From Flagellimonas allohymeniacidonis (GTDB taxonomy: Bacteria; Bacteroidota; Bacteroidia; Flavobacteriales; Flavobacteriaceae), in assembly GCF_004296335.1 (NCBI RefSeq), contig NZ_SGIU01000001.1, forward strand, positions 411,290-475,289: a stretch of 64,000 bases of DNA. Reading direction: 5' to 3'. Each line of letters begins with the position of its first letter. The stretch's first letter is position 1. Shown here one piece after another: positions 1 through 64,000 of the stretch. The notes under the pieces were generated by a model. The model was not told where the DNA came from. It searched no databases and saw only the letters and a list, made by a program, of their open reading frames with translations. The position numbers and the translations under genes are program-made.

Positions 1-1
1 G

Positions 2-199
2 ATGGATCGTATGAATGTATCCTTCAAACAAGGAGAATACGTTGCTTACAAACCGTTGAAGGATTTCAAAAAGATGGCCAAGAATAAATCCATCTCCAAG
101 GATACGGTGGTATTCAATAATTTGGTCACCAACAAACAGGAATATTTGGAGCATTGGGAAGTTCCTGCCAGTGAAAGTTGGCATGCCAGATTTATATAA
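2..199 (+). CDS. 3' end of an unrecognised protein-coding gene (partial)
   Basis: This is the C-terminal 65 or so residues of a gene that probably begins before the window; the frame is open to the left edge and ends at TAA. The visible part is soluble and rich in Lys and Asn, contains the stretch VVFNNLVTNKQEYLEHW, and ends in SWHARFI. I do not recognise the family. There is no signal peptide or membrane segment in the visible part. About 90 nt separate it from the GH3/beta-lactamase gene downstream on the same strand. The apparent ATG at position 2 is probably an internal Met rather than the true start. Confidence 0.55.
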   Translation: MDRMNVSFKQGEYVAYKPLKDFKKMAKNKSISKDTVVFNNLVTNKQEYLEHWEVPASESWHARFI

Positions 200-292
200 T
201 CTTTATCCTTATTTTGTCTTAAATAGCCTTTGTTCTTCGATGAAATGCAATATTTTTATCGGTAATAAGTTTATGACCTATATCGAAGATTT

Positions 293-3205
293 ATGAGGAT
301 AAACTTTTACTTCCCTCTTTTCTTACTGATGTTTATGAGTATCAATGGACAAAACAGTCCTTTGATTGCCCAAGATTCCCTGGCCCAAATCCAATGGGTA
401 GAATCGCAGTATCAGGCTATGTCCGTTGAAGAAAGAATTGGACAGCTGCTGATGGTCAGTGTGTCTTCCAACCAAGGTCAATCTGCTTTGGATGAGATGG
501 AACGTCTCATTCAAGAACATAAAATTGGAGGGGTGATATTCTCCAAAGGAGGACCGGTAAAGCAAGCACAGCTTACCAATAAATTTCAGTCCGCGTCAAA
601 AATCCCTTTGCTAATTGGAATGGATGCGGAATGGGGACTCGCTATGCGTCTAGACTCTACCTACGCTTTTCCTTGGAATATGACCCTTGGTGCCATTTCC
701 GATAGCTCAGTTATCGAGAAAGTGGGATATCAAATTGGGAAACATGCCAAACGTATTGGAGTGCATATCAATTTTGCACCAGACCTTGATGTAAACAACA
801 ATCCCAGAAACCCCATTATTGGCAATCGTTCCTTTGGTGAGTCAGCAGCAAATGTAGCCGTTAAGGGCGCCGCTTTCATAAAAGGAATGCAAAAGGCGGG
901 AGTCTTGGCATCAGGGAAGCACTTCCCGGGACACGGCGATACCGATATGGATTCCCATAAAGCGCTACCTCTAATAGATGTTACTAGAGAACGAATGGAT
1001 TCCATCGAGCTATTTCCCTTTAGGGAATTGATAAATAAAGGATTAAGCTCCGTTATGGTTGCCCATCTGGAAGTGCCTGAATTGGATATACGCGAAGGAC
1101 GGCCTTCTTCTCTCTCAAAACCAATCATATCTGGACTCCTCAAGAACGATTTAAACTTCAAAGGACTTGTAATCACGGATGCCCTCAACATGAAAGCAGT
1201 ATCTGAATTTGGAGAAGATGGGGGAGTGGAGCTGGAAGCGTTTTTAGCTGGAAGTGATGTATTGCTAATGCCCAAAAATGCAGAATTGGCAAAACAAAAA
1301 TTACTTGAGGCTTATCAATCGGGGATTGTCACAAATACAAGACTTGAAGAGTCTGTGAAAAAGATTCTAATGGCCAAGTACAGGGTGGGCTTACATCGCT
1401 ATGAACCTGCACAATTGGAAGGTATCATTCAGGATTTGAACAGTATAGACAACAACCTACTTTATGAGGAAGCCATCGAAAACGCTGTAACGGTGGGCAA
1501 AAACAATTTTTCCTTAATGCCCATTAAAAATTTGGAAAATAAACGTATCGCCTATGTGAAGTTTGGGGATGCGGATGGCACCTCTTTTTACAAGATGCTT
1601 TCCAACTATGCCAAGGTAACTTGGATTGAAGCCAAGGATATTGCAGGGTACAAGAAGCAGTTGGCCAACTACAATGTGGTCATCATTGGGCTTCATAAAA
1701 GCGATGAAAGTCCATGGAAGCCCTATAAATTTAGCGAGAATGAACTTTTTTGGTTACAGGAAATTGCAAGACTGCGTACAAGCAATACCATCTTGAGCGT
1801 GTTCACAAAACCTTATGCCCTTTTAGATGTAGCCGGCTTTGAAACCATTGATGGTTTGGTGGTTGGATACCAGAACAGCCCAATGGCCCAGGAAAAAGCA
1901 GCCCAGGCCATATTTGGCGCCATGGGCACCAAAGGAAAACTGCCGGTATCCATAGGTTCAGAATTCCCTGTCGGTTCTGGAATTGAATTAAAGCCCTTAC
2001 AACGATTGGGCTACAGCTTACCCGAACGCGTGGGATTGAGTTCCAGGGGACTGGCTACGGTAGACAGTTTAGTGCAGATAGGTCTTGATTCCCTCATGTT
2101 TCCGGGTGCACAAGTGCTCATAGCCAAAAAAGGTAAAGTGGTGTACAACAAGAATTTTGGTAAACCCACCTACAGCTCTGAAGAAAATATCACAGGGGAA
2201 AATATTTACGATCTGGCTTCCTTAACAAAAATTCTCTCCACCTTGCCCTTGATCATGCGGATGGAGGAAGAAGGCCATATTGCACTTAACCATACTTTTA
2301 AAGACCTTATTCCGGAATATGAAGAAACCGAGCTGAAGGATGTGACCGTACTAAAGGCATTATCGCATTATGGTAGATTGCCTGCATGGATTGCTTTCTA
2401 CATTGATACTTTGACCAAAGAAAGACGCCCCTCACAAGAGTTTTATCGATATCGACCTGTTGACGGATTTACAAAGAAAGTAGCAGATAATTTGTACATC
2501 ACCGATGCATATCAAGATTCCATTTACAATCGAATAGGACGGCAGGAACTTAAATCCAATAGATATCGCTACAGTGATGTGGCGTATTATGTATTTAAAA
2601 AGTACATAGAGGAGTTTTACGATAAGTCTTTGGACAAACTTATTTCTGATTTTTTGTTCACTCCAATGGGACTGCAGCGTACGGCATTTAATCCGCTCAA
2701 TACGTTTTCGGAAGAAGAAATTGTTCCTACTGAGGAAGATCAATACTTTAGGTATCAAACCGTGCAGGGCTATGTACATGATATGGGGGCCGCCATGCAA
2801 GGTGGAGTAGGAGGGCATGCAGGTTTGTTCAGCAATGCGAACGATGTGGCCAAAATTATGCAGATGTATTTACAAGGGGGATCCTATGGAGGTAAGCGGT
2901 TTTTCAACGAAAGAACAATCAAAAAGTTCAATACGTGCTATTTCTGCCATAAAGAGGTGCGAAGGGGAGTAGGTTTCGATAAGCCTCAATTGAAGGAAAA
3001 GGGACCTACCTGTGGATGTGTTTCATCAAAAAGCTTTGGCCACAGTGGTTTTACAGGAACCTATACCTGGGCAGACCCTGAGGCAGAGATTGTTTATGTG
3101 TTTCTTTCCAATAGAACCTACCCTACGGCCAGAAATACCTTATTGGTGAAATCCGCATTGCGTACCAGAATCCAGCAGGCTATTTATGATTCCATTATCA
3201 ATTAG
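293..3205 (+). CDS. Secreted glycoside hydrolase family 3 / serine beta-lactamase-like fusion
   Basis: A two-domain exported enzyme of 970 aa. Residues 1-26 look like a signal peptide. Residues about 45-390 are a GH3 domain of the NagZ beta-N-acetylhexosaminidase type: KHFPGHGDTDMDSH (about 209-222) carries the His/Asp acid-base dyad of that subfamily, and the TDALNMKAV segment near residue 296 carries the expected Asp nucleophile. A linker domain follows. Residues about 610-960 are a class C beta-lactamase/esterase fold with S643-L-T-K646, a YSD motif, and GHSG near the end. The combination is known in Bacteroidota, and a role in peptidoglycan or muropeptide turnover is likely; I infer this and cannot show the substrate. 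bshA starts 28 nt downstream on the same strand. Confidence 0.9.
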   Translation: MRINFYFPLFLLMFMSINGQNSPLIAQDSLAQIQWVESQYQAMSVEERIGQLLMVSVSSNQGQSALDEMERLIQEHKIGGVIFSKGGPVKQAQLTNKFQSASKIPLLIGMDAEWGLAMRLDSTYAFPWNMTLGAISDSSVIEKVGYQIGKHAKRIGVHINFAPDLDVNNNPRNPIIGNRSFGESAANVAVKGAAFIKGMQKAGVLASGKHFPGHGDTDMDSHKALPLIDVTRERMDSIELFPFRELINKGLSSVMVAHLEVPELDIREGRPSSLSKPIISGLLKNDLNFKGLVITDALNMKAVSEFGEDGGVELEAFLAGSDVLLMPKNAELAKQKLLEAYQSGIVTNTRLEESVKKILMAKYRVGLHRYEPAQLEGIIQDLNSIDNNLLYEEAIENAVTVGKNNFSLMPIKNLENKRIAYVKFGDADGTSFYKMLSNYAKVTWIEAKDIAGYKKQLANYNVVIIGLHKSDESPWKPYKFSENELFWLQEIARLRTSNTILSVFTKPYALLDVAGFETIDGLVVGYQNSPMAQEKAAQAIFGAMGTKGKLPVSIGSEFPVGSGIELKPLQRLGYSLPERVGLSSRGLATVDSLVQIGLDSLMFPGAQVLIAKKGKVVYNKNFGKPTYSSEENITGENIYDLASLTKILSTLPLIMRMEEEGHIALNHTFKDLIPEYEETELKDVTVLKALSHYGRLPAWIAFYIDTLTKERRPSQEFYRYRPVDGFTKKVADNLYITDAYQDSIYNRIGRQELKSNRYRYSDVAYYVFKKYIEEFYDKSLDKLISDFLFTPMGLQRTAFNPLNTFSEEEIVPTEEDQYFRYQTVQGYVHDMGAAMQGGVGGHAGLFSNANDVAKIMQMYLQGGSYGGKRFFNERTIKKFNTCYFCHKEVRRGVGFDKPQLKEKGPTCGCVSSKSFGHSGFTGTYTWADPEAEIVYVFLSNRTYPTARNTLLVKSALRTRIQQAIYDSIIN

Positions 3206-3233
3206 TACGCAAATATTCCTTTAGATTTGTCTT

Positions 3234-4376
3234 ATGAAGATTGCAATCGTTTGTTATCCAACATTTGGTGGAAGTGGCGTAGTGGCCACAGAGTTGGGCA
3301 TCGCTTTGGCCGAAAGGGGTCATGAAGTACATTTTGTAACCTATAAGCAACCTGTTCGGCTTGAATTGTTGAGCAACAACATTCATTTCCACGAGGTCCA
3401 TGTCCCAGAATATCCTCTTTTTCATTATCAACCCTATGAGTTGGCGCTTTCCAGTAAACTGGTGGATACCGTTAAACTCTATGGAATTGAACTGTTGCAT
3501 GTGCATTATGCCATTCCACATGCCTACGCTGGGTATATGGCAAAGAAAATGCTACAGGAAGAGAACATTTATGTGCCCATGATCACCACTTTGCACGGTA
3601 CAGATATCACTTTGGTGGGCAAGCACCCCTATTACAAGCCAGCAGTGACCTTTAGTATCAATAAATCTGATGTGGTCACCTCGGTTTCAGAGAACTTGAA
3701 ACAAAGTACGTTGCGCATTTTTGATATCCACAAAGACATCGAGGTCATTCCCAATTTCATAGATTCAAAGAAATACAGTCAAGAGTATACGGATTGCCAA
3801 CGCTCCTTGATGGCCAATGATGACGAACGAATTGTGACCCATATTAGTAATTTCAGAAAGGTAAAGCACATTCCAGATGTGATCAACGTGTTCCATCGAA
3901 TTCAAAAGGAAATGCCAGCCAAATTGATCATGGTCGGTGAAGGCCCCGAAAAGGAAGGCGCAGAACGATTATGTGACCATTTGGGAATAGCAGATAAGGT
4001 CGTGTTTTTGGGAAACAGCAATGAAATTGATCGTATTCTTTGCTTCTCCGATTTGTTCCTTTTGCCTTCAAAATCTGAGAGTTTTGGACTTGCTGCCCTC
4101 GAGGCGATGATTAATAGGGTTCCCGTAATATCCAGCAATACAGGGGGTATTCCAGAGGTTAACATCCAAGGTGTTTCTGGATTTTTAGCGGATGTAGGGG
4201 ATGTGGATGAAATGTCGAAAAAGGCGATTTACATTTTAAGCGATGATGCTATTCTTGAGAAATTCAAACAGAATGCTCACGAAGTAGCCTCCAAGTTTGA
4301 TATTTTGAATATCTTACCCTTGTATGAAGAGGTTTATGAAAAGGCCTACAGGTCAAGATATAAAAACAGTTATTAG
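3234..4376 (+). CDS. bshA: N-acetyl-alpha-D-glucosaminyl L-malate synthase (bacillithiol biosynthesis)
   Basis: A GT4-family glycosyltransferase of 380 aa, the usual BshA length. BshA transfers GlcNAc from UDP-GlcNAc to L-malate, the first step of bacillithiol synthesis in the cytoplasm. The N-terminus has the BshA hallmark CYPTFGGSGVVATELG (residues 7-22), then LHVHYAIPHA and TTLHGTDITLVG. The C-terminal nucleotide-binding half carries SKSESFGLAALEA with the E-x7-E pair (E282, E290). The ATG is preceded by TAGATTTG at 3222-3229, a perfect -7 box but only 4 nt from the ATG, so it would give an almost leaderless mRNA. The other bsh genes are not in the window. Confidence 0.95.
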   Translation: MKIAIVCYPTFGGSGVVATELGIALAERGHEVHFVTYKQPVRLELLSNNIHFHEVHVPEYPLFHYQPYELALSSKLVDTVKLYGIELLHVHYAIPHAYAGYMAKKMLQEENIYVPMITTLHGTDITLVGKHPYYKPAVTFSINKSDVVTSVSENLKQSTLRIFDIHKDIEVIPNFIDSKKYSQEYTDCQRSLMANDDERIVTHISNFRKVKHIPDVINVFHRIQKEMPAKLIMVGEGPEKEGAERLCDHLGIADKVVFLGNSNEIDRILCFSDLFLLPSKSESFGLAALEAMINRVPVISSNTGGIPEVNIQGVSGFLADVGDVDEMSKKAIYILSDDAILEKFKQNAHEVASKFDILNILPLYEEVYEKAYRSRYKNSY

Positions 4377-4385
4377 TCTTTCCTT

Positions 4386-4853
4386 ATGAAAACGGGTTGG
4401 AACATATGTACTTTTTTGATTTTTTGCTGTTTGGTTTCATGCAAGGCCCAAAAAGAAGCAAATAACATGGAAGCCGAACAACAGAGCGAAATCACCTTGG
4501 TTGACCATGATGGATTCAGTGGTTTTTTCGAATATGAAACCATGGTGGTTAGGGATTCAAAAAGCCTGGCCAAGTTTTATGCCCAAGTGAATAAAACAAG
4601 AAAACCGGGATTGCCCGTACCCCAGATAGATTTCTCCAAAGAAACGGTAATAATTGTGTGCTCTGGTGAACAAAAGGGGGAAATGGAGACTAAGCTCATG
4701 TATAAAGAAGAAACTGATAATGAATTGGTTATCAATGTAGAAATGCAGAAGCCCGAAAAAGGGAGCGCAACAGGTAACTCGGTGGTTTCCTATCCCTTTT
4801 ACCTTTATAAAATTCCTCATACCTCGAAGTCCGTCGTCATCCAAAGACCTTAA
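4386..4853 (+). CDS. PrcB-like lipoprotein
   Basis: A lipoprotein of 155 aa. The signal peptide ends in a lipobox with C19 (FCCLVSC). The segment around PQIDFSKETVIIVCSGEQKG resembles the C-terminal domain found in protease-complex subunit PrcB-like proteins, a small beta-rich domain whose role outside oral spirochaetes is not established. The gene starts 9 nt after bshA and could share its transcript. A strong hairpin lies 20 nt after its stop. The family assignment rests on motif resemblance only. Confidence 0.6.
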   Translation: MKTGWNICTFLIFCCLVSCKAQKEANNMEAEQQSEITLVDHDGFSGFFEYETMVVRDSKSLAKFYAQVNKTRKPGLPVPQIDFSKETVIIVCSGEQKGEMETKLMYKEETDNELVINVEMQKPEKGSATGNSVVSYPFYLYKIPHTSKSVVIQRP

Positions 4854-4872
4854 TTTCTTACATTTCCCACTT

Positions 4873-4899
4873 CAAAATTTGACTGCTTGTCGAATTTTG
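4873..4899 (+). terminator. Stem-loop between the PrcB-like gene and the OmpA-family gene
   Basis: An 11-bp stem (CAAAATTTGAC pairing with GTCGAATTTTG, one G-U pair) with the 5-nt loop TGCTT. It lies 20 nt after the upstream stop codon and 79 nt before the next start. There is no long U-tract, so it may be a Bacteroidota-style terminator or an RNA-processing or stability hairpin. Confidence 0.45.
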
Positions 4900-4943
4900 T
4901 GACACTTCAAGGTACAAACTCAATCTTTTTTGAAGGTTGCCCC

Positions 4944-4951
4944 TAATTTTG
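4944..4951 (+). promoter_or_regulatory. -7 box (TAATTTTG) for the OmpA-family gene
   Basis: TAATTTTG fits the Bacteroidota sigma-factor -7 consensus TAnnTTTG and lies 26 nt before the ATG at 4978. No TTG sits at the normal -33 spacing, so this is a partial promoter match. Confidence 0.35.
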
Positions 4952-4977
4952 TCTTTAGTAACCTCAAATCTTAACCA

Positions 4978-6156
4978 ATGAAAAAGGTTTTACACTTTGC
5001 AATTGTGCTTTTTTTTGCAGTTTCTTTTACTGGTAATGCCCAAGATTTGGAATTAACGGCCAAAGATACTATCGTGAAAAGTTCATGGATGGTTTCCCTA
5101 GGGATAAATGTTGTGGATGACTCAGGAGATGAGTTTGGAAACCTCTTGGATATTGAAGATGGATGGAACATGGTTCCTTTTCCTTCGAGAATAAGTGTGG
5201 GCCGGTATTTCAAAAATGGGGTTGGACTAGAAGCGATTGGTACGTACAACCGCTATAAGGAGGGAAAAGTGATTGATAATGAAATAAACACAGAGGATAT
5301 CGATTACTTCGGCATTGACTTTAGAGTGAGTTATGATCTCAATCAAATTTTGGGAGAAACTGGTTTCTTTGATCCTTATGTTGGTATCGGCGCAGGATAC
5401 ACCGATGCGAACAATGAAGGTAGAGGAACGTACAATGCAGTTGTAGGATTCAGGACTTGGTTTTCCGATCACTGGGGATTGGATTTTAACTCCACTGGAA
5501 AATGGGCCATGAGCACGGAAAACGCAACCAACCATATTCAGCATGCCGTTGGTGTGGTGTATCAGTTTGATATTGAAAAAGGACTGTCTCAAAAAGGTGA
5601 GGAAAAGCTTGCATTATGGCAAGAATTGGAAAAAGAACAACAGCGTGTACAAGATTCCATAGCTGCCAAACAAAGAGCTGATGAAGAAGCTCGCTTGCTC
5701 GCAGAGCGTTTGGAAAAAGAAAAAGAAGCAGCGCGATTGGCGGAAGCGGAGAAAAACAAAAAAGAAAGTGAGCAATCTCGACGAACCTCCATCGAAAATG
5801 AGCTAAATGCCCTTGGGAATGTATACTTTGCTCTAAATTCTTCATATCTGACAACGCGGGACAAGGAACTTCTTGATAAATTGGTCGTGATTTTGGAGAC
5901 CACACCAAGTTTAGAGCTTGAAATTTCTTCGCATACCGATTCCAGAGGAACCGATAAGTATAATCAATGGCTTTCCGAAAGACGGGCAAAGCGAACCGTA
6001 GATTATATAGTGGATAAAGGGATAGCTTCCGATAGGGTAGAACCTAGTGCATTTGGTGAAACCCGATTGGTCAATGAATGTGGAGATGGAATCTCTTGTG
6101 AAGAGGAGAAACATCAAAAAAATAGAAGATCTGAGTTTGTGATTAGTCAATACTAG
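4978..6156 (+). CDS. OmpA-family outer-membrane protein
   Basis: A 392-aa envelope protein. Residues 1-21 form a signal peptide ending near GNA-QD. Residues about 35-195 are a beta-barrel-like region (alternating aromatic strands, VGIGAGYTD). Residues about 205-265 are a charged Glu/Lys/Ala-rich coiled coil. Residues about 275-392 are an OmpA C-terminal peptidoglycan-binding domain with HTDSRGT (D322, R324) and the following LSERRAKRTVDYI helix. It probably anchors the outer membrane to peptidoglycan. It has its own candidate promoter and lies 34 nt upstream of cysQ. It is most likely housekeeping rather than part of the polysaccharide locus. Confidence 0.9.
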   Translation: MKKVLHFAIVLFFAVSFTGNAQDLELTAKDTIVKSSWMVSLGINVVDDSGDEFGNLLDIEDGWNMVPFPSRISVGRYFKNGVGLEAIGTYNRYKEGKVIDNEINTEDIDYFGIDFRVSYDLNQILGETGFFDPYVGIGAGYTDANNEGRGTYNAVVGFRTWFSDHWGLDFNSTGKWAMSTENATNHIQHAVGVVYQFDIEKGLSQKGEEKLALWQELEKEQQRVQDSIAAKQRADEEARLLAERLEKEKEAARLAEAEKNKKESEQSRRTSIENELNALGNVYFALNSSYLTTRDKELLDKLVVILETTPSLELEISSHTDSRGTDKYNQWLSERRAKRTVDYIVDKGIASDRVEPSAFGETRLVNECGDGISCEEEKHQKNRRSEFVISQY

Positions 6157-6190
6157 ACGCGAACCACGAATTTTTGGAAAAATCAATACA

Positions 6191-6997
6191 TTGATAAACC
6201 CTACCGAACTACTCGAGACCGCTATTACCGCAGCTATTGAGGCTGGACAGGCCATAATGTCGATTTATGAAAACAGTGCTGTCGACTTAACTTTAAAGGA
6301 CGACAACTCTCCTCTTACCAATGCGGATTTAGCCTCTAATTCGATTATCATGGGTTACTTAAAGAAGACGGGTATCCCTATCATTAGCGAGGAAAACAAA
6401 AAAATTGAGTATTCCGTCCGAAGGGATTGGAAGACGGTTTGGCTGGTTGACCCACTGGATGGAACAAAGGAGTTCATTAAAAGAAACGGAGAGTTTACAG
6501 TGAACATCGCACTAGTTGTGGATGGAGTCCCAACGATGGGCGTGATTTATGTGCCGGTAAGCAAGGAACTATTCTTTTCAGAGAATAAGGGAGAAAAAGC
6601 CTTTAAAACTGTAGTGGGCCCAAATTTTAAATTCAACAAGGAGTTTTTGAAGGATCAATACCGCATAACACCCAATGTTGAAGTCAAAAAGGCAATAAAG
6701 GTAGTTGGAAGTAGGTCACACATGAATCCTGAAACGGAAAACTTTGTTTCCCATCTACAAAAGGAACATAATGAGGTCGAAATAGTTTCGAAAGGAAGCT
6801 CCTTGAAGTTCTGCATAGTTGCAGAGGGCAAAGCTGATATTTATCCGAGATTTGCCCCAACAATGGAATGGGATACTGCGGCCGGGCATGCAATATGCAA
6901 CGCTGCTGGACTTACAGTTACCTCAAAGGGTACGGAAGAAGAACTTCGTTACAACAAAGAAAATTTACTTAACAATCATTTTATTGTGAAGAAGTAA
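6191..6997 (+). CDS. cysQ: 3'(2'),5'-bisphosphate nucleotidase CysQ
   Basis: An inositol-monophosphatase-superfamily enzyme of 268 aa that hydrolyses PAP, the by-product of sulfotransferases (and of PAPS reductase), to AMP. The Mg-binding motif WLVDPLDGTKEF (D87, D90, G91, T92) and the second site EWDTAAGHA (D228) are intact. The start is TTG; it gives the normal family N-terminus (about 20 residues before the AGQAIMSIY helix), and no in-frame ATG fits as well. The stop directly abuts the ATG of the DUF2061 gene. Its place at the head of cysC-cysD-cysN fits recycling of PAP made during polysaccharide sulfation. Confidence 0.92.
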   Translation: MINPTELLETAITAAIEAGQAIMSIYENSAVDLTLKDDNSPLTNADLASNSIIMGYLKKTGIPIISEENKKIEYSVRRDWKTVWLVDPLDGTKEFIKRNGEFTVNIALVVDGVPTMGVIYVPVSKELFFSENKGEKAFKTVVGPNFKFNKEFLKDQYRITPNVEVKKAIKVVGSRSHMNPETENFVSHLQKEHNEVEIVSKGSSLKFCIVAEGKADIYPRFAPTMEWDTAAGHAICNAAGLTVTSKGTEEELRYNKENLLNNHFIVKK

Positions 6998-7425
6998 TGG
7001 AAGCAGTTTCTTATAAACGACATCTTGCTAAGACCATTACTTGGAGGGTTATTGGAACCTTGGATACTATAGTTCTATCGTGGTTGATTACTGGAAACCC
7101 ACTTATGGGCTTTCAAATAGGAACTTCAGAATTAATCACAAAGATGGTTTTGTACTATGTGCATGAGCGAGTCTGGCTGCACGTTCAAGTTGTCAATAGT
7201 AAGCGTAGGCATTTGCTGAAAACCATCACGTGGAGATGTATTGGAACCCTGGATACGGTGGTGATATCCTGGATAATATCTGGTGACCCCTTTATTGGAT
7301 TTAAAATAGGAGCTGTAGAAATTATAACAAAGATGGCTTTATATTACTTGCACGAACGTGCATGGTATCGCATTAATTTTGGGCTAGACAGAAGACAAAG
7401 AGCAAAAAAGTGGAAAAGAACATAA
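6997..7425 (+). CDS. Tandem DUF2061 membrane protein in the sulfate-activation operon
   Basis: A 142-aa protein made of two copies of the DUF2061 domain (about residues 4-60 and 69-127). Each copy has a KTITWR start, then GTLDT, a hydrophobic helix containing SW, a G-D/N-P turn, a GF-x-IG segment, an ITKM helix and an ending YYxHER-W. The repeats are clearly homologous, so the gene arose by internal duplication. Each repeat contains one or two membrane helices. The function of DUF2061 is unknown. It overlaps the cysQ stop by 1 nt and the cysC start by 16 nt, so translational coupling is likely. No other sulfate-transport candidate is seen in the operon. Confidence 0.85.
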   Translation: MEAVSYKRHLAKTITWRVIGTLDTIVLSWLITGNPLMGFQIGTSELITKMVLYYVHERVWLHVQVVNSKRRHLLKTITWRCIGTLDTVVISWIISGDPFIGFKIGAVEIITKMALYYLHERAWYRINFGLDRRQRAKKWKRT

Positions 7426-8000
7426 TAACATACCAATACAAAGTAAGTGTTGAGGAAAGGAGGAAGTCCAACGGACATAACTCATTCCTTATCTTCTTTA
7501 CAGGTCTTTCTGGTTCAGGAAAATCGACCATAGCCAATGCCTTGGAGCAAAAATTATTTGAACTTGGGATAAAAACCTATGTTTTGGATGGGGACAATGT
7601 TCGTAGGGGTATTAATAAAAACCTATCTTTCAGTCCAGAGGACCGTTCAGAAAATAACAGAAGAATCGGGGAGATTGCCAAGCTGTTTGTGGATGCAGGA
7701 GTGGTTGTACTTGCGGCCTTTGTGGCTCCGTATGCCAAGGATAGAAAACATATACAGCAAACGGTCGGGGAAGAGAACTATGTTGAGGTGTTTGTAAATG
7801 CCAGTTTGGAAGAATGCGAAAAAAGGGATGTGAAAGGATTGTATAGGAAAGCCCGAAAAGGAGAAATAAAAAATATGACCGGAATATCAGCGCCCTACGA
7901 AGCTCCCATTGAACCCGATGTGGAGGTAACACATCTAAACGCTTTGGAAGAATGCGTTGAGATCATTTTTAAGAAAATCAAACCAAAACTTCAGAGGTGA
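7410..8000 (+). CDS. cysC: Adenylyl-sulfate (APS) kinase
   Basis: APS kinase of 196 aa, making PAPS from APS and ATP. The P-loop GLSGSGKST lies near residues 31-39, followed by DGDNVRRGINKNLSFSPEDR (APS and Mg site) and KGLYRKARKGEIKNMTGISA. The start is GTG and overlaps the DUF2061 gene by 16 nt; it gives the family N-terminus ending in RRKSNGHNSF, and no ATG is available nearby. cysD starts 2 nt after the stop. With no PAPS reductase in view, the PAPS is likely used for sulfation. Confidence 0.95.
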   Translation: MEKNIITYQYKVSVEERRKSNGHNSFLIFFTGLSGSGKSTIANALEQKLFELGIKTYVLDGDNVRRGINKNLSFSPEDRSENNRRIGEIAKLFVDAGVVVLAAFVAPYAKDRKHIQQTVGEENYVEVFVNASLEECEKRDVKGLYRKARKGEIKNMTGISAPYEAPIEPDVEVTHLNALEECVEIIFKKIKPKLQR

Positions 8001-8002
8001 CC

Positions 8003-8908
8003 ATGAGTAAATATTATTTAGATTATTTGGAAGAACTGGAATCTGAGGCAGTTTATGTACTGAGAGAGGTTTGGGCACAGTTCCAAAATCCGGTGATATT
8101 GTTCTCCGGAGGAAAAGATTCAATCGTAGTTACCCATTTGGCCCAAAAGGCCTTCCATCCCAGCAAAATCCCTTTCGCATTATTGCATGTAGATACGGGA
8201 CATAATTTTCCGGAAACCATAAAATTCAGGAATGATTTGGTCCAGTCCTTGGGTGTTAGACTATTGGTGGGTTCAGTTCAGGAATCCATTGATACCGGAA
8301 GGGTATCTGAAGAAAAAGGTAAAAATGCCACTAGGAACGCACTTCAAATTACCACATTACTCGATGCCATCGAAGAAAATAAAATTGACTGCGCCATAGG
8401 TGGGGGAAGAAGAGACGAGGAAAAGGCAAGGGCCAAGGAAAGGTTTTTTTCGCATAGGGATGATTTTGGACAATGGGACCCAAAAAATCAACGTCCGGAA
8501 TTGTGGAATCTTTTCAATGGGAAGCATTTTGAAGGAGAACATTTTCGAGTATTCCCTATTAGCAATTGGACTGAAATGGATGTCTGGAATTATATCAAAA
8601 GAGAGAACATACAAATACCCTCATTGTATTTTGCCCATGAACGCGAAGTGGTTTGGAGGAACGACTCTTGGATTCCAAACTCGGAATTTCTACAATTGGA
8701 TGATAGGGAAGAAATCGTTCAAAAGAAAATACGGTTTAGGACCCTAGGCGACATAACCATTACCGGAGGTATTGAATCCAATGCCGATACCTTAGAGAAA
8801 ATAGTTGATGAAGTTGCTGCAATGCGGCATACGGAACGGGGTAACCGCAGTGATGATAAAAGGTCTGAAACTGCTATGGAAGACAGAAAAAAACAAGGAT
8901 ACTTTTAA
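8003..8908 (+). CDS. cysD: Sulfate adenylyltransferase subunit 2
   Basis: The catalytic ATP-sulfurylase subunit (301 aa from the ATG), which forms APS from sulfate and ATP in complex with CysN. The PP-loop SGGKDS is at residues 35-40; GGGRRDEEKARAKERFFS, the EHFRVFPISNWTE segment and the C-terminal RSDDKRSETAMEDRKKQGYF region are typical. An in-frame GTG at 7997 would add two residues and overlap the cysC stop, but the ATG at 8003 matches the usual N-terminus better. cysN follows after 11 nt. Confidence 0.95.
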   Translation: MSKYYLDYLEELESEAVYVLREVWAQFQNPVILFSGGKDSIVVTHLAQKAFHPSKIPFALLHVDTGHNFPETIKFRNDLVQSLGVRLLVGSVQESIDTGRVSEEKGKNATRNALQITTLLDAIEENKIDCAIGGGRRDEEKARAKERFFSHRDDFGQWDPKNQRPELWNLFNGKHFEGEHFRVFPISNWTEMDVWNYIKRENIQIPSLYFAHEREVVWRNDSWIPNSEFLQLDDREEIVQKKIRFRTLGDITITGGIESNADTLEKIVDEVAAMRHTERGNRSDDKRSETAMEDRKKQGYF

Positions 8909-8919
8909 GCTTAAGAACA

Positions 8920-10173
8920 ATGGTGGATAACAATCAGTTATTACGATTTACAACTGCTGGCAGTGTGGATGATGGTAAAAGTACACTTATAGGACGCTTG
9001 CTGTATGACTCCAAATCAATTTTTGAAGACCAGTTGGAGGCTATTGAAAACACGAGTAGAAAAAAAGGTCATGAAGGCGTTGATTTAGCCTTATTTACCG
9101 ATGGTTTGAGAGATGAAAGGGAGCAGGGCATTACCATAGATGTAGCCTACAGGTATTTTACGACTCCCAAAAGAAAATTTATAATTGCCGATACTCCAGG
9201 GCACATTCAATACACCCGTAACATGGTCACTGGAGCCTCCACTGCCAATGCGGCCATTATCTTGGTAGATGCCCGGCACGGGGTAATCGAGCAGACGAAA
9301 AGGCATGCTTTTATAGCATCATTGCTTCAAATTCCGCACATCATTGTTTGTATCAATAAGATGGACCTAGTTGATTTTGATGAATCGGTTTATCATAAAA
9401 TCACCGCTCAGTTCGAGGAGTTTTCATCCAAACTTTTGGTAAAGGATATTCGATTTATTCCGATAAGTGCATTGCTAGGGGATAATGTGGTGAACCGTTC
9501 AGAGAACATGGGGTGGTATCAAGGAGCTCCGTTATTACACACTTTGGAAACACTGCACATTAGTAGCGATTTGAATAAAGTGGACGCTCGTTTTCCAGTT
9601 CAAACTGTTTTACGACCCCAAAGCGAAACTTTCAGGGATTATCGGGGCTATGCCGGAAGGGTTTCAAGCGGGATTTTTCGAGTTGGGGATGAAGTTACGG
9701 TGATGCCCTCTGGGTTCACTTCTACAATTAAATCTTTGGATACCATTTCCGGTCCTTTGGATGAGGTCATTGCTCCCATGTCAATTTCAATGACTCTGGA
9801 AGATGATATCGATGTGGCAAGGGGGGATATGATTGTTCGCTCCAATAATAAGCCCGAGGCGAAACAAGATTTGGAAGTAATGCTCTGTTGGTTGAACGAT
9901 AGCCCAGCTTCGCCCAGAACCAAATTCACGGTAAAACATACCTCCAATGAACAAAAGGCAATGATAAAGGAGGTGATATATAAAATAGATATCAATACAC
10001 TTCGCAGGCGCACCGATGATGTAGAATTGGGGATGAACGACATATGCAAGGTAAAACTAAGGACCACCAAACCCCTTATGGTCGATTCGTATCGCGAAAA
10101 TAGAGTTACGGGAAGTATCATCTTAATAGACGATAGAACAAACGAAACCGTGGCGGCAGGGATGGTCGTTTAG
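8920..10173 (+). CDS. cysN: Sulfate adenylyltransferase subunit 1 (GTPase)
   Basis: The regulatory GTPase subunit of ATP sulfurylase, 417 aa, with an elongation-factor-like fold. The G1 motif GSVDDGKST is at residues 14-22, DTPGHIQYTRNMVTGAS is G3, and NKMD is G4. The protein lacks the C-terminal APS kinase domain found in NodQ/CysNC fusions, consistent with the separate cysC. It is the last gene of the cys block; 85 A/T-rich nt then separate it from the carbamoyltransferase, which may still be on the same transcript. Confidence 0.95.
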   Translation: MVDNNQLLRFTTAGSVDDGKSTLIGRLLYDSKSIFEDQLEAIENTSRKKGHEGVDLALFTDGLRDEREQGITIDVAYRYFTTPKRKFIIADTPGHIQYTRNMVTGASTANAAIILVDARHGVIEQTKRHAFIASLLQIPHIIVCINKMDLVDFDESVYHKITAQFEEFSSKLLVKDIRFIPISALLGDNVVNRSENMGWYQGAPLLHTLETLHISSDLNKVDARFPVQTVLRPQSETFRDYRGYAGRVSSGIFRVGDEVTVMPSGFTSTIKSLDTISGPLDEVIAPMSISMTLEDDIDVARGDMIVRSNNKPEAKQDLEVMLCWLNDSPASPRTKFTVKHTSNEQKAMIKEVIYKIDINTLRRRTDDVELGMNDICKVKLRTTKPLMVDSYRENRVTGSIILIDDRTNETVAAGMVV

Positions 10174-10258
10174 CCTAAGCCTAACCATTATTTAAAGAAA
10201 GAATTTCAGAAAACAATCAAACACAACTTCAACCAATACCAGACTAAAAAATAAATTC

Positions 10259-11947
10259 ATGACAATTTTAGGGTTAAATTATTACTTCCATGACTCTACG
10301 GCCTGTATTCTTGTGGATGGACAACTTGTAGCGGCCATAGAGGAAGAACGGTTGAATAGGGACAAACATACCCGAGTATTTCCACAAATGGCGGTTGACC
10401 GCTGTTTGAAGATAGCCGGGTTGACCTATTCTGATATTGATCATATAGCAGTATCGATTAAACCTACACATAATCTTGGAAAAAAAATGGGGCATTGTGT
10501 AACCCATTTGAAGACCTTGAAACCTTTTATTAACCATGAGTTTGTTCATGCGTATAACAAACAGAAAGGATTTTGGAACTGGTACAAGTACCACTACAAT
10601 AGCAAGAAAGAGGGTCCTGAGGTACACTTTATTCCACACCACTTTAGTCATGCCCCTGGGTCGTTTTTCGTTTCTCCGTATAAGGAAGCGGCATTGTTGG
10701 GAATTGATGGTTCTGGGGAATGGGCAACCACTTGGTTGGGTTATGGTAAGGATAACGAGGTAAAATGCCTAGGGGAATCCTTTTTCCCCCATTCATTGGG
10801 ATCATTCTATGAATCCATTACCCAGTTTTGTGGTTTTCGAACAAGTTATGATGAAGGAAAGACGATGGGCTTGGCCCCTATGGGTGACCCAGAAGTGTTT
10901 AAGGACGAAGTGGGAAAAATGGTCCGCGTGGACGAAAAAGGAAGTTTGCACTTTGATTTGAGTTACTTCAATTTTCAAAACATGAGTTGGAGGAGACTTT
11001 CACCAAAATTCTATAAAACATTTGGTAAGGGCCGAAAGCACGGGGAGGATTTTGAAAAACATCACATGGATTTGGCCGCGGCTTTTCAGAGGGTCTTGGA
11101 AGATAGAGTATTGGAAATCTGTGATATCCTGCACAAAAAAACAAAGGCAGATTATCTTGTGATATCCGGAGGAGTTTCCTTGAATAGTGTAATGAATGGT
11201 CGCATAGTGCGCGAAAGCGCCTTTAAGGATGTATACGTTATGCCCGCAGCAGGGGATAATGGAACCGCTATAGGAGCGGCATATTACCTATATAACGGAC
11301 TGTTCAAAAAAGAGCGCAATTTTGTTCATGTAGACCCCTATGTCGGGACCAGCTACACCAATGAGGAGATAGAAAAAGTCCTGAAGGGCGCAAAATTGGA
11401 TTATGAATATCATGAAGATATTTGCGAAAAGGCGGCATCACTTCTTGAAAAAGGGAAAATTATTGGATGGTTTCAAGGAAAAATGGAAATCGGTCCCAGA
11501 GCTTTGGGCAGCAGAAGTATATTGGCCAATCCGGCCTTTCCCGATATGAAGGACAAAATCAATGCCGAAGTAAAGTTTAGAGAGGCTTATCGTCCTTTTG
11601 CCCCATCGGCAATTGTTGAGGCCAAAGATGACTTTTTTGATTTAGAGGTTGAAGCACCATTTATGTTAAAGGTTTGCAATGTACTACCAGAAAAACAAAG
11701 TGTAATTCCTGCAGTGACCCATGTTGATGGCAGTGCTCGACTGCAAACCGTAAGAAAAGAACTTCATCCAAGATATTATGAGGTCATTGAAAAATTGGGT
11801 AAGAAAACAGAGGTTCCGGTAGTTTTGAACACAAGTTTCAATATTCAGGGAGAACCTGTTGTAGAATCGCCTAAAGATGCCATAAGATGCTATTTTTCCA
11901 CAGGACTGGATGCTTTGGTCATCGGAAATTATGTGTTAGTGAAGTAA
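10259..11947 (+). CDS. NodU/CmcH-family carbamoyltransferase
   Basis: A 562-aa O-carbamoyltransferase of the NodU/TobZ type, which moves a carbamoyl group from carbamoyl phosphate to a hydroxyl through carbamoyl-adenylate. Visible motifs are HHFSHAPGSFF (about residues 127-137), the ASKHA-fold LLGIDGSGEW loop, SGGVSLNSVMNGR (about 302-314) and EIGPRALGSRSI (about 409-420). The C-terminal domain ends with VPVVLNTSFNIQGEPVVESP. It sits between the sulfate-activation block and the acyltransferase genes, so a polysaccharide hydroxyl is the likely acceptor, although small-molecule targets are known for the family. Confidence 0.9.
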   Translation: MTILGLNYYFHDSTACILVDGQLVAAIEEERLNRDKHTRVFPQMAVDRCLKIAGLTYSDIDHIAVSIKPTHNLGKKMGHCVTHLKTLKPFINHEFVHAYNKQKGFWNWYKYHYNSKKEGPEVHFIPHHFSHAPGSFFVSPYKEAALLGIDGSGEWATTWLGYGKDNEVKCLGESFFPHSLGSFYESITQFCGFRTSYDEGKTMGLAPMGDPEVFKDEVGKMVRVDEKGSLHFDLSYFNFQNMSWRRLSPKFYKTFGKGRKHGEDFEKHHMDLAAAFQRVLEDRVLEICDILHKKTKADYLVISGGVSLNSVMNGRIVRESAFKDVYVMPAAGDNGTAIGAAYYLYNGLFKKERNFVHVDPYVGTSYTNEEIEKVLKGAKLDYEYHEDICEKAASLLEKGKIIGWFQGKMEIGPRALGSRSILANPAFPDMKDKINAEVKFREAYRPFAPSAIVEAKDDFFDLEVEAPFMLKVCNVLPEKQSVIPAVTHVDGSARLQTVRKELHPRYYEVIEKLGKKTEVPVVLNTSFNIQGEPVVESPKDAIRCYFSTGLDALVIGNYVLVK

Positions 11948-11953
11948 GTGAAT

Positions 11954-12682
11954 ATGGAAAGTTTTTTCTCAGAAGATTATGAGGCCCACACAATCCACAA
12001 TTGGATTGATAGGGCCAATGTTAATAGTACTGAGAGGGAACTAATTGATAAAGTATTAAAAAACAAGGATTCCATTGCCATGGAAGCCGGAACAGGTTCG
12101 GGAGTGATTGCCTTCTATCTCGAGTCTTTGGGAGTAAAGGAAGTTCATGCTTTTGATATCATCGAGGCCATGGTAACCAAAGCTAGAAACTCTGCCAAGG
12201 AACGAAATTCAAAAGTGAACTTTGAGCAAGCCAATGCCATTGCACTTACCTGTTACGCGGACTCCAAGTTTAACTACCTTTTTTATCTTCAGCAAGTGTT
12301 GAGCATGGTACCGTACAAAGAACTTCCCAGTGCGTTAAAAGAAGGTCTTCGGGTGGGGTCCGATGATGCAACCTATGTGTTCAGCTTTATGGACTTCAGC
12401 TCAAGATGGTATAATGGCCTTTTACTTTTTTTAAGAGGTATTGCACTTTTGCTGCAAGGAGTTAAACCTAAATATCGTGGAATTCCAGAACTGGTCGTCG
12501 ATGGAAAGTATAATTTTAAATTTTTTGGTAAAAATCAGTTCTGTATTCAGTGGTATCGATTAAGGGAAATTGAGGCCCTTGTCAAAAAAATGGGGTATCA
12601 GGTGCTAGAGTCCTATAGTGGTGGACAAATATATTCGAATAGCCAGCAAAACCTATTCTTGATTTGTAAAAAGAAGGTCTAA
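11954..12682 (+). CDS. SAM-dependent class I methyltransferase
   Basis: A 242-aa Rossmann-type methyltransferase. Motif I is AMEAGTGSGVIAFYLE (about residues 38-53), then VHAFDIIEAM with the acidic residue that binds the SAM ribose, and a post-I segment NFEQANAIAL. A hydrophobic stretch (GLLLFLRGIALLLQGV) near residue 160 may touch the membrane. It starts 6 nt after the carbamoyltransferase stop; a GTG at 11948 is an alternative start. Co-location suggests methylation of a sugar in the same polymer; the substrate cannot be read from the sequence. Confidence 0.8.
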   Translation: MESFFSEDYEAHTIHNWIDRANVNSTERELIDKVLKNKDSIAMEAGTGSGVIAFYLESLGVKEVHAFDIIEAMVTKARNSAKERNSKVNFEQANAIALTCYADSKFNYLFYLQQVLSMVPYKELPSALKEGLRVGSDDATYVFSFMDFSSRWYNGLLLFLRGIALLLQGVKPKYRGIPELVVDGKYNFKFFGKNQFCIQWYRLREIEALVKKMGYQVLESYSGGQIYSNSQQNLFLICKKKV

Positions 12683-12694
12683 TACTACATCGCC

Positions 12695-14140
12695 ATGTTA
12701 TTCAATAGTTTGGATTTCTTCATCTTTCTGCCTATTGTCTACATCTGCTATTGGGCTTTTTTACGTAAGACAGGCCAGAGAAATGTACTATTGGTCATAT
12801 CTAGCTATATCTTTTATGGTTGGTGGGATTACCGGTTTTTATCCTTGATATTGATTTCTACGCTCATAGATTTTTTTGTTGGGCAAGCTGTGTATAATTC
12901 CAACTCCGTTTCTAAAAAACGCCTATTCGTATCTATCAGTGTTTGTCTAAATCTTGGGATTTTAGGTTTTTTCAAATACTTCAACTTTTTTGTTGACTCC
13001 TTTTTGGATTCGATTCGCTTTTTTGGCATACAAATGGAACCGTCATGGACATTGAACGTAATACTCCCGGTGGGGATATCTTTTTACACTTTTCAGACAT
13101 TGTCCTATACTCTTGATATCTATCGTGGAAAATTACAACCAACCCATAATTTCATTTCGTTTGCGGCTTTTGTTGCCTTTTTTCCACAATTGGTGGCTGG
13201 ACCGATTGAAAGAGCTTCCAATTTACTCCCGCAGATTTCCAGAACCCGGGTGTTTCGGTATAACCAGCAGGTCGAGGGGTTACGTTTGATGTTATGGGGA
13301 TTATTTAAAAAAGTAGCAATTGCTGATTCTTTGGCTCCTATTGTGGATGATATTTTTCTTAATCATGCAGCATATCCTTCATCGACTTTATTGCTTGGTG
13401 CTATTTTCTTTGGGTTTCAGATTTACGGCGACTTTTCTGGCTATAGTGATATTGCCATCGGAACCGCAAAACTGTTTGGCATTGAGTTAATGTCCAACTT
13501 TAAGTTCCCCTATTTTTCTAGGGATATTGCCGAATTTTGGCGAAGGTGGCACATATCTTTATCTACTTGGTTTCGCGATTATCTCTATATCCCATTAGGA
13601 GGGTCTAGGGTTAAAAAAATATTGACCATTCGAAATGTTTTTATAATATTTTTGGTGAGTGGTCTATGGCATGGGGCCAACTGGACCTTTGTCGTTTGGG
13701 GCCTTCTACATGCCGTATTGTTTCTGCCGCTTTTTTTCCTAAAATCGAATAGACGTTATTTGGACACACCCAATGTTCTTAATTCGGTACATACGTTTTT
13801 TTCTGAAGTGCCCCGCATCTTATGGACCTTTGCGATGGTAACTTTCGGTTGGATATTTTTCAGGAGCGAATCCTTGGGGGAAGCGGTTCACTATTTCCAA
13901 GGGATGTTTGATTTTTCTTGGGATTCCTACCTTCATCCGAGGGGATACCGTATGATTGATTATTTTATTCTCCTTATTTGCTTTGTCCTTTTTGAATACT
14001 TTATTCGAAAAGATGAGCGAAATCCACTTGGATTTTCGCATAGATCAATACGTTGGGCTAGTTACTGCCTCTTGATGTTTTTAATCATACTGTTCTACGA
14101 TGATGGTGTGGACCGATCATTTATTTATTTTCAATTTTGA
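12695..14140 (+). CDS. MBOAT-family O-acyltransferase (AlgI-like), copy 1
   Basis: A 481-aa integral membrane protein with about 10-11 hydrophobic segments. It carries the AlgI/DltB hallmarks FWRRWHISLSTWFRDYLYIP and SGLWHGANWTF; the conserved catalytic His is H326. MBOAT proteins of this branch pass acyl groups, usually acetyl, across the membrane for O-acylation of extracytoplasmic polysaccharide. The next gene, an SGNH-like protein, overlaps or abuts its stop, forming an AlgI/AlgJ-like pair. It is clearly paralogous to the MBOAT gene at 33.6-35.0 kb: same length and same His position. Confidence 0.92.
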   Translation: MLFNSLDFFIFLPIVYICYWAFLRKTGQRNVLLVISSYIFYGWWDYRFLSLILISTLIDFFVGQAVYNSNSVSKKRLFVSISVCLNLGILGFFKYFNFFVDSFLDSIRFFGIQMEPSWTLNVILPVGISFYTFQTLSYTLDIYRGKLQPTHNFISFAAFVAFFPQLVAGPIERASNLLPQISRTRVFRYNQQVEGLRLMLWGLFKKVAIADSLAPIVDDIFLNHAAYPSSTLLLGAIFFGFQIYGDFSGYSDIAIGTAKLFGIELMSNFKFPYFSRDIAEFWRRWHISLSTWFRDYLYIPLGGSRVKKILTIRNVFIIFLVSGLWHGANWTFVVWGLLHAVLFLPLFFLKSNRRYLDTPNVLNSVHTFFSEVPRILWTFAMVTFGWIFFRSESLGEAVHYFQGMFDFSWDSYLHPRGYRMIDYFILLICFVLFEYFIRKDERNPLGFSHRSIRWASYCLLMFLIILFYDDGVDRSFIYFQF

Positions 14141-14142
14141 TT

Positions 14143-15090
14143 ATGGCAAAGTTTATCGCACGTTGTATTTTTTTTGGATTTGTATTCTTCCTCTGCTTTG
14201 AACTTTTGGTGCGTGCTTTCCATTTACACAATCAGAGGCCCATAAGATATTTGGATGAACAAGATGTGGAGAAATGGGTGCCACATCAGGAGGGGTATTC
14301 CGTTGTGGGCAATCGAAGGCAGAATGTGGGTCACTATAGAATCAATTCTTTCGGATTTAATTCAGTTTACGATAGTTATAGACCTAAAGAGTCAGAGAAA
14401 TCGGTGGCTTTGATAGGTGATTCTTTTATAGAAGGATTTCATCAAGATTTTGACAACTCCTTAGGTCAAAAAATTGAAGGGAAACTCAAGAGTAATTCTA
14501 AAGTATTTGAGTTTGGTTATGCAGGCTATGATTTTGCCGATCAATTGCATCTGATTCACTCATATTCGGTACTTTTCGACGATATGGACCAAGTATTGAT
14601 CTATATGCGTTTTATTGATGACCTTGAGCGGTCTGAATACGAGGTAAGCAGCAGATTGTCGTTAGATACACCGATAAGCAGACTGGCCAAACATTTTAAA
14701 TCTATTGTTTATTTAAAGGATATCGGGCTATTGGACCCCGTAACCCACGCTATCTCCAAATTGGGCAATTTACGGGCAAAAAACAGGGTGTCAGATTCTA
14801 CCGAAGAGACCGAAAGCGACATTACTTTTGCTAGAATCCAAAATTTCAAGGATTTGGTAGACTTTTATGACTATGATAAAAGTAAGAATGTGCTTTTGGT
14901 GGATTATAGGCTTTGTCCTTCCGAATTTTTGGATTTTTTGAAAGAAAACGAATTCAAAACCATAGACTTTGGAGAATCCTTGGCCCGGTCGAAAAGCCCC
15001 ACTGACCTAATCTATGACCAACACTGGAATGATCACGGTCGGGAATTGATTGCCAAGGAAATTGCAAATTACCTTAATAACTTTGACTAG
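14143..15090 (+). CDS. Membrane-anchored SGNH-like O-acyltransferase partner (AlgJ/AlgX/DltD-like), copy 1
   Basis: A 315-aa protein with an N-terminal membrane anchor (about residues 5-25) and an extracytoplasmic SGNH-like domain. Block I is LIGDSFIEG with the candidate nucleophile Ser; near the C-terminus YDQHWNDHG is the D-x-HWN-x-x-G pattern common in AlgJ/AlgX/DltD-like proteins and would supply the catalytic His. The ATG at 14143 is 2 nt after the MBOAT stop; an in-frame TTG at 14137 overlaps that stop. It likely receives acyl groups from the MBOAT partner and attaches them to the polysaccharide. It runs head-on into the FemAB-like gene, with a 10-nt gap. Confidence 0.75.
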   Translation: MAKFIARCIFFGFVFFLCFELLVRAFHLHNQRPIRYLDEQDVEKWVPHQEGYSVVGNRRQNVGHYRINSFGFNSVYDSYRPKESEKSVALIGDSFIEGFHQDFDNSLGQKIEGKLKSNSKVFEFGYAGYDFADQLHLIHSYSVLFDDMDQVLIYMRFIDDLERSEYEVSSRLSLDTPISRLAKHFKSIVYLKDIGLLDPVTHAISKLGNLRAKNRVSDSTEETESDITFARIQNFKDLVDFYDYDKSKNVLLVDYRLCPSEFLDFLKENEFKTIDFGESLARSKSPTDLIYDQHWNDHGRELIAKEIANYLNNFD

Positions 15091-15100
15091 GGGTTTTACC

Positions 15101-16153
15101 TTAATCTGCGACAGGTTCATACCTATACAAGGGAAAAAATGCGGTTTCCGTTGTACCATCTTGTTTTAATTTTGCCTGTGACAGTTCGTCGTATTTTTTT
15201 GGATTTACAATCAATTTCCAAACCTTAAAGTCCTTAAAGTCTTTGGAAAAAGAAGACTTGAACATTAAAAGGGAATCATTTTGGCTGCCGAGTCCTCCAC
15301 CAAGATTAAAATAGGTATACCCCTCTTCAGTTCCCTTAATCCGCATGGTATCGATCAAAAGGCGTACAGGTGTTATATCGAGATAATCGGTTAAGGTCCC
15401 AGAGATATGATATTGAATGATATTGTTGGTTTTGACCATCATGGCGGCAGAAATAATCTCCCCGGTCTCTTTCAATTCAGCAAAGAGAACATCCGTATCT
15501 AATTCGGGGCTCTCAATAAAGTTGAAAAAGTAATCCTCACTGAAATAATAGCTTTTATCCGCATTTACCCTGTCCATGTTTTCATAATAGAGCTCTTTGA
15601 ATTTTAGGATATCCTCTTTAGTCTTACTTATTTTGACGGTACAGAGTTTTCGAACCTTATTAAGGTGCCTCTTGGTGCTCTTGGAAAATAAGGTCCTTTG
15701 CTCATCCAAATCTTTGGTGAGATCTATGTTTACAATAGAGCCTAAAACCTCAATGTCGCCCAATTTTTCGAGTATTGCCTCTTGATTTGGTATGTATGGG
15801 TTTAATCTGGAGAAGACACTGATGATGTTGTTCTTTTCAAAAAACCCTTTCAGGTGTACTATAAAGTCATCAACAATTTCCCTAGAAATATCCTCTGAGC
15901 TGCACAATGGTCCGGGATAGCCATAAACTGATGTGGCATCAAAGAGATTGGCCTCCCCTGGAATTGATCGTATCAACAAGGGCAGATGTATAAAACTCGT
16001 TTGGTTTTCATAGGCCAAAAGAATTGCATTTTCATCAGGTTGCTTTGATAAACGATGGTAATCAAACGTATGATAAAAGTCGTAGTGCTCGTGCTTTTTT
16101 AGAGCATTGTTCCACTCTTCTCTGGTCGAGATTGGTGCCAAGGTAGATTTCAT
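15101..16153 (-). CDS. FemAB-like/GNAT-fold acyltransferase, copy 1
   Basis: A 350-aa cytoplasmic protein with two GNAT-like halves. The N-terminal half includes DATSVYGYPGPL, the middle a positively charged STKRHLNKVRK segment, and the C-terminal half FNLGGGLG (near residue 286) followed by SLLMFKSSFSKDF, the pattern of the FemAB/BioF2-like superfamily, members of which transfer aminoacyl or acyl groups to amino sugars or peptide. It is homologous to the next gene upstream and overlaps its stop by 4 nt (ATGA). The acyl donor is not predictable; tRNA-linked amino acid or acyl-CoA are the options known in the superfamily. Confidence 0.75.
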   Translation of the reverse strand: MKSTLAPISTREEWNNALKKHEHYDFYHTFDYHRLSKQPDENAILLAYENQTSFIHLPLLIRSIPGEANLFDATSVYGYPGPLCSSEDISREIVDDFIVHLKGFFEKNNIISVFSRLNPYIPNQEAILEKLGDIEVLGSIVNIDLTKDLDEQRTLFSKSTKRHLNKVRKLCTVKISKTKEDILKFKELYYENMDRVNADKSYYFSEDYFFNFIESPELDTDVLFAELKETGEIISAAMMVKTNNIIQYHISGTLTDYLDITPVRLLIDTMRIKGTEEGYTYFNLGGGLGSQNDSLLMFKSSFSKDFKDFKVWKLIVNPKKYDELSQAKLKQDGTTETAFFPLYRYEPVAD

Positions 16154-17238
16154 GCGGGTATAGGTTCTCTGTATTTAGGGAAAAATCCGGTTAATTGGGG
16201 GTTTGTGTTTCCACTGTTTACATGTTTTGGATTTCTGTCCGCCACTATGGCATCATAAATCCCAGGCAAAACAATTTTTCTTCCTGTATAAAAAACTACA
16301 TCCTCTTGCTTCGGAAAGAAAGATTTCTTGTATTGGTACAGACTGTCTTTGTCGCTTCGGCCACCACCTAAAACATAATTTTCCATTCCATTTTGTACGG
16401 CCCATTTCATAACGTTTATTTTCAGAAAATCATTGGGTCTGGTATGAAAATAATCAGATCGTGTACCCCCAAGGAAGGAATAGAGCGTCTGTCCATAAAT
16501 GAGAACCAGTTCTGTGGAAATGGCAACATCATCCTTATAAACTAAAGCAAGAAGACACTTTTCAGGATTTTTATTGATAAAATTTTCAAAATATCCGATT
16601 TCGAAAAAATAATTATCCTTCGCTTGATTCCGCTTCATGGTCGATGTGTAGATTGAGTAGAAAATTTCAATCTGATCTTTTGTAATATTCTGGTGATACA
16701 GTTTAAAGTCCAAGTCATTGTTCACAGCTCTGCGATAATTGTTTCGCACTTTGGGTTTGAAACTTGTCCACATAACATCCTCATTTTGGATGGTTCCCGA
16801 CACATTGTTGAGTGTATGGACCAATTGGCCATTGTAGCCTCTGTAGTTTCCGTTTAGGGAAAATCGTATAAACTCAGAAATAACATTGTTGTTTACATAC
16901 CAATCATCCAATTTCTTCCAAAAGTCTTCAAGGTTTGATTCGGTAACACACTGTTTAAGAGCAGGACCCGCATATCCATAGGGAGAAACCACATCAAAAT
17001 ATGCAATACTATCCCGTTTCTCCACAGGTCTTAAAAAAAGTGGCATAAGTATTTTAGGTTCCCCAAACTCAAAATATATGCAGGCATAGGGTATTTTTTG
17101 ATGTCCCGCATCATTCGTAATTAGCTCTGGCCTGAGAAATGGATTTTGGAAGTCTATACCGTCAAGCAATTGGGTATACAATTTCAAGGAATCCTCTTCC
17201 TGTAGATTCAAAATTTTCAGTTCTGTGTTTTGATCCAT
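16150..17238 (-). CDS. FemAB-like/GNAT-fold acyltransferase, copy 2
   Basis: A 362-aa paralogue of the preceding entry: FDVVSPYGYAGPAL matches DATSVYGYPGPL, KPKVRNNYRRA is the basic segment, and VLGGGRSDKDSLYQYKKSF (near residue 291) is the conserved C-terminal motif. It is probably a cytoplasmic transferase that modifies a lipid-linked or nucleotide-linked sugar. The 4-nt overlap with copy 1 suggests that the two proteins are made together and may act as a pair or heterodimer. It lies 62 nt from the CelD-like GNAT gene upstream. Confidence 0.75.
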   Translation of the reverse strand: MDQNTELKILNLQEEDSLKLYTQLLDGIDFQNPFLRPELITNDAGHQKIPYACIYFEFGEPKILMPLFLRPVEKRDSIAYFDVVSPYGYAGPALKQCVTESNLEDFWKKLDDWYVNNNVISEFIRFSLNGNYRGYNGQLVHTLNNVSGTIQNEDVMWTSFKPKVRNNYRRAVNNDLDFKLYHQNITKDQIEIFYSIYTSTMKRNQAKDNYFFEIGYFENFINKNPEKCLLALVYKDDVAISTELVLIYGQTLYSFLGGTRSDYFHTRPNDFLKINVMKWAVQNGMENYVLGGGRSDKDSLYQYKKSFFPKQEDVVFYTGRKIVLPGIYDAIVADRNPKHVNSGNTNPQLTGFFPKYREPIPA

Positions 17239-17300
17239 ATTATTTGAAGTATTATGGGGAGAACTCTCTTAATTTATAGAATTGAAGGGAACTAAATGAT

Positions 17301-18542
17301 TTAATAGGTTAAACTTAATTGTTTTTTCGTTCCAATGATGTGAAATTTATTGTCTTGAATCACCTTGTACACGGAGACCTCATTAAAATGTTCTTGGGTT
17401 GAATAAATAAAGTCAACCAAAATTCTTTTGATCTCCAGATATTGCGGTTCGTTAATATCTATTTTTTGACCATCTGACGGAAGCGCAACATCAACATTCT
17501 CTATTTTGGATAGGCCAATAGCCCCACCCTTCTTTTTTTTCGAAACCCTTAGTTGAAACCTTATTTTATGGTATAAATCATTGAACCCACGATCTCGTAA
17601 TGATTGTAGAAACCTAAATTTTATACTTTTTTGGAGTCTCATCATCTTGCAAGACAATGATGACTTATCATAATAGATGTGGTGTTCATGTTGATAAATT
17701 TCATCGGTCCAATTTTTTTTGTACCCATATTCCCCTTTGCCCATGTCGAATTTCTCGCAACCGCGCTCCATGCAATATTCAATAGTCTTAATTAGGCCGA
17801 TGGTGCCCAATCCAAACTTAGCGTAATCGCTATCATAAACTGGGGTGATTGCATGTGATATTTTGTCAAAGTGATAGGTTAATCGAATAGATATTGGTTC
17901 TTCTTTGTTATAAACAACGTCCAATGTAGCATTTCCTCCTTTAAGGAGCGAGAAGGTCAATTCGCGGTTGAATTTCCAAGTTTCTGGTCTTAAGCTTTCA
18001 TAGTATTCACCTTTGCGATCAAATTTCTTCTTTAGCAGTAGATAGAAAGTTGAAAAAATAAGATCAAAAGTTTTCTCATCAATTTCCTGCCCATGGCTGT
18101 AGTAAGAAATATCAAAACACTTTTCAAGTCTCGCTTTTCTACTACGAAAACTTTTCAGGGATTTTTTAGACAACTTTTCAGCAAGGTAGTCGTCAACACT
18201 AATAAACCGGTGTAGATTGCAAATAAACCCCTTGTACTCCTTTATAACGTCATGACCCAATTTTTTGCCAAAATCGCTTTTCACAGGATTTATTTCGTTG
18301 TAACTGGGAACATTGTAAAGAATGAACACTTTGCCCAATAGATCTTTTTGTTTGTCAAGATTCAATTGATAGTGTAGAGCAGGGGATAGGGTACCACCTA
18401 TTACCTGAAAAATACTACTTCCTTTTCCACCGACGAAGGTTATATTTGGAAACAAGCCAAACTCGAATAGATTTTGCCCTTCTCCCAAAAACCTTTTGTA
18501 GGTCTCTTTGAATGCATTGGAAGTTATCAATTGGTCTTTCAT
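17301..18542 (-). CDS. CelD/BcsL-like GNAT-family protein
   Basis: A 413-aa protein of the GNAT clan associated with polysaccharide synthesis (CelD/BcsL-like). The signature is the C-terminal KFDMGKGEYGYKKNWTDE (about residues 260-278), preceded by the basic KSFRSRKARLEK helix around residue 130. A Lys-rich tail follows. It resembles the frameshifted GNAT gene at 57.2-58.2 kb in overall pattern (RSRKARLEKCFDISYY versus the LRQDLQKLERDYDIR segment there). It probably N- or O-acylates a sugar precursor; the substrate is unknown. The gene appears more A/T-rich than the cys block. Confidence 0.7.
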   Translation of the reverse strand: MKDQLITSNAFKETYKRFLGEGQNLFEFGLFPNITFVGGKGSSIFQVIGGTLSPALHYQLNLDKQKDLLGKVFILYNVPSYNEINPVKSDFGKKLGHDVIKEYKGFICNLHRFISVDDYLAEKLSKKSLKSFRSRKARLEKCFDISYYSHGQEIDEKTFDLIFSTFYLLLKKKFDRKGEYYESLRPETWKFNRELTFSLLKGGNATLDVVYNKEEPISIRLTYHFDKISHAITPVYDSDYAKFGLGTIGLIKTIEYCMERGCEKFDMGKGEYGYKKNWTDEIYQHEHHIYYDKSSLSCKMMRLQKSIKFRFLQSLRDRGFNDLYHKIRFQLRVSKKKKGGAIGLSKIENVDVALPSDGQKIDINEPQYLEIKRILVDFIYSTQEHFNEVSVYKVIQDNKFHIIGTKKQLSLTY

Positions 18543-18604
18543 TTGAAACGTAATACTGTAAACGTTACTCTTTAATTCAGTTCTAAGCTTATTAACCGAT
18601 TAGG

Positions 18605-19240
18605 CTAACTCCCCTCTTCATTTGATCCTCTGAAAAAAGACATTGTCTCATTTTCATCGGTATTGACATCCCTCGGAAATAGTATTTTTTTAACGGTCAA
18701 AGCCAAGATTCTCAGGTCCAGAAAAAGACCAATATGGTCCACATAGTATAGATCATGGGCAAATTTTTGTTCCCAAGAAATGGTGTTTCTGCCATTAACT
18801 TGGGCCCATCCTGTAACCCCGGGTTTTGCATCATGCCTTCTCATTTGTTCTTCTGAATAATATTCTAAATATTCCTCTCTGAGTGGTCTGGGACCAACCA
18901 AACTCATTTGGCCTATAATGACATTGATAAGTTGTGGAATCTCATCCAATGAATATTTTCTGATGAAAGTGCCAAAAGGGGTGATTCGTTCCATATCTGG
19001 GAGTAATTCACCATGCGAATCCCTTTTGTCGTTCATGGTTTTGAACTTGATAATTTTAAAAATCTTTCCTTTTAAACCGGGTCGACGCTGAATAAAGAAA
19101 ACCGATCCGCTATTGTAAAAAGCCAACAGGCAGCATACCAAAAAGAAGATTGGTAATAACAGTATGAAGGTGATTAAGGAAACAATAAAATCAAAAAACC
19201 GTTTAATCGGTAAATAAATTTGTATTTTATTTTGCTTCAT
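18605..19240 (-). CDS. Undecaprenyl-phosphate sugar phosphotransferase (PglC/WcaJ C-terminal type), copy 1
   Basis: A 211-aa monotopic phosphoglycosyl transferase that starts the lipid-linked repeat unit by moving a sugar-1-phosphate from a UDP-sugar to undecaprenyl phosphate. One N-terminal hydrophobic re-entrant helix (FFDFIVSLITFILLLP) precedes the catalytic domain with KIIKFKTM, the DEIPQLINVIIGQMSLVGPR block (Asp-Glu dyad) and PGVTGWAQVNGRN. Its short length matches PglC rather than full WbaP/WcaJ. I choose the ATG at 19240; a TTG at 19288 would add 16 residues not usual for the family. It is paralogous to the gene at 20147-20779. Confidence 0.88.
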   Translation of the reverse strand: MKQNKIQIYLPIKRFFDFIVSLITFILLLPIFFLVCCLLAFYNSGSVFFIQRRPGLKGKIFKIIKFKTMNDKRDSHGELLPDMERITPFGTFIRKYSLDEIPQLINVIIGQMSLVGPRPLREEYLEYYSEEQMRRHDAKPGVTGWAQVNGRNTISWEQKFAHDLYYVDHIGLFLDLRILALTVKKILFPRDVNTDENETMSFFRGSNEEGS

Positions 19241-19305
19241 AAAGTCATACTTTTTGAACTGTAAGTATTTTTGGGCAAATGTTTGCAAAAAAAAAGAAAT
19301 GGGCC

Positions 19306-19331
19306 AATAAATCGGACGTCCGCTATTTATT
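19306..19331. repeat. Imperfect palindrome in a divergent promoter region
   Basis: AATAAAT, then the perfect 10-bp palindrome CGGACGTCCG (19313-19322), then CT and ATTTATT. The outer arms are exact inverted copies. It lies between the divergent sugar-transferase and sulfotransferase genes and overlaps a candidate -7 box, so a dimeric regulator site or an RNA hairpin is possible. Confidence 0.5.
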
Positions 19332-19335
19332 TTTG
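19328..19335 (+). promoter_or_regulatory. -7 box (TATTTTTG) for the lone sulfotransferase-like gene
   Basis: TATTTTTG matches TAnnTTTG and lies 19 nt before the ATG at 19355. No -33 TTG is present at normal spacing, and the palindrome overlaps it, so the promoter may need an activator or be blocked by a repressor. Confidence 0.3.
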
Positions 19336-19354
19336 TTGTTAGGTATTCTTCGTT

Positions 19355-20119
19355 ATGAATTTAAAAAAACTAGTATTGTCCTCACCTTTGGCAAAAGTGG
19401 CCAAAAATAGTGAGGCTTTTCTCGACGCTGCAAAGGTAAATCTATCCAGACAACCTTCAAATAAGCAGAATACGGCATATTTAATATCCCCTTTTAAAAC
19501 AGGGACCTATTATTTAAGCAGCTGTTATAAAAGTGATTATGTTCAACAGCAGCCCATGCAATATTTGAGCCTAAAAAAGCTCGATAAGAATTTCAGCACA
19601 TTTTTTGAAAAGAGAAAGGACTTTTTGAATTTGAAATTGGAGTGCTCGGGTTTTTGGTCAGTCTACCTAGAGGAATTGGCGAATGATGACTTAGCAAAAA
19701 ACCTTACCTATATATGTTTATTAAGGCCACCCTCAAAATGGATAAGTTCAGTAATCAATTATTGGGGCATTCTTGATTACCTCAAATTCGATTACCTGAA
19801 TGAGCTTTTTTGGAAAAACAAAGTAGGAGTGGATTTAACGGATTTCAATCTAAAGACCGAAAAAGAAAAGGCTATGGTTCTAAATCGTTTGGCTGATTTT
19901 TATATGGACTTTACGAGAAAAACGGCATTATTGGAAAATGTGATCTACTTGGACCTTAACAAGATTGATGAGCAGTTGCCAATAATCGATAAGTTGATTG
20001 AACTTGAATCACAACCGCAAAAGGCTTCAAAAAATAAGAACAAAACCAAAAGTTTTGAATACTCCAATCCCGATTTGGATAGGGAATACAAGGAGATGAC
20101 GGATAAGCTCAGGGCATAG
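19355..20119 (+). CDS. Sulfotransferase-like protein (divergent)
   Basis: A 254-aa cytoplasmic protein. PFKTGTYYL (residues 46-54) fits the PAPS 5'-phosphosulfate-binding loop (K/R-S/T-G-T), and YICLLRPPSKWISSVINYW (R124, S131/S132) fits the 3'-phosphate-binding segment R-x-P-x(n)-S. The protein is short and the C-terminal part is low-complexity Lys/Asn-rich, so the family call is moderate. It is the only plus-strand gene in the middle of a long minus-strand block and runs convergently into the second phosphoglycosyl transferase with a 27-nt gap. PAPS could come from cysC/D/N at 7.4-10.2 kb. Confidence 0.6.
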   Translation: MNLKKLVLSSPLAKVAKNSEAFLDAAKVNLSRQPSNKQNTAYLISPFKTGTYYLSSCYKSDYVQQQPMQYLSLKKLDKNFSTFFEKRKDFLNLKLECSGFWSVYLEELANDDLAKNLTYICLLRPPSKWISSVINYWGILDYLKFDYLNELFWKNKVGVDLTDFNLKTEKEKAMVLNRLADFYMDFTRKTALLENVIYLDLNKIDEQLPIIDKLIELESQPQKASKNKNKTKSFEYSNPDLDREYKEMTDKLRA

Positions 20120-20146
20120 AAAGGCTAAAGATAAGTTTGTGATGCC

Positions 20147-20779
20147 CTATTTCCCTTGCATTTTTTTGTAGGTAATAAAGTCTACCATTTTAGAGTAAGG
20201 GTCGACCTCTACATCTTCTCGCTTAATTACTTTAATTACAGTTTTGAATAGGATGACCAAATCTGTTTTTAATGAAATACGGTTTACATATTCAATGTCT
20301 TTTTCCAAGCGCTTGTCCCAATAAAGCAAATTTCGCCCCGAGATCTGAGCGAGACCTGTAATGCCGGGCTTAACGTTATGTCGAGTTCTTTCAACACTAT
20401 CGTAATACGGTAAATAACTCATTAATAGAGGTCTCGGACCAATAAAACTCATATCTCCCTTTAGAACGTTTATCAATTGGGGAATTTCATCCAAAGAAAA
20501 TTTCCGTACGATTTTACCAACTTTAGTGAGGCGCTCCGTGTCAGATAGAAGATTTCCATCCTTATCCTTCAGGTCTCGCATGGTTTTGAATTTTACCAAA
20601 GTGAAAGTTTTCTCATATTGTCCCGGCCTTTGCTGAAAGAAAAGAAAACTACCGCCGTGGTAGGACACAAACAAGAAAACAGAAACCATTAGCCAAATGG
20701 GCAGCGTCAACACCAACATGGTGAGTGCAAAAAAGAAATCCATAAGTGGCTTAAAAATTTTTACGTAAAAAGAACCCAT
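20147..20779 (-). CDS. Undecaprenyl-phosphate sugar phosphotransferase (PglC/WcaJ C-terminal type), copy 2
   Basis: A 210-aa phosphoglycosyl transferase with one N-terminal membrane segment (about residues 10-38) and a catalytic domain: LVKFKTMRD, KFSLDEIPQLINVLKGDMSF (with the DE dyad), FIGPRPLLM and KPGITGLAQISGRN. It is the same family and size as the gene at 18605-19240. Two initiating enzymes in one locus may mean two first sugars or two polymers. It is the last gene of the roughly 23-kb minus-strand block and starts 35 nt after the GT4 gene upstream. Confidence 0.9.
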   Translation of the reverse strand: MGSFYVKIFKPLMDFFFALTMLVLTLPIWLMVSVFLFVSYHGGSFLFFQQRPGQYEKTFTLVKFKTMRDLKDKDGNLLSDTERLTKVGKIVRKFSLDEIPQLINVLKGDMSFIGPRPLLMSYLPYYDSVERTRHNVKPGITGLAQISGRNLLYWDKRLEKDIEYVNRISLKTDLVILFKTVIKVIKREDVEVDPYSKMVDFITYKKMQGK

Positions 20780-20814
20780 AGATGCTTTTGATTTATTGCC
20801 AAAAAATGAATTGG

Positions 20815-21948
20815 CTATTCCAACGAAGATTCAATTACCTTGATTAAGTCTGCATTTATTAATTGTACATCGAACTTCTTTTTGGCCAGTTCATTACTGG
20901 CTTTCCCCATTTTGTTGATTTCAGCTGTATTTTCCAATAAAAACTGCATGGCTTCTATTAAGCTATCTAAACTTTGGGGGGCTATCAAAAATCCATTTTC
21001 CCTATTGACCACAGTTTCTCTACATCCAGGCGTATCGGTTGTAATTACTGGCAGTCCTACTGAAAGTGCCTCAAGGATTGATCTTGGGACGCCCTCCCTG
21101 TAATAGGTCGGCAATACAAACACATCAGAACGCTCAAGAAACTCGGGTACAACGTTTGAACGGCCGTGATATACTACAATTTCGCTTTCATGAAATTGGG
21201 TCAAATCTTCAAGCTTTATCGCTGAAGGTGATTTATCAGGTGCTCCGATAATATGAAATTCGGCCAAAGGGAATCGCGGTTTAAGCTGCTTGGCTGCTTC
21301 AATATACAGATGGATTCCTTTTTCACGGATTAAGCGCGCTACAAACAAAAAAATGATTTTTTCAGAATCGATTTTCTTTTGGCGAAAAGGATATCGTTCC
21401 AAGTTAACACCCGAGCCGTTTACTATAGACGTTTTTTGTTTTTTGGAGAGAATTTTGAGTTTCTGAAAAAGAGCCAAATCATCTTTGTTCTGAAAAATCA
21501 CGGCCTTATTACTTCTAATAGACAGTTTGTACAATACTTCCGCAATGTTTTGGAGAAATCTAGCCTTTTTCGAGGTTGCAGAAAAGGTAAATCCCAAGCC
21601 CGTAATCAACGAGACTACTCTTGCTTTTGTCATTTTTGCAGCAAAAGAGCTGTAAAGAACCGGTTTTAACGTGTAGGGAAAAACAATATCGACCTTGTGT
21701 TGTTTAATAATTCTTCTTAGCTGAAAAATTGACTTTATATCTTTAATGGGATTAAGTCCTGTTCGCTGAAGATGATAAGATAGGGGTGAGGCTCCCATTG
21801 CTCTAATCTTGGATGCTACTTTTTCGCTCATCGATGGGGCAAGCGCCAGTACCTCAAAGTCATTGGCGACCAACTCTTTGATAAAGTCTCCGCGAAAACC
21901 TATCAAGGAAGCGTCATAGGAACAAACAAGCATAATTTTTCGAGCCAT
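20815..21948 (-). CDS. Glycosyltransferase family 4 (PglA/WbpY-like N-terminal pattern)
   Basis: A 377-aa GT4 glycosyltransferase of GT-B fold. The N-terminal acceptor half contains FRGDFIKELVANDFEVLALAP and VSLITGLGFTF; the C-terminal donor half has LFVARLIREKGIHLYIEAAK, then YREGVPRSILEALSVGLPVI with the E-x7-E motif. The segment before the linker (GSGVNLERYPF) is shared with transferases that add a GalNAc/GlcNAc-type sugar to undecaprenyl-PP-amino sugars. It sits next to the initiating transferase, which fits addition of the second sugar; donor and acceptor are inferred. Confidence 0.85.
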   Translation of the reverse strand: MARKIMLVCSYDASLIGFRGDFIKELVANDFEVLALAPSMSEKVASKIRAMGASPLSYHLQRTGLNPIKDIKSIFQLRRIIKQHKVDIVFPYTLKPVLYSSFAAKMTKARVVSLITGLGFTFSATSKKARFLQNIAEVLYKLSIRSNKAVIFQNKDDLALFQKLKILSKKQKTSIVNGSGVNLERYPFRQKKIDSEKIIFLFVARLIREKGIHLYIEAAKQLKPRFPLAEFHIIGAPDKSPSAIKLEDLTQFHESEIVVYHGRSNVVPEFLERSDVFVLPTYYREGVPRSILEALSVGLPVITTDTPGCRETVVNRENGFLIAPQSLDSLIEAMQFLLENTAEINKMGKASNELAKKKFDVQLINADLIKVIESSLE

Positions 21949-21970
21949 GGTCCAATATCTTTAAGTCTTT

Positions 21971-23872
21971 TTATAAGTGGGCGCCGTTGTGGGTGTACCA
22001 TTTTTGAAAACAATAAAAGCCCCATACTCTAAATGTACTGTCTCGCTTACCAGATAGATGGTCTTTTACCAAATTTATTATCTGTGGGATGTTGAAAATT
22101 CCCTGCTCCTCCAAAAACTTTGGTTCAATGTAGGATTCCAGTTCTTTTCTTAGACTTAATCGGAGCCAATCACCTACAGGCGAACCAAATCCACTTTTAC
22201 TTCTATCCAAGAAGTTCTCTGGAAATTGATCTCTAAAAGCTTCTTTAAGAATGTATTTTTTGTTCCATCCCTTCATGAGGAAGTTCTCGGGTAACGAATT
22301 GGTGTATTCCCAAAGAGCCCTATTGAGGAAAGGAGCCCGACATTCCAGCGAGTTCATCATACTGGTACGGTCCACCTTGGGCAGCATTCCTCCTTCTAAA
22401 CTTAGAACCCAATCTACCAACCTATAGTCGGTTAGTGAAATTGGTTTAGCAATGCCCAGTCTTTCTTTATATGGATCAAAGATGTTTTGATTCAGTAAAG
22501 TCGGGTTTAATATCTCTTTGATATGATTATCCGTATTATTTAATGAAATGATATCCCAATAAAACTCGTTGGCATAGTCAACCGCATTCAAAAACTTTCG
22601 AATCTTAAACCGTATACCTCTGCTATCGTCCTTATCTTTTAAAAGGCTTGTAGCCAACCTTGTGAACTGCCGATGTAGTCCCTCGGGAACCAATCGGGTA
22701 TATTTTCGGTTCAACATTCCGATGTAATATTTGTTGTACCCTCCAAATACTTCATCTCCACCGTCTCCGGTAAGGGCTACTTTAACATGCTCTTTGGTCT
22801 TTCTGGAAATCAGCTCTGTAGGCAACGCCGCGGTATCGGAAAACGGCTCATCAAAATTGATTAATATTTCATGAATATTGTCCTTTAGGTCAACTTCACC
22901 AATGATAAACTCATGATGATTACTGTTGATATGTTTCGCCACCAATCTGGACTTGTCTGTTTCGTCAAATGAGGTCTTGGTAAACCCAATTGAAAAAGTA
23001 TCGATTTTCTTACCGGTATGTTGCGATAGACATAGCGAAACAATAGAAGAATCTACCCCACCGGAGAGAAAGGTCCCTAACGGCACATCGGATATTGAAC
23101 GACTGGCAACACTCTCATACACCAACTCCTTTACATGTTTTTTGGCCTCGTCGAAACTGACATTTTGTTTCTGAGGATACGTATAGGGAGTTATTTCCTT
23201 TATTTGAAAATCGTGTTTGTTTAGATCATAAACCATATAATGGTTTGCCTCGAGTTTATGAATGCCTTCATAAATGCTATAAGGGGCTGGGATATAGGTC
23301 AGCCTAAAGAATAAATTAAGACCATCGACCGAAATTGGAGGCTTGGAGGTTAGAACCTTCGTTATGGACTTTAACTCTGAGGCCCAAATAAAAGAGTCAT
23401 CCATTTTTGTGTAGTACAGGGGCTTTTCTCCAAAAAAATCCCTTGCCACAAAGACTTTATTCTTGTGTTGGTCATAAATACTGAACGCAAACATGCCATC
23501 TAGCATGGAAAAGGATTCCTCCCCGTACGTTTCGTAGAGTTTGAGGATAACCTCAGTATCACTTTGGGTATTGAATGTCTTTCCCAAATCCAATAAGGAA
23601 GACTTTAAGGACCTGTAATTGTAAATCTCGCCGTTAAATACAATAACGATTTTCCCATCCTCAGACTGAATAGGTTGTTTTCCTGTTGTCAAATCAATGA
23701 TCGAAAGGCGCCTCATGGCCATGCCCAAGGAAAAACTATCACCAGAAAAGGTACAGCTTCCATCATCATCGGGCCCCCTATGAATGATGCTGTCATTCAT
23801 AGTTTTCAATTTGCCGTGCAATTCCTCTTGGGACGCTTTTTTTAGACTAACAAGTCCATTGATTCCACACAT
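21971..23872 (-). CDS. asnB: Asparagine-synthase-type amidotransferase, copy 1
   Basis: A 633-aa glutamine-dependent amidotransferase. Cys2 of the N-terminal MCGINGL is the glutaminase nucleophile; HRGPDDDG and GEIYNY complete that domain. The ATP-pyrophosphatase PP-loop SGGVDS is at about residues 268-273, followed by LTGDGGDEVFGGY. The domain order is that of AsnB, but members in capsule and O-antigen loci (for example WbpS) are linked to amidation of uronic-acid carboxyls. Three such genes occur in this locus, next to uronic-acid genes, so sugar amidation is more likely than asparagine supply. It lies between two GT4 genes with gaps of 12-22 nt. Confidence 0.88.
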   Translation of the reverse strand: MCGINGLVSLKKASQEELHGKLKTMNDSIIHRGPDDDGSCTFSGDSFSLGMAMRRLSIIDLTTGKQPIQSEDGKIVIVFNGEIYNYRSLKSSLLDLGKTFNTQSDTEVILKLYETYGEESFSMLDGMFAFSIYDQHKNKVFVARDFFGEKPLYYTKMDDSFIWASELKSITKVLTSKPPISVDGLNLFFRLTYIPAPYSIYEGIHKLEANHYMVYDLNKHDFQIKEITPYTYPQKQNVSFDEAKKHVKELVYESVASRSISDVPLGTFLSGGVDSSIVSLCLSQHTGKKIDTFSIGFTKTSFDETDKSRLVAKHINSNHHEFIIGEVDLKDNIHEILINFDEPFSDTAALPTELISRKTKEHVKVALTGDGGDEVFGGYNKYYIGMLNRKYTRLVPEGLHRQFTRLATSLLKDKDDSRGIRFKIRKFLNAVDYANEFYWDIISLNNTDNHIKEILNPTLLNQNIFDPYKERLGIAKPISLTDYRLVDWVLSLEGGMLPKVDRTSMMNSLECRAPFLNRALWEYTNSLPENFLMKGWNKKYILKEAFRDQFPENFLDRSKSGFGSPVGDWLRLSLRKELESYIEPKFLEEQGIFNIPQIINLVKDHLSGKRDSTFRVWGFYCFQKWYTHNGAHL

Positions 23873-23884
23873 TTAAATAACTAA

Positions 23885-25021
23885 TTATGGATTGAAAATT
23901 GAGTTTTTATATTCCTCAAGGATACCTGCAATAGCAAAATCTGAAATCCTTTTTTTTAGATGGGGAGCATATTGGTTTTTGAAATCCTTATTCTGGGTCA
24001 TGGATACAATGGCCTCTTTCATAAGCTTACTGTTTCCAACCGGCACCAAGGTACCGTATTCAGATGGCATTAATGCATCCAACTTTTCGTTTTGTACTTC
24101 AAGTATTTCAGAAGGACCTGCTTTGCAATTTGTTGAGATGATGGGTAACCCACATGCCATGGCTTCTAATAGAACGTTTGGAAAACCTTCATGGTTCGAT
24201 CCAAAAACAAAGATATCGGCACCTTTTAAATACTCAAATGGGGTGTCGATAAAACCTAAGAGATAAACGTTGTCCTGAAGCTTTTTCTCATTTATAATAC
24301 CCTCCAGCTCTGATCGTAGCTCCCCATCACCCAAAATATACAGCCGAATATTTTTTTGATCTGCAATGGCTTCTATCAGCATTTTATGGTTTTTACCGGC
24401 ATCAAGTCTGCCCACCGTAATTAAATTGATATAGTTCGGATCGAAAAAATCTTGTTTTATACCTGATTTTTCCACCTTCGATAAGTCGATGGGATTGTAA
24501 ATAACGTCAATAATGGTTTTGGGAACTTGGAAGTTGGCAACCAGATCTGAGGCGTTTCCGTTTGAATTGGCAATTACCAAATCAGCTTTTTTATAGGTTT
24601 TTTTAATAAGAACCTTATTTATCTGGCTTTTGAGATCACCATAGCCATATTGGAGTGATGGGAATGCTCTTTCACTTATAATTCTTTTAGGACCCTTATG
24701 GAAAAACCTGGATAGAATATTGATATAGTTCGGCCTTGTCATAAGACTTAGCGAATGGGTAATATTCTTTTTTTTACATAGCATGGCATACTTGTAAGCG
24801 AGAAGAGGCACCTTCGCTAACTTGGTGAATCCAGATTCACTAACCTTGGATTCATCAATGTAGTATATCGGAATGTCCTTGGGTATGTCATAAACAATTT
24901 TTCGGTTCATCATAATCAGAACCACATTCAACTTTTTAGAATGGAAATAATTTAGCAAATTGGAGACCACACGCTCCGCACCACCTCCGCCAAGTGAATA
25001 AATGAGTATTCCTAGAGTCAT
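23885..25021 (-). CDS. Glycosyltransferase family 4
   Basis: A 378-aa GT4 enzyme. The N-terminus YSLGGGGAERVVSNLL is the loop found in many capsule GT4 proteins; the donor half has LITVGRLDAGKNHKMLIEA and FGSNHEGFPNVLLEAMACGLPI with the E-x7-E pair. Specificity is not predictable. It lies between two asparagine-synthase-type genes, 12 nt from one and 6 nt from the other, so all are surely co-transcribed. It is similar in design to the GT4 genes at 27.9-29.0 and 31.5-32.6 kb. Confidence 0.88.
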   Translation of the reverse strand: MTLGILIYSLGGGGAERVVSNLLNYFHSKKLNVVLIMMNRKIVYDIPKDIPIYYIDESKVSESGFTKLAKVPLLAYKYAMLCKKKNITHSLSLMTRPNYINILSRFFHKGPKRIISERAFPSLQYGYGDLKSQINKVLIKKTYKKADLVIANSNGNASDLVANFQVPKTIIDVIYNPIDLSKVEKSGIKQDFFDPNYINLITVGRLDAGKNHKMLIEAIADQKNIRLYILGDGELRSELEGIINEKKLQDNVYLLGFIDTPFEYLKGADIFVFGSNHEGFPNVLLEAMACGLPIISTNCKAGPSEILEVQNEKLDALMPSEYGTLVPVGNSKLMKEAIVSMTQNKDFKNQYAPHLKKRISDFAIAGILEEYKNSIFNP

Positions 25022-25027
25022 TCCTTT

Positions 25028-26881
25028 TTATTTGATGGATAGACCTTTGCCATTAGTTTTTAACCATTGCTTCAGAACCAATAGTTTCCAAATCAAAGAA
25101 TATCTGTTCCAAGATCCTGTCATGTGTTGGTCGATCATTTTAGTTACCTCTCCTACCTTGATTCCTGGAATCGCCTTCAGCTCATTTTCACTTAACTCTG
25201 AGAGTACAAAGTCTTTTAAATCTTTTTTAAACCACTCCTTAAACGGCATGGTAAAACCAGCCTTGGGTCTATCAAATATTTCTTTGGGAGCATGTTTGTA
25301 AAGTATGTCCTTTAGAATTCTTTTTTGATTTCCTTTAATGAACTTATAATCAGTTGGGAGAGATCTTGCAAAGTCCACGACCCTGTAATCCATTAAAGGA
25401 GCCCTTGCTTCAAGGGAGTATGCCATAGTAGCTCTGTCCACTTTCGTATTAATATCCCAGTTCAAATATGTTTTGAGATCGAAATCAGACGCTCTTTCAT
25501 AAATGTTCTTGTTCTTATGGAACAGGTACTTTAACTCTTCAAATTCAAGAGTGTTCCTTGGGGTTTCCAACCAAGTAGCATTGGAATTGGACATGGTACG
25601 CAAGTAAGCTTCGTCGATGTTTTTGTTCTTGATGGTCTCAGAAATGATCTTTAGCCTATAATTCGGAGCCAGCTTTAAAATCTCGGCTCCAAAGAGTCTC
25701 AAAAACTTAGGAATGGCGTAAATCTTACTAAGATAGGTCAACCAATTATATCGGTGATAGCCCAGAAAGCTTTCATCACCTCCATCACCAGACAATGCTA
25801 CCGTTACATGCTGTCTGGTATATTTCGCCAATAACATGGATGGGATCGCCGATGAATCGGAAAAGGGCTCATCGTAAAAATCAGTGAAATTTTCAACTAG
25901 GTCAATACCTTCTTTGGGATCACATTCGATGATGTGATGATCAGTTTGAAGATGATTGGCCACTTCCGCTGCATATTGGCTTTCATCAAAGCCCTTTTCA
26001 TTGAACTTAACGGAAAATGTCCTGATTTTTTCACTTGTGGTCTTGGTGGCCAAAGCAGCGACAAGAGAGGAATCTACACCGCCCGATAAAAAAACTCCCA
26101 CAGGAACATCCGCTACCAGTCTGATCTTAACCGCATCGGCGAGTATTTCTTCAAGTTCATCCTTTGCCTCACCATATGAACCAGCGAAAGAAGGGCTTTT
26201 TGAAATGTCTATATCCCAATAGGACTCTGTTTCGAAATGCCTTGAGGTAATATCGTAAACAAAAAGGTGTCCTGCGGGCAGTTTATTAACTTCGTTAAAA
26301 ATGGATGAGGTATCTGGAATGACCCCCCAGGAAAGGTAATCGAGAATTGCATTCTTTGATATTGATAAATGCTGATTATGCAATTGTATTGAGGACAATT
26401 GGCTTGCAAATTCAAACCCCTCGCCAACGGTGGAATAATAAAACGGCTTTTGACCCAACCTATCCCTAGCCCCAAATAAAATTTGCTTTTTGGCATCGTG
26501 GATCACAAAGGCAAACATACCATTGAATTTTCGCACACAATCTTTACCATATTCCAAGTACGCAGCGCAGATTACCTCTGTGTCACTAGTGGTCCTAAAT
26601 GTGTACCCTAGGTTGCTAAGTACTTTTTTTACTTCGTTGTAATTGTAAACCTCACCATTGTACACAATCGATATGGAATCGTCATAGACAAAAGGTTGGT
26701 GCGACCTTTGATCGAGGTCCAATATGGAAAGCCTGTTATGGGCCAGGCTAAGTTTTTTCCCATTTGGCAAATCGATTGCCTTATACCCATAAAAATCGGG
26801 ACCTCTAAAATTTGTCAACTTCATCTTTGCTGCAACCTCTTGGCTGCTATAAGGCAATAAAGAACCGTAAATACCGCACAC
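25028..26881 (-). CDS. asnB: Asparagine-synthase-type amidotransferase, copy 2
   Basis: A 617-aa amidotransferase with MCGIYG (Cys2 nucleophile), FRGPDFYG, GEVYNY, PP-loop SGGVDS (near residue 264) and LSGDGGDESFLGYHRY. The start codon is GTG; it must be correct because processing has to expose Cys2. It is closer in its motifs (DESFLGY, ARAPLMDYRVVDFARSLP) to copy 3 at 44.8 kb than to copy 1. The likely job is glutamine-dependent amidation of a uronic-acid residue in the repeat unit, inferred from context. It lies 6 nt from the GT4 gene and 23 nt from the ATP-grasp gene. Confidence 0.88.
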   Translation of the reverse strand: MCGIYGSLLPYSSQEVAAKMKLTNFRGPDFYGYKAIDLPNGKKLSLAHNRLSILDLDQRSHQPFVYDDSISIVYNGEVYNYNEVKKVLSNLGYTFRTTSDTEVICAAYLEYGKDCVRKFNGMFAFVIHDAKKQILFGARDRLGQKPFYYSTVGEGFEFASQLSSIQLHNQHLSISKNAILDYLSWGVIPDTSSIFNEVNKLPAGHLFVYDITSRHFETESYWDIDISKSPSFAGSYGEAKDELEEILADAVKIRLVADVPVGVFLSGGVDSSLVAALATKTTSEKIRTFSVKFNEKGFDESQYAAEVANHLQTDHHIIECDPKEGIDLVENFTDFYDEPFSDSSAIPSMLLAKYTRQHVTVALSGDGGDESFLGYHRYNWLTYLSKIYAIPKFLRLFGAEILKLAPNYRLKIISETIKNKNIDEAYLRTMSNSNATWLETPRNTLEFEELKYLFHKNKNIYERASDFDLKTYLNWDINTKVDRATMAYSLEARAPLMDYRVVDFARSLPTDYKFIKGNQKRILKDILYKHAPKEIFDRPKAGFTMPFKEWFKKDLKDFVLSELSENELKAIPGIKVGEVTKMIDQHMTGSWNRYSLIWKLLVLKQWLKTNGKGLSIK

Positions 26882-26904
26882 AACTTTTACAATATTGATT
26901 TACA

Positions 26905-27864
26905 TTAATTCTTGGAGGGATGATTCGGCAAAATCAACATATCACCCAATTTCCTATCCCATTCGGCAGGAAGTATGGGTCTATTTCCACCATCGGTATG
27001 AAACGTTATTTCACCGAAATACAACTTTCCATTCACGTCATACCAATCTATTCGAACATATGAAAAATCTTTTGCCAAAGATTCGGACAAAGAAATCATT
27101 TTTTGAAGATTTTGGGGTTTCTCAACGTCATAATCACTCGGATTGGTCAATTTCCCATTTTCTTTTGGTGAAGGCCACCGATATGGTTGTCTTTGCCATT
27201 CTTTATTGTAGAAGTTTCTACAGTGATTACCAGAAAATCTCCCGATATCTACCTGTAGCATGATAACCTCGCCATTAAAACAGTGCATTTTGTAGTCTTT
27301 GGCAGGATCCCCGTTTTGATCAAGCAATAATTTTTCAACAATTATTCGGGGTTCAATGTTTTTATACTGCCATTCTTTTGAGCTGTAATAGTAATTTTTT
27401 TTCAATCTTTTTCTTAGGCCCTTTTGGACTTGTTTCCAATCGATTGATGATTTATCCCTAACCATTATTCCTCCACCGCTATCATGGTTGGTCTTAATAA
27501 TAAAGGGATGATTGGGCATGTTTTCCGGAGCAATATCATTTGGGTCTTTGGACTGAAAATAAAGGGGGACAAGATATTCTTCCCCTATTCTTTTTTCAAT
27601 ATAGTCTCTTACAGCGTACTTGTCGGAACATATGGTATGCACGGGTGTTCTGTCATTTAATTTTAGCCAGACTATTTTCTCGTTCAATGTCTTGGGGTTC
27701 TCCAGATCAACCTCCCGATTAAAGGATTTTCTAAACCCGCGTTTTGCGAAAGCCTTTTCAGACATCACCCTATTCAAATAGAAATTATGGAGGTTTATAA
27801 ATTGTTGAATTACAATATGACCAACTTTTGTTCTCTTATATAGATATTTAAAAAGTTTTTTCAT
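26905..27864 (-). CDS. TupA-like ATP-grasp protein
   Basis: A 319-aa cytoplasmic protein of the ATP-grasp family named after TupA of teichuronopeptide synthesis. Typical features are NPKTLNEKIVWLKLNDRTP, CSDKYAVRDYIEKRIGEEYL, FIIKTNHDSGGGIMVRD (the ATP-grasp glycine-rich loop), EKLLLDQNGDPAKDYKMHCF, and FSYVRIDWYDVNGKLYFGEIT with the Mg-binding acidic residues. Such proteins are often annotated as glycosyltransferases, but the fold suggests carboxylate-amine ligation. In a locus rich in uronic acids, an amino acid-uronic acid ligase role is an attractive inference. It lies 9 nt after the upstream GT4 gene. Confidence 0.82.
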   Translation of the reverse strand: MKKLFKYLYKRTKVGHIVIQQFINLHNFYLNRVMSEKAFAKRGFRKSFNREVDLENPKTLNEKIVWLKLNDRTPVHTICSDKYAVRDYIEKRIGEEYLVPLYFQSKDPNDIAPENMPNHPFIIKTNHDSGGGIMVRDKSSIDWKQVQKGLRKRLKKNYYYSSKEWQYKNIEPRIIVEKLLLDQNGDPAKDYKMHCFNGEVIMLQVDIGRFSGNHCRNFYNKEWQRQPYRWPSPKENGKLTNPSDYDVEKPQNLQKMISLSESLAKDFSYVRIDWYDVNGKLYFGEITFHTDGGNRPILPAEWDRKLGDMLILPNHPSKN

Positions 27865-27873
27865 ACAGATCGG

Positions 27874-28962
27874 TTAGTTGTCTTTTTTAGTGGTACAATT
27901 GATGATTAAATCTTCATATTTGCCCAGAATAATATCTTGATGGTATTTATTCAACACTGAATCTGAAACAGCAGTGGCATCCCATTTTTGATTCAACGCT
28001 TTTTTGATATAATGAACGAATTCGGTATGGGATTTGGCAATGTAACCGTTGACTCCGTCTTCAACAATTTCGTTTATCCCTCCAGGAGCCTCAAAGGCAA
28101 CTACTGGTGTTCCAACAGCACAGCTCTCCAATAAAGCGTTTGGAAAACCCTCAACAAAGGAACCCTGAAGAAATAGATCATTTTTGGCCAAGTATTTGGG
28201 AACCTCATTTGTAAATGGAATGTGGGTAATACGGTCTTGGATTCCAAATTCCTTTACTTTTTCAAAAACATCGGGTTCCAGGGCGCCATTACCTATGATG
28301 GTATACTCAAAATCAAAATCCAATTCTTTAAGTGCTTTCAACAACCTTAAGTGTCCCTTTCTTGGTTCCAAACTACCCACTGTAATGAGTTTTTGAACAC
28401 CGTTGGTCGGTTTGACTTTTTTTTGCGGCACAAAATTTCTAGTAATGGGATTGTTTATTATAACCAATTTCGAAGTATTTATGGGAGAGTTATGCTTTAA
28501 CTCCTCATACATATCTTTAGATTGGCAAATTACGACATCCAGAAATCTGTACCCCAGTGTTTTAAATACCTTTGGATAGGACCTATTTGTTTTTTCAGGA
28601 TAATTTTTCAGAACGCTAGGTATATTGACCTCTCTTCCTATGAACGTAACTTTGGGAAACAAGGGGGCCATTAAACCCATAATGATATTTAAATGACTCA
28701 ATGCACTGATTACAACCTGAGGTTTTATTTTTTTCAGGGCCGAGTAAATGGCTGGTATGGATGACAGAACGCGTGGCTTGTTTAGGTAGAGTATTTCGAT
28801 GTTTTTCACATCGAACGCTTTGTCTTTTTCAAACCCCAGAACAATCAAAGTGACTTTGAATTTATCCTTGTTCAGATGCCCTGCCACGTAGGACATAACT
28901 CTCTCGGTACCTCCGGCGCATAAAGAGGGTATTACAAAGACAACGTTTATCCTATCAATCAT
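27874..28962 (-). CDS. Glycosyltransferase family 4
   Basis: A 362-aa GT4 enzyme from the ATG at 28962, giving the family N-terminus VVFVIPSLCAGGTERVMSYV. In-frame ATG at 28983 and TTG at 28998 would lengthen it by 7-12 residues and lie deeper inside the upstream polymerase gene. The donor half has LITVGSLEPRKGHLRLLKAL and QGSFVEGFPNALLESCAVGTPV with the E-x7-E pair. The chosen start overlaps the end of the Wzy-like gene by 8 nt, indicating translational coupling. Sugar specificity is unknown. Confidence 0.85.
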   Translation of the reverse strand: MIDRINVVFVIPSLCAGGTERVMSYVAGHLNKDKFKVTLIVLGFEKDKAFDVKNIEILYLNKPRVLSSIPAIYSALKKIKPQVVISALSHLNIIMGLMAPLFPKVTFIGREVNIPSVLKNYPEKTNRSYPKVFKTLGYRFLDVVICQSKDMYEELKHNSPINTSKLVIINNPITRNFVPQKKVKPTNGVQKLITVGSLEPRKGHLRLLKALKELDFDFEYTIIGNGALEPDVFEKVKEFGIQDRITHIPFTNEVPKYLAKNDLFLQGSFVEGFPNALLESCAVGTPVVAFEAPGGINEIVEDGVNGYIAKSHTEFVHYIKKALNQKWDATAVSDSVLNKYHQDIILGKYEDLIINCTTKKDN

Positions 28963-30097
28963 TTTTTTGGACTCCAGATTCATTTCGCTTAAATTCAATT
29001 AACCTTGCATAAAGGAACAAAGTGAAGAAGATGTTAGAGAACTTCTCAAAATAGGTGTGTCCCACGAGCAATGAGGTAACAACGACTATATTTAGAAAAA
29101 AATATTCGGGCTCTGAATTATAATAAAAAACACCTTTGATGAACAACGTCCCGATGATCCAAATTAAGACCAGAAAAGGTATAATTCCGGCCTCGCCAAT
29201 CACCATTAAATAGGTATTGTGAACCCCTGCCCATAGACCAAAATGCCTTCCTTGAAGTTTTCTGTAGCCATTTCCCAAAAAAGGCTTGTCAAGGATTATG
29301 TCGTAGTAGGTGGCCCAAGTATCTGCTCTTGAGTCGCGGTTTATTGTTTCTGTGTGAACTTGTTCTTCACTATCAAAAAGACTATTGAGCGCCTCAAATC
29401 GAGAAGTGTTTAATTTCAAACCTTCGCCCCCAAAGGTTAATATCAGAACCAATACGGCTACACCAATAGCAGGTGTGACCATGTTTTTCTTGCTTTTGAC
29501 CATACCCAATAGGTTCATCAAAATCCAGATGGAAAAGAAATATCGTGACAGTGTCAACAAACCTGCAAAGGAGAAAACAAGTTGTCCGAGTAGCTTTAGT
29601 TTGCTATTCTTGATGCCATAACTGATTGAGAAACCTGATAAGCATATTATTGCGGCATAGTTTGGGTTTAGGTAAAATCCACTGAACCTCCCATAGTTAC
29701 TGCCAAAGTGTGCGTCTATATTGGCAAAAAACACAGAGTGACATACAACACTTAAGGCTCCAAAAATTAGAATGACATAGATTTCATTAAGGGTTGTTTT
29801 TCTGGCCAAGTCTGCACAACAAACAACAATCAATATGAATTTGATAAAGTTGGTGAAAAATTCCCTGTCGCTTACTCCAGTATAGTTCAATCCTGCAAGG
29901 GTGTAATAAGTAAGGCCCAAAATGATGAATGGCCACATAAGCCCTTTTTTGTCTTTGTTCAAAATGTAGTAAACCATGGCTAAAGCAATGGTGAGATAGC
30001 TTGTGGCGGATCCCATGGCAGGGCTGATATAAAACAGTGCGAAGGTTGGAAACCCCCACAGAATTAATATCAAAATGATGTATTTTAAAATCTTCAC
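28955..30097 (-). CDS. wzy: O-antigen ligase/polymerase-type membrane protein (Wzy-like)
   Basis: A 380-aa inner-membrane protein with about 10-11 hydrophobic helices. A large periplasmic loop (about residues 225-300) contains SRADTWATYYDIILDKPFLG, an ending GNGYR, and HNTYLMVIGEAGIIPFLVLI, the pattern of the Wzy_C/O-antigen-ligase domain. It probably polymerises the flipped lipid-linked repeat units on the periplasmic side. It is directly abutted by the flippase gene, a classic Wzx-Wzy arrangement; since no other polymerase is seen, it is the likely polymerase and not a lipid A-core ligase. Confidence 0.82.
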   Translation of the reverse strand: MKILKYIILILILWGFPTFALFYISPAMGSATSYLTIALAMVYYILNKDKKGLMWPFIILGLTYYTLAGLNYTGVSDREFFTNFIKFILIVVCCADLARKTTLNEIYVILIFGALSVVCHSVFFANIDAHFGSNYGRFSGFYLNPNYAAIICLSGFSISYGIKNSKLKLLGQLVFSFAGLLTLSRYFFSIWILMNLLGMVKSKKNMVTPAIGVAVLVLILTFGGEGLKLNTSRFEALNSLFDSEEQVHTETINRDSRADTWATYYDIILDKPFLGNGYRKLQGRHFGLWAGVHNTYLMVIGEAGIIPFLVLIWIIGTLFIKGVFYYNSEPEYFFLNIVVVTSLLVGHTYFEKFSNIFFTLFLYARLIEFKRNESGVQKND

Positions 30098-31447
30098 CTA
30101 TTCCCTGTTAACTCGATTATTCAACCTAATGGTATACCGAAGTAATATTAAAAACCTAATAATGACCACACATGTGGTACAAATGGCAATTCCATATACC
30201 CCGTAGAGCTTCATAAATATGATATCCAAGACTACGTTGAGGGAAGCTCCAATCAAGGAGACCAAAGCCATGAAATTGTTCTTGTTGATGCTGGTTAAAA
30301 AGTTCACCAATACCATTCCACTAATAGTAAAAGGTACATAAATCAAAAATATTGTTTGCACTTTGCTTACAATCTCGGTGCTCTCCGCTGTAAATGAATT
30401 CCGTTCAAACAGAATTTTCACCAAAGGATTGGATAAGGCAATGAAAACAATGGTTGCCATTAGGCTTATTACAAACAAATGGCGCAATATTTTAAACAGT
30501 GATTGAAAGGCCAATTTCTCGCTCTGTACCGCCTGCTTTGAGAAAAAGGGCAAAAGGACACTATTTATGGCAACAATGGCAATAGTGGTTAGTAAGGCTG
30601 GAACTTTTAGACCAAAATTAAGCGCTGCAATGGACCCAATGGCCAACTGTGCCGCAAAAAACTGATCGGTAACAGGTAATAATCCCGTCAAAAACCCTGA
30701 AGATACCTTGGCAGGAAGCTGAGCAAACATGAGCTTCACATTTTCCGATTTGAAATTGGGAACTCCGAGTATCAGTATTTTTTTTCTCGTGGCGAACACC
30801 AACAGCACAAGTAACTGCAAAAAGCTACCTATTAGAGTGCCCAAAGCCAATGCCAATTCGGGCGCTGAGTCTTTCAGTCCAAGGATAGCCAACAGGATTG
30901 CTATTGGGATAAGTATTCCGCTCATAACCGGAATTACAAATTCGTTGTTTAAGTGCAAAAGTTTTGAAATCAACGAAGAAATTCCCCATAGCACTATGCA
31001 GGGTACAACATAGTAGAATTGAGATTTAATAAGTTGATAATAGATATCGGTATGACCCTTAAAAAAAAACTCCACGTAGACATCGGTGACCAAAACCGAT
31101 ACCACAGTAAAGAACAACGATATACCTAAGGTTATCGCAAAACCATTTGCCTGAAATGCGCCAAGTTTATTAGAGACTTTTGACTCACGCACATAATTTG
31201 GAATGAATACAGTACCAATGGCACTTAAAAAAACGTTGTTGATAAAGTTGGGAATCAATACAGCGATATAGAAGGTATCCAGTATCTCCGATAAGCCATA
31301 CGTAGAAGCAATAACTGTTTCTTTGAAAAAACCAAACCCCTTGACGATCATAGTCAAAACGCCAATCAACATTACATTCCTTGAGACGGGGTTTTTTAAA
31401 TAACCCATCCCTTTGGAAATCATAAGCTGTATGGAAGGAATTTTCAA
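30098..31447 (-). CDS. MurJ/MviN-like lipid-linked oligosaccharide flippase (Wzx role)
   Basis: A 449-aa membrane protein with about 13-14 helices in the MOP superfamily. The N-terminal GFGFFKETVIASTYGLSEILDTFYIAVLIPNF-like region (residues about 36-68) is the MurJ/MviN hallmark, including the conserved Arg/Lys-Glu and Asp residues. A separate housekeeping MurJ is expected elsewhere; here, fused end to end with the Wzy-like gene, it most likely serves as the Wzx flippase. MurJ-like exporters in polysaccharide loci are known. Spacing to the upstream GT4 gene is 43 nt. Confidence 0.82.
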   Translation of the reverse strand: MKIPSIQLMISKGMGYLKNPVSRNVMLIGVLTMIVKGFGFFKETVIASTYGLSEILDTFYIAVLIPNFINNVFLSAIGTVFIPNYVRESKVSNKLGAFQANGFAITLGISLFFTVVSVLVTDVYVEFFFKGHTDIYYQLIKSQFYYVVPCIVLWGISSLISKLLHLNNEFVIPVMSGILIPIAILLAILGLKDSAPELALALGTLIGSFLQLLVLLVFATRKKILILGVPNFKSENVKLMFAQLPAKVSSGFLTGLLPVTDQFFAAQLAIGSIAALNFGLKVPALLTTIAIVAINSVLLPFFSKQAVQSEKLAFQSLFKILRHLFVISLMATIVFIALSNPLVKILFERNSFTAESTEIVSKVQTIFLIYVPFTISGMVLVNFLTSINKNNFMALVSLIGASLNVVLDIIFMKLYGVYGIAICTTCVVIIRFLILLRYTIRLNNRVNRE

Positions 31448-31490
31448 AATATTCAGGTTTTAAGCTTAGCTCGGCTTTGGTAAAAGCTTT

Positions 31491-32603
31491 CTACAACGCC
31501 TTTGTTTTTATTTTTTGGATTAATTTTTCTATAACACTTTTCCATTGATTTGTAACCGGACCAACTTCAAAATAAGTTGTGCTCTTAACGGCCTCGTTTC
31601 CCAATTGCTCTCGAAAAGACTTATTTGAAATTAGAGTGTTCAACCTTTCCTCCAATTGTTTTTGAGATTCAATGGGAATTAGAAAACCGTTTTCTCCATC
31701 TGTAATCAATTTTGAGGGTCCTGTAGGGCAATCGGTGGATATGCAGGGCAGGCCAAAATGCATTGCCTCCAACAAGGCATTAGGAAATCCTTCATATTTT
31801 GAAGGAAAGGCAAAAATGGATGCTTTGTTATAGTAATAGGGCATATTGTTGGTGTTGCCCACCAGTTGTACTTTATTTTCTAGGTTCAGTTCCCCAATAA
31901 GAAGCTCATACTCCTTTCTTTTTTCACCTTCACCAATAATTACAAGCTGCCAGTCTTTATTATCAATACGGGAGAAGGCTTTTATCAATGTATCCTGCGA
32001 TTTTTGCGGTGTTAATCGACCTACGTTTAGGATAACGTTTTCCTTTTTAGAAGTGAAGTCAACGGAGTTTGTTATCTCTGGCGCAATGGGATTGGGCAAA
32101 ATGATTATCTTTTTTTCAGGCACATTGGGCTTGAAATAGTCCTTGATTTCTTCAGTCTGAACGACAAGAAAATCGGATTTTCGATATAACAATCGCCTTA
32201 AAGTTTTCCACATTTTTGGAGTCTTTTCAAATAATGGAAAAATACGCTCGCTAACAATGCAAGGAATTCTATTTCTCTTTGAAGCAAGAATAGTTAGAAT
32301 GTTTGCACTTGTAATAAATCCTAAAAGCAGTTGAATCTTTTCTTCTTTGACAATGGATGAGATTTTTCTGTAAAGCTGAAAATTACTTGTTATGGCCTGC
32401 AAAGGGTTCTTGCTTGGCGCAATACTTTCCTTGCAATACAGAATTTTGACATTTTCATTAACCTGGTAATAGGGTTCGGACTTGACCAGTGTAATAATGT
32501 AAACTATATAGGATTTACTCAATTCGTTGGCCAAAGTGGTCACCACTCGTTCCGCACCCCCAGGGGATAAAGACCCAATCACAAACGAAATTTTCTTCTT
32601 CAT
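31491..32603 (-). CDS. Glycosyltransferase family 4
   Basis: A 370-aa GT4 enzyme: N-terminal VIGSLSPGGAERVVTTLANEL, donor half ILNVGRLTPQKSQDTLIKAF and FPSKYEGFPNALLEAMHFGLPCI with the E-x7-E pair, and STDCPTGPSKLI following. It transfers a sugar from a nucleotide donor to the lipid-linked unit; specificity is not predictable. It is the first glycosyltransferase of the minus-strand block, with the SGNH-like gene 69 nt upstream. Confidence 0.88.
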   Translation of the reverse strand: MKKKISFVIGSLSPGGAERVVTTLANELSKSYIVYIITLVKSEPYYQVNENVKILYCKESIAPSKNPLQAITSNFQLYRKISSIVKEEKIQLLLGFITSANILTILASKRNRIPCIVSERIFPLFEKTPKMWKTLRRLLYRKSDFLVVQTEEIKDYFKPNVPEKKIIILPNPIAPEITNSVDFTSKKENVILNVGRLTPQKSQDTLIKAFSRIDNKDWQLVIIGEGEKRKEYELLIGELNLENKVQLVGNTNNMPYYYNKASIFAFPSKYEGFPNALLEAMHFGLPCISTDCPTGPSKLITDGENGFLIPIESQKQLEERLNTLISNKSFREQLGNEAVKSTTYFEVGPVTNQWKSVIEKLIQKIKTKAL

Positions 32604-32672
32604 TAAGGTGAGGTTTTTGAGCTAGTGGTTCACATTGGTTTCTTTGGGCACATGCAATAAATAATTGCCCTT

Positions 32673-33590
32673 CTAATTCTGAAATTTGGTTTTGATTTTG
32701 TTGGGTTTAATATCTTGAATGAGGTGTTCCGTGAACTTTTTGGCACCTTTATGGTTTAGATGGTTCATATCTTGGTAATCCGAATCCGAGAGTTTAAAAA
32801 AGGAATAATCCAAAAAGGTAACATCTTTAAGATTTGAGCTATAAAAATCATACAACAACTCAAATTCTTTCTTTTTCTTCTCATTGTTTAAATACACTTC
32901 ATGTATTGGGGTACTTATTAAAAGGAGTGTTATGCCATTGCTTCTACAAAAATCAACGATATCGAAAAAATTCTCTTTCTCAACTTGGGAATACTCAAGT
33001 GCACGTTGGACGTTGTTCCTCTGAAAACGCTCGATGCTTTCCGCCAATTTATTTCTATTCGAATATTGAAACTTCCCCAAATCCCTTTCTTTTATCCCTC
33101 CCTTTAAAAGTAATTTTATAGAATATTTTGGCATTTCCAATATTCCTTGAAACACTGCCAACGGCTTGGATTTTAGAAAGAACTTGAAATCTTTAAAGGA
33201 CATCAAATCTGTGTAAATCCTAAACTTACTTTTAACATGAGAGGAATTTAGCAACCACCTTTCATCATATTCTGTAAGCAAATTATGGTTGGAAAAAGCG
33301 AGAAGCAACGTGTCAATCTGAGGGTTTTCTTGCTTCATCCGTTTAATTTTCATGAGGGAATAAATATAGGAATCGGCGCTGTGTGAAAGGTTTACACTGT
33401 TTTTCCAAATCGAATCGTTGATGGCATACTCTGTATGCGAATCTCCTAAGATCAGAATATTTTGATGAGGTTCCAGTTTGTATCCATTGAGTTTTAGCAA
33501 AAAAGAATTGAAGAAAAAAGAAACTATGCATACCAACAGAAATATGCCCAAAAACTTTAAACAACCCCTTATGAATTTTCTTATGTCCAT
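32673..33590 (-). CDS. Membrane-anchored SGNH-like O-acyltransferase partner, copy 2
   Basis: A 305-aa protein with one N-terminal membrane helix (about residues 9-33) and an extracytoplasmic domain. LILGDSHTEYAIND supplies an SGNH block I with GDS, and the C-terminal MNHLNHKGAKKFTEHL supplies a His-containing block V. It is 12 nt downstream of the second MBOAT gene, mirroring the 12.7-15.1 kb pair. It probably transfers an acyl group from the MBOAT to the polymer. It is only distantly similar to copy 1, so the two pairs may modify different positions. Confidence 0.72.
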   Translation of the reverse strand: MDIRKFIRGCLKFLGIFLLVCIVSFFFNSFLLKLNGYKLEPHQNILILGDSHTEYAINDSIWKNSVNLSHSADSYIYSLMKIKRMKQENPQIDTLLLAFSNHNLLTEYDERWLLNSSHVKSKFRIYTDLMSFKDFKFFLKSKPLAVFQGILEMPKYSIKLLLKGGIKERDLGKFQYSNRNKLAESIERFQRNNVQRALEYSQVEKENFFDIVDFCRSNGITLLLISTPIHEVYLNNEKKKKEFELLYDFYSSNLKDVTFLDYSFFKLSDSDYQDMNHLNHKGAKKFTEHLIQDIKPNKIKTKFQN

Positions 33591-33602
33591 GACAATTAAA
33601 AG

Positions 33603-35045
33603 TTAGAACTGAAAGTATATGAAATCCTGCTGGGCCCCTCCATACCAGAACAATGAAAAGAACAATAGTACATATAAAGACCACCTGAAATGCCTAGGAA
33701 GTTTACCTTGGGTAAATTCAAGAGCGTGCTTTCTGTTTCTTTGGAACCATTCAACGCAAATCATAAAAGCTATAAAGAACAGCGTAATCAACCATTCTTG
33801 AAAGTTTGCAGGAATTGAAAAAATGGAAAAGGTAAATGTCTTTTTAATGTACAACACGGCATCGGTAACACTGGGAGCTCTAAAAAATACCCAGGCCAAA
33901 AGGGTAAGCATGAACGTAACCAGAATTTGAAACAGCTCTGTTACGGAAGAGAAAATTTTGCCTTCGGCAACGGTGTCCGTATGAATGCGATTTTTATTCA
34001 GCAACATAATCGGAACAAAATACAGTGCGTTCAAAAATCCCCAAGCAATGAACGTCCAATTAGCTCCATGCCAAAAACCGCTTACTACAAAAATTACAAA
34101 GACATTTCTAATTTTTTTACCAATTCCACCCCTGCTACCGCCAATGGGGATGTATAAATAATCCCTGAACCACGTAGAAAGGGAAATATGCCATCTTCGC
34201 CAAAATTCGGCAATATCTCTTGAGAAATAGGGAAATGCAAAGTTTTGCATTAGTTTAAAACCAAACAAACGGGAAACTCCGATGGCTATATCTGAATATC
34301 CTGAAAAGTCGCCGTAGATCTGAAGGGCAAAAAAGAAAGCTCCAAAAACCAATGTGCTCCCAGAAAGGTCTGCGTAATTTTCAAAAATAATATTGGCAAA
34401 GCGTGCACAATTATCCGCTATGACCACTTTTTTAAAAAGTCCCCACAAAATTTGTCGCATCCCATCCACTGCTTCGGAATACACGAAGACTCGTTTTTTG
34501 TAGAACTGGGGAAGGAGGTTGGTTGCCCGTTCAATAGGACCGGCCACCAACTGCGGAAAAAAGCTGACGAAGGCGAAAAAAGAAACTATGTTTTTGGTCG
34601 GCTTTAACTTGCCATTGTATACATCGATGGTATAGCTCAAGGTCTGAAATGTATAAAAGCTGATACCAACAGGCAGAATGATATTCAAGGAACTTGCCCC
34701 GATATCTCTTCCGAAGAAAGTAAATGCTTCAACAAAATTCTCTAGAAAGAAATTATAATATTTAAAGAACCCTAAAAATCCCAAGTTGACCACCAGACTT
34801 GCCAACAGAAGTAGATTTCGGGCTCTCTGAGCTTGTGTCCTTGATAGTAAAAGGCCGACGGAGTAATCTACCAAACTACTAAAGACAATAAGCAGAAGAA
34901 ACCTAGGATCCCACCAGCCATAAAAAAAGTAGCTCGCAACAACCAACAGCACATTTTGAACAGTTATGTTCTTATGAAAAACAAACCAGTATAACAGGAA
35001 GACTACTGGCAGGAAAATGGCAAAATCTACAGAGTTAAATAGCAT
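33603..35045 (-). CDS. MBOAT-family O-acyltransferase (AlgI-like), copy 2
   Basis: A 480-aa integral membrane acyltransferase, a close paralogue of the gene at 12695-14140: LPVGISFYTFQTLSYTIDVY, FPQLVAGPIERATNLLPQ, FWRRWHISLSTWFRDYLYIP and SGFWHGANWTF are shared, and the catalytic His is again H326. It acts in the inner membrane to pass acyl groups outwards. It lies 38 nt after the TviB-type gene. Retention of two copies, each with its own SGNH partner, argues for two acylation steps. Confidence 0.92.
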   Translation of the reverse strand: MLFNSVDFAIFLPVVFLLYWFVFHKNITVQNVLLVVASYFFYGWWDPRFLLLIVFSSLVDYSVGLLLSRTQAQRARNLLLLASLVVNLGFLGFFKYYNFFLENFVEAFTFFGRDIGASSLNIILPVGISFYTFQTLSYTIDVYNGKLKPTKNIVSFFAFVSFFPQLVAGPIERATNLLPQFYKKRVFVYSEAVDGMRQILWGLFKKVVIADNCARFANIIFENYADLSGSTLVFGAFFFALQIYGDFSGYSDIAIGVSRLFGFKLMQNFAFPYFSRDIAEFWRRWHISLSTWFRDYLYIPIGGSRGGIGKKIRNVFVIFVVSGFWHGANWTFIAWGFLNALYFVPIMLLNKNRIHTDTVAEGKIFSSVTELFQILVTFMLTLLAWVFFRAPSVTDAVLYIKKTFTFSIFSIPANFQEWLITLFFIAFMICVEWFQRNRKHALEFTQGKLPRHFRWSLYVLLFFSLFWYGGAQQDFIYFQF

Positions 35046-35083
35046 TTGGGTTGGTTTTAATACTTCAGATCAAGGATTTTGAT

Positions 35084-36361
35084 TTAAAGTCTGCCATCAA
35101 GTCTACTTTGTAAGACCCCTTTTACGTCATACAACACGCCATTTTCTTTCAAATGGGAATTCCAGTCGGTACTCAAAAATTCTTTATGGGCAACAGCAAG
35201 TACAATGCTATCATATTTGGCACCAAGCAAAACATTGCTTGAGCTGAGCCCGTATTCATACTTTACCTCTTCAACAGATACCCAGGGATCATAAATGTCC
35301 ACATCTGCACCATATTGCGCCAAGTTATTTATCACGTCTACTGTTTTGGTGTTGCGTACATCAGGGCAATTTTCCTTAAAAGTGATGCCGAGGACAAGAA
35401 TTTTGGAACCCTTTACCTTAATATCCTTTTGTATCATTAGCTTAACGATTTCTGAAGCGACATATTTACCCATGCCATCGTTCATTCTTCGTCCTGCAAG
35501 GATTATTTCAGGGTGATACCCGTATTCTTGTGATTTTTGTGCTAAATAATAAGGGTCCACTCCAATGCAATGTCCACCCACCAATCCGGGTTTGAAGGAA
35601 AGAAAATTCCACTTTGTGCTAGCAGCGGCCAATACTTCGTGGGTATCTATGTCCATCAAGTTGAATATTTTAGCCAATTCATTTACGAAAGCTATATTGA
35701 TATCCCTTTGAGAATTCTCTATTACCTTTGCCGCTTCCGCAACCTTGATGGTACTGGCCAAGTAGGTGCCTGCCTCAATGACGGAGGCGTATAGGTCGTC
35801 TACTTTTTTCGCCATTTCTGGGGTAGAACCCGAGGTTACTTTTAGGATTTTTTCTACCGTATGCTCTTTATCACCGGGATTGATTCGCTCAGGAGAATAT
35901 CCAACGAAAAAATCTTCATTGAGCGTTAAACCACTGTGCTTTTCTAGAATGGGAGCGCACTCGTCCTCTGTGACACCTGGGTAGACCGTGGATTCGTAAA
36001 TGACCAAATCTCCTTTCTTCAATACTTTTCCAACGGTTTCACTTGCTTTGAAAAGTGGAGTCAGTATAGGTCTTTTCGTGTCATCAATAGGTGTAGGAAC
36101 TGTAACGATGAAAACGTTACAATCGGACATTTCCTCCGAAGTATCGGTACAATAGAGTCCATTTTCGCCTGCGTCTTTGGCTCTTAGTACGGACTTTAAG
36201 CTTTCTTCAGAAACCTCCATAGTACTGTCTGTCCCATTCATTATCTCCCTTATACGCCCAGAATTGATATCAAAACCTGTTACCCTATATTTTGTGGCAA
36301 ACAAGCGCGCTAGCGGTAGCCCAACGTATCCTAGACCTATGATGGCAATTTTCTGTTCCAT
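35084..36361 (-). CDS. tviB: TviB/WbpO-type UDP-N-acetylhexosamine 6-dehydrogenase
   Basis: A 425-aa nucleotide-sugar dehydrogenase oxidising C6 of UDP-GlcNAc or UDP-GalNAc to the uronic acid with two NAD+. The N-terminal Rossmann loop is [26 protein letters not shown] and [12 protein letters not shown] are typical of the TviB/WbpO branch; the catalytic Cys is in [12 protein letters not shown] (near residue 263). The C-terminal domain has [16 protein letters not shown]. Together with the TviC/WbpP-type epimerase at 37.7 kb it predicts UDP-GalNAcA or UDP-GlcNAcA. It lies 5 nt from ugd. Confidence 0.88.
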
Positions 36362-36366
36362 TCAGA

Positions 36367-37695
36367 TTACTTTTTTCCGATTTGAAAATATTCAAAACCA
36401 AGTGAAGATATCTTCTCGTGGTTATATTGATTTCTACCATCAAAAATCACAGGCTGTTTAAGGTGTCTTTTTAATTCTTCAAAATCAGGAGATCTGAACT
36501 CTTTCCACTCGGTCAACAGTATCATGGCATCTGCCTGGGACAAGGTTTCATATTTAGAATCGAAATATTCGACATTTGGGACATCTTTAAGGTAAAAATG
36601 CCTGGCCTCATCCATGGCCTTAGGGTCATACGTCTTAATTATAGCACCCCGTTTGGTAAGTTCTTTAATGATATAAATGGCAGGGGCCTCGCGCATATCA
36701 TCGGTTCCTGGTTTAAAAGCCAGTCCCCAAACCGCAAAGGTTTTTCCGGTCAAGTCCTCACCAAACCTCGAAATCACTTTTTTGGCAATAACCAGTTTTT
36801 GAATATCGTTTACGTCCTCTACTGCCTTTATCAGCTTGGGAAAATACCCATTCTCCTCGGCTGTCTTTTTTAAGGCCTTCACATCTTTGGGAAAACAAGA
36901 GCCGCCATATCCGCTTCCTGGATATATGAAACTGTAGCCTATACGACTGTCCGAACCAATACCGATTCGAACCTTGTTCACATCGGCATCAACAAGCTCA
37001 CAAATGTTGGCTACTTCATTCATAAAGGAGATTTTGGTGGCCAACATGGCGTTGGCAACATACTTTGTCATCTCAGCAGATCGTACGTCCATCGTTATCA
37101 AGCGGTCCATACTGCTGTGAAAGAAAGGGGAGTAGAGTGAGCGCATTTTTTTTGTGGCTATTTCACTATCCGAGCCAATTACAACCCTATCAGGTTTCAT
37201 GAAATCACTAATGGCATCTCCTTCCTTTAGGAATTCAGGATTGGAAACCACATGAAAGTCAACTTCCACATTTCTTTCGTTAAGTTCTTTGGAAATGGCT
37301 GCCTTTACCTTATCGGCAGTTCCAACTGGGACAGTGGACTTGTCTACCACGATCAAGGGATTGACCATATTTTTCCCAATATCCGAGGCGACTTGAAGAA
37401 CATACTTTAAGTCCGCAGAGCCATCTTCTCCCATTGGGGTGCCTACGGCTATAAAGGCTATATCACAGTTTTCAAGATTTTCTGACAAATCCGTGCTGAA
37501 ATGTAATGTCCCGTTTTTCGTATTGCGAAGAACCATAGCCTCCAGACCGGGCTCATAGATAGGGATAATGCCATTTTTAAGATTTTCAATTTTCTTTGAA
37601 TCCACATCTACGCAAGTGACGTGGTTTCCCATTTCCGCGAAACAGGTTCCGCTTACCAATCCTACATAGCCTGTACCGATTACTGTTAATCTCAT
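36367..37695 (-). CDS. ugd: UDP-glucose 6-dehydrogenase
   Basis: A 442-aa UDP-glucose dehydrogenase that makes UDP-glucuronate. VIGTGYVGLVSGTCFAEMG is the NAD-binding loop, DKSTVPVGTADKV and NPEFLKEGDAI are family motifs, and the catalytic Cys lies in GSGYGGSCFPKDVKAL (near C267). The C-terminal domain has GLAFKPGTDDMREAPA. It supplies UDP-GlcA for direct use and for the UDP-glucuronate 4-epimerase at 42.0-43.0 kb. It is packed between the TviB- and TviC-type genes with short gaps. Confidence 0.93.
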   Translation of the reverse strand: MRLTVIGTGYVGLVSGTCFAEMGNHVTCVDVDSKKIENLKNGIIPIYEPGLEAMVLRNTKNGTLHFSTDLSENLENCDIAFIAVGTPMGEDGSADLKYVLQVASDIGKNMVNPLIVVDKSTVPVGTADKVKAAISKELNERNVEVDFHVVSNPEFLKEGDAISDFMKPDRVVIGSDSEIATKKMRSLYSPFFHSSMDRLITMDVRSAEMTKYVANAMLATKISFMNEVANICELVDADVNKVRIGIGSDSRIGYSFIYPGSGYGGSCFPKDVKALKKTAEENGYFPKLIKAVEDVNDIQKLVIAKKVISRFGEDLTGKTFAVWGLAFKPGTDDMREAPAIYIIKELTKRGAIIKTYDPKAMDEARHFYLKDVPNVEYFDSKYETLSQADAMILLTEWKEFRSPDFEELKRHLKQPVIFDGRNQYNHEKISSLGFEYFQIGKK

Positions 37696-37727
37696 GGTGG
37701 TAGATAAATTTATTTGCTTTTAGTGAT

Positions 37728-38726
37728 CTATTTTAAGTTTTGCCAGTACCAAGCCACAGCTTGTTCAAGGCCCTGACCAATATTGAAATTTGGAGAATAC
37801 CCTAGTAGCTGTTTTCCTTTTTCGATTGAAGCTAGGGAGTGAGGAACATCTCCAGTTCTTACAGGACCATACTCAATTGGGATAGTTCCAATTTTCGGGT
37901 CATACTGACTTAAATTTTCTTTTAGAAGAAGTACCAGTTCGTTTAGATTGGTTCGTTCCCCATATGCAACGTTATAAACTGTATTCAGGGCATCTGGGTT
38001 CGTGGCCTTCATGGCCAAAACATTCATTTGAACCACATTGTCAACATAGGTAAAATCTCTTGAATAGGTGCCATCCCCATTGATTTTGGGAGACTTATGC
38101 TGCATAAGTTGAATAACAAATTTCGGAATTACCGCTGCGTAGGCTCCGTTGGGATCCTGCCTTCTGCCAAAAACGTTGAAGTACCGAAGTCCTATCGTTT
38201 CTAAACCATATGTTTTACTGAATATATCGGCATACAATTCATTTACGTACTTAGTTATGGCATAAGGTGAAAGTGGTTTTCCAATTTCATCTTCAACTTT
38301 TGGCAGTTTTTCTGAATCGCCATAGGTCGAAGAGCTTGCAGCATAGACAAAGCGTTTAACCCCTGCATCCTTTGAGGCCCATAACATGTTTAAAAACCCT
38401 GATACATTAACCTCATTACTTGTAATGGGATCGTTTATCGACCTTGGTACCGAGCCCAATGCGGCTTGATGTAGAACAAAATCGGCCCTGGAACATGCCT
38501 TTTGGCAGTCTTCCAAATTTCTTATATCTCCTTCGATCAAGCTAAAACTTGAATTTGAAAGCAAATGTTCAATATTCTTTCGGTGACCTGTGGAAAAATT
38601 GTCCATGCATGTAACCCTGTTGCCATTTTTGACCAATGCCTCACACAAATTTGAACCTATAAAGCCTGCGCCACCTGTAACAAGTACATGTAAATTGGAG
38701 TCTAGTTCTGGTAGGGCTACGTCCAT
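37728..38726 (-). CDS. tviC: TviC/WbpP-type UDP-N-acetylhexosamine(uronate) 4-epimerase
   Basis: A 332-aa extended short-chain dehydrogenase. VTGGAGFIGSNLCEAL is the NAD site, YAASSSTYGDS holds the catalytic Ser/Thr, and YAITKYVNELYAD is the YxxxK motif. LHQAALGSVPRSINDP and RYFNVFGRRQDPNGAYAAVI are characteristic of WbpP/TviC, which epimerise N-acetylated UDP-sugars at C4. With the TviB-type dehydrogenase it gives a GalNAcA route. It lies 135 nt after the sulfotransferase gene, a gap in which I see no clear promoter. Confidence 0.88.
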   Translation of the reverse strand: MDVALPELDSNLHVLVTGGAGFIGSNLCEALVKNGNRVTCMDNFSTGHRKNIEHLLSNSSFSLIEGDIRNLEDCQKACSRADFVLHQAALGSVPRSINDPITSNEVNVSGFLNMLWASKDAGVKRFVYAASSSTYGDSEKLPKVEDEIGKPLSPYAITKYVNELYADIFSKTYGLETIGLRYFNVFGRRQDPNGAYAAVIPKFVIQLMQHKSPKINGDGTYSRDFTYVDNVVQMNVLAMKATNPDALNTVYNVAYGERTNLNELVLLLKENLSQYDPKIGTIPIEYGPVRTGDVPHSLASIEKGKQLLGYSPNFNIGQGLEQAVAWYWQNLK

Positions 38727-38861
38727 ATATCAGCCAAGAGTTTTATTTGGGTACAAAGATGAAAAAAGTAACAATGAAAAAGGCATATTTTGTTTAAAAG
38801 GAAGGAAATTACGACAAAGCACCATTTTATCTGTTCAAACCGAATATAAGCCTAAAAAGCA

Positions 38862-39887
38862 TCAAATTTGATAAGATCTTAGTTCGGAAAGTTGAGTGTA
38901 TACATTTTGACATTCGTCTAAAAGAAGTTTGTTACAGTCGGGTTTGGTGTAAGTTGATGGAGTATGTTTTTTACTAGGGGGGAATGTTGTTTCGAAACCA
39001 ATTTCACGAGCAATGTGTTCGTAAACCACATCGGGTTCTTTTATGAGATCTTCAAAACCGATAAACCACGTATCTTTCAAAGGCGTTTTTAATACATAGC
39101 GATAATAATTTAGCCAAATTGCCAGCCAATAATCTATACTTTCCATATCAAATTCGCCCCTGTGACTTGTAAACTCCTCGGTTAGTAGAAAGGGTTTATG
39201 ATTCAATCCAAATTCATGATGGCCTAAGTAATTAAAATAATCCAAAGCAAATGGATCCTCCGTTTGGTTTTTAGAGAAGCTTTTGTGAAGCTTCATCAAA
39301 GAAGAAGCATGTGATAAAGGATCCCTAAACAAAATGAAAGTTTTCTGGTTTTCTATTCTTTGGAGGGCTGACAGCCTTAAAACATTGTTGTTGTTTTTGG
39401 AAATGTACTTGTTTTTACCCTTGGCGAGACATATTAATGAGACATACAGCAAATATTTCTTAAATATTTCGTCATCTACATCATGTATTGAAAGACCGTC
39501 CTCTTCTATAAAACTATCCTTCAAGAAGGCTTTCCAGAAATATTCATCAAATTCTTCAGGAGAGTTCCCATCTATAATTATACCATCTTTATGGGCTCTT
39601 TCATGCGCTTTGATGTTTGATTTCCGATTCCAAAGATTAGGACTTAAAAGAAACGGCATATTGGCATACTGCAAGGAGGCATACTCACCACTTTTAAAAA
39701 TTTTGTTCATTACAGCGGTCGTACCTGAACGTGCCAGTCCGGTTACGAATACTACCTGATCAATAGGCAAAGCTTTGGCGCGTTGGCCGTATACCATTTC
39801 ATCCATTTCCATGGTCGCTTTGGAAATGCCGTATTTTGATAAGTATAGTTTGTGCAGAAATTTATCTGTTGCCGAATAGCCTGCCAT
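38862..39887 (-). CDS. PAPS-dependent sulfotransferase family protein
   Basis: A 341-aa cytoplasmic sulfotransferase. VTGLARSGTTAVM (R53-S-G-T-T57) is the 5'-phosphosulfate-binding loop and FILFRDPLSHASSLMKL (R188-D-P, S195/S196) is the 3'-phosphate-binding motif. DTWFIGFEDLIKEPDVVYEHIA is the usual C-terminal helix with the YE/FEDL signature. It likely sulfates a sugar of the repeat unit before export. It overlaps the upstream membrane-protein gene by 26 nt, so the two are coupled. PAPS supply (cysC/D/N) and PAP removal (cysQ) are both in the window. Confidence 0.85.
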   Translation of the reverse strand: MAGYSATDKFLHKLYLSKYGISKATMEMDEMVYGQRAKALPIDQVVFVTGLARSGTTAVMNKIFKSGEYASLQYANMPFLLSPNLWNRKSNIKAHERAHKDGIIIDGNSPEEFDEYFWKAFLKDSFIEEDGLSIHDVDDEIFKKYLLYVSLICLAKGKNKYISKNNNNVLRLSALQRIENQKTFILFRDPLSHASSLMKLHKSFSKNQTEDPFALDYFNYLGHHEFGLNHKPFLLTEEFTSHRGEFDMESIDYWLAIWLNYYRYVLKTPLKDTWFIGFEDLIKEPDVVYEHIAREIGFETTFPPSKKHTPSTYTKPDCNKLLLDECQNVYTQLSELRSYQI

Positions 39888-40251
39888 AGTTTTTTTTGAA
39901 AATCATATATAAGATAACGACGGCAATTGGTGTCAAAAGACCCCACCAGGTCAATAAAATATCCGGATTTAGAGAACCATCGAGTTTTTCCAATACAAAA
40001 AGGCTAAGAAACGGCAGGACGAAAAGAAAAATTCCCAAAATGAGCTTTCCAATTAATTTCAACTGTTTTGAAATTTGTTGAAAAAGCATTTTTTGCTTAG
40101 CCTCATCAGACAGCTCCTTATTGGACATTATCTGAAACTGTTCCTTATAGGATGCGGTCAAATTTTTAAGGGTGCTTGGAAGCTTCGAGTACTCAAAAAG
40201 GATGCAGGACAGTACTGTCAGTACCGCCAAAACAATGATTGACAGTCCCAA
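39862..40251 (-). CDS. Small membrane protein of unknown function in the sulfotransferase module
   Basis: A 129-aa protein I do not recognise. Helix 1 is at residues 2-20, a soluble Lys/Gln-rich amphipathic stretch spans about 25-68, and two further helices span about 69-88 and 100-118. The start is TTG one nt after the stop of the 50-aa protein gene upstream, which keeps helix 1; a later ATG (about residue 42) would remove it. The 3' end overlaps the sulfotransferase start by 26 nt. The position suggests a membrane partner or scaffold of the sulfotransferase or the ASST-like protein; that is inference. Confidence 0.65.
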   Translation of the reverse strand: MGLSIIVLAVLTVLSCILFEYSKLPSTLKNLTASYKEQFQIMSNKELSDEAKQKMLFQQISKQLKLIGKLILGIFLFVLPFLSLFVLEKLDGSLNPDILLTWWGLLTPIAVVILYMIFKKNYGRLFGNR

Positions 40252-40252
40252 A

Positions 40253-40405
40253 TTATTCCTTGTGAAATTTACTTTTCATAAAACCGAAAAAACGTTTTAA
40301 AGGAATCCAAAAAATTGCGGCCAAGAAGGCCACAAAGGTTAGAAAGATTCCGGTAATTACCGCTAAAACGCCTCCTCCAAGTCCAGGCCCTAGATACAGA
40401 AACAT
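40253..40405 (-). CDS. Very small membrane protein (about 50 aa)
   Basis: A 50-aa protein beginning MFLYLGPGLGGG, with one strong hydrophobic helix (about residues 10-33) and a basic tail ending KSKFHKE. The ATG at 40405 is preferred to a TTG at 40438 because the latter would overlap the upstream ASST-like gene. A Gly-rich start followed by a helix and basic tail looks like a recurrent small protein of sugar-modification loci, but I cannot name a family. It is 12 nt downstream of the ASST-like gene and 1 nt upstream of the next membrane protein. Confidence 0.6.
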   Translation of the reverse strand: MFLYLGPGLGGGVLAVITGIFLTFVAFLAAIFWIPLKRFFGFMKSKFHKE

Positions 40406-40416
40406 AGTTTTTAATT

Positions 40417-41748
40417 TTAGTTTATTATGCGACTCCAAAAAAGACTTGAAACATTTTCTTTGTCAAGTCTCTTCACGTATTCAATCTTTTTGTTGAGTGA
40501 ATCACCTATGATAATCCTACCATTGTTGGTTTCTTCAACAAAGATATCACCATTCGGCAGTATATCGCACCTGCCGGAGGTGATTGTTCTAATTTTTTCT
40601 TTTTCAAATAGTTGGGCATACGGTGTTGAAATTGAATCCTTACTAAAAGAATAAAGGTATGCCTGATTGTTCGGTCTTGCTTTTGAAAAAGACAAATTTG
40701 TTGTCGTTAGTCTTGGGTCAACCCGACTTTCTTCCCTGATGATATCATTACCAAAAACCACAATACCATCATCACCGTAAAAATCGGCATCATGTTGATT
40801 GTACCACGGACCATGTTGTAGCCAAATGATTTTGTTGGTTTCCGGTCTGTATAAAAACACCACACTAATATTTCTGCAAGAAACCAACAAATCCCCCTTT
40901 CTCCAATGATCGGAATCATATAAAGCGGGCTGCACATCGTTCAGGTGGATAGGGTCACTAATGGTCTGTCCCTTATACAACAGCATGTCCAAATACCCGT
41001 TGTCCACCAAGATTTGAATAACCGATTTACTAAAGGATTCTTCTCCGGTGTTTTTATTAATGATGGTAATATGATCATCCATTAGGGTAGTCTTGTATGC
41101 ATCATGTTCCCCGGGAAGAAAATCGTACTCTTTCGATATAAAGGGCCGTGTGCAGAGATAAAGGTTATCCTCTAAATCTCCTTCAATGGTATGATGATAT
41201 ACTTGATCATTTTTCAACCAAACCAGCTCGCTGTTTTTATCGATTTTCGCTAGTAAACTCGTAAGTTGAGCCGTAAAGTAAAGCGAACTATCACTATCCA
41301 TGTAGGCGTGCATAAAATACAAATCACTGTCACGGGCAGGTCTTTCCGGATTTTTTTCGTTATACGCCTTAAGATACAGTGACTGGTTGTCAGGACTCCA
41401 TTTTTTTAGCAGATTCCCTGTATTGATATCCAATAAATCGAACGTTTGTCCAAATTTTTCAGCTTTGTAGGACACCAGTACCTTGGGGTATTCATTTGAA
41501 TTAGGTTTCTTTAGGTAGTTGAAACCATCTTTGGCTTCCGCATTGGAAACAAAAAATTCAGGCTTTGATAGTATTTTTTTGAAGTTGGAAGGAATTTCTG
41601 CCATAAACTTGATTGGTGTAGTAAGAAAACCAAGTCTAGAGGCACCTCCATCTTCCGATAAATACACATTTCGAACACTTGACGACAGAATGACCGAAAA
41701 GAAGAATAAGCCTACAATTATGATAAATGCGTAGCGCAATTTTTTCAT
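40417..41748 (-). CDS. Arylsulfotransferase (ASST)-like membrane-anchored beta-propeller protein
   Basis: A 443-aa protein with an N-terminal membrane anchor (about residues 5-27) and a predicted extracytoplasmic propeller domain. VYHHTIEGDLEDNLYLCTR, DPIHLNDVQPALYD, GDLLVSCRNISVVFLYRP, and IWLQHGPWYNQHDADFYGDD correspond to repeat blades and conserved His residues of the arylsulfotransferase-type family. Classical ASST moves sulfate between phenols without PAPS through a His intermediate; whether this protein has that activity is unknown. It is followed by two small membrane proteins and a PAPS sulfotransferase in one packed unit. Confidence 0.75.
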   Translation of the reverse strand: MKKLRYAFIIIVGLFFFSVILSSSVRNVYLSEDGGASRLGFLTTPIKFMAEIPSNFKKILSKPEFFVSNAEAKDGFNYLKKPNSNEYPKVLVSYKAEKFGQTFDLLDINTGNLLKKWSPDNQSLYLKAYNEKNPERPARDSDLYFMHAYMDSDSSLYFTAQLTSLLAKIDKNSELVWLKNDQVYHHTIEGDLEDNLYLCTRPFISKEYDFLPGEHDAYKTTLMDDHITIINKNTGEESFSKSVIQILVDNGYLDMLLYKGQTISDPIHLNDVQPALYDSDHWRKGDLLVSCRNISVVFLYRPETNKIIWLQHGPWYNQHDADFYGDDGIVVFGNDIIREESRVDPRLTTTNLSFSKARPNNQAYLYSFSKDSISTPYAQLFEKEKIRTITSGRCDILPNGDIFVEETNNGRIIIGDSLNKKIEYVKRLDKENVSSLFWSRIIN

Positions 41749-41969
41749 GGGTATAAAGAAAACAATTTTAATACTCGGATGTTAAAAGCCAGTTTATTAA
41801 TTCGTTATTATCTTCAAATAACTCGTTGTTCTGCTACTTGACAAAATCGTAAAAGCTTTATCGTTAATTGGTTTCGGACATCATAGGGAACACTAGGGGT
41901 TGCCTAACACCTTCTTTTTGAAATCTATACGCAACGGTTACAGGAGCAATCCGAGAGAAAATATTTGCT

Positions 41970-42995
41970 TTAATGCTTCGAATAGTAATTCTTGTACCAA
42001 TTGATAAATTTACGCACCCCTTCGTTAATTGGGGTATTGGGACGGTATCCGTAGTCCCTCTCCAAATCAGCAACATCCGCCCAGGTTTTTTCGACATCTC
42101 CAGGTTGCATGGGCATTAATGTTTTTTCAGCTTCGACCTCAAGATTTTGTTCAATGGCTTTGATAAAATCCCCCAGTTTTACTGAATTACTGTTTCCGAT
42201 ATTGTAAACCTTGTACAAATCCCTATCCATGTTCCCGTTAATTGGCTTTTCAATGATTCGTACCACACCCTCTACTATATCATCAACATAGGTGAAATCC
42301 CGTTGCATATTTCCTTTGTTGAATACTTTTATGGGATTTCCTTGGGTTATGGCTTTTGTAAATAGGAAAAGTGCCATGTCTGGTCGTCCCCATGGGCCAT
42401 ATACGGTAAAAAATCGAAGTCCAGTGGTAGGAAACCCATATAAGTGACTATAGGTATGGGCCATCAGCTCATTGGATTTCTTTGAAGCTGCATAAAGGCT
42501 GATCGGATTATCTACTTGTTGGTCTGTTGTGAACGGGATTTCCTTGTTGGTTCCATAAACACTGGAACTACTTGCGTAGACCAAGTGCTCAATCTTAAAA
42601 TTCCTGCAGCACTCCAAAATATTTAAAAAACCTACAATATTACTATCTATATAAGCCTCGGGATTTTCCAAACTATATCTCACACCGGCTTGTGCCGCTA
42701 AATTACAAACGACGTTAAACCTTTCGCTCTCAAAAAGCTTTGGCATGGCTTCGCGATTTTCCAAGTTCATTCGTACAAACTTGAAATTTGCATTTTCAGT
42801 ACTTGTTGTGATGGAATCAAACCCAGAAGCATCTTTTTTGGAAATCCCAAGATCTTCTAGGCGATTGTATTTCAAATTGACATCGTAATAGTCATTGATG
42901 TTGTCAAGCCCAACAACTTGATGGCCATTTTTAATGAGGTTTTGGCAAACGTGGTAGCCGATAAATCCTGCAGCGCCTGTAACAAGAACTTTCAT
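41970..42995 (-). CDS. UDP-glucuronate 4-epimerase
   Basis: A 341-aa NAD-dependent extended SDR. VTGAAGFIGYHVCQNL is the nucleotide loop, YASSSSVYGTN and YAASKKSNELMAH hold the catalytic Ser and YxxxK, and GLDNINDYYDVNLKYNRL with RFFTVYGPWGRPDMALF identifies the UDP-glucuronate 4-epimerase group (LspL/CapI/WbnF-like). It converts UDP-GlcA from Ugd to UDP-GalA. It heads the minus-strand block; a 221-nt gap separates it from the ASST-like gene. Presence of GalA in the polymer would give a substrate for the pectate-lyase-like gene transcribed divergently. Confidence 0.9.
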   Translation of the reverse strand: MKVLVTGAAGFIGYHVCQNLIKNGHQVVGLDNINDYYDVNLKYNRLEDLGISKKDASGFDSITTSTENANFKFVRMNLENREAMPKLFESERFNVVCNLAAQAGVRYSLENPEAYIDSNIVGFLNILECCRNFKIEHLVYASSSSVYGTNKEIPFTTDQQVDNPISLYAASKKSNELMAHTYSHLYGFPTTGLRFFTVYGPWGRPDMALFLFTKAITQGNPIKVFNKGNMQRDFTYVDDIVEGVVRIIEKPINGNMDRDLYKVYNIGNSNSVKLGDFIKAIEQNLEVEAEKTLMPMQPGDVEKTWADVADLERDYGYRPNTPINEGVRKFINWYKNYYSKH

Positions 42996-43022
42996 TCAAT
43001 CCCTTTTTTTAATAGTGCTCCG

Positions 43023-43030
43023 CAAAGCTA
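43023..43030 (-). promoter_or_regulatory. -7 box (TAGCTTTG) for the minus-strand block
   Basis: On the minus strand TAGCTTTG matches TAnnTTTG and lies 27 nt before the epimerase ATG. No TTG is found at normal -33 spacing; the 7-bp inverted repeat at 43043-43062 occupies that place, which would suit an activator. Confidence 0.3.
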
Positions 43031-43255
43031 TTATTTATAAATGTTTCTTTCTATTAAGAAACTGGGATTTTCGATATATAGTTTGTTCTCAAAGATTTCC
43101 GCATTCACAAAATTTTTAGTATGTAGTGTATTTCATCGATTTTTTTGTTAAAAAAAACCTTTTCAACGATCTAATTGGAAGTTTGCCCCGTAGATAGGGG
43201 GCTTTGAAAAACGAAAGCTAGCCAAAAGACGCATTTCATCGAAAAAATGGAACTT

Positions 43256-43289
43256 TTGGTCGAAATTAAAATTATGAAAATTAACTTTA
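43256..43289 (+). promoter_or_regulatory. Possible promoter of the pectate-lyase-like gene
   Basis: TTG at 43256-43258, a 23-nt spacer and TAACTTTA at 43282-43289 (one mismatch to TAnnTTTG), 19 nt before the ATG. The spacer is at the long end, so this is weak. Confidence 0.3.
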
Positions 43290-43308
43290 CATACCAAAAT
43301 CTTACGTT

Positions 43309-44817
43309 ATGTGCTTAAAATCAATAAGCTCTATTAGATTGCACTTTCTTTTAATTCTTTTTACATTAAGTATAGTTTCCTGTACTAAGGACAACGATTT
43401 GTTTACAGAAGCAATTGAGGACAGCATTGAAAAAGAAAATCAAGAAACAGGAGAATCTGGAGACGAAGTATCCGATGATGATACAAGTAATGGAGATCCA
43501 AACATAAATGAAGACGATAAAGCATCTGAGTTGAAAGCTTTCCCAACAGCTTTCGGTGCTGGCGCATTCACATCGGGAGGTCGAGGTGGCCAAGTTATTC
43601 ACGTGACCAATTTAAATGACAGCGGAGAGGGCAGTCTTAGAGCAGCGTTACGGACTACGGGCCCAAGAATTATAGTTTTTGATGTTTCTGGTGTGATTAC
43701 TCTGAATAGTAGAATAATCATGGATGGTAGGGATTATGGAAACGTTACGGTTGCCGGGCAAACCGCTCCCAGAGGTGGAATTACTATCAGAGGTGGTAGA
43801 ATTTGGTGGGCTAATTCAGAAAACATTATTGTTCGATACCTAAAATTTAGAAACGGGAACCAGAGTGATAATGGAGATTGTATGACAATAGCGAGAAGCT
43901 CAACTGTTATCGTTGACCATTGTTCATTTTCTTATTCTAAAGACGAGGCTTTGGATGTAAGTGGAGATGCGAACCCTCCTAGTGATGACATTACACTGCA
44001 AAACAATCTTTTTGGAGAGTGTAAAACGGCTATGATTGTAGGATCTAACACTGCCGAAGGTTACGGAAGCGTTTCTGTTCTAAGAAATGCCACAGCCAAT
44101 GTGGGATGGCGTTTTCCAAAAGCAGGCGGTGCCGTAGAATTGGACGTTATAAATAATGTGCACCATAACTGGAGATTTAGAACCATTAGAATGGACGGAT
44201 TTGATTATACGTTAAATCAAATAAATAATTATTACCAATCAGGTTCCAATACTACAGGTGGGTCATTGCACAAAACGTGGACCAATACAAACATGTCACC
44301 AAGAATTTATTCCTCTGGTAACCATATTTCAGAAAATATAAAGCCAGCAGGCTATGATTCAAACTCCTCAATGGCATGGGAGGAATTTTCTTCAAGTGTA
44401 ATTGAACCCAGACCAGAATGGTTTGTTGGTTCTGAGCTACCCATTCAAGGTGCTCCAGCCCCAATAATGACGGCTTCTGAGGCCCTAAACTATGTGATTG
44501 GAAACACTGGGTCTTATCATTATATCAATAATGAGGGCGGTGTTTCTGTGTATAGAGATTCATTGGATGAGGGATATTTGGAGCTCATCAGCAGTGATTC
44601 AGGCCAGGTTGTTATGAAAGAGGCAGCCTATGGACAGATGCCTACAAGCATGCCTTCAGAATCTAGACCTGGTAACTACGATACCGACAGAGACGGAATG
44701 GCAGACCCATGGGAAGTATTTATCTTCGGAGACCTAAGTAAGACTGCTAATGGAGATGAGGATGGTGATGGATATACCAATATTGAGGAATTCTTGAATC
44801 AAGTCGATTCCGAGTAA
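43309..44817 (+). CDS. Pectate-lyase-like (PL1-type) surface lipoprotein
   Basis: A 502-aa lipoprotein. The lipobox gives C25 (SIVSC), followed by an acidic Asp/Glu-rich linker (about residues 28-75) as seen on surface-exposed Bacteroidota lipoproteins. The beta-helix domain (about 80-400) starts with FPTAFGAGAFTSGGRGG and VTNLNDSGEGSLRAAL, then AGQTAPRGGITIRGG and VDHCSFSYSKDEALDVSG with candidate Ca-binding Asp. The C-terminus has two Asp-rich calcium-type segments (DTDRDGMADPWE; NGDEDGDGYTNIEEF). The family cleaves polygalacturonate-type chains by beta-elimination. Placed inside an exopolysaccharide locus with a UDP-GalA route, it may trim or release the cell's own polymer. Confidence 0.85.
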   Translation: MCLKSISSIRLHFLLILFTLSIVSCTKDNDLFTEAIEDSIEKENQETGESGDEVSDDDTSNGDPNINEDDKASELKAFPTAFGAGAFTSGGRGGQVIHVTNLNDSGEGSLRAALRTTGPRIIVFDVSGVITLNSRIIMDGRDYGNVTVAGQTAPRGGITIRGGRIWWANSENIIVRYLKFRNGNQSDNGDCMTIARSSTVIVDHCSFSYSKDEALDVSGDANPPSDDITLQNNLFGECKTAMIVGSNTAEGYGSVSVLRNATANVGWRFPKAGGAVELDVINNVHHNWRFRTIRMDGFDYTLNQINNYYQSGSNTTGGSLHKTWTNTNMSPRIYSSGNHISENIKPAGYDSNSSMAWEEFSSSVIEPRPEWFVGSELPIQGAPAPIMTASEALNYVIGNTGSYHYINNEGGVSVYRDSLDEGYLELISSDSGQVVMKEAAYGQMPTSMPSESRPGNYDTDRDGMADPWEVFIFGDLSKTANGDEDGDGYTNIEEFLNQVDSE

Positions 44818-44839
44818 TTTTTGTATTCCATTTATCATA

Positions 44840-46654
44840 CTAGGATACAATCTCTTTATTTTGTTGATTTAACCATTTAGCTAAAACATAAAGTTTCCAA
44901 ATGGACTCTGTATGGTCGTACGCACCACTCATATGTTCTCCCAATACTTTTTTGCAATATACCGTATTGAGATTTGGAATAGAGCTTAAGAAGGTATCAT
45001 CTATGGTTTGAAGCACGTCATTCTTTAACTCGTTTCGCAACCAGTTGGTCAAAGGCATAGAAAAACCTCTTTTCGGTAAATTGAATAAATCTTGAGGCAG
45101 GTAATCGGAAAGCAAATCGCGAAGAATTCTTTTCTTGTTCCCCAATCTTAACCGGTAATTGATAGGAAGCGTTCGTGCAAATTCTACTATTCGGTAGTCT
45201 AGAAAAGGACTTCTAACTTCAACAGCATAGGCCATACTTGCCCTATCCACTTTTACATTGCTGTCGTTCTCTAACCACAGTTTGGTATTGAGATCGGCAG
45301 CTTGTTGGATAAAATCTTTGCTCAAAAGTCTGTAGTGGTCATATTTTCGAAGCCAACCGTTCTTACTTTGAAGCAAAAGTAGACCCATACGGGAGAATAT
45401 TCTTTCCATAAATTGGTGCTTACGTCGGACCAATAGTGCAGAGGAAATACGAGGTTGTACATTAACAAACACCTTAATAATGCCCAATACTACTTTTCGG
45501 AGATGATAGGGCATGTTCATAATCAGTCGGTATTTCAGAAGTGACTCGAAATGTCCATACCCCAAAAAACTTTCGTCTCCGCCATCTCCTGATAGCGCAA
45601 CTGTTACATGCTTTTTTGTCATTGAATTGAGCAACAATGAGGGCAAAGCGGAATCATCCGCAAACGGTTCATCATAAACCTTTAGAAGGGTTGGCAGATT
45701 TTCGAGAATATCGTCTGGATTACAAAACAAGGTCTTATGATTGGTATCCAAAAGTTCGGCGTATTTTTCTGCAACGCCACTTTCATCTTTGATTTTGTCA
45801 TCAAAGCCAACGGTAAAAGTATTGAGCTTTGTGTTGTTTATTTGTGAGGCGATGCTGGTAACCAATGCAGAATCAATACCGCTGGAGAGGAATGACCCCA
45901 ATGGTACATCGGAATAGAGCCTTATTTTTACAGCATCTTTAAGTAGAAGTTTTAACTGTTCCTTTGCTTCATTATAAGTTCCTTTGAATTTCTGTACTTT
46001 TTGTAAGTCCCAATACCTTTCAATTTTCAATTTTTTGTCCTTAAGGGCATATTCGAAATAACAACCAGGTTCTAGCTTTTGAACTTCCTGGTAAATGGAA
46101 TAAGGACTTGGGATGAACTTACAATCCAGATACATTGAAATGGCATCTTCGTTAAGGGTATAACCCTTGTTTTGGGCAATGGGCCCCAATTGACTACAAA
46201 CTTCGAAAATTCCATTCGCCAAAGTATAATACATGGGTTTCACCCCCATTCTGTCCCTGGCACCAAAAATAGTGTCGGTTTCAGAGTCATGAATGATGAA
46301 CGCAAACATACCGTTGATTTTCGACAAAACCTTTGATCCCCATGCATGATAGCCTATTATGAGTACTTCAGTATCGCTTTCGGTATTAAAGCTATAACCA
46401 TTGTCCTCGAGCTCAGCCTTGACTTCTAGGTAATTATAGATTTCCCCATTGTAAATTATTGTGAGGTTCTTGTACCGAAAGGGTTGGTTGGACCTAGGAT
46501 CCAAGTCCAATATTGAGAGACGGACATGGCCAAAATGTAAATTCTCGATTTTGAGATAACCAGTGTGGTCGGGCCCACGATAGTCTATCAAAGCTAATTT
46601 TGAAAGAAAATCCTCCTTTGCTTGAGGTTGATCACTGAATAAAAATCCGCACAT
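44840..46654 (-). CDS. asnB: Asparagine-synthase-type amidotransferase, copy 3
   Basis: A 604-aa amidotransferase: Cys2 in MCGFLF, YRGPDHTG, GEIYNY, and LSGDGGDESFLGYGHF. The PP-loop reads SSGIDS (near residues 255-260) instead of SGGVDS, a variant in this ATP-binding loop. It is closest in motifs to copy 2. It is transcribed alone from a good promoter, separated from the other minus-strand genes by the lyase gene on the opposite strand, and runs convergently with the lyase (22-nt gap). Amidation of a uronic acid is inferred; asparagine synthesis cannot be excluded. Confidence 0.87.
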   Translation of the reverse strand: MCGFLFSDQPQAKEDFLSKLALIDYRGPDHTGYLKIENLHFGHVRLSILDLDPRSNQPFRYKNLTIIYNGEIYNYLEVKAELEDNGYSFNTESDTEVLIIGYHAWGSKVLSKINGMFAFIIHDSETDTIFGARDRMGVKPMYYTLANGIFEVCSQLGPIAQNKGYTLNEDAISMYLDCKFIPSPYSIYQEVQKLEPGCYFEYALKDKKLKIERYWDLQKVQKFKGTYNEAKEQLKLLLKDAVKIRLYSDVPLGSFLSSGIDSALVTSIASQINNTKLNTFTVGFDDKIKDESGVAEKYAELLDTNHKTLFCNPDDILENLPTLLKVYDEPFADDSALPSLLLNSMTKKHVTVALSGDGGDESFLGYGHFESLLKYRLIMNMPYHLRKVVLGIIKVFVNVQPRISSALLVRRKHQFMERIFSRMGLLLLQSKNGWLRKYDHYRLLSKDFIQQAADLNTKLWLENDSNVKVDRASMAYAVEVRSPFLDYRIVEFARTLPINYRLRLGNKKRILRDLLSDYLPQDLFNLPKRGFSMPLTNWLRNELKNDVLQTIDDTFLSSIPNLNTVYCKKVLGEHMSGAYDHTESIWKLYVLAKWLNQQNKEIVS

Positions 46655-46964
46655 GCTGTTTTCTTGAGTTGGCTATTTATCTAGGATATTGTCCCAGAAC
46701 ACGCAGGTTACGCTTTTTTCGGCCAAATTTGGCAACAAATTTACATTCTATGTTGAAGTAGGCAAGAACCACCCAAATAATACTTTGTAAAATCACCAAG
46801 AAACCCTTACACACAAGCTATTATGCTTTTTTAACCAAAAAATTAGATTGGATGAACGACTGAGTTCATTGTACCATATACCGAAAATTACTTAAGATAA
46901 ACGATTAATCATGTGAATATTTCTCTATTCCAAAAGCCTGCTGTTATTTTATGAAAAAATTATC
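46655..46964. other. Divergent intergenic region (310 nt)
   Basis: No gene is seen between the third asparagine-synthase-type gene (-) and the aminotransferase gene (+). It contains the strong minus-strand promoter at 46736-46765. For the plus direction I see no clear TTG/TAnnTTTG pair in the A/T-rich 46850-46960 stretch. Confidence 0.5.
46736..46765 (-). promoter_or_regulatory. Bacteroidota-type promoter of the third asparagine-synthase-type gene
   Basis: On the minus strand: TTG (46765-46763), a 19-nt spacer and TAAATTTG (46743-46736), an exact match to the -33/-7 pattern. Transcription would start near 46730, leaving a leader of about 75 nt before the ATG. Confidence 0.6.
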
Positions 46965-48098
46965 TTGGAGATAAAGGTGTCTAGCAAAATTTGGCTTTCT
47001 TCACCCCACATGGGCGGTACGGAAGAAAAGTATGTGGAACAGGCTTTCAATACGAATTGGATAGCTCCTTTGGGTCCTAATGTTCAAGGATTTGAACAGG
47101 ATATTGAAGAATATATAGGATCGGACGTTCACGTTGCCTGTTTGAGCTCGGGTACAGCAGCTATACACTTAGCTTTACAACTGTTAGGCGTGGGGCAAGG
47201 TGATGAAGTACTCTGTCAAAGTTTCACTTTTGCCGCTTCCGCCAATCCTGTAACCTATCTGGGAGCTTCTCCTATTTTTGTTGATAGTGAGCCTGACACC
47301 TGGAACATTTCCCCTGAACTTTTGGAAAAAGCGATTCTTTCGAGGCTCGAAGTTGGTAAAAAACCAAAAGCTATAATAGCTGTCCATCTTTATGGAATGC
47401 CCTATAAAGTAGATGAGATTTCATCTATTTCACAGAAATATGACATCCCGGTCATTGAAGACAGCGCTGAAGCCTTAGGAAGTGAATATCATGGAACTAA
47501 GTGCGGGAGTTTTGGAGAAATGGCAGTATTATCGTTTAACGGAAACAAAATCATTACAACCTCGGGAGGCGGAGCTCTGTTGTCTAAAAACAACGATCAA
47601 AAGGATAAGGCAATTTTTTTGGCTACCCAGGCAAGGGATAATGCACCTCATTATCAACATACCCATATAGGCTATAATTACAGAATGAGCAACGTCCTGG
47701 CAGGAATAGGAAGAGGTCAAATGGAAGTTCTGCAGAATAGGGTGGATGCACGAAGATCCAATTTTGAGTTCTATAAGAAACATTTGTCAGAATTGACTCA
47801 AATCAGTTTTTTGGATGAAAAGGAGGGCTACTATTGCAATAGATGGTTAACTTGTATACTAACCCCTTCTTTTGAAATTAGAGAGAAGATACGACTTGCT
47901 TTGAATGAAGAGAATATCGAATCAAGACCATTATGGAAACCGATGCACCTTCAACCGGTTTTTGCTGGTGATATAACGTTTGTTAATGGGGTGAGTGAGG
48001 ATTTGTTTCAAAGGGGCCTTTGTTTGCCCAGTGGCTCTAATTTGGAACAGAGTGATTTAACGCGTATCTGCGGTATAATTGAAAATACGATAGGATGA
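46965..48098 (+). CDS. DegT/DnrJ/EryC1/StrS-type PLP aminotransferase (PglE-like)
   Basis: A 377-aa PLP-dependent sugar aminotransferase. The N-terminus IWLSSPHMGGTEEKYV and WIAPLGPNVQGFEQD fit the PglE branch, which aminates UDP-4-keto-6-deoxy-GlcNAc. SSGTAAIHLAL binds PLP phosphate, EDSAEALGS carries the Asp, and the PLP lysine is in SFNGNKIITTSGGG. The start is TTG at 46965 or GTG at 46977, with no suitable ATG. It overlaps the PglF-type dehydratase by 4 nt; together they predict UDP-4-amino-4,6-dideoxy-N-acetylhexosamine, the precursor of bacillosamine or FucNAc4N-like sugars. Confidence 0.88.
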   Translation: MEIKVSSKIWLSSPHMGGTEEKYVEQAFNTNWIAPLGPNVQGFEQDIEEYIGSDVHVACLSSGTAAIHLALQLLGVGQGDEVLCQSFTFAASANPVTYLGASPIFVDSEPDTWNISPELLEKAILSRLEVGKKPKAIIAVHLYGMPYKVDEISSISQKYDIPVIEDSAEALGSEYHGTKCGSFGEMAVLSFNGNKIITTSGGGALLSKNNDQKDKAIFLATQARDNAPHYQHTHIGYNYRMSNVLAGIGRGQMEVLQNRVDARRSNFEFYKKHLSELTQISFLDEKEGYYCNRWLTCILTPSFEIREKIRLALNEENIESRPLWKPMHLQPVFAGDITFVNGVSEDLFQRGLCLPSGSNLEQSDLTRICGIIENTIG

Positions 48099-50041
48099 TT
48101 AGAAAATACTTATTTGAGAACCGTAAGCACTACGCCTCAAAATGGACAGTACTTTTCATCGATTTATGTATTGTTGCCATTTCTTTTATAGTAGCGTACT
48201 TTATTAGGTTCAATTTGAGCTTCGATTTCGATGTTCAAAAATTATGGACCCAACTTCCGGTAGTTATTGTGCTTTTTCTCGTTGCATTTTTAATATCTGG
48301 AAGTTATAAAGGAGTTGTTCGCCATACCGGAATTAAGGATGTATATGCAATTTTCAATGCGATATGTTTAGCCAGTATTGGCGCGATAGGTGTGGTTTTG
48401 ACAAACCGTTTTTTGGAATTGGTCAACGAATTCACGATACCTCTTTCAATTATCATTATTAACAGCTTACTTACTTTCTTGGCTCTTACTTTCTCTAGGT
48501 ACGTCTTCAAACTGGGCTACGAAAGGTTGATTCAGACAAATGAAGTCCCTACAAAGAATGTAATGTTGTACGGAGCCGGTGAATCGGGGATCATTACGCA
48601 TAACACCCTGACCAACCATTCTCAAATGAAGGTCAAGGTTGTTGGTTTTGTCGATAACAACTTGCAGAAGATTGGGAAGCAAATCAATGGCGTAAAGGTA
48701 TTCGACAAGTCCATTCTTACACCAGAATTTGTTAGATTCAACAACATTACCGAGATAATCTTTTCTATACAAAACATTCCGCCAAAACAGTTACGTGGAT
48801 TAGTTAATGAAATTGTAGATCTACCCGTTAAAGTCAAAATAATCCCTCCGGTTGAGGATTGGATAAACGGGGAACTCAAAGTGTCCCAGATCAAGCGGGT
48901 TCAAATTGAGGACTTACTCGATAGACCACCAATTAAGATTAAGAACAGTCGAATTGCCAAAGATTTTGACGACAAGGTGATCATGGTAACAGGAGGTGCA
49001 GGATCTATAGGAAGTGAGTTGGTGAGGCAGATATGCAAATACAACTATAGAACACTAATAGTTGTAGATCAGGCTGAGTCGGCCCTATATGATTTACAGC
49101 AAGAGTTAAAGCAATCAGGGTTTTTTAATTATGTCCCTGTAGTCGGGGATATTAGGGACAAGAACAAAATGCGTGTTCTTTTTGAGGAATATAAGCCTGA
49201 CAGAATTTTTCATGCCGCTGCATACAAGCACGTACCACTTATGGAACAAAATCCATACGAGGCAGTGAAAATCAATGTAGCCGGCACCAAGAATATTGTT
49301 GACCTTGCCGTTGACTTTAAGGTGGAAAAATTTGTTTTTGTATCAACGGACAAGGCAGTGAACCCTACCAATGTAATGGGGGCCACCAAGCGGATTGCTG
49401 AAATGTACATTAGTTGCAGGCAACAAGAAGGAAAAACCAAATTTATCACCACACGATTCGGTAATGTGTTGGGTTCAAATGGTTCTGTTATACCATTGTT
49501 TAGAAAACAAATAGAAAAGGGAGGTCCTTTAACGGTTACCCACAAAGAAATCACCCGATATTTTATGACTATTCCGGAAGCTTCCCAACTGGTCTTGGAA
49601 GCAGGCGCCATGGGCAAGGGAGGAGAGATTTTCATATTCGATATGGGAGAGTCCGTTAAGATATTGGATTTGGCCAAGAACATGATTCGATTATCGGGAT
49701 TAAAATACCCTGAAGAAGTTGACATTAAAATAACGGGACTTCGTCCAGGGGAAAAGTTGTACGAGGAGTTGTTGGCCAATGGGGAAAACACCCTTCCCAC
49801 ATACCATGATAAAATTATGATTAGTAAAGTAAGGGAAATAGATTATGGCAATACCCGATCAATGATTGACGAACTATGCATCTCCAACCTATTTTTCAAG
49901 GACAATGTAGTTCAATTAATGAAAAGGATAGTCCCAGAATACATCTCCAACAATTCTGATTTTTGTAAATTGGACACGAAGAAGGGGGAATTCAACCCAG
50001 ATGAGGATAAAAGCAAGATTGTTTCTCAACTCAACAACTAA
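48095..50041 (+). CDS. PglF/WbpM/CapD-type UDP-N-acetylhexosamine 4,6-dehydratase
   Basis: A 648-aa membrane-anchored nucleotide-sugar dehydratase. Four membrane helices occupy about residues 20-140, a first Rossmann-like domain (LYGAGESGIITHN) about 150-270, and the catalytic SDR domain begins with VTGGAGSIGSELVRQI near residue 298. FVSTDKAVNPTNVMGATKR carries the WbpM-type active site with K replacing part of the usual YxxxK. It makes UDP-4-keto-6-deoxy sugar from UDP-GlcNAc. The 4-nt overlap with the aminotransferase and 13-nt gap to wza support one operon. Confidence 0.92.
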   Translation: MIRKYLFENRKHYASKWTVLFIDLCIVAISFIVAYFIRFNLSFDFDVQKLWTQLPVVIVLFLVAFLISGSYKGVVRHTGIKDVYAIFNAICLASIGAIGVVLTNRFLELVNEFTIPLSIIIINSLLTFLALTFSRYVFKLGYERLIQTNEVPTKNVMLYGAGESGIITHNTLTNHSQMKVKVVGFVDNNLQKIGKQINGVKVFDKSILTPEFVRFNNITEIIFSIQNIPPKQLRGLVNEIVDLPVKVKIIPPVEDWINGELKVSQIKRVQIEDLLDRPPIKIKNSRIAKDFDDKVIMVTGGAGSIGSELVRQICKYNYRTLIVVDQAESALYDLQQELKQSGFFNYVPVVGDIRDKNKMRVLFEEYKPDRIFHAAAYKHVPLMEQNPYEAVKINVAGTKNIVDLAVDFKVEKFVFVSTDKAVNPTNVMGATKRIAEMYISCRQQEGKTKFITTRFGNVLGSNGSVIPLFRKQIEKGGPLTVTHKEITRYFMTIPEASQLVLEAGAMGKGGEIFIFDMGESVKILDLAKNMIRLSGLKYPEEVDIKITGLRPGEKLYEELLANGENTLPTYHDKIMISKVREIDYGNTRSMIDELCISNLFFKDNVVQLMKRIVPEYISNNSDFCKLDTKKGEFNPDEDKSKIVSQLNN

Positions 50042-50054
50042 ATACTCATATCCA

Positions 50055-50819
50055 ATGAATCTAAAACTCAAGCTGGTATGCTTATCAGCATCAGCATTAC
50101 TTGTTTTTTCATGTGCCTCAAAACAGGAGGTGGTCTATTTCCAAGATGCCCAAGAATTTGAAACCTTGGTTGACGATAATTCTTTCACCACCAAATTCAA
50201 AGTGGATGATTTGATCAGTATCAATGTTTCAACATTGGACCCCGAGGCCAGTGCACCCTTTAATCTCTTTCGGGGAGCTGAAGAAGGCGGCATTCGACCT
50301 GAACAAGTGAACTATTTAGTGGATAAAAATGGTGAAATTGATTTTCCTGTTATTGGAAAGGTAAAGATTGCTGGGTTGTCTCCGAGCGAAACACAAGAAT
50401 TGCTCACGGAAAAACTAAAAGACTATCTAAAAAATCCAATTATTAACATTAGAATTCGAAATTTTACGGTTACTATTTTAGGGGCCGTGAACAGACCTGG
50501 GACATACCAAGTGAATGGAGAACAGATTACTATTTTGGAAGCAATTGGTTTAGCTGGTGATATCAATATAAAAGGTAGACGGGATAATGTAATGGTGGTT
50601 AGGGACTTTGACGGTACAAAGGTTTATAATCGTGTTAACTTAAACAGTAAGCAGGCATTTAAATCTCCCGTCTATTATTTAACGCAAAATGATGTTATCT
50701 ATGTTGAACCAAACCGATCAGGAAAGACAGCATCAAATTTGGACCAAAGAGCCTCTATTGCGGTTTCCATAATTTCCGTTTTGATTACATCAACTGTGGT
50801 ATTGCTTACAAGGAATTAA
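50055..50819 (+). CDS. wza: Polysaccharide export outer-membrane lipoprotein (Wza-like)
   Basis: A 254-aa Wza/OPX-family lipoprotein. The ATG at 50055 gives a proper signal peptide with lipobox LVFSC (C20); the frame extends upstream into the dehydratase gene but without a good start. A poly_export domain covers about residues 45-125 (YLVDKNGEIDFPVIGKV), and an SLBB domain about 130-215 (VTILGAVNRPGTYQV). A C-terminal hydrophobic helix (SIISVLITSTVVLL) could insert in the outer membrane as in Wza. It forms the exit channel for the polysaccharide; wzc follows after 32 nt. Confidence 0.92.
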   Translation: MNLKLKLVCLSASALLVFSCASKQEVVYFQDAQEFETLVDDNSFTTKFKVDDLISINVSTLDPEASAPFNLFRGAEEGGIRPEQVNYLVDKNGEIDFPVIGKVKIAGLSPSETQELLTEKLKDYLKNPIINIRIRNFTVTILGAVNRPGTYQVNGEQITILEAIGLAGDINIKGRRDNVMVVRDFDGTKVYNRVNLNSKQAFKSPVYYLTQNDVIYVEPNRSGKTASNLDQRASIAVSIISVLITSTVVLLTRN

Positions 50820-50851
50820 TTATATAAGGACACGTTTTTAATCCCTAAATC

Positions 50852-53224
50852 ATGAACAAATCTGAAATAGATCTAAAAGGTTTATTAACAGTATACACAA
50901 AACATTGGAAGTGGTTCGCCGCCTGTACAATTGTAGCGCTTGGTCTTGCTTTTCTAAATCTGAGATATGCAATACCCCAATATAATGCCTCGGCTAAAAT
51001 TCTAATATTACAGGAAAAAACCGCCACTTCGGAGTTAAGTGTACTACAAGATTTAAATGTACTACCTGGGGGGAAAACAGAGATAAAGGATGAAATTCAA
51101 ATCCTTAGGGCCCGAAGCAATTTCATGCAGGTAATTCGCGATCTTCGGCTTAATGTGCGTTACTTCGTAATGGGTAACGTTAAAGATACCGAGCTCTATG
51201 GTGATGCGAATTACCCCTTTTCGATAGACTTTTTGGCGGCAGACTCAATTATCAATAAATCCGAACATGAGTTCTATGTGGATCTAAATTCAGACACATC
51301 CGTGATGTACTCTGAATTTGAAAACGGTCCGTTTAAAAATTATGACTTTGGCACCAATATCAGCACAAAAATTGGAGACATTGTATTGACACCTTACTGG
51401 GATCGAATGAATCGATTTCAAAATAAGCGGTTGAAAGTAGTGGTTAATCCAATACCTTCTGTAGTTCAACGCTATCGGTCCAAGATAAAAATCAGTCCTG
51501 CTGATGAACTTTCCAACATAGTTAATATATCCCTTACCGATGCCATACAGAAACGGGCTATGGATTTGATTGACAACCTCATAGCGACCTATAATAAAAA
51601 TGGGGTAGAGGACAAGAAGGCGGTAGCGGACAGAACTTCTAGATTTATCAATGATCGTATAGCAGATATTTACAATAACCTCTCGAGTGTTGATGAATCT
51701 GCAGAGACTTTTAAGTCAAGCCGCGGAATAGCAGATTTGGGTTCGCAGTCTAGTGTAAATTTCACACAGAGTGCGGCTGGCGAAAGGGACTTGCAAGATG
51801 CCAGTATTCAGTTGAATATCGCTAACTCCATGAAGGATCTCATAAGCAATCAAAGTGATTATGAGATTATACCGACCAATGTCGGGCTGTCCGATCAAGG
51901 GATTTCTACTTCGGCCCAGAGATATAACGAGCTGGTGGCTCAGCGAAATCGGCTTTTAGAAAGTTCAAATGAGAAAAACCCGGTAATTGTAAAGCTCGAC
52001 CAACAGTTGGAAAGTCTAAGAAGAGGTATGCAGTCCAGTTTAAACAATGTGACCAATAATCTTGACTTGCGGGTAAACAGTTTAAGCAAACAACTCTCCC
52101 AAATCAACTCCCGTATCTATGCAGCTCCCAGTAATGAGAGGGCGCTAAGGGATATTTCAAGAAAGCAGCAAACCACAGAGTCATTATACCTTTATCTTTT
52201 ACAGAAGCGAGAAGAATCCCAAATTACTTTTGCTTCTGCCACACCAAAATCCAAGGTTGTCGATGCGGCCTATGCTGAAAATCCATTTCCGGTATCTCCA
52301 AAACCAAAAATCATTTATTTAGCGGCTCTTATGGTTGGCCTTATGATTCCTTTTGGGGTAATTTATACCAGTATTTTGTTGGATGATAAAATCCACAACA
52401 AGATAGACTTAGAAAAAATGGTTCAGGGCATACCCGTGCTAGCTGAGATTCCCAAATTGGGCAGAAAGGAAGAAAAATTGGTGAAAAATGCGGATAGGTC
52501 TGTTTTGGCGGAATCTTTAAGAATCTTAAGAACAAATTTGGACTACACCCTTAGATCAAAGAAAAACAGTAAAAGGGGAAGTATTATTTTTGTAACATCC
52601 AGTGTTCCTGGGGAAGGAAAAACCTTGGTTTCCTCGAACTTGTCCATGATATTTGCCGACACCAACAAAAAGGTCCTATTAATTGGTGCTGACATCAGAA
52701 ATCCCAAGCTGTACACTTTCTTTTCAAACAGTAATGAGATCGATCAACTTGGAAAACCGAAACATAGAGCCACTGTTGGCCTTACGGAATACCTACTGGG
52801 TAGTGCGAAGTCGGTTCGTGATATTGTAAATACGACTTTGGTCCATTCCAATACCATTGATGTAATCTATTCTGGAAAGATTCCACCCAACCCAACCGAA
52901 TTGTTGATGAGCAGTCGCATGAAAGACTTGTTGGATGAGGTATCCGAATTATACGACTATATCGTTGTTGATACGGCTCCCTTGATGGTAGTTACCGATA
53001 CACTTCTGATTAATCAATATGCGGATAAGTTGCTTTACATAACCAAAGCAGGGGTTACACAAAGAAAAGTTCTTGATTTCCCTCTTAAATTGCATAAAGA
53101 AGGAAAGCTAAAAGGATTGGCATTCGTAGTCAACAATGTGAAGGGCTCTAATTTAGGTTATGGCGGAAGGTATGGCTATGGATATGGAAAAACCGTCAAA
53201 AAATGGTGGAATTTTGCCTCCTGA
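50852..53224 (+). CDS. wzc: Polysaccharide co-polymerase / BY-kinase (Wzc-like)
   Basis: A 790-aa inner-membrane co-polymerase with a cytoplasmic tyrosine kinase domain. Two membrane helices flank a long periplasmic coiled-coil part (about residues 30-50 and 490-512). The kinase has Walker A SSVPGEGKTLVSSNL (about 583-597), Walker A' LLIGADIRNPKL (about 608-619) and Walker B YIVVDTAPLMVVTD (about 703-716). The Tyr/Gly-rich tail near residues 770-782 has four Tyr for autophosphorylation. It controls chain length and couples to Wza. The stop is 1 nt from the end of the convergent cpsB-type phosphatase gene. Confidence 0.94.
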   Translation: MNKSEIDLKGLLTVYTKHWKWFAACTIVALGLAFLNLRYAIPQYNASAKILILQEKTATSELSVLQDLNVLPGGKTEIKDEIQILRARSNFMQVIRDLRLNVRYFVMGNVKDTELYGDANYPFSIDFLAADSIINKSEHEFYVDLNSDTSVMYSEFENGPFKNYDFGTNISTKIGDIVLTPYWDRMNRFQNKRLKVVVNPIPSVVQRYRSKIKISPADELSNIVNISLTDAIQKRAMDLIDNLIATYNKNGVEDKKAVADRTSRFINDRIADIYNNLSSVDESAETFKSSRGIADLGSQSSVNFTQSAAGERDLQDASIQLNIANSMKDLISNQSDYEIIPTNVGLSDQGISTSAQRYNELVAQRNRLLESSNEKNPVIVKLDQQLESLRRGMQSSLNNVTNNLDLRVNSLSKQLSQINSRIYAAPSNERALRDISRKQQTTESLYLYLLQKREESQITFASATPKSKVVDAAYAENPFPVSPKPKIIYLAALMVGLMIPFGVIYTSILLDDKIHNKIDLEKMVQGIPVLAEIPKLGRKEEKLVKNADRSVLAESLRILRTNLDYTLRSKKNSKRGSIIFVTSSVPGEGKTLVSSNLSMIFADTNKKVLLIGADIRNPKLYTFFSNSNEIDQLGKPKHRATVGLTEYLLGSAKSVRDIVNTTLVHSNTIDVIYSGKIPPNPTELLMSSRMKDLLDEVSELYDYIVVDTAPLMVVTDTLLINQYADKLLYITKAGVTQRKVLDFPLKLHKEGKLKGLAFVVNNVKGSNLGYGGRYGYGYGKTVKKWWNFAS

Positions 53225-53225
53225 T

Positions 53226-53966
53226 TCAATAAAAGTTCAAAATCGTATTCTCAATTATTGGCAGTAAGAGATTCAAGGTGCTCTTTCGGATTCTGATTTC
53301 CTTTATCTGACTTATGTGCGTTATATGATGAGCATCTGAGGAGATAAAGTCAATATACCCGGCCTTGAGCAAACTAAGTGCTACCTTTTGAATTTCTGGA
53401 CCATAATAACCTCCCAAAGACAGAATATTGAGCTGAAACGATATTCCTTTTGATTTAAAGGACTCGTATACACCAAATGTATTGTGGTAATAGGCGTATC
53501 GTTCCGGATGGGCTAATATGGGAAACAATGATTTGCGAGCTATTTTTTGGATAGCACCTCCGAAACTCAGTGAGGGTTGCAAATAGGACATTTCAATTAA
53601 TATATACTCATTATTTAAGGGAAGCACGGCTTCGGCCTCCAGAATATTTTCAAAATTTTCATCGATCATATGTTCTGCGGCATAGTGTACTTTAATGTCG
53701 GTTAGTCCCTGCAGGGTTAACTCTGTCTTCAAAATATCAAACGCCTTTTTGATGGTGGAAGGCGTATTTGGATAATAATGATGCATGATGTGCGGGGTAC
53801 AAATAAAACTGGTCACCCCAAATTCTGAGAATGCCTTTATGAGATTTATAGAATCTTCGACCGTTTTGGCCCCATCATCAATTCCAGGTAATATATGGTT
53901 ATGTATATCTACCAGTCCATGAAGATAATCCGCTAAAAAAACTTTTCTTTCGAAAAAATGGAACAT
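53226..53966 (-). CDS. CpsB/YwqE-type PHP-family tyrosine phosphatase
   Basis: A 246-aa metal-dependent phosphatase of the PHP fold that dephosphorylates the BY-kinase tail. HNHILPGIDDGA (about residues 22-33), CTPHIMHHYYP, LAHPERYAYYH and SSDAHH supply the metal ligands. It is the expected partner of the Wzc-like kinase, yet it is transcribed towards it from the opposite strand and lies 21 nt after mnmE, so it is probably co-transcribed with mnmE. Confidence 0.92.
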   Translation of the reverse strand: MFHFFERKVFLADYLHGLVDIHNHILPGIDDGAKTVEDSINLIKAFSEFGVTSFICTPHIMHHYYPNTPSTIKKAFDILKTELTLQGLTDIKVHYAAEHMIDENFENILEAEAVLPLNNEYILIEMSYLQPSLSFGGAIQKIARKSLFPILAHPERYAYYHNTFGVYESFKSKGISFQLNILSLGGYYGPEIQKVALSLLKAGYIDFISSDAHHITHISQIKEIRIRKSTLNLLLPIIENTILNFY

Positions 53967-53987
53967 AAATTTTTTCTACGTTTCTAT

Positions 53988-55358
53988 TTACTTGCCAATA
54001 CAAAAGTTGGAAAATATATTTCCTAAAAGGTCATCGGTCGTAACACTTCCTGTGATTTCTCCCAAGTGGAACAAAGCCTGACGAATGTCAATGGCAAGAA
54101 GGTCACTGGAGATTTCAATATCCATACCTTCCTTTACTTTTTGAATTTCCTCAAGTGCTTTTAAAAGGGCATCATAGTGCCTACTATTGCTCACGATGGT
54201 TTCATCCCCGCTTAAGGCTCCTGTATCGACCAAACCAAATAATGTTTCCTGCAACGTATCAATTCCTGTTCCGTTTTTAGCAGAAATGAACAGAACATTT
54301 TGAATTTCTTCTTCTATATCATGAATTTGCTTTTTTGTGAGCCTGTCCAGTTTATTGCAGATGGGTAGAATCCTTTTGTTGGGATATTGGTCTTTGAGAT
54401 TGTTTAGCTGTTCCCTATCAAAATCTGGGCCATCAAAAAGAAAAATGATGAGCTTGGCCTGCTCTATCTTTGAGAAAGTACGTTCAATTCCAATTTGTTC
54501 TACTTCATCCCGTGTGCTCCGTATACCAGCTGTATCAATAAATCTGAAATTTACCCCTTGAATACTTATAGAGTCTTCAACCGTGTCGCGGGTGGTGCCA
54601 GCGATACTGCTCACGATTGCCCTATCTTCATTCAACAATGCATTGAGAAGTGTTGATTTTCCAACATTGGGCTGCCCTACTATGGCAACGGGAATGCCAT
54701 GTTTCAATACATTACCCAAGGCGAATGAATCTATCAACTTTTTAAGTACGGCACTTATTCTGCTCAGCAGCTCATTAAATTGCTCTCGATTGGCAAACTC
54801 TACATCCTCTTGCGAAAAATCAAGCTCTAATTCAATTAGGGAGGCAAAATTTAGAAGTTCCTCTCTCAAACTTTCTATTTCCGAACTAAAACCGCCCCGC
54901 ATTTGGTTCAAGGCTATTTCATGGGAAGCCGCACTGTCACTGGCTATCAAATCGGCGACTGCTTCGGCTTGACTCAAATCCATTTTTCCATTCAAAAAAG
55001 CCTTAAGTGTGAACTCTCCTGCTGATGCTGCCCTGCATCCCTTTCTCAATATTAATTGAAGTACTTGTTGCTGAATGTAAGGTGACCCATGACAAGAAAT
55101 TTCCAACACGTTTTCACCTGTATAGGAGTTGGGTCCCCTGAAAACCGATACCAGAACTTCATCCAAAACCTTTTTTCCGTCAATAATATGACCTAAATGA
55201 ATGGTATGGCTTTTTTGAAGGCCAAGCTTTTTACCGCGTACCGATTTGAATATTTGGTCACCGATGACAATGGCATCTTTACCAGAGATTCGAATAATCG
55301 ATATGGCTCCTGTTCCTGAAGGAGTTGCCAAGGCTACTATGGTATCTTCGTAAGACAT
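53988..55358 (-). CDS. mnmE: tRNA uridine-5-carboxymethylaminomethyl modification GTPase MnmE
   Basis: A 456-aa housekeeping GTPase which, with MnmG, modifies U34 of certain tRNAs. The N-terminal tetrahydrofolate domain begins DTIVALATPSGTGAISIIRI; the G domain has GQPNVGKSTLLNALL (near residue 222), SSIAGTTRDTVED and CNKLD; the protein ends NIFSNFCIGK with the functional Cys at 453. It marks the right-hand border of the polysaccharide locus. A candidate promoter lies at 55398-55429. Confidence 0.96.
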   Translation of the reverse strand: MSYEDTIVALATPSGTGAISIIRISGKDAIVIGDQIFKSVRGKKLGLQKSHTIHLGHIIDGKKVLDEVLVSVFRGPNSYTGENVLEISCHGSPYIQQQVLQLILRKGCRAASAGEFTLKAFLNGKMDLSQAEAVADLIASDSAASHEIALNQMRGGFSSEIESLREELLNFASLIELELDFSQEDVEFANREQFNELLSRISAVLKKLIDSFALGNVLKHGIPVAIVGQPNVGKSTLLNALLNEDRAIVSSIAGTTRDTVEDSISIQGVNFRFIDTAGIRSTRDEVEQIGIERTFSKIEQAKLIIFLFDGPDFDREQLNNLKDQYPNKRILPICNKLDRLTKKQIHDIEEEIQNVLFISAKNGTGIDTLQETLFGLVDTGALSGDETIVSNSRHYDALLKALEEIQKVKEGMDIEISSDLLAIDIRQALFHLGEITGSVTTDDLLGNIFSNFCIGK

Positions 55359-55397
55359 GAGGGCAAAAATACGAATTAGTTGAGTGTAACATTATGG

Positions 55398-55429
55398 CAA
55401 AAATAGATACTCATAAGTTGTAACATCAA
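55398..55429 (-). promoter_or_regulatory. Candidate promoter of mnmE (and cpsB)
   Basis: On the minus strand: TTG (55429-55427), a 21-nt spacer and TATTTTTG (55405-55398). The start of transcription would be about 33 nt before the mnmE ATG. Confidence 0.45.
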
Positions 55430-55442
55430 TATCAATCAAAAA

Positions 55443-55802
55443 ATGGAAATCATCAATCAAAATGTATTACGCAAAGACAATACACTGTTGTCAATTACAC
55501 ACCTAACCCAATTGTTACACTATGTAACAGGGTTTGGCGGATTCATCGTACCACTAATTCTTTGGCTATCCTCACGGAAAACTGTTGAAGGCATGAACGA
55601 GCACGGAAAGGCTGTTATCAATTTGCAGTTAAGCCTACTGTTGTACATCCTAATTAGTATTCCTGCGATTTTATTACTGGGATTGGGAATTTTAGGTTTA
55701 ATCGGTGTGGGAATTTTAGGATTTGTTTTACCCATTGTGAATGCGGTAAAAGCGGCAAATGGAGAGTCTCCTTCCTATTTCTTAACCATCCCCTTTATTT
55801 AG
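55443..55802 (+). CDS. DUF4870 membrane protein
   Basis: A 119-aa membrane protein of the DUF4870 (Tic20-like) family. Three hydrophobic helices at about residues 30-48, 58-78 and 80-103, the HLTQLLHYVTGFGGFIVPL start and VNAVKAANGESPSY near the end are typical. The function is unknown. It is divergent from mnmE and monocistronic; not part of the polysaccharide locus as far as can be seen. Confidence 0.85.
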   Translation: MEIINQNVLRKDNTLLSITHLTQLLHYVTGFGGFIVPLILWLSSRKTVEGMNEHGKAVINLQLSLLLYILISIPAILLLGLGILGLIGVGILGFVLPIVNAVKAANGESPSYFLTIPFI

Positions 55803-56005
55803 GACGAACTCAAACTAGGTTTAATCATTGCCATTTACATATGATTTTACCTAATGTAGCCTGAAGGCCCGACTGTGGAAACCCATAGATGTTTTGGAGT
55901 TTTTTTGGTAACACCTTTAATCTAAGGGCTCTATGTTTTTGTTGTTTATCATAGCAAAGGGTCTTGTCATAGAAATAAACTTAGGTTTAGTTCGTAATGC
56001 TCTAT

Positions 56006-56034
56006 ATTGCCCATGGTTAAATCCATTGGGCAAT
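56006..56034 (+). promoter_or_regulatory. Hairpin covering the start codon of the GT2 gene
   Basis: ATTGCCCATGG (56006-56016), loop TTAAAT, then CCATTGGGCAAT (56023-56034): 11 paired bases with one bulged A. The first two bases of the ATG at 56033 lie in the 3' arm, so the structure could hide the ribosome-binding region in the mRNA. Confidence 0.5.
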
Positions 56035-57046
56035 GTTTCTGAGTATAATTCTCCCCATATACAATTCTGAAAAGTATCTCAAAAGATGTTTGCAAAGTCT
56101 TCAAAAGCAAGGGTTTTCAGCGGAACAATATGAGATTATCATGGTCAATGATGGTTCAACGGATGGCAGTGGAGAACTCATTGAAACTTTTGCTCAATCT
56201 CATCAAAATGTAATCGCCAAACACCAGGCGAACCAAGGTGTTGGCGCTGCACGTAACGCGGGATTGGACATGGCCAGAGGGAAATATATATATTTCATTG
56301 ACCCAGATGATTACCTTGCTGAAGATTCTCTGTTTTTTTTGACCAATATCTGTGATTCCCAAAACCTTGAAATTCTTGAGTTTGATTTTGTCGAGACCGA
56401 ACAATTGGATCTCTCAAAGACCAATTTTCCAGATATCAGCGAGATGGGAATCATACAAGATGGGATATCCCATTTGGGTCAACGACAGTTCAAAAGCTAC
56501 GTCTGGAGCTACATTTTTGACGCTGATTTTCTGAAAAAGTCCGGAATACGTTTTATTGAAGGAAAATGGATGGAAGATGCCATTTTCTGTGCTGAGATTC
56601 TTATGAAATCTAAAGCGGTTTCAAGAATTCCATTGCGTGCCTATCGATATGTGCAGGTATCCGGTTCCGCTATGCATAATAGGGAAGAGGGTCACAATAT
56701 TAAAATAATGAACGATTTATTGAACGCTGCAGATAGGTTCTCCTTCTTGATTGATGAGCTACAGAATGAGGGGAAGACACTGGCAGCAAATAAACTTATT
56801 GTAAGGCAACAATCGTTTTCCTTTTTTCTTTTGGTAAGGGCACTCCGTTCCAAACTACCGTTGAAGTCAATTTACTCATATATGGAAAAGTTGACGGCCG
56901 CAAGGGCTTTCCCATTGACCTCCTTTATCAGTGATAGCTATAACAAGTGGTCTTATCGCATTTTGGTGTTTTTTTTTAACGGGAAGGGACGTTTTCGGGT
57001 ACTATTTTATATATACAGAGGAGCCAAATCCTTACTAAGAAGATAA
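56033..57046 (+). CDS. Glycosyltransferase family 2
   Basis: A 337-aa GT-A-fold transferase: LPIYNSEKYLKRCLQSL, MVNDGSTDGSGELIE, HQANQGVGAARNAGLDMARG and FIDPDDYL (the DxD-like metal motif) form the N-terminal domain; WMEDAIFCAEILMKS holds the likely ED catalytic base. A basic C-terminal part (about residues 250-337) may touch the membrane. It stands alone, outside the main cluster and beyond mnmE, next to a damaged GNAT gene, and could be a detached part of the polysaccharide system. Confidence 0.88.
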   Translation: MFLSIILPIYNSEKYLKRCLQSLQKQGFSAEQYEIIMVNDGSTDGSGELIETFAQSHQNVIAKHQANQGVGAARNAGLDMARGKYIYFIDPDDYLAEDSLFFLTNICDSQNLEILEFDFVETEQLDLSKTNFPDISEMGIIQDGISHLGQRQFKSYVWSYIFDADFLKKSGIRFIEGKWMEDAIFCAEILMKSKAVSRIPLRAYRYVQVSGSAMHNREEGHNIKIMNDLLNAADRFSFLIDELQNEGKTLAANKLIVRQQSFSFFLLVRALRSKLPLKSIYSYMEKLTAARAFPLTSFISDSYNKWSYRILVFFFNGKGRFRVLFYIYRGAKSLLRR

Positions 57047-57228
57047 AAGGCTGGAAAATTTTTGAGGAAAGACTTTAGTTCCTATTAATCCTGGCATTCC
57101 AGTGCTACGGGTAGTTTTTGGAAAAATTGAAATCATATTCCGAAGGGGTACCTCGAAAAACCCTTTCAACTACATCATGCCTTAGTTTCACCATCTATTA
57201 AATTTGACTGTAAAATTAATTTTTTCAT

Positions 57229-58205
57229 TTAGGTAGTCCCATCTGTCTGTCTATATTCTCTGGTCCTGAATCTTTCAACCTGCATCCAGCGTCCTTGGTA
57301 CAAATCCCTGGACCTTTTGAACCTTCGATTTTTGATTGCAATCAAATAATGCTTAGCTTCTAAAAATATGCCAATAAAGTAGGCGTATACTTTTTTTCCA
57401 AAACTCTTTTTGGGGTACATAACATGGGTCGCATAATAATAAATGGCGTTCGAAAATTTAATTTTATACTCAAAATTGCCCCATCCTGTGTCCAATAATC
57501 TGAGTCCATTTAAAAAACACCATTCCAATTCTTTTATAAACATTATTTTTCCTAAGCTGTACCTGCTGAACTTTTTATCATATGAAGTTATGGCTGAGTT
57601 GAGAACATTTTTGATAGTATGTCCCAATGAGATAGCTATGGGTTGACTTTTGTGACGCAATACAAAGAGAATTGAAGAGCAAGATCTAATCCTTCCAAGA
57701 CTTTGGTCGACATAATAATCCCATTTGAGTAGAGCCGAATGCTTGTGGGTACGACCAACAAAGCGATCTTCTATGAACCTTTTAAGGGTTTTCATAAGAG
57801 AATGGTAGAGATCAGGGTCAATTTCACCATAATGGATTTCCAATCTTATATCGTAGTCTCTTTCCAGCTTTTGTAGATCTTGCCGAAGAGTTTTATACGT
57901 TTTTTTTTTAAGGTGTTCCTCAAATAAGCTGTAGCTGATTTAAATTCTGTCAGATCCATTGCGTAACCCAGCTGATAGGATCTTGAGTAATACCCAAAAT
58001 GGGGATTGACAAGATCACCATCACCAAAAATGTAGGGAGGTACGTTATAAATGCAGTTTATCCTTGACTTTTGGTATTCCGAAAGATTTCCAGAGTTGTA
58101 AACGGAATCTGGCAAGCCACTTACATGCTCATAAAATGGTGGAACCTTGTTTTGTTCAAAGAATTTATGAAAGAAGTTATGCGATAAGGTCAGGGGTATT
58201 TTCAT
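57229..58205 (-). pseudogene. GNAT-family (CelD-like) protein gene split by a frameshift at an A10 run
   Basis: Two adjacent open frames on the minus strand, 57846-58205 (N-terminal about 119 aa) and 57229-57843 (C-terminal 204 aa), form one GNAT-type protein of about 325 aa if one base is added. The break falls at a run of ten A on the coding strand (T10 at 57900-57909): with eleven A the frame reads on as KKKTYKTLRQDLQKLERDYD and joins IRLEIHYGEIDPDLY, the usual basic helix before the donor domain. With ten A it ends 18 codons later at TAA. The C-terminal half keeps the conserved ELEWCFLNGLRLLDTGWG segment and looks intact. It may be a sequencing error, a recent mutation or a slippage switch. 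Confidence 0.7.
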
Positions 58206-58214
58206 ATTAATCAA

Positions 58215-58620
58215 ATATTACCGATTATTTGAGCTTTTTGTGAATTGTAGAAAGAAAAGGGGGACCTTGTTCTGTAATATAAAACAACTCTATTCAAACT
58301 CAAAACACATTGCCCTACTATTTCCTTGGAAACCACAAACTTCGGCCCAAATAATTTCTTCGCAACCGCTGCATTTCAAAGGAATTGGAATAATTAATGG
58401 CTGCACGCCTTAAGGAAGAGCTCCTTCCGCAATGGTAATGTTTAAGTAAGTATTAGGTCCCTGCTCGATTATACAAAAAAGGGCAGTATCAGTTAATTTT
58501 GCAGCAGTTGTTTCAGGAGAATTTATTGGACGGAACAAATAATGCAGTCTCAGTTCTTGTAAAAACCACAGACCAATGGAAATACGGTTGCAGCACAGAA
58601 ACTAAAGGGTAGAGGTTAAC
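58215..58620. other. Intergenic stretch of about 400 nt without an intact gene
   Basis: It separates the damaged GNAT gene from dnaN. No intact gene, promoter or strong terminator is seen; the only protein-like signal is the broken frame listed separately at 58290-58601. Confidence 0.4.
58290..58601 (-). pseudogene. Possible gene remnant with an in-frame stop
   Basis: On the minus strand a frame is open for 63 codons (58601-58413), is stopped by TAA (58412-58410), and continues in the same frame for 39 codons to TAG (58292-58290). The reading looks protein-like: TDTALFCIIEQGPNTYLNI before the stop and PLKCSGCEEIIWAEVCGFQG after it. No start codon or family is recognisable, and a second frame looks partly coding near the 5' end, so several mutations are likely. 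Confidence 0.28.
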
Positions 58621-59739
58621 CTAGTTGTTCAACATTACAGGCATGACCAACATGGTTATATGTTCCCCTTCATCCAAGCCATCGGCAGGGGTAAGGATAC
58701 CCGCTCGGTTGGGGAGGCTCATTTCCAAGGTTACGTCATCGGAAGAAAGATTGCCCAACATTTCAACTAGAAATCTTGAGTTGAACCCTATCTGCATATC
58801 GTCGCCTTGGTAAGAACATGATAGCCGCTCTTCGGCCTTGTTGCTATAATCCACGTCTTCAGCGGAAATATTCAATTCGGCACCAGCAATTTTGAGTCGA
58901 ATTTGATGGGTAGTGCGATTGGAGTAAATCGAAACCCGGCGTACTGAGCTTAAAAGCTGTCCCCGGGATATATTCAGCACATTCGGATTTTCTTTGGGAA
59001 TCACCGCCTCGTAGTTGGGATATTTCCCATCAATCAATCTACATATCAACTCTGTGCCATCAAAAATGAATTTGGCATTGTTGTCATTATACTCAATGGT
59101 GACTTCAGATTCAGAACCTGCCAAAATACCTTTCAAGAGATTCAACGGTTTTTTGGGCATAATAAATTCTGCAACTTCGTTGGCCTTCACATCATTTCGT
59201 TGATACTTGACCAATTTATGGGCATCAGTGGCCACAAAAGTCAAATTCTCAGTGGAAAATTGAAAAAACACACCGCTCATCACCGGCCTTAGGTCGTCAT
59301 TGCCAGCGGCAAAAATGGTTTTGTTAATAGCGGTGGCCAAGATGTCGCCCATAATAGTGGTAGAACTGGGGTTGGACACTTCCACTGCTTTCGGAAATTC
59401 TGCACCGTCCGCATAGGCCACGGCATATTTTCCATGGTTGGAGCTAATTTCTACGGTATTGTTATCCTCGACCACAAAGGTTAAAGGTTGTTCGGCAAAA
59501 GTTTTTAAGGTATCCAATAAAAGTCGCGCTGGAACGGCGATCAAACCTTCCGATTCTGAATCAACTTCCAATACCGAGCTCATGGTGGTCTCAAGGTCGG
59601 AAGCGGATATGGTAAGCTTGGTTTCCTTTAAATCAAATAAGAAATTGTCCAGAATGGGCAGGGTGTTGCTATTGTTGATCACACCTCCCAAAACCTGTAA
59701 ATGCTTTAATAGATAGGTACTGGATACTATAAATTTCAT
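58621..59739 (-). CDS. dnaN: DNA polymerase III beta subunit (sliding clamp)
   Basis: A 372-aa clamp, the normal length, made of three related domains. The start MKFIVSSTYLLKHLQVLGGV, the NTLPILDNFLFDL segment, the DLRPVMSGVFF and LVKYQR motifs, and the C-terminal MLVMPVMLNN are all typical. I use the ATG at 59739; a TTG one codon earlier is less likely. A perfect 7-bp inverted repeat (AATTTCT-TT-AGAAATT, 59745-59760) lies 5 nt upstream of the start. It is not next to dnaA here. Confidence 0.96.
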   Translation of the reverse strand: MKFIVSSTYLLKHLQVLGGVINNSNTLPILDNFLFDLKETKLTISASDLETTMSSVLEVDSESEGLIAVPARLLLDTLKTFAEQPLTFVVEDNNTVEISSNHGKYAVAYADGAEFPKAVEVSNPSSTTIMGDILATAINKTIFAAGNDDLRPVMSGVFFQFSTENLTFVATDAHKLVKYQRNDVKANEVAEFIMPKKPLNLLKGILAGSESEVTIEYNDNNAKFIFDGTELICRLIDGKYPNYEAVIPKENPNVLNISRGQLLSSVRRVSIYSNRTTHQIRLKIAGAELNISAEDVDYSNKAEERLSCSYQGDDMQIGFNSRFLVEMLGNLSSDDVTLEMSLPNRAGILTPADGLDEGEHITMLVMPVMLNN

Positions 59740-59744
59740 CAAAG

Positions 59745-59760
59745 AATTTCTTTAGAAATT
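59745..59760. repeat. Inverted repeat just upstream of dnaN
   Basis: AATTTCT (59745-59751), TT, AGAAATT (59754-59760): a perfect 7-bp inverted repeat in the leader of dnaN, 5 nt from its ATG. A 2-nt loop is too tight for a stable RNA hairpin at full length, so a DNA-binding site is as likely. Confidence 0.35.
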
Positions 59761-59856
59761 ATCACCAAATGCTCCAAAAAGAGCTCAGCGAAAACAAAAT
59801 CGATAAAAACAAATATATCTCAAATGCCTGAAGCAAAGAAACAAATTTATCAACAC

Positions 59857-61524
59857 TTAAGTCGAGAATTTCTTTTTTCGATAGTAGCCAAAAATAATTC
59901 CAAATAGAAGGGTCAATATCGTGGGAACACCTATATTCAGTAGTTGCCACTTTGTTTTCTGGGCTACAATTTTTTCAGGATCGAGCAAGGGAATGGAAAC
60001 CCTCTTATTACGGATGTTTATAAGTCCGGTGTCATCCAAAAGATAATTGATGCAGTTCACTAAGAATTCCTTGTTCCCATAGTTACTATTGGTCCATTTA
60101 TCGTATCCAAGCTCCAAAGGTTGTCCGTTTCGGAGCTGATTCCTGATAAGGTCTCCATCGGAAATTACAATCATTTGATTTTGAGGTCCTTCATCCAGGC
60201 TTTCATTTAGTTTTGCGGGTTTCACACGGTTCTTATACGCAGATGTGAAGGCACCTTCCACCAAAACCGCCAAAGGATGATTTCCATCACTATAGGATTC
60301 CTTATCGGGAGGGCTATTCAGGATATCAAGGCCTATTTGTTTGGGTACTCCTTCCACTTTGGAAAGCGGCGAGCTTCGCAAGAGCACTGTTTTTTGATAC
60401 GCATTCGCCAAAGTATCAAGAGTATTCGCAAACTGGTATCGGACTGCTTCAATATTGGTGTTGATGGGATGGTCATTGTTGGAAAAAACCATGGGATTGT
60501 AATACCAGGGTACCGGATTGTACTGTGAGTCATTTCCTTCTCCGGAAGCCAAGACAATTTGGGTAAAATAGAGGTCATTGACCAAAACGGGATTTATGCG
60601 GATACCGTATTTGAAGAAAAAATCCTTAAGATTTAATTCCCTTGGAAGAGCCAGTGCACTTCCGCCACCTTTGAATATACTGTCAACCTCCATGGCTACT
60701 TGATCAATCAACCAAATGGATTTCCCTCCTTGGATAATAAACTGGTCTAAAACATACTTTTCTTGATCGGAAAATGCTTCTGTAGGCTTTGCAATCAGTG
60801 CTAAGTCATAGTTTTTTAGCTGCTTCAAGACCTCTGATGGATTTGCCTCTACCGAATCCAAGGTTATCGCCCCAAGATTGTAGTAATCTCGAATGGAGGT
60901 AAGGTAATCAGCAATGAAAATATCATCCAATTCTCCATTTCCTTTTAGGACCGCCACCCTTTTTTTCTCTTTGATGTTCAATTTGGTAAATGCATCGGCG
61001 AAAGCGTACTCCAATTGTTGTACTGAATTGTTGATACGTTCTTCTGAAGAGGAACCCAACTTGTTTTTAAGCAAAGGAACCTTCATCGTCTGGTTGTTGT
61101 AGGTTACCATGGCCCAGGGAAAAATGAGTTCCTGTGAAACCTTTCCACCCTCTTCAACGGTTACATTGGCAGGTGTGAGACCGATTCGTTGCAAATCTAA
61201 AATGGTTTGTTGCGCTTTGGATTCATCCTCAAGCGGATTTACCAGATTGTACTTGATGTTCTTGTTATGGTCGGCAAACGAGGCAATCAATTGAAGGGTT
61301 TCTGTTTTGAGCCTCGCAAATTCAGAGGGTATTTTCCCATCCAAAAGAACGTCGATTATAACAGGGCCATCAAAGGTCTGGCTAATTTCAATAGCTGGGT
61401 CGGAGAGGGTATATCGGGAGTCCTCGGTAAGGTCGAACCTTTGGTATACAAACGCTCCCAGCAAATTCAAAACGATGACCGCAACCAGTACTTTGGCCAA
61501 TGAAAAAAGAAGGTTTGATTTCAT
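59857..61524 (-). CDS. gldG: Gliding-motility ABC transporter auxiliary protein GldG
   Basis: A 555-aa protein with an N-terminal anchor (about residues 8-28), a large periplasmic GldG/ABC-2-auxiliary domain (VYQRFDLTEDSRYTLSDPAI, VDVLLDGKIPSEF-like start, KLNIKEKKRVAVLKGNGELD) and a C-terminal helix (about 527-547). With GldF and GldA it forms an ABC transporter linked to gliding in Flavobacteriia. The ATG overlaps the gldF stop by 4 nt. gldA is not in the window, as is common. Confidence 0.93.
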   Translation of the reverse strand: MKSNLLFSLAKVLVAVIVLNLLGAFVYQRFDLTEDSRYTLSDPAIEISQTFDGPVIIDVLLDGKIPSEFARLKTETLQLIASFADHNKNIKYNLVNPLEDESKAQQTILDLQRIGLTPANVTVEEGGKVSQELIFPWAMVTYNNQTMKVPLLKNKLGSSSEERINNSVQQLEYAFADAFTKLNIKEKKRVAVLKGNGELDDIFIADYLTSIRDYYNLGAITLDSVEANPSEVLKQLKNYDLALIAKPTEAFSDQEKYVLDQFIIQGGKSIWLIDQVAMEVDSIFKGGGSALALPRELNLKDFFFKYGIRINPVLVNDLYFTQIVLASGEGNDSQYNPVPWYYNPMVFSNNDHPINTNIEAVRYQFANTLDTLANAYQKTVLLRSSPLSKVEGVPKQIGLDILNSPPDKESYSDGNHPLAVLVEGAFTSAYKNRVKPAKLNESLDEGPQNQMIVISDGDLIRNQLRNGQPLELGYDKWTNSNYGNKEFLVNCINYLLDDTGLINIRNKRVSIPLLDPEKIVAQKTKWQLLNIGVPTILTLLFGIIFGYYRKKKFST

Positions 61525-62252
61525 TTGGGCAGTTGTTTTAGTCGAACTAGGGTCAAATACAAAAACATCAGGGTTATGGAAATAAAATAAAGCAAATCAC
61601 GCGTGTCTAGTACTCCACTGGCAATACTATCAAAATGGGCCCTTGCGCCCCAATATTTTAAAATGAGCTGGGTGCTACCATCCGAGAAAAGTGTGGATAG
61701 GGCCTCGAAACCATAAAAAAGGAAAAAACAAAAAAGCACTCCAAGGATAAAGGCCACAATCTGATTGTCCGATAGGGTAGAGGAAAACAGTCCTATACTT
61801 GCATAAGCAGCAATTAAGAAGAGCAAACCAAAGTACGAGCCTAGTACCACACCAAAATCATAGTTTCCACTGATAACCCCCAATTCAGAAATCGCGAACA
61901 CATAGATAAAGGTTGGAACAATGGCAACTAAGCAAAGGGTAAACGTGCCCCAAAACTTACCCAAAACAAGCTTCCAAACCGATATGGGCTTAATCAACAA
62001 AAGTTCCAGGGTACCCAACTTTCGTTCTTCCGAGAAGCTTTTCATGGTTATGGCTGGAATCAAAAAAACGAAAATCCACGGGGCCAGAAGAAAGAATTTG
62101 CCCAAATCGGCAAATCCATAATCGAAAACATTGTATTCTCCTTTGAAAACCCAAAGAAATAATCCATTCAGTAGTAAAAACAATCCCACAATGAGATACC
62201 CAATGGGCGAGGTAAAAAAAGACTGTACTTCTCTTTTAAATATGGCAAACAT
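61521..62252 (-). CDS. gldF: Gliding-motility ABC transporter permease GldF
   Basis: A 243-aa ABC-2-type permease with six membrane helices. The N-terminal FKREVQSFFTSPIGYLIVG, PAITMKSFSEERKLGTLELL and LKYWGARAHFDSIASGVLDT are characteristic of GldF. It is upstream of and overlaps gldG, and its ATG overlaps the stop of the ABM-domain gene by 1 nt, so ABM protein, GldF and GldG form one transcript. Confidence 0.94.
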   Translation of the reverse strand: MFAIFKREVQSFFTSPIGYLIVGLFLLLNGLFLWVFKGEYNVFDYGFADLGKFFLLAPWIFVFLIPAITMKSFSEERKLGTLELLLIKPISVWKLVLGKFWGTFTLCLVAIVPTFIYVFAISELGVISGNYDFGVVLGSYFGLLFLIAAYASIGLFSSTLSDNQIVAFILGVLFCFFLFYGFEALSTLFSDGSTQLILKYWGARAHFDSIASGVLDTRDLLYFISITLMFLYLTLVRLKQLPK

Positions 62253-62554
62253 CAGAATTCATTTGAGGATTGAAGTTTGGCGACACTCCAGGCTTCTGGT
62301 TTTTCGGAGAACAGCTTTTTGGTCTCACCCCAAACCTGCTGAAAAAATGTTGAATTTCTATAATTTTCCAAGGATGACTGATTTGCCCAAATGCTGTAAG
62401 TGAAAAATACATTCGATTTGTTCAAGTCTTGATAGAGTTCCAAATGGGAGCAACCATCAAATGCTACAATCTGTTTTTTCGAATTTTCGAAAATTCGCTC
62501 AAAACTAGAGATATTTTCGGGTTTAAAGGTCAATTTTACAATTCTTACCAACAT
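62252..62554 (-). CDS. Antibiotic-biosynthesis-monooxygenase (ABM)-domain protein
   Basis: A 100-aa single ABM domain of the dimeric ferredoxin-like fold: MLVRIVKLTFKPENISSFE, the EL-x-D strand (GCSHLELYQDLNK), YSIWANQSSLENYRNS and an FF-x(n)-W helix. Small ABM proteins act in quinone or heme-related oxidation or have unknown roles. It lies directly after the SAM-hydrolase-family gene (abutting) and before gldF, an arrangement I regard as a conserved flavobacterial neighbourhood by inference only. Confidence 0.8.
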   Translation of the reverse strand: MLVRIVKLTFKPENISSFERIFENSKKQIVAFDGCSHLELYQDLNKSNVFFTYSIWANQSSLENYRNSTFFQQVWGETKKLFSEKPEAWSVAKLQSSNEF

Positions 62555-63385
62555 TTAAAGAAAATTAATGGTTACCGTATCTCTATAATTTAATCCCAAT
62601 AGGGTAGAGGCGCCCCCAACACTGTTCAGGTCACTCTTATAAATGGCCAGCTCCACAAATCCGGCAGAATTAAAAAGTGCCAAGGCATCTCCCGGGCCCT
62701 TTCGTTGCGGTTTTCCTAAATTGAAATTGATGATTCCGTTATATGTATTGTGAATAGCCTTGATTTTATTGGTTCTCGCTATAATTTCAAAATCCCTTCC
62801 ATTTCGATAAGCTTCAAACAAACTTTTTTGAATATTGGTTATAACATTGCCATAGTTATCAATGTAGATAATATTTCCCACTATGCTCTGGCCATCATTC
62901 GTAATTCGGGGTTGAAATTCCTTAAGTATCTTCAGCCCATCAAAAGGTCGCCCAATAACCTCCAATTTTCCACCTCTTGCAATATGGCAGGCAACGGGCA
63001 CAAAAACATGTAGCTCGGCAAATGAGCTGACCTCAGTCTGGGGAATGTTGATTTCCATAATTTTTTCAGGCTCCACTTCCGATGCAATCAATGACATTAC
63101 ACCATTGTTGGCTCCGACAAAAAAATGACCATCCACCTGAACCACAAGGTGCTCATTTTCTGGGGAAAGCTCAGAGTCGACACCAATAATATGTACTGTA
63201 CCTTTTGGAAAAGCTGAGTAAACATTTTTTAAGATATACGCACACTCTTGGATGTGAAAAGGGCTTATTTTATGCGAAATATCAACAATGTCTATCTCTG
63301 GCAAGTTACTGAGAATGGTTCCTTTGATGGCGCCTACAAAGTGGTCTTTTTGTCCAAAATCTGTAGTTAAGGTTATGATTGCCAT
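62555..63385 (-). CDS. S-adenosyl-L-methionine hydrolase (DUF62/fluorinase-like) family protein
   Basis: A 276-aa protein of the SAM hydroxide adenosyltransferase family, which splits SAM into adenosine and methionine with water. The N-terminal ITLTTDFGQKDHFVGAIKG holds the SAM-binding Asp, VDISHKISPFHIQECAY the conserved His, and GVDSELSPENEHL and FVGANNGVMSLI are typical. The C-terminal domain ends with SVGGASTLLGL. The physiological role is not known. It is divergent from phoH. Confidence 0.88.
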   Translation of the reverse strand: MAIITLTTDFGQKDHFVGAIKGTILSNLPEIDIVDISHKISPFHIQECAYILKNVYSAFPKGTVHIIGVDSELSPENEHLVVQVDGHFFVGANNGVMSLIASEVEPEKIMEINIPQTEVSSFAELHVFVPVACHIARGGKLEVIGRPFDGLKILKEFQPRITNDGQSIVGNIIYIDNYGNVITNIQKSLFEAYRNGRDFEIIARTNKIKAIHNTYNGIINFNLGKPQRKGPGDALALFNSAGFVELAIYKSDLNSVGGASTLLGLNYRDTVTINFL

Positions 63386-63409
63386 GCCATACTGTTGATA
63401 TATTTTTCC

Positions 63410-63438
63410 TTGCCCAAAATGAATTTTGGTTAAGTTTG
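63410..63438 (+). promoter_or_regulatory. Bacteroidota-type promoter of phoH
   Basis: TTG (63410-63412), an 18-nt spacer and TAAGTTTG (63431-63438) match the -33/-7 pattern on the plus strand. The leader before the TTG start at 63508 would be about 60 nt. Confidence 0.55.
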
Positions 63439-63507
63439 TGGGATAAAAATAAACAAATTAGAACGAAAAGATTCCGTCGAAAATAACCCTAAAACACTCC
63501 ACTTTTT

Positions 63508-64000
63508 TTGAACGAACTTATAATTGAACTTACAGAAATAAGCCCTCAGGATTTTTTTGGGCAACGCAATGAAAATATCGAACTCCTTAAAAAGTATTTC
63601 CCTAAGCTTAAAATTGTAGCCCGGGGCAACAAGATTAAGGTATACGGAGATGAAGAACGCTTGGAGGAGTTTGATAAAAGGTTCGATATGCTCACATCCC
63701 ACTTTGCCAAATACAACAAGTTGGATGAGAACATGATTGAACGCGTTTTGACCAGCAATGGGCGTGAAGATTACGAATCAACGACTTCGAGCGGGGAGGT
63801 TCTGGTGCATGGCGTTAGTGGCAGATTAATAAAGGCACAAACCGTTAATCAACGGAAAATGGTTGATTTATGCCGTGAAAATGATATGGTTTTTGCCATT
63901 GGTCCTGCTGGTACTGGAAAAACGTATACCGGTGTGGCCTTGGCGGTAAAGGCATTGAAAGAAAAGCAGGTAAAACGTATCATATTAACTCGACCGGCAG
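63508..64000 (+). CDS. phoH: PhoH-family ATPase (5' part; runs off the window)
   Basis: The first 164 codons of a PhoH-like protein that continues past the right edge. The start is TTG, giving NELIIELTEISPQDFFG, the normal N-terminus, then KYFPKLKIVARGNKIKVYGD (KH-like N-domain) and KLDENMIERVL. The Walker A motif IGPAGTGKTYTGVALAV is near residue 131, followed by RIILTRPA. PhoH proteins are RNA-associated ATPases, sometimes with helicase or nuclease activity. It has a good promoter just upstream. Confidence 0.92.
   Translation, partial: MNELIIELTEISPQDFFGQRNENIELLKKYFPKLKIVARGNKIKVYGDEERLEEFDKRFDMLTSHFAKYNKLDENMIERVLTSNGREDYESTTSSGEVLVHGVSGRLIKAQTVNQRKMVDLCRENDMVFAIGPAGTGKTYTGVALAVKALKEKQVKRIILTRPA

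Follow-up and report, generated by a model that had tools for sequence, protein, structure and literature searches.

A 48-kb Flagellimonas locus predicted to make a sulfated and variously decorated acidic polysaccharide

We consider it highly likely that positions 6191–53966 of the window (the whole 64,000-nucleotide stretch of DNA analysed here) form one cassette, located at a site whose polysaccharide genes vary across Flagellimonas. The cassette comprises 40 genes in about 48 kb of the genome of Flagellimonas allohymeniacidonis, a marine member of the Flavobacteriaceae. Its predicted product is an acidic surface polysaccharide, made by a Wzx/Wzy route, that would carry carbamoyl, methyl, O-acyl and amide groups and is probably sulfated. 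The argument is built on direct data of five kinds: which genes are present, that the block is a unit, where it lies, the link between sulfotransferases and CysC, and the pairing of the ST2 and ASST genes. Bacterial sulfated polysaccharides are sought after. The locus combines six classes of decoration with its own PAPS supply and relatives hold other combinations at the same site, so that the genus lends itself to matching individual enzymes with individual groups.

A conserved block at a variable site

The left edge of the locus is OmpA (part of a conserved GT4/OmpA pair) and the right edge is MnmE, and both also flank the site in relatives. The markers GT4a and MnmE lie on one contig, on opposite strands and 41.5–98.2 kb apart, in 40/40 usable genomes. 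These were drawn from 70 genomes with GT4a, after removal of 26 in which the markers were on separate contigs or MnmE was missing, and of four more in which they were far apart on one contig. One of these four, G067, is a single-contig genome, and its site may run across the ends of the record. N is present in 4 of the 40 loci. Gene contents at the site differ among the other genomes of the genus; profile matches for Wza, Wzc, CpsB and the initiating transferase (PGT) are each found in all 40 loci.

The order and orientation of 39 of the 40 genes are kept in G009, a different species from the host (G000), with identities of 56–91%. The preliminary description had suggested searching for such conserved order. 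A tree of the two flank genes, covering 39 of the 40 loci (one row was left out, both markers not being retrieved), places G000 and G009 as non-sisters. Given this conservation in a second species, the grouping is more than chance. We reject the idea that two unrelated systems share the block, in view of its conservation as a whole. What speaks against unity is that the plus-strand and minus-strand blocks could be regulated apart.

All seven scored classes (six decoration classes and PAPS supply) occur together only in G000 and G009 among the 40 genus loci, a count for which the classes were picked from the window and the profiles seeded with window proteins, so that other loci may hold uncounted classes. 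Elsewhere in the genus, most of the modules turn up at this site alone or in other combinations, and the rarity therefore lies in the combination. A literature search found no polysaccharide cluster with at least three of carbamoyltransferase, sulfotransferase, MBOAT and asparagine synthase, and a search on sulfate and exopolysaccharide in Muricauda gave no report among the matches listed. The locus is of a known kind, that of sulfated capsule or exopolysaccharide loci, with a full combination of decorations not met in the literature searched.

Pfam was run on 50 of the 54 window genes, including all 40 of the locus, and NCBIfam scans were also used; no Rfam or tRNA match was found in the window. 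The assembly genes comprise two initiating sugar-phosphate transferases, PGT1 (18605–19288, minus strand) and PGT2 (20147–20779, minus), both PF02397; a block at 20815–28998 (minus; Pfam/NCBIfam) of GT4b, AsnB1, GT4c, AsnB2, a TupA-like gene and GT4d; and, at 28955–32603 (minus), a Wzy polymerase (PF04932), a flippase of the MurJ family (PF03023) that would serve as Wzx, and GT4e (PF00534). Further along are Wza (50001–50819, plus; PF02563), Wzc (50852–53224, plus; PF02706/AAA_31) and the phosphatase CpsB (53226–53966, minus). PF04932, PF03023, two copies of PF02397, PF02706/AAA_31 and PF02563 are therefore found together, as in a Wzx/Wzy locus.

The sugar genes include, at 35084–38726 (minus), a TviB-like UDP-GlcNAc 6-dehydrogenase (UDPDH1; 554 bits against a curated cut-off of 592), a TuaD-like UDP-Glc dehydrogenase (528 against 700) and a WbpP/TviC-like C4-epimerase (EPI1, WbpP/WbgU-like; PDB 1sb8, 6e-119). 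An SDR epimerase (41970–42995, minus) has PDB relatives that we take to be UDP-glucuronate 4-epimerases, and this is probably its activity. A pectate-lyase-like protein (43309–44817, plus; PF00544) has a signal sequence that looks lipoprotein-like by eye, matches PDB 9buj (1.6e-28) and VexL (6fi2, 1.5e-7), and has profile matches in 35/40 loci. A GalNAcA-type residue is suggested alike by the TviB-like gene and the WbpP/TviC-like gene, with weak agreement from the VexL match. A DegT aminotransferase (46965–48098, plus; 38/40 loci) and a PglF/WbpM-type 4,6-dehydratase (48095–50041, plus; 40/40 loci with a profile that also picks up other SDR genes) are predicted to make a 4-amino-6-deoxy sugar. 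The gene classes named in the preliminary description for export, and those from which GlcA, GalA, GlcNAcA/GalNAcA and a 4-amino-6-deoxy sugar were predicted, are all present, some of them below curated cut-offs. The lyase-like gene, the two initiating transferases, a membrane ORF at 39862–40251 and a DUF2061 gene are additions to its list.

In the pathway that we propose, PGT1 or PGT2 would start synthesis on a lipid carrier, probably with the PglF/DegT sugar, and the GT4 enzymes would extend it with GlcA, GalA and probably GalNAcA. Flipping would fall to the MurJ-type protein and polymerisation to Wzy, with Wzc, CpsB and Wza providing control and passage outward. Sulfate would come from the PAPS cassette; ST1 would transfer it in the cytosol, and the ST2/h129–ASST pair at the membrane and in the periplasm. 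The remaining genes would attach carbamoyl and methyl groups, O-acyl groups through the two MBOAT/SGNH pairs, and amides through TupA, AsnB and FemAB.

Sulfotransferases and the ST2–ASST pair

The preliminary description listed two sulfotransferase-like genes and an ASST-like gene, and these can now be placed more closely. ST1 (19355–20119, plus), a soluble protein without family annotation, has no Pfam or NCBIfam match, and its PDB sequence matches are at chance level. It was placed by fold comparison, using an AF2 model of modest quality (mean pLDDT 60, 3 sequences). VIA-align gave NDST1 as the best match (Z 10.3, 192 residues, 12% identity), with 3-O-sulfotransferases at Z 9.2–9.8. Sulfotransferases make up 48 of the best 50 entries, with those of GAG type at the top; three of the 48 are titled Teg12/Teg14, which we take to be sulfotransferases. 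Foldseek alone found nothing at E 0.001, the top of its list being a mixture of G-protein chains and one sulfotransferase. The modelled fold looks like that of a sulfotransferase, and CysC is present in 11/11 of the genus genomes that bear ST1, a link that is new here.

ST2 (38862–39887, minus) is the catalytic part of the second candidate. It scores 25.8 bits against a Sulfotransfer_3 (PF13469) cut-off of 27, with 33.4 for its relative in G036, and a PDB sequence search gave chance-level matches only. It overlaps by 26 bases with h129 (39862–40251, minus), an ORF with three transmembrane segments by simple hydropathy. The relative in G036 is a fused protein of 459 aa. Of 34 other relatives, 32 have an open frame of at least 440 aa. 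One ST2 relative (G273) has an internal stop, and frames of about 300 aa were seen in two. Comparison of h129 with the fused N-terminus in G036 gave a similarity no better than shuffles (z ~0), so that the link rests on position, length and the three predicted transmembrane segments. Together, ST2 and h129 probably represent a PAPS sulfotransferase with a membrane anchor, split into two frames, which is new here.

ASST (40417–41748, minus) is of the periplasmic type, with an N-terminal membrane anchor, and scores 130 bits with PF14269 (cut-off 27). H185/H186, H268-x-N270, R292 and QH319D are common to the ASST of the window, G009 and G036, and we presume that these residues correspond to H252/H356/R374/H436 of EcAST. 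The extract of PMC13426309 names His436 of EcAST. A single-sequence PDB search gave no match and an AF2 model of ASST alone was unusable (pLDDT 36). A four-sequence profile found 9kf4, the only solved relative found, to which the HxN and R align; the QHD does not align there and was matched by eye. As 9kf2 is titled Cpz8, 9kf4 is probably Cpz4.

Across the order, ASST is present in 33/35 genomes with ST2. The two are neighbours in 18, where they share a strand and ASST comes immediately upstream, with 500–611 bases between the matches, and they are on different contigs in 15. This pairing is new here. We reject the idea that ASST genes at large follow sulfation: PF14269 members occur in 38/71 genus genomes, many without CysC. 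The three genomes with PF14269 above 100 bits (G000, G009 and G002) all have CysC.

In caprazamycin biosynthesis the PAPS sulfotransferase Cpz8 acts before the ASST Cpz4, the final acceptor being on a sugar (extracts of PMC4257720 and PMC6731281). The locus resembles that system in holding a PAPS sulfotransferase together with an ASST, the latter aligning to 9kf4. It differs in that ST2 is seemingly membrane-anchored, that the acceptor would be a polysaccharide, and that no polyketide synthase, such as the dedicated type III enzyme expected for the carrier in a relay of that type, was found among the 50 window genes scanned with Pfam, nor among 10 genes around the ST2–ASST pair in G036. The sulfate that Cpz4 transfers comes from an aryl sulfate, itself the product of a PAPS enzyme, and a relay in two steps is therefore a testable reading. 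We put forward, tentatively, that on the cytosolic side ST2/h129 may use PAPS to load sulfate onto an aromatic carrier in the membrane (e.g. menaquinol or another phenol), from which the anchored periplasmic ASST would move it to the flipped polysaccharide. If true, the relay would span the inner membrane, get round the absence of periplasmic PAPS and give ASST a natural donor, and Flavobacteriales would have a conserved module in the pair.

There is a little under an even chance that ST1, ST2 and ASST work independently as sulfotransferases, each at its own position, and that the neighbourhood of ASST and ST2 reflects a shared substrate rather than a relay. The PAPS-site-like motifs seen by eye in both ST1 and ST2, the GAG-type enzymes at the top of the ST1 fold list, the lack of a carrier-making gene such as a PKS among the 50 window genes scanned and the 15 of 33 genomes with ST2 and ASST on different contigs are consistent with this. 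However, ASST enzymes take aryl sulfates and not PAPS (extract of PMC13426309), so that ASST needs a donor, and it is present in 33 of the 35 genomes with ST2.

It is improbable that ST2 is simply broken by a frameshift and that the ASST branch of sulfation is dying in the host. The two overlapping ORFs, where most relatives have one long frame, and the lack of similarity between h129 and the G036 N-terminus would fit. However, G009 is split in an identical way, down to the A8 run and the start codon, with 80% identity for ST2 and 81% for h129, implying that both halves have been kept open in two species. Lysine codons of the form AAA are common in such genomes, and the conservation of the A8 run itself is therefore weak evidence.

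PAPS supply

PAPS synthesis and PAP removal, as first described, are encoded by a plus-strand cassette at 6191–10173 (Pfam/NCBIfam): cysQ (6191–6997; TIGR01331 over cut-off), DUF2061 (6997–7425), cysC (7410–8000), cysD (7997–8908) and cysN (8920–10173). The same five-gene order is found in 12/12 fetched cassettes outside the site and in G065. Two genomes depart from this pattern: G056 has a second set in rearranged order, and the CysC gene of G002 is of a different sort (open frame 648 aa). CysC above 100 bits, with matches of 29 bits or less dropped as other P-loop proteins, is present in 23/71 genus genomes. The sulfotransferase families searched in the genus were PF13469, ST1 and ST2; PF13469 genes (17/71) and ST1 (11/71) are found exclusively within the 23. 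The cassette lies within the site in 5/40 loci, with a sulfotransferase there in 5/5 as against 9/35 of the others (Fisher p 0.003, kinship ignored).

The host genome has a separate cysD/cysN/cysH set, with a sulfite-reductase-like gene beside it (the last by eye), and the locus holds, as in a sulfated-capsule locus, a second cysDN copy with cysC and a sulfotransferase. Extra Cys pairs are a mark of APS reductases; the host CysH is without them, so that a second use of PAPS may exist in the host. A CysD of the common assimilatory type is present in only 7 of the 23 CysC genomes, and elsewhere the cassette may therefore also serve sulfur assimilation. None is listed in the other 16, one of which, G002, has a third type. 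The use of CysC as a pure sulfation marker (17/17, 11/11) is weakened by this, and by hypergeometric values that ignore relatedness.

We regard it as very unlikely that the plus-strand block, from cysQ to SGNH1, is a separate system for sulfur assimilation and a small set of glycan modifications, adjoining by chance. Its strand does differ from that of the polysaccharide genes, carbamoyltransferase, MBOAT and SGNH genes are found at the site without the PAPS cassette, and the 16 genomes above would suit an assimilatory role; but the host already has its own assimilation set, PAPS sulfotransferases require PAPS, every locus with the cassette in the site also holds a sulfotransferase, and both halves are kept together in G009.

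Other decorations and known systems

The plus-strand block continues with a NodU-type carbamoyltransferase (10259–11947; PF02543/PF16861), a SAM methyltransferase (11948–12682; PF13649 and others), MBOAT1 (12695–14140; PF03062) and the SGNH/AlgX-like SGNH1 (14137–15090; sub-threshold PF16822/PF19040). MBOAT1 and SGNH1 are a probable O-acylation pair. On the minus strand, MBOAT2 (33603–35045; PF03062) stands beside SGNH2 (32673–33590), which has no Pfam or NCBIfam match and was assigned by position and a GDS-like motif seen by eye. The only NCBIfam match of the MBOATs is DltB, below its cut-off. FemAB1 (15101–16153), FemAB2 (16150–17238) and GNAT3 (17301–18542), all minus, are predicted aminoacyl or acyl transferases (PF02388 and PF13480 over cut-off in this block).

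Three AsnB proteins are encoded on the minus strand: AsnB1 (21971–23872) and AsnB2 (25028–26881), both by Pfam/NCBIfam, and AsnB3 (44840–46654). Each has Cys as its second residue. AsnB3 is absent from the G009 locus, so that at least one of the three is dispensable. The TupA-like ATP-grasp protein (26905–27864, minus; PF14305, 182 bits against a cut-off of 25) has only chance-level matches in a PDB sequence search. For Cj1438C of Campylobacter, formation of an amide with an amine on a uronic acid has been shown (extract of PMC11800379), and this analogy points beyond a plain uronamide to a uronic acid linked through an amide to an amine or an amino acid.

All of these decoration genes were anticipated in the preliminary description, in which a sulfated, acylated, amidated polyuronate had been proposed. 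One locus for an acidic polymer with these groups fits the gene content, the block conservation and the sulfation-gene statistics; the amidation part can be refined, given a dispensable AsnB3 and a TupA amide that may be more than a plain uronamide.

Some comparison with known systems is useful. Two marine capsule loci, those of Vibrio sp. KMM 8419 and Cobetia marina KMM 1449, have polymers whose sulfation was established by NMR, and they too include cysC/N/D, which in Vibrio are second copies and in Cobetia are accompanied by cysQ, and sulfotransferase genes (extracts of PMC11641403 and PMC11766843). According to the same extracts, both use ABC (Kps) export and neutral sugars, and their polymers carry sulfate and one further group, acetyl or glycerophosphate. 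In contrast, the present locus has Wzx/Wzy, uronic acid genes and added carbamoyl, amide and ASST genes. The synechan locus of Synechocystis (extract of PMC8205485), compared by description and not by gene content, also concerns a sulfated extracellular polysaccharide of a bacterium, but a cyanobacterial one. The HS:2 capsule locus of Campylobacter jejuni likewise has a TupA-like ATP-grasp protein together with glucuronic acid, but Cj1438C is fused to a GT2 and uses serinol-P or ethanolamine-P, whereas TupA is a separate protein here (extract of PMC11800379).

The Vi antigen genes have parallels here in the TviB-like UDPDH1, the WbpP/WbgU-like EPI1 and, weakly through VexL, the lyase-like gene; but many more sugars and decorations are predicted here, the TviB score of UDPDH1 is below the curated cut-off and the lyase-like protein is nearer to pectate lyases. 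It is worth adding that O-acetylation of alginate by AlgI/AlgJ/AlgX combines an MBOAT with an SGNH-type partner, the same pairing as here, except that the present locus has two such pairs.

A block rich in decoration genes at a variable polysaccharide site

The window corresponds to G000:C1:411290-475289 in its own genome (3.57 Mb, 6 contigs). Annotation by Pfam, in part also by NCBIfam, covered the 40 genes running from cysQ (6191) to cpsB (53966), and all the gene classes named in the preliminary description, which proposed a locus for an unusually decorated polysaccharide, are present, some with limits, such as ST1 (19355-20119, +), a predicted sulfotransferase with no family match. Beyond that list, there are a pectate-lyase-like protein that carries a signal sequence, two PF02397 initiating sugar-phosphate transferases (PGT), a DUF2061 protein, and a three-TM ORF (h129, 39862-40251, -) preceding the second predicted sulfotransferase (ST2, 38862-39887, -). 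The flippase in the Wzx role (30098-31447, -) is of the MurJ family (PF03023), not of the usual polysaccharide flippase families. Just outside the locus, 57229-57843 and 57846-58214 (57229-58214, -) appear to be a single GNAT3-like gene broken into two frames, the GNAT3 match covering the first.

The flanking markers GT4a and MnmE are found in 70 and 69 of 71 genus genomes, respectively. In 40 genomes they share a contig, 41.5-98.2 kb apart and always on opposite strands (40/40). The conserved left flank of the site includes a GH3 and beta-lactamase-domain fusion protein (293-3205, +). Using profiles seeded from the window, Wza, Wzc, CpsB, PGT and a PglF/SDR match were each found in all 40 intervals, DegT in 38 and the lyase-like gene in 35, with MBOAT in 24, AsnB in 19, carbamoyltransferase and TupA in 8 each, cysC in 5, and ASST and ST2 in 2 each. 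When seven classes chosen from the window were scored (carbamoyl, MBOAT, AsnB, TupA, FemAB/GNAT, sulfotransferase and PAPS supply), the window and G009, a second species, had all 7, the next locus 5, and the remaining 37 at most 4.

G009 has 39 of the 40 genes, with order and orientation kept and 56-91% identity; the sole gene missing is AsnB3 (44840-46654, -). The two holders of the block are not sisters: in a midpoint-rooted tree of 39 genomes, built on the two flank genes GT4a and MnmE only, G009 groups with G023, and G000 with G004/G056, both well supported. Their tree neighbours hold different contents at the site. The block has therefore been transferred, or retained, intact.

The predicted polymer

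GlcNAcA/GalNAcA, GlcA and GalA are the donors predicted from the TviB-like and WbpP/WbgU-like genes, together with the TuaD-like dehydrogenase and the probable GlcA 4-epimerase. The lyase-like gene is close in sequence to pectate lyases, and weakly similar to VexL, and fits 4-linked galacturonic-type residues. Excerpts of PMC11800379 report that a TupA-like ATP-grasp domain amidates glucuronic acid in Campylobacter. Loci for sulfated capsules that contain cysC/N/D together with sulfotransferase genes have already been described (PMC11641403, PMC11766843, in excerpt); no polymer or locus combining all the classes present here was found in titles and abstract openings of the open-licence literature, among the matches listed.

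PAPS supply across the genus

CysC (>100 bits) is present in 23 of 71 genomes. PF13469 genes occur in 17 and ST1 in 11, all inside these 23, so that one or other is found in 21/23 CysC genomes, versus 0/48 of the rest. The order cysQ-DUF2061-cysC-cysD-cysN (6191-10173, +, in the window) is kept in 12/12 fetched cassettes and in G065, the exceptions being a second, rearranged set in G056 and an additional, different CysC gene in G002. In the window's own genome, an assimilation set is located apart from this cassette, the window cysDN therefore being a second copy; the only CysC found there is that of the window. Against a simple sulfation reading, the common assimilatory-type CysD accompanies the cassette in only 7/23 genomes (G000, G005, G009, G060, G065, G075, G083), and in the remaining genomes assimilation may be supplied by the cassette as well. 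Most cassette genomes of the genus lack this CysD, and in many of them CysH is of another class (profile positions 3-161, not 2-156). These patterns suggest that, inside one genus, one route of sulfate assimilation has been exchanged for another.

Sulfotransferases and a possible sulfate relay

ST1 is inverted between two PGT genes, both in the window and in G009. The ten best fold matches of its modest AF2 model (pLDDT 60), compared using VIA-align, are heparan sulfate N- and 3-O-sulfotransferases (Z 10.3-9.2); Foldseek alone returned nothing significant for ST1.

ST2 and h129 have a 26-base overlap at an A8 run, and the same split and A8 run are found in G009. The two frames are offset at this run, and hence slippage there could yield a fused protein; the alternative is a pair of coupled polypeptides. 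ST2 was found in 35 of 395 genomes drawn from the order; in 32 of the 34 other than the window's own, the open frame is 440 aa or longer. The relative in G036, which belongs to another family of the order, is a single protein of 459 aa whose sulfotransferase domain follows three predicted TM segments; h129 has no sequence similarity to the N-terminus of that protein.

The subfamily of ASST (40417-41748, -), a PF14269 protein, is present in 40 of the 395 order genomes, and in 3 of 395 phylum-wide genomes, the window's own included, at a stricter cut (1e-40). Both ASST and ST2 are found in 33 of the order genomes; the hypergeometric value for this co-occurrence is inflated by relatedness. In 18 of these 33, spanning three families and eight genera by genome labels, ASST is directly upstream of ST2 and shares its strand; in the remaining 15 the two genes are on different contigs. 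Next to the pair in G036 are a Wzx-type gene and one more PF13469 gene.

The ASST profile matches PDB entries 9kf4 and 9kf6 (best E 2.9e-9), titled only Sulfotransferase; since the title of 9kf2 names Cpz8, from caprazamycin synthesis, 9kf4 is probably Cpz4. Excerpts of PMC4257720 and PMC6731281 describe how Cpz8 and Cpz4 move sulfate from PAPS first to a triketide pyrone, then to a sugar. In contrast to that relay, no PKS was found here by Pfam scans of 50 of the 54 window genes, including all 40 of the locus, or of 10 genes around the G036 pair, so that the sulfate carrier would, speculatively, have to be a phenol or quinol in the membrane. No sulfotransferase-ASST relay acting on a polysaccharide was found in the titles and abstract openings of open-licence matches listed. 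Contig G002:C95 (L231) encodes an ASST-like protein (PF14269, 115 bits) one gene away from a PF13469 sulfotransferase; by eye, the gene between encodes a chromate-transporter-like membrane protein, and glycan-degradation genes lie nearby.
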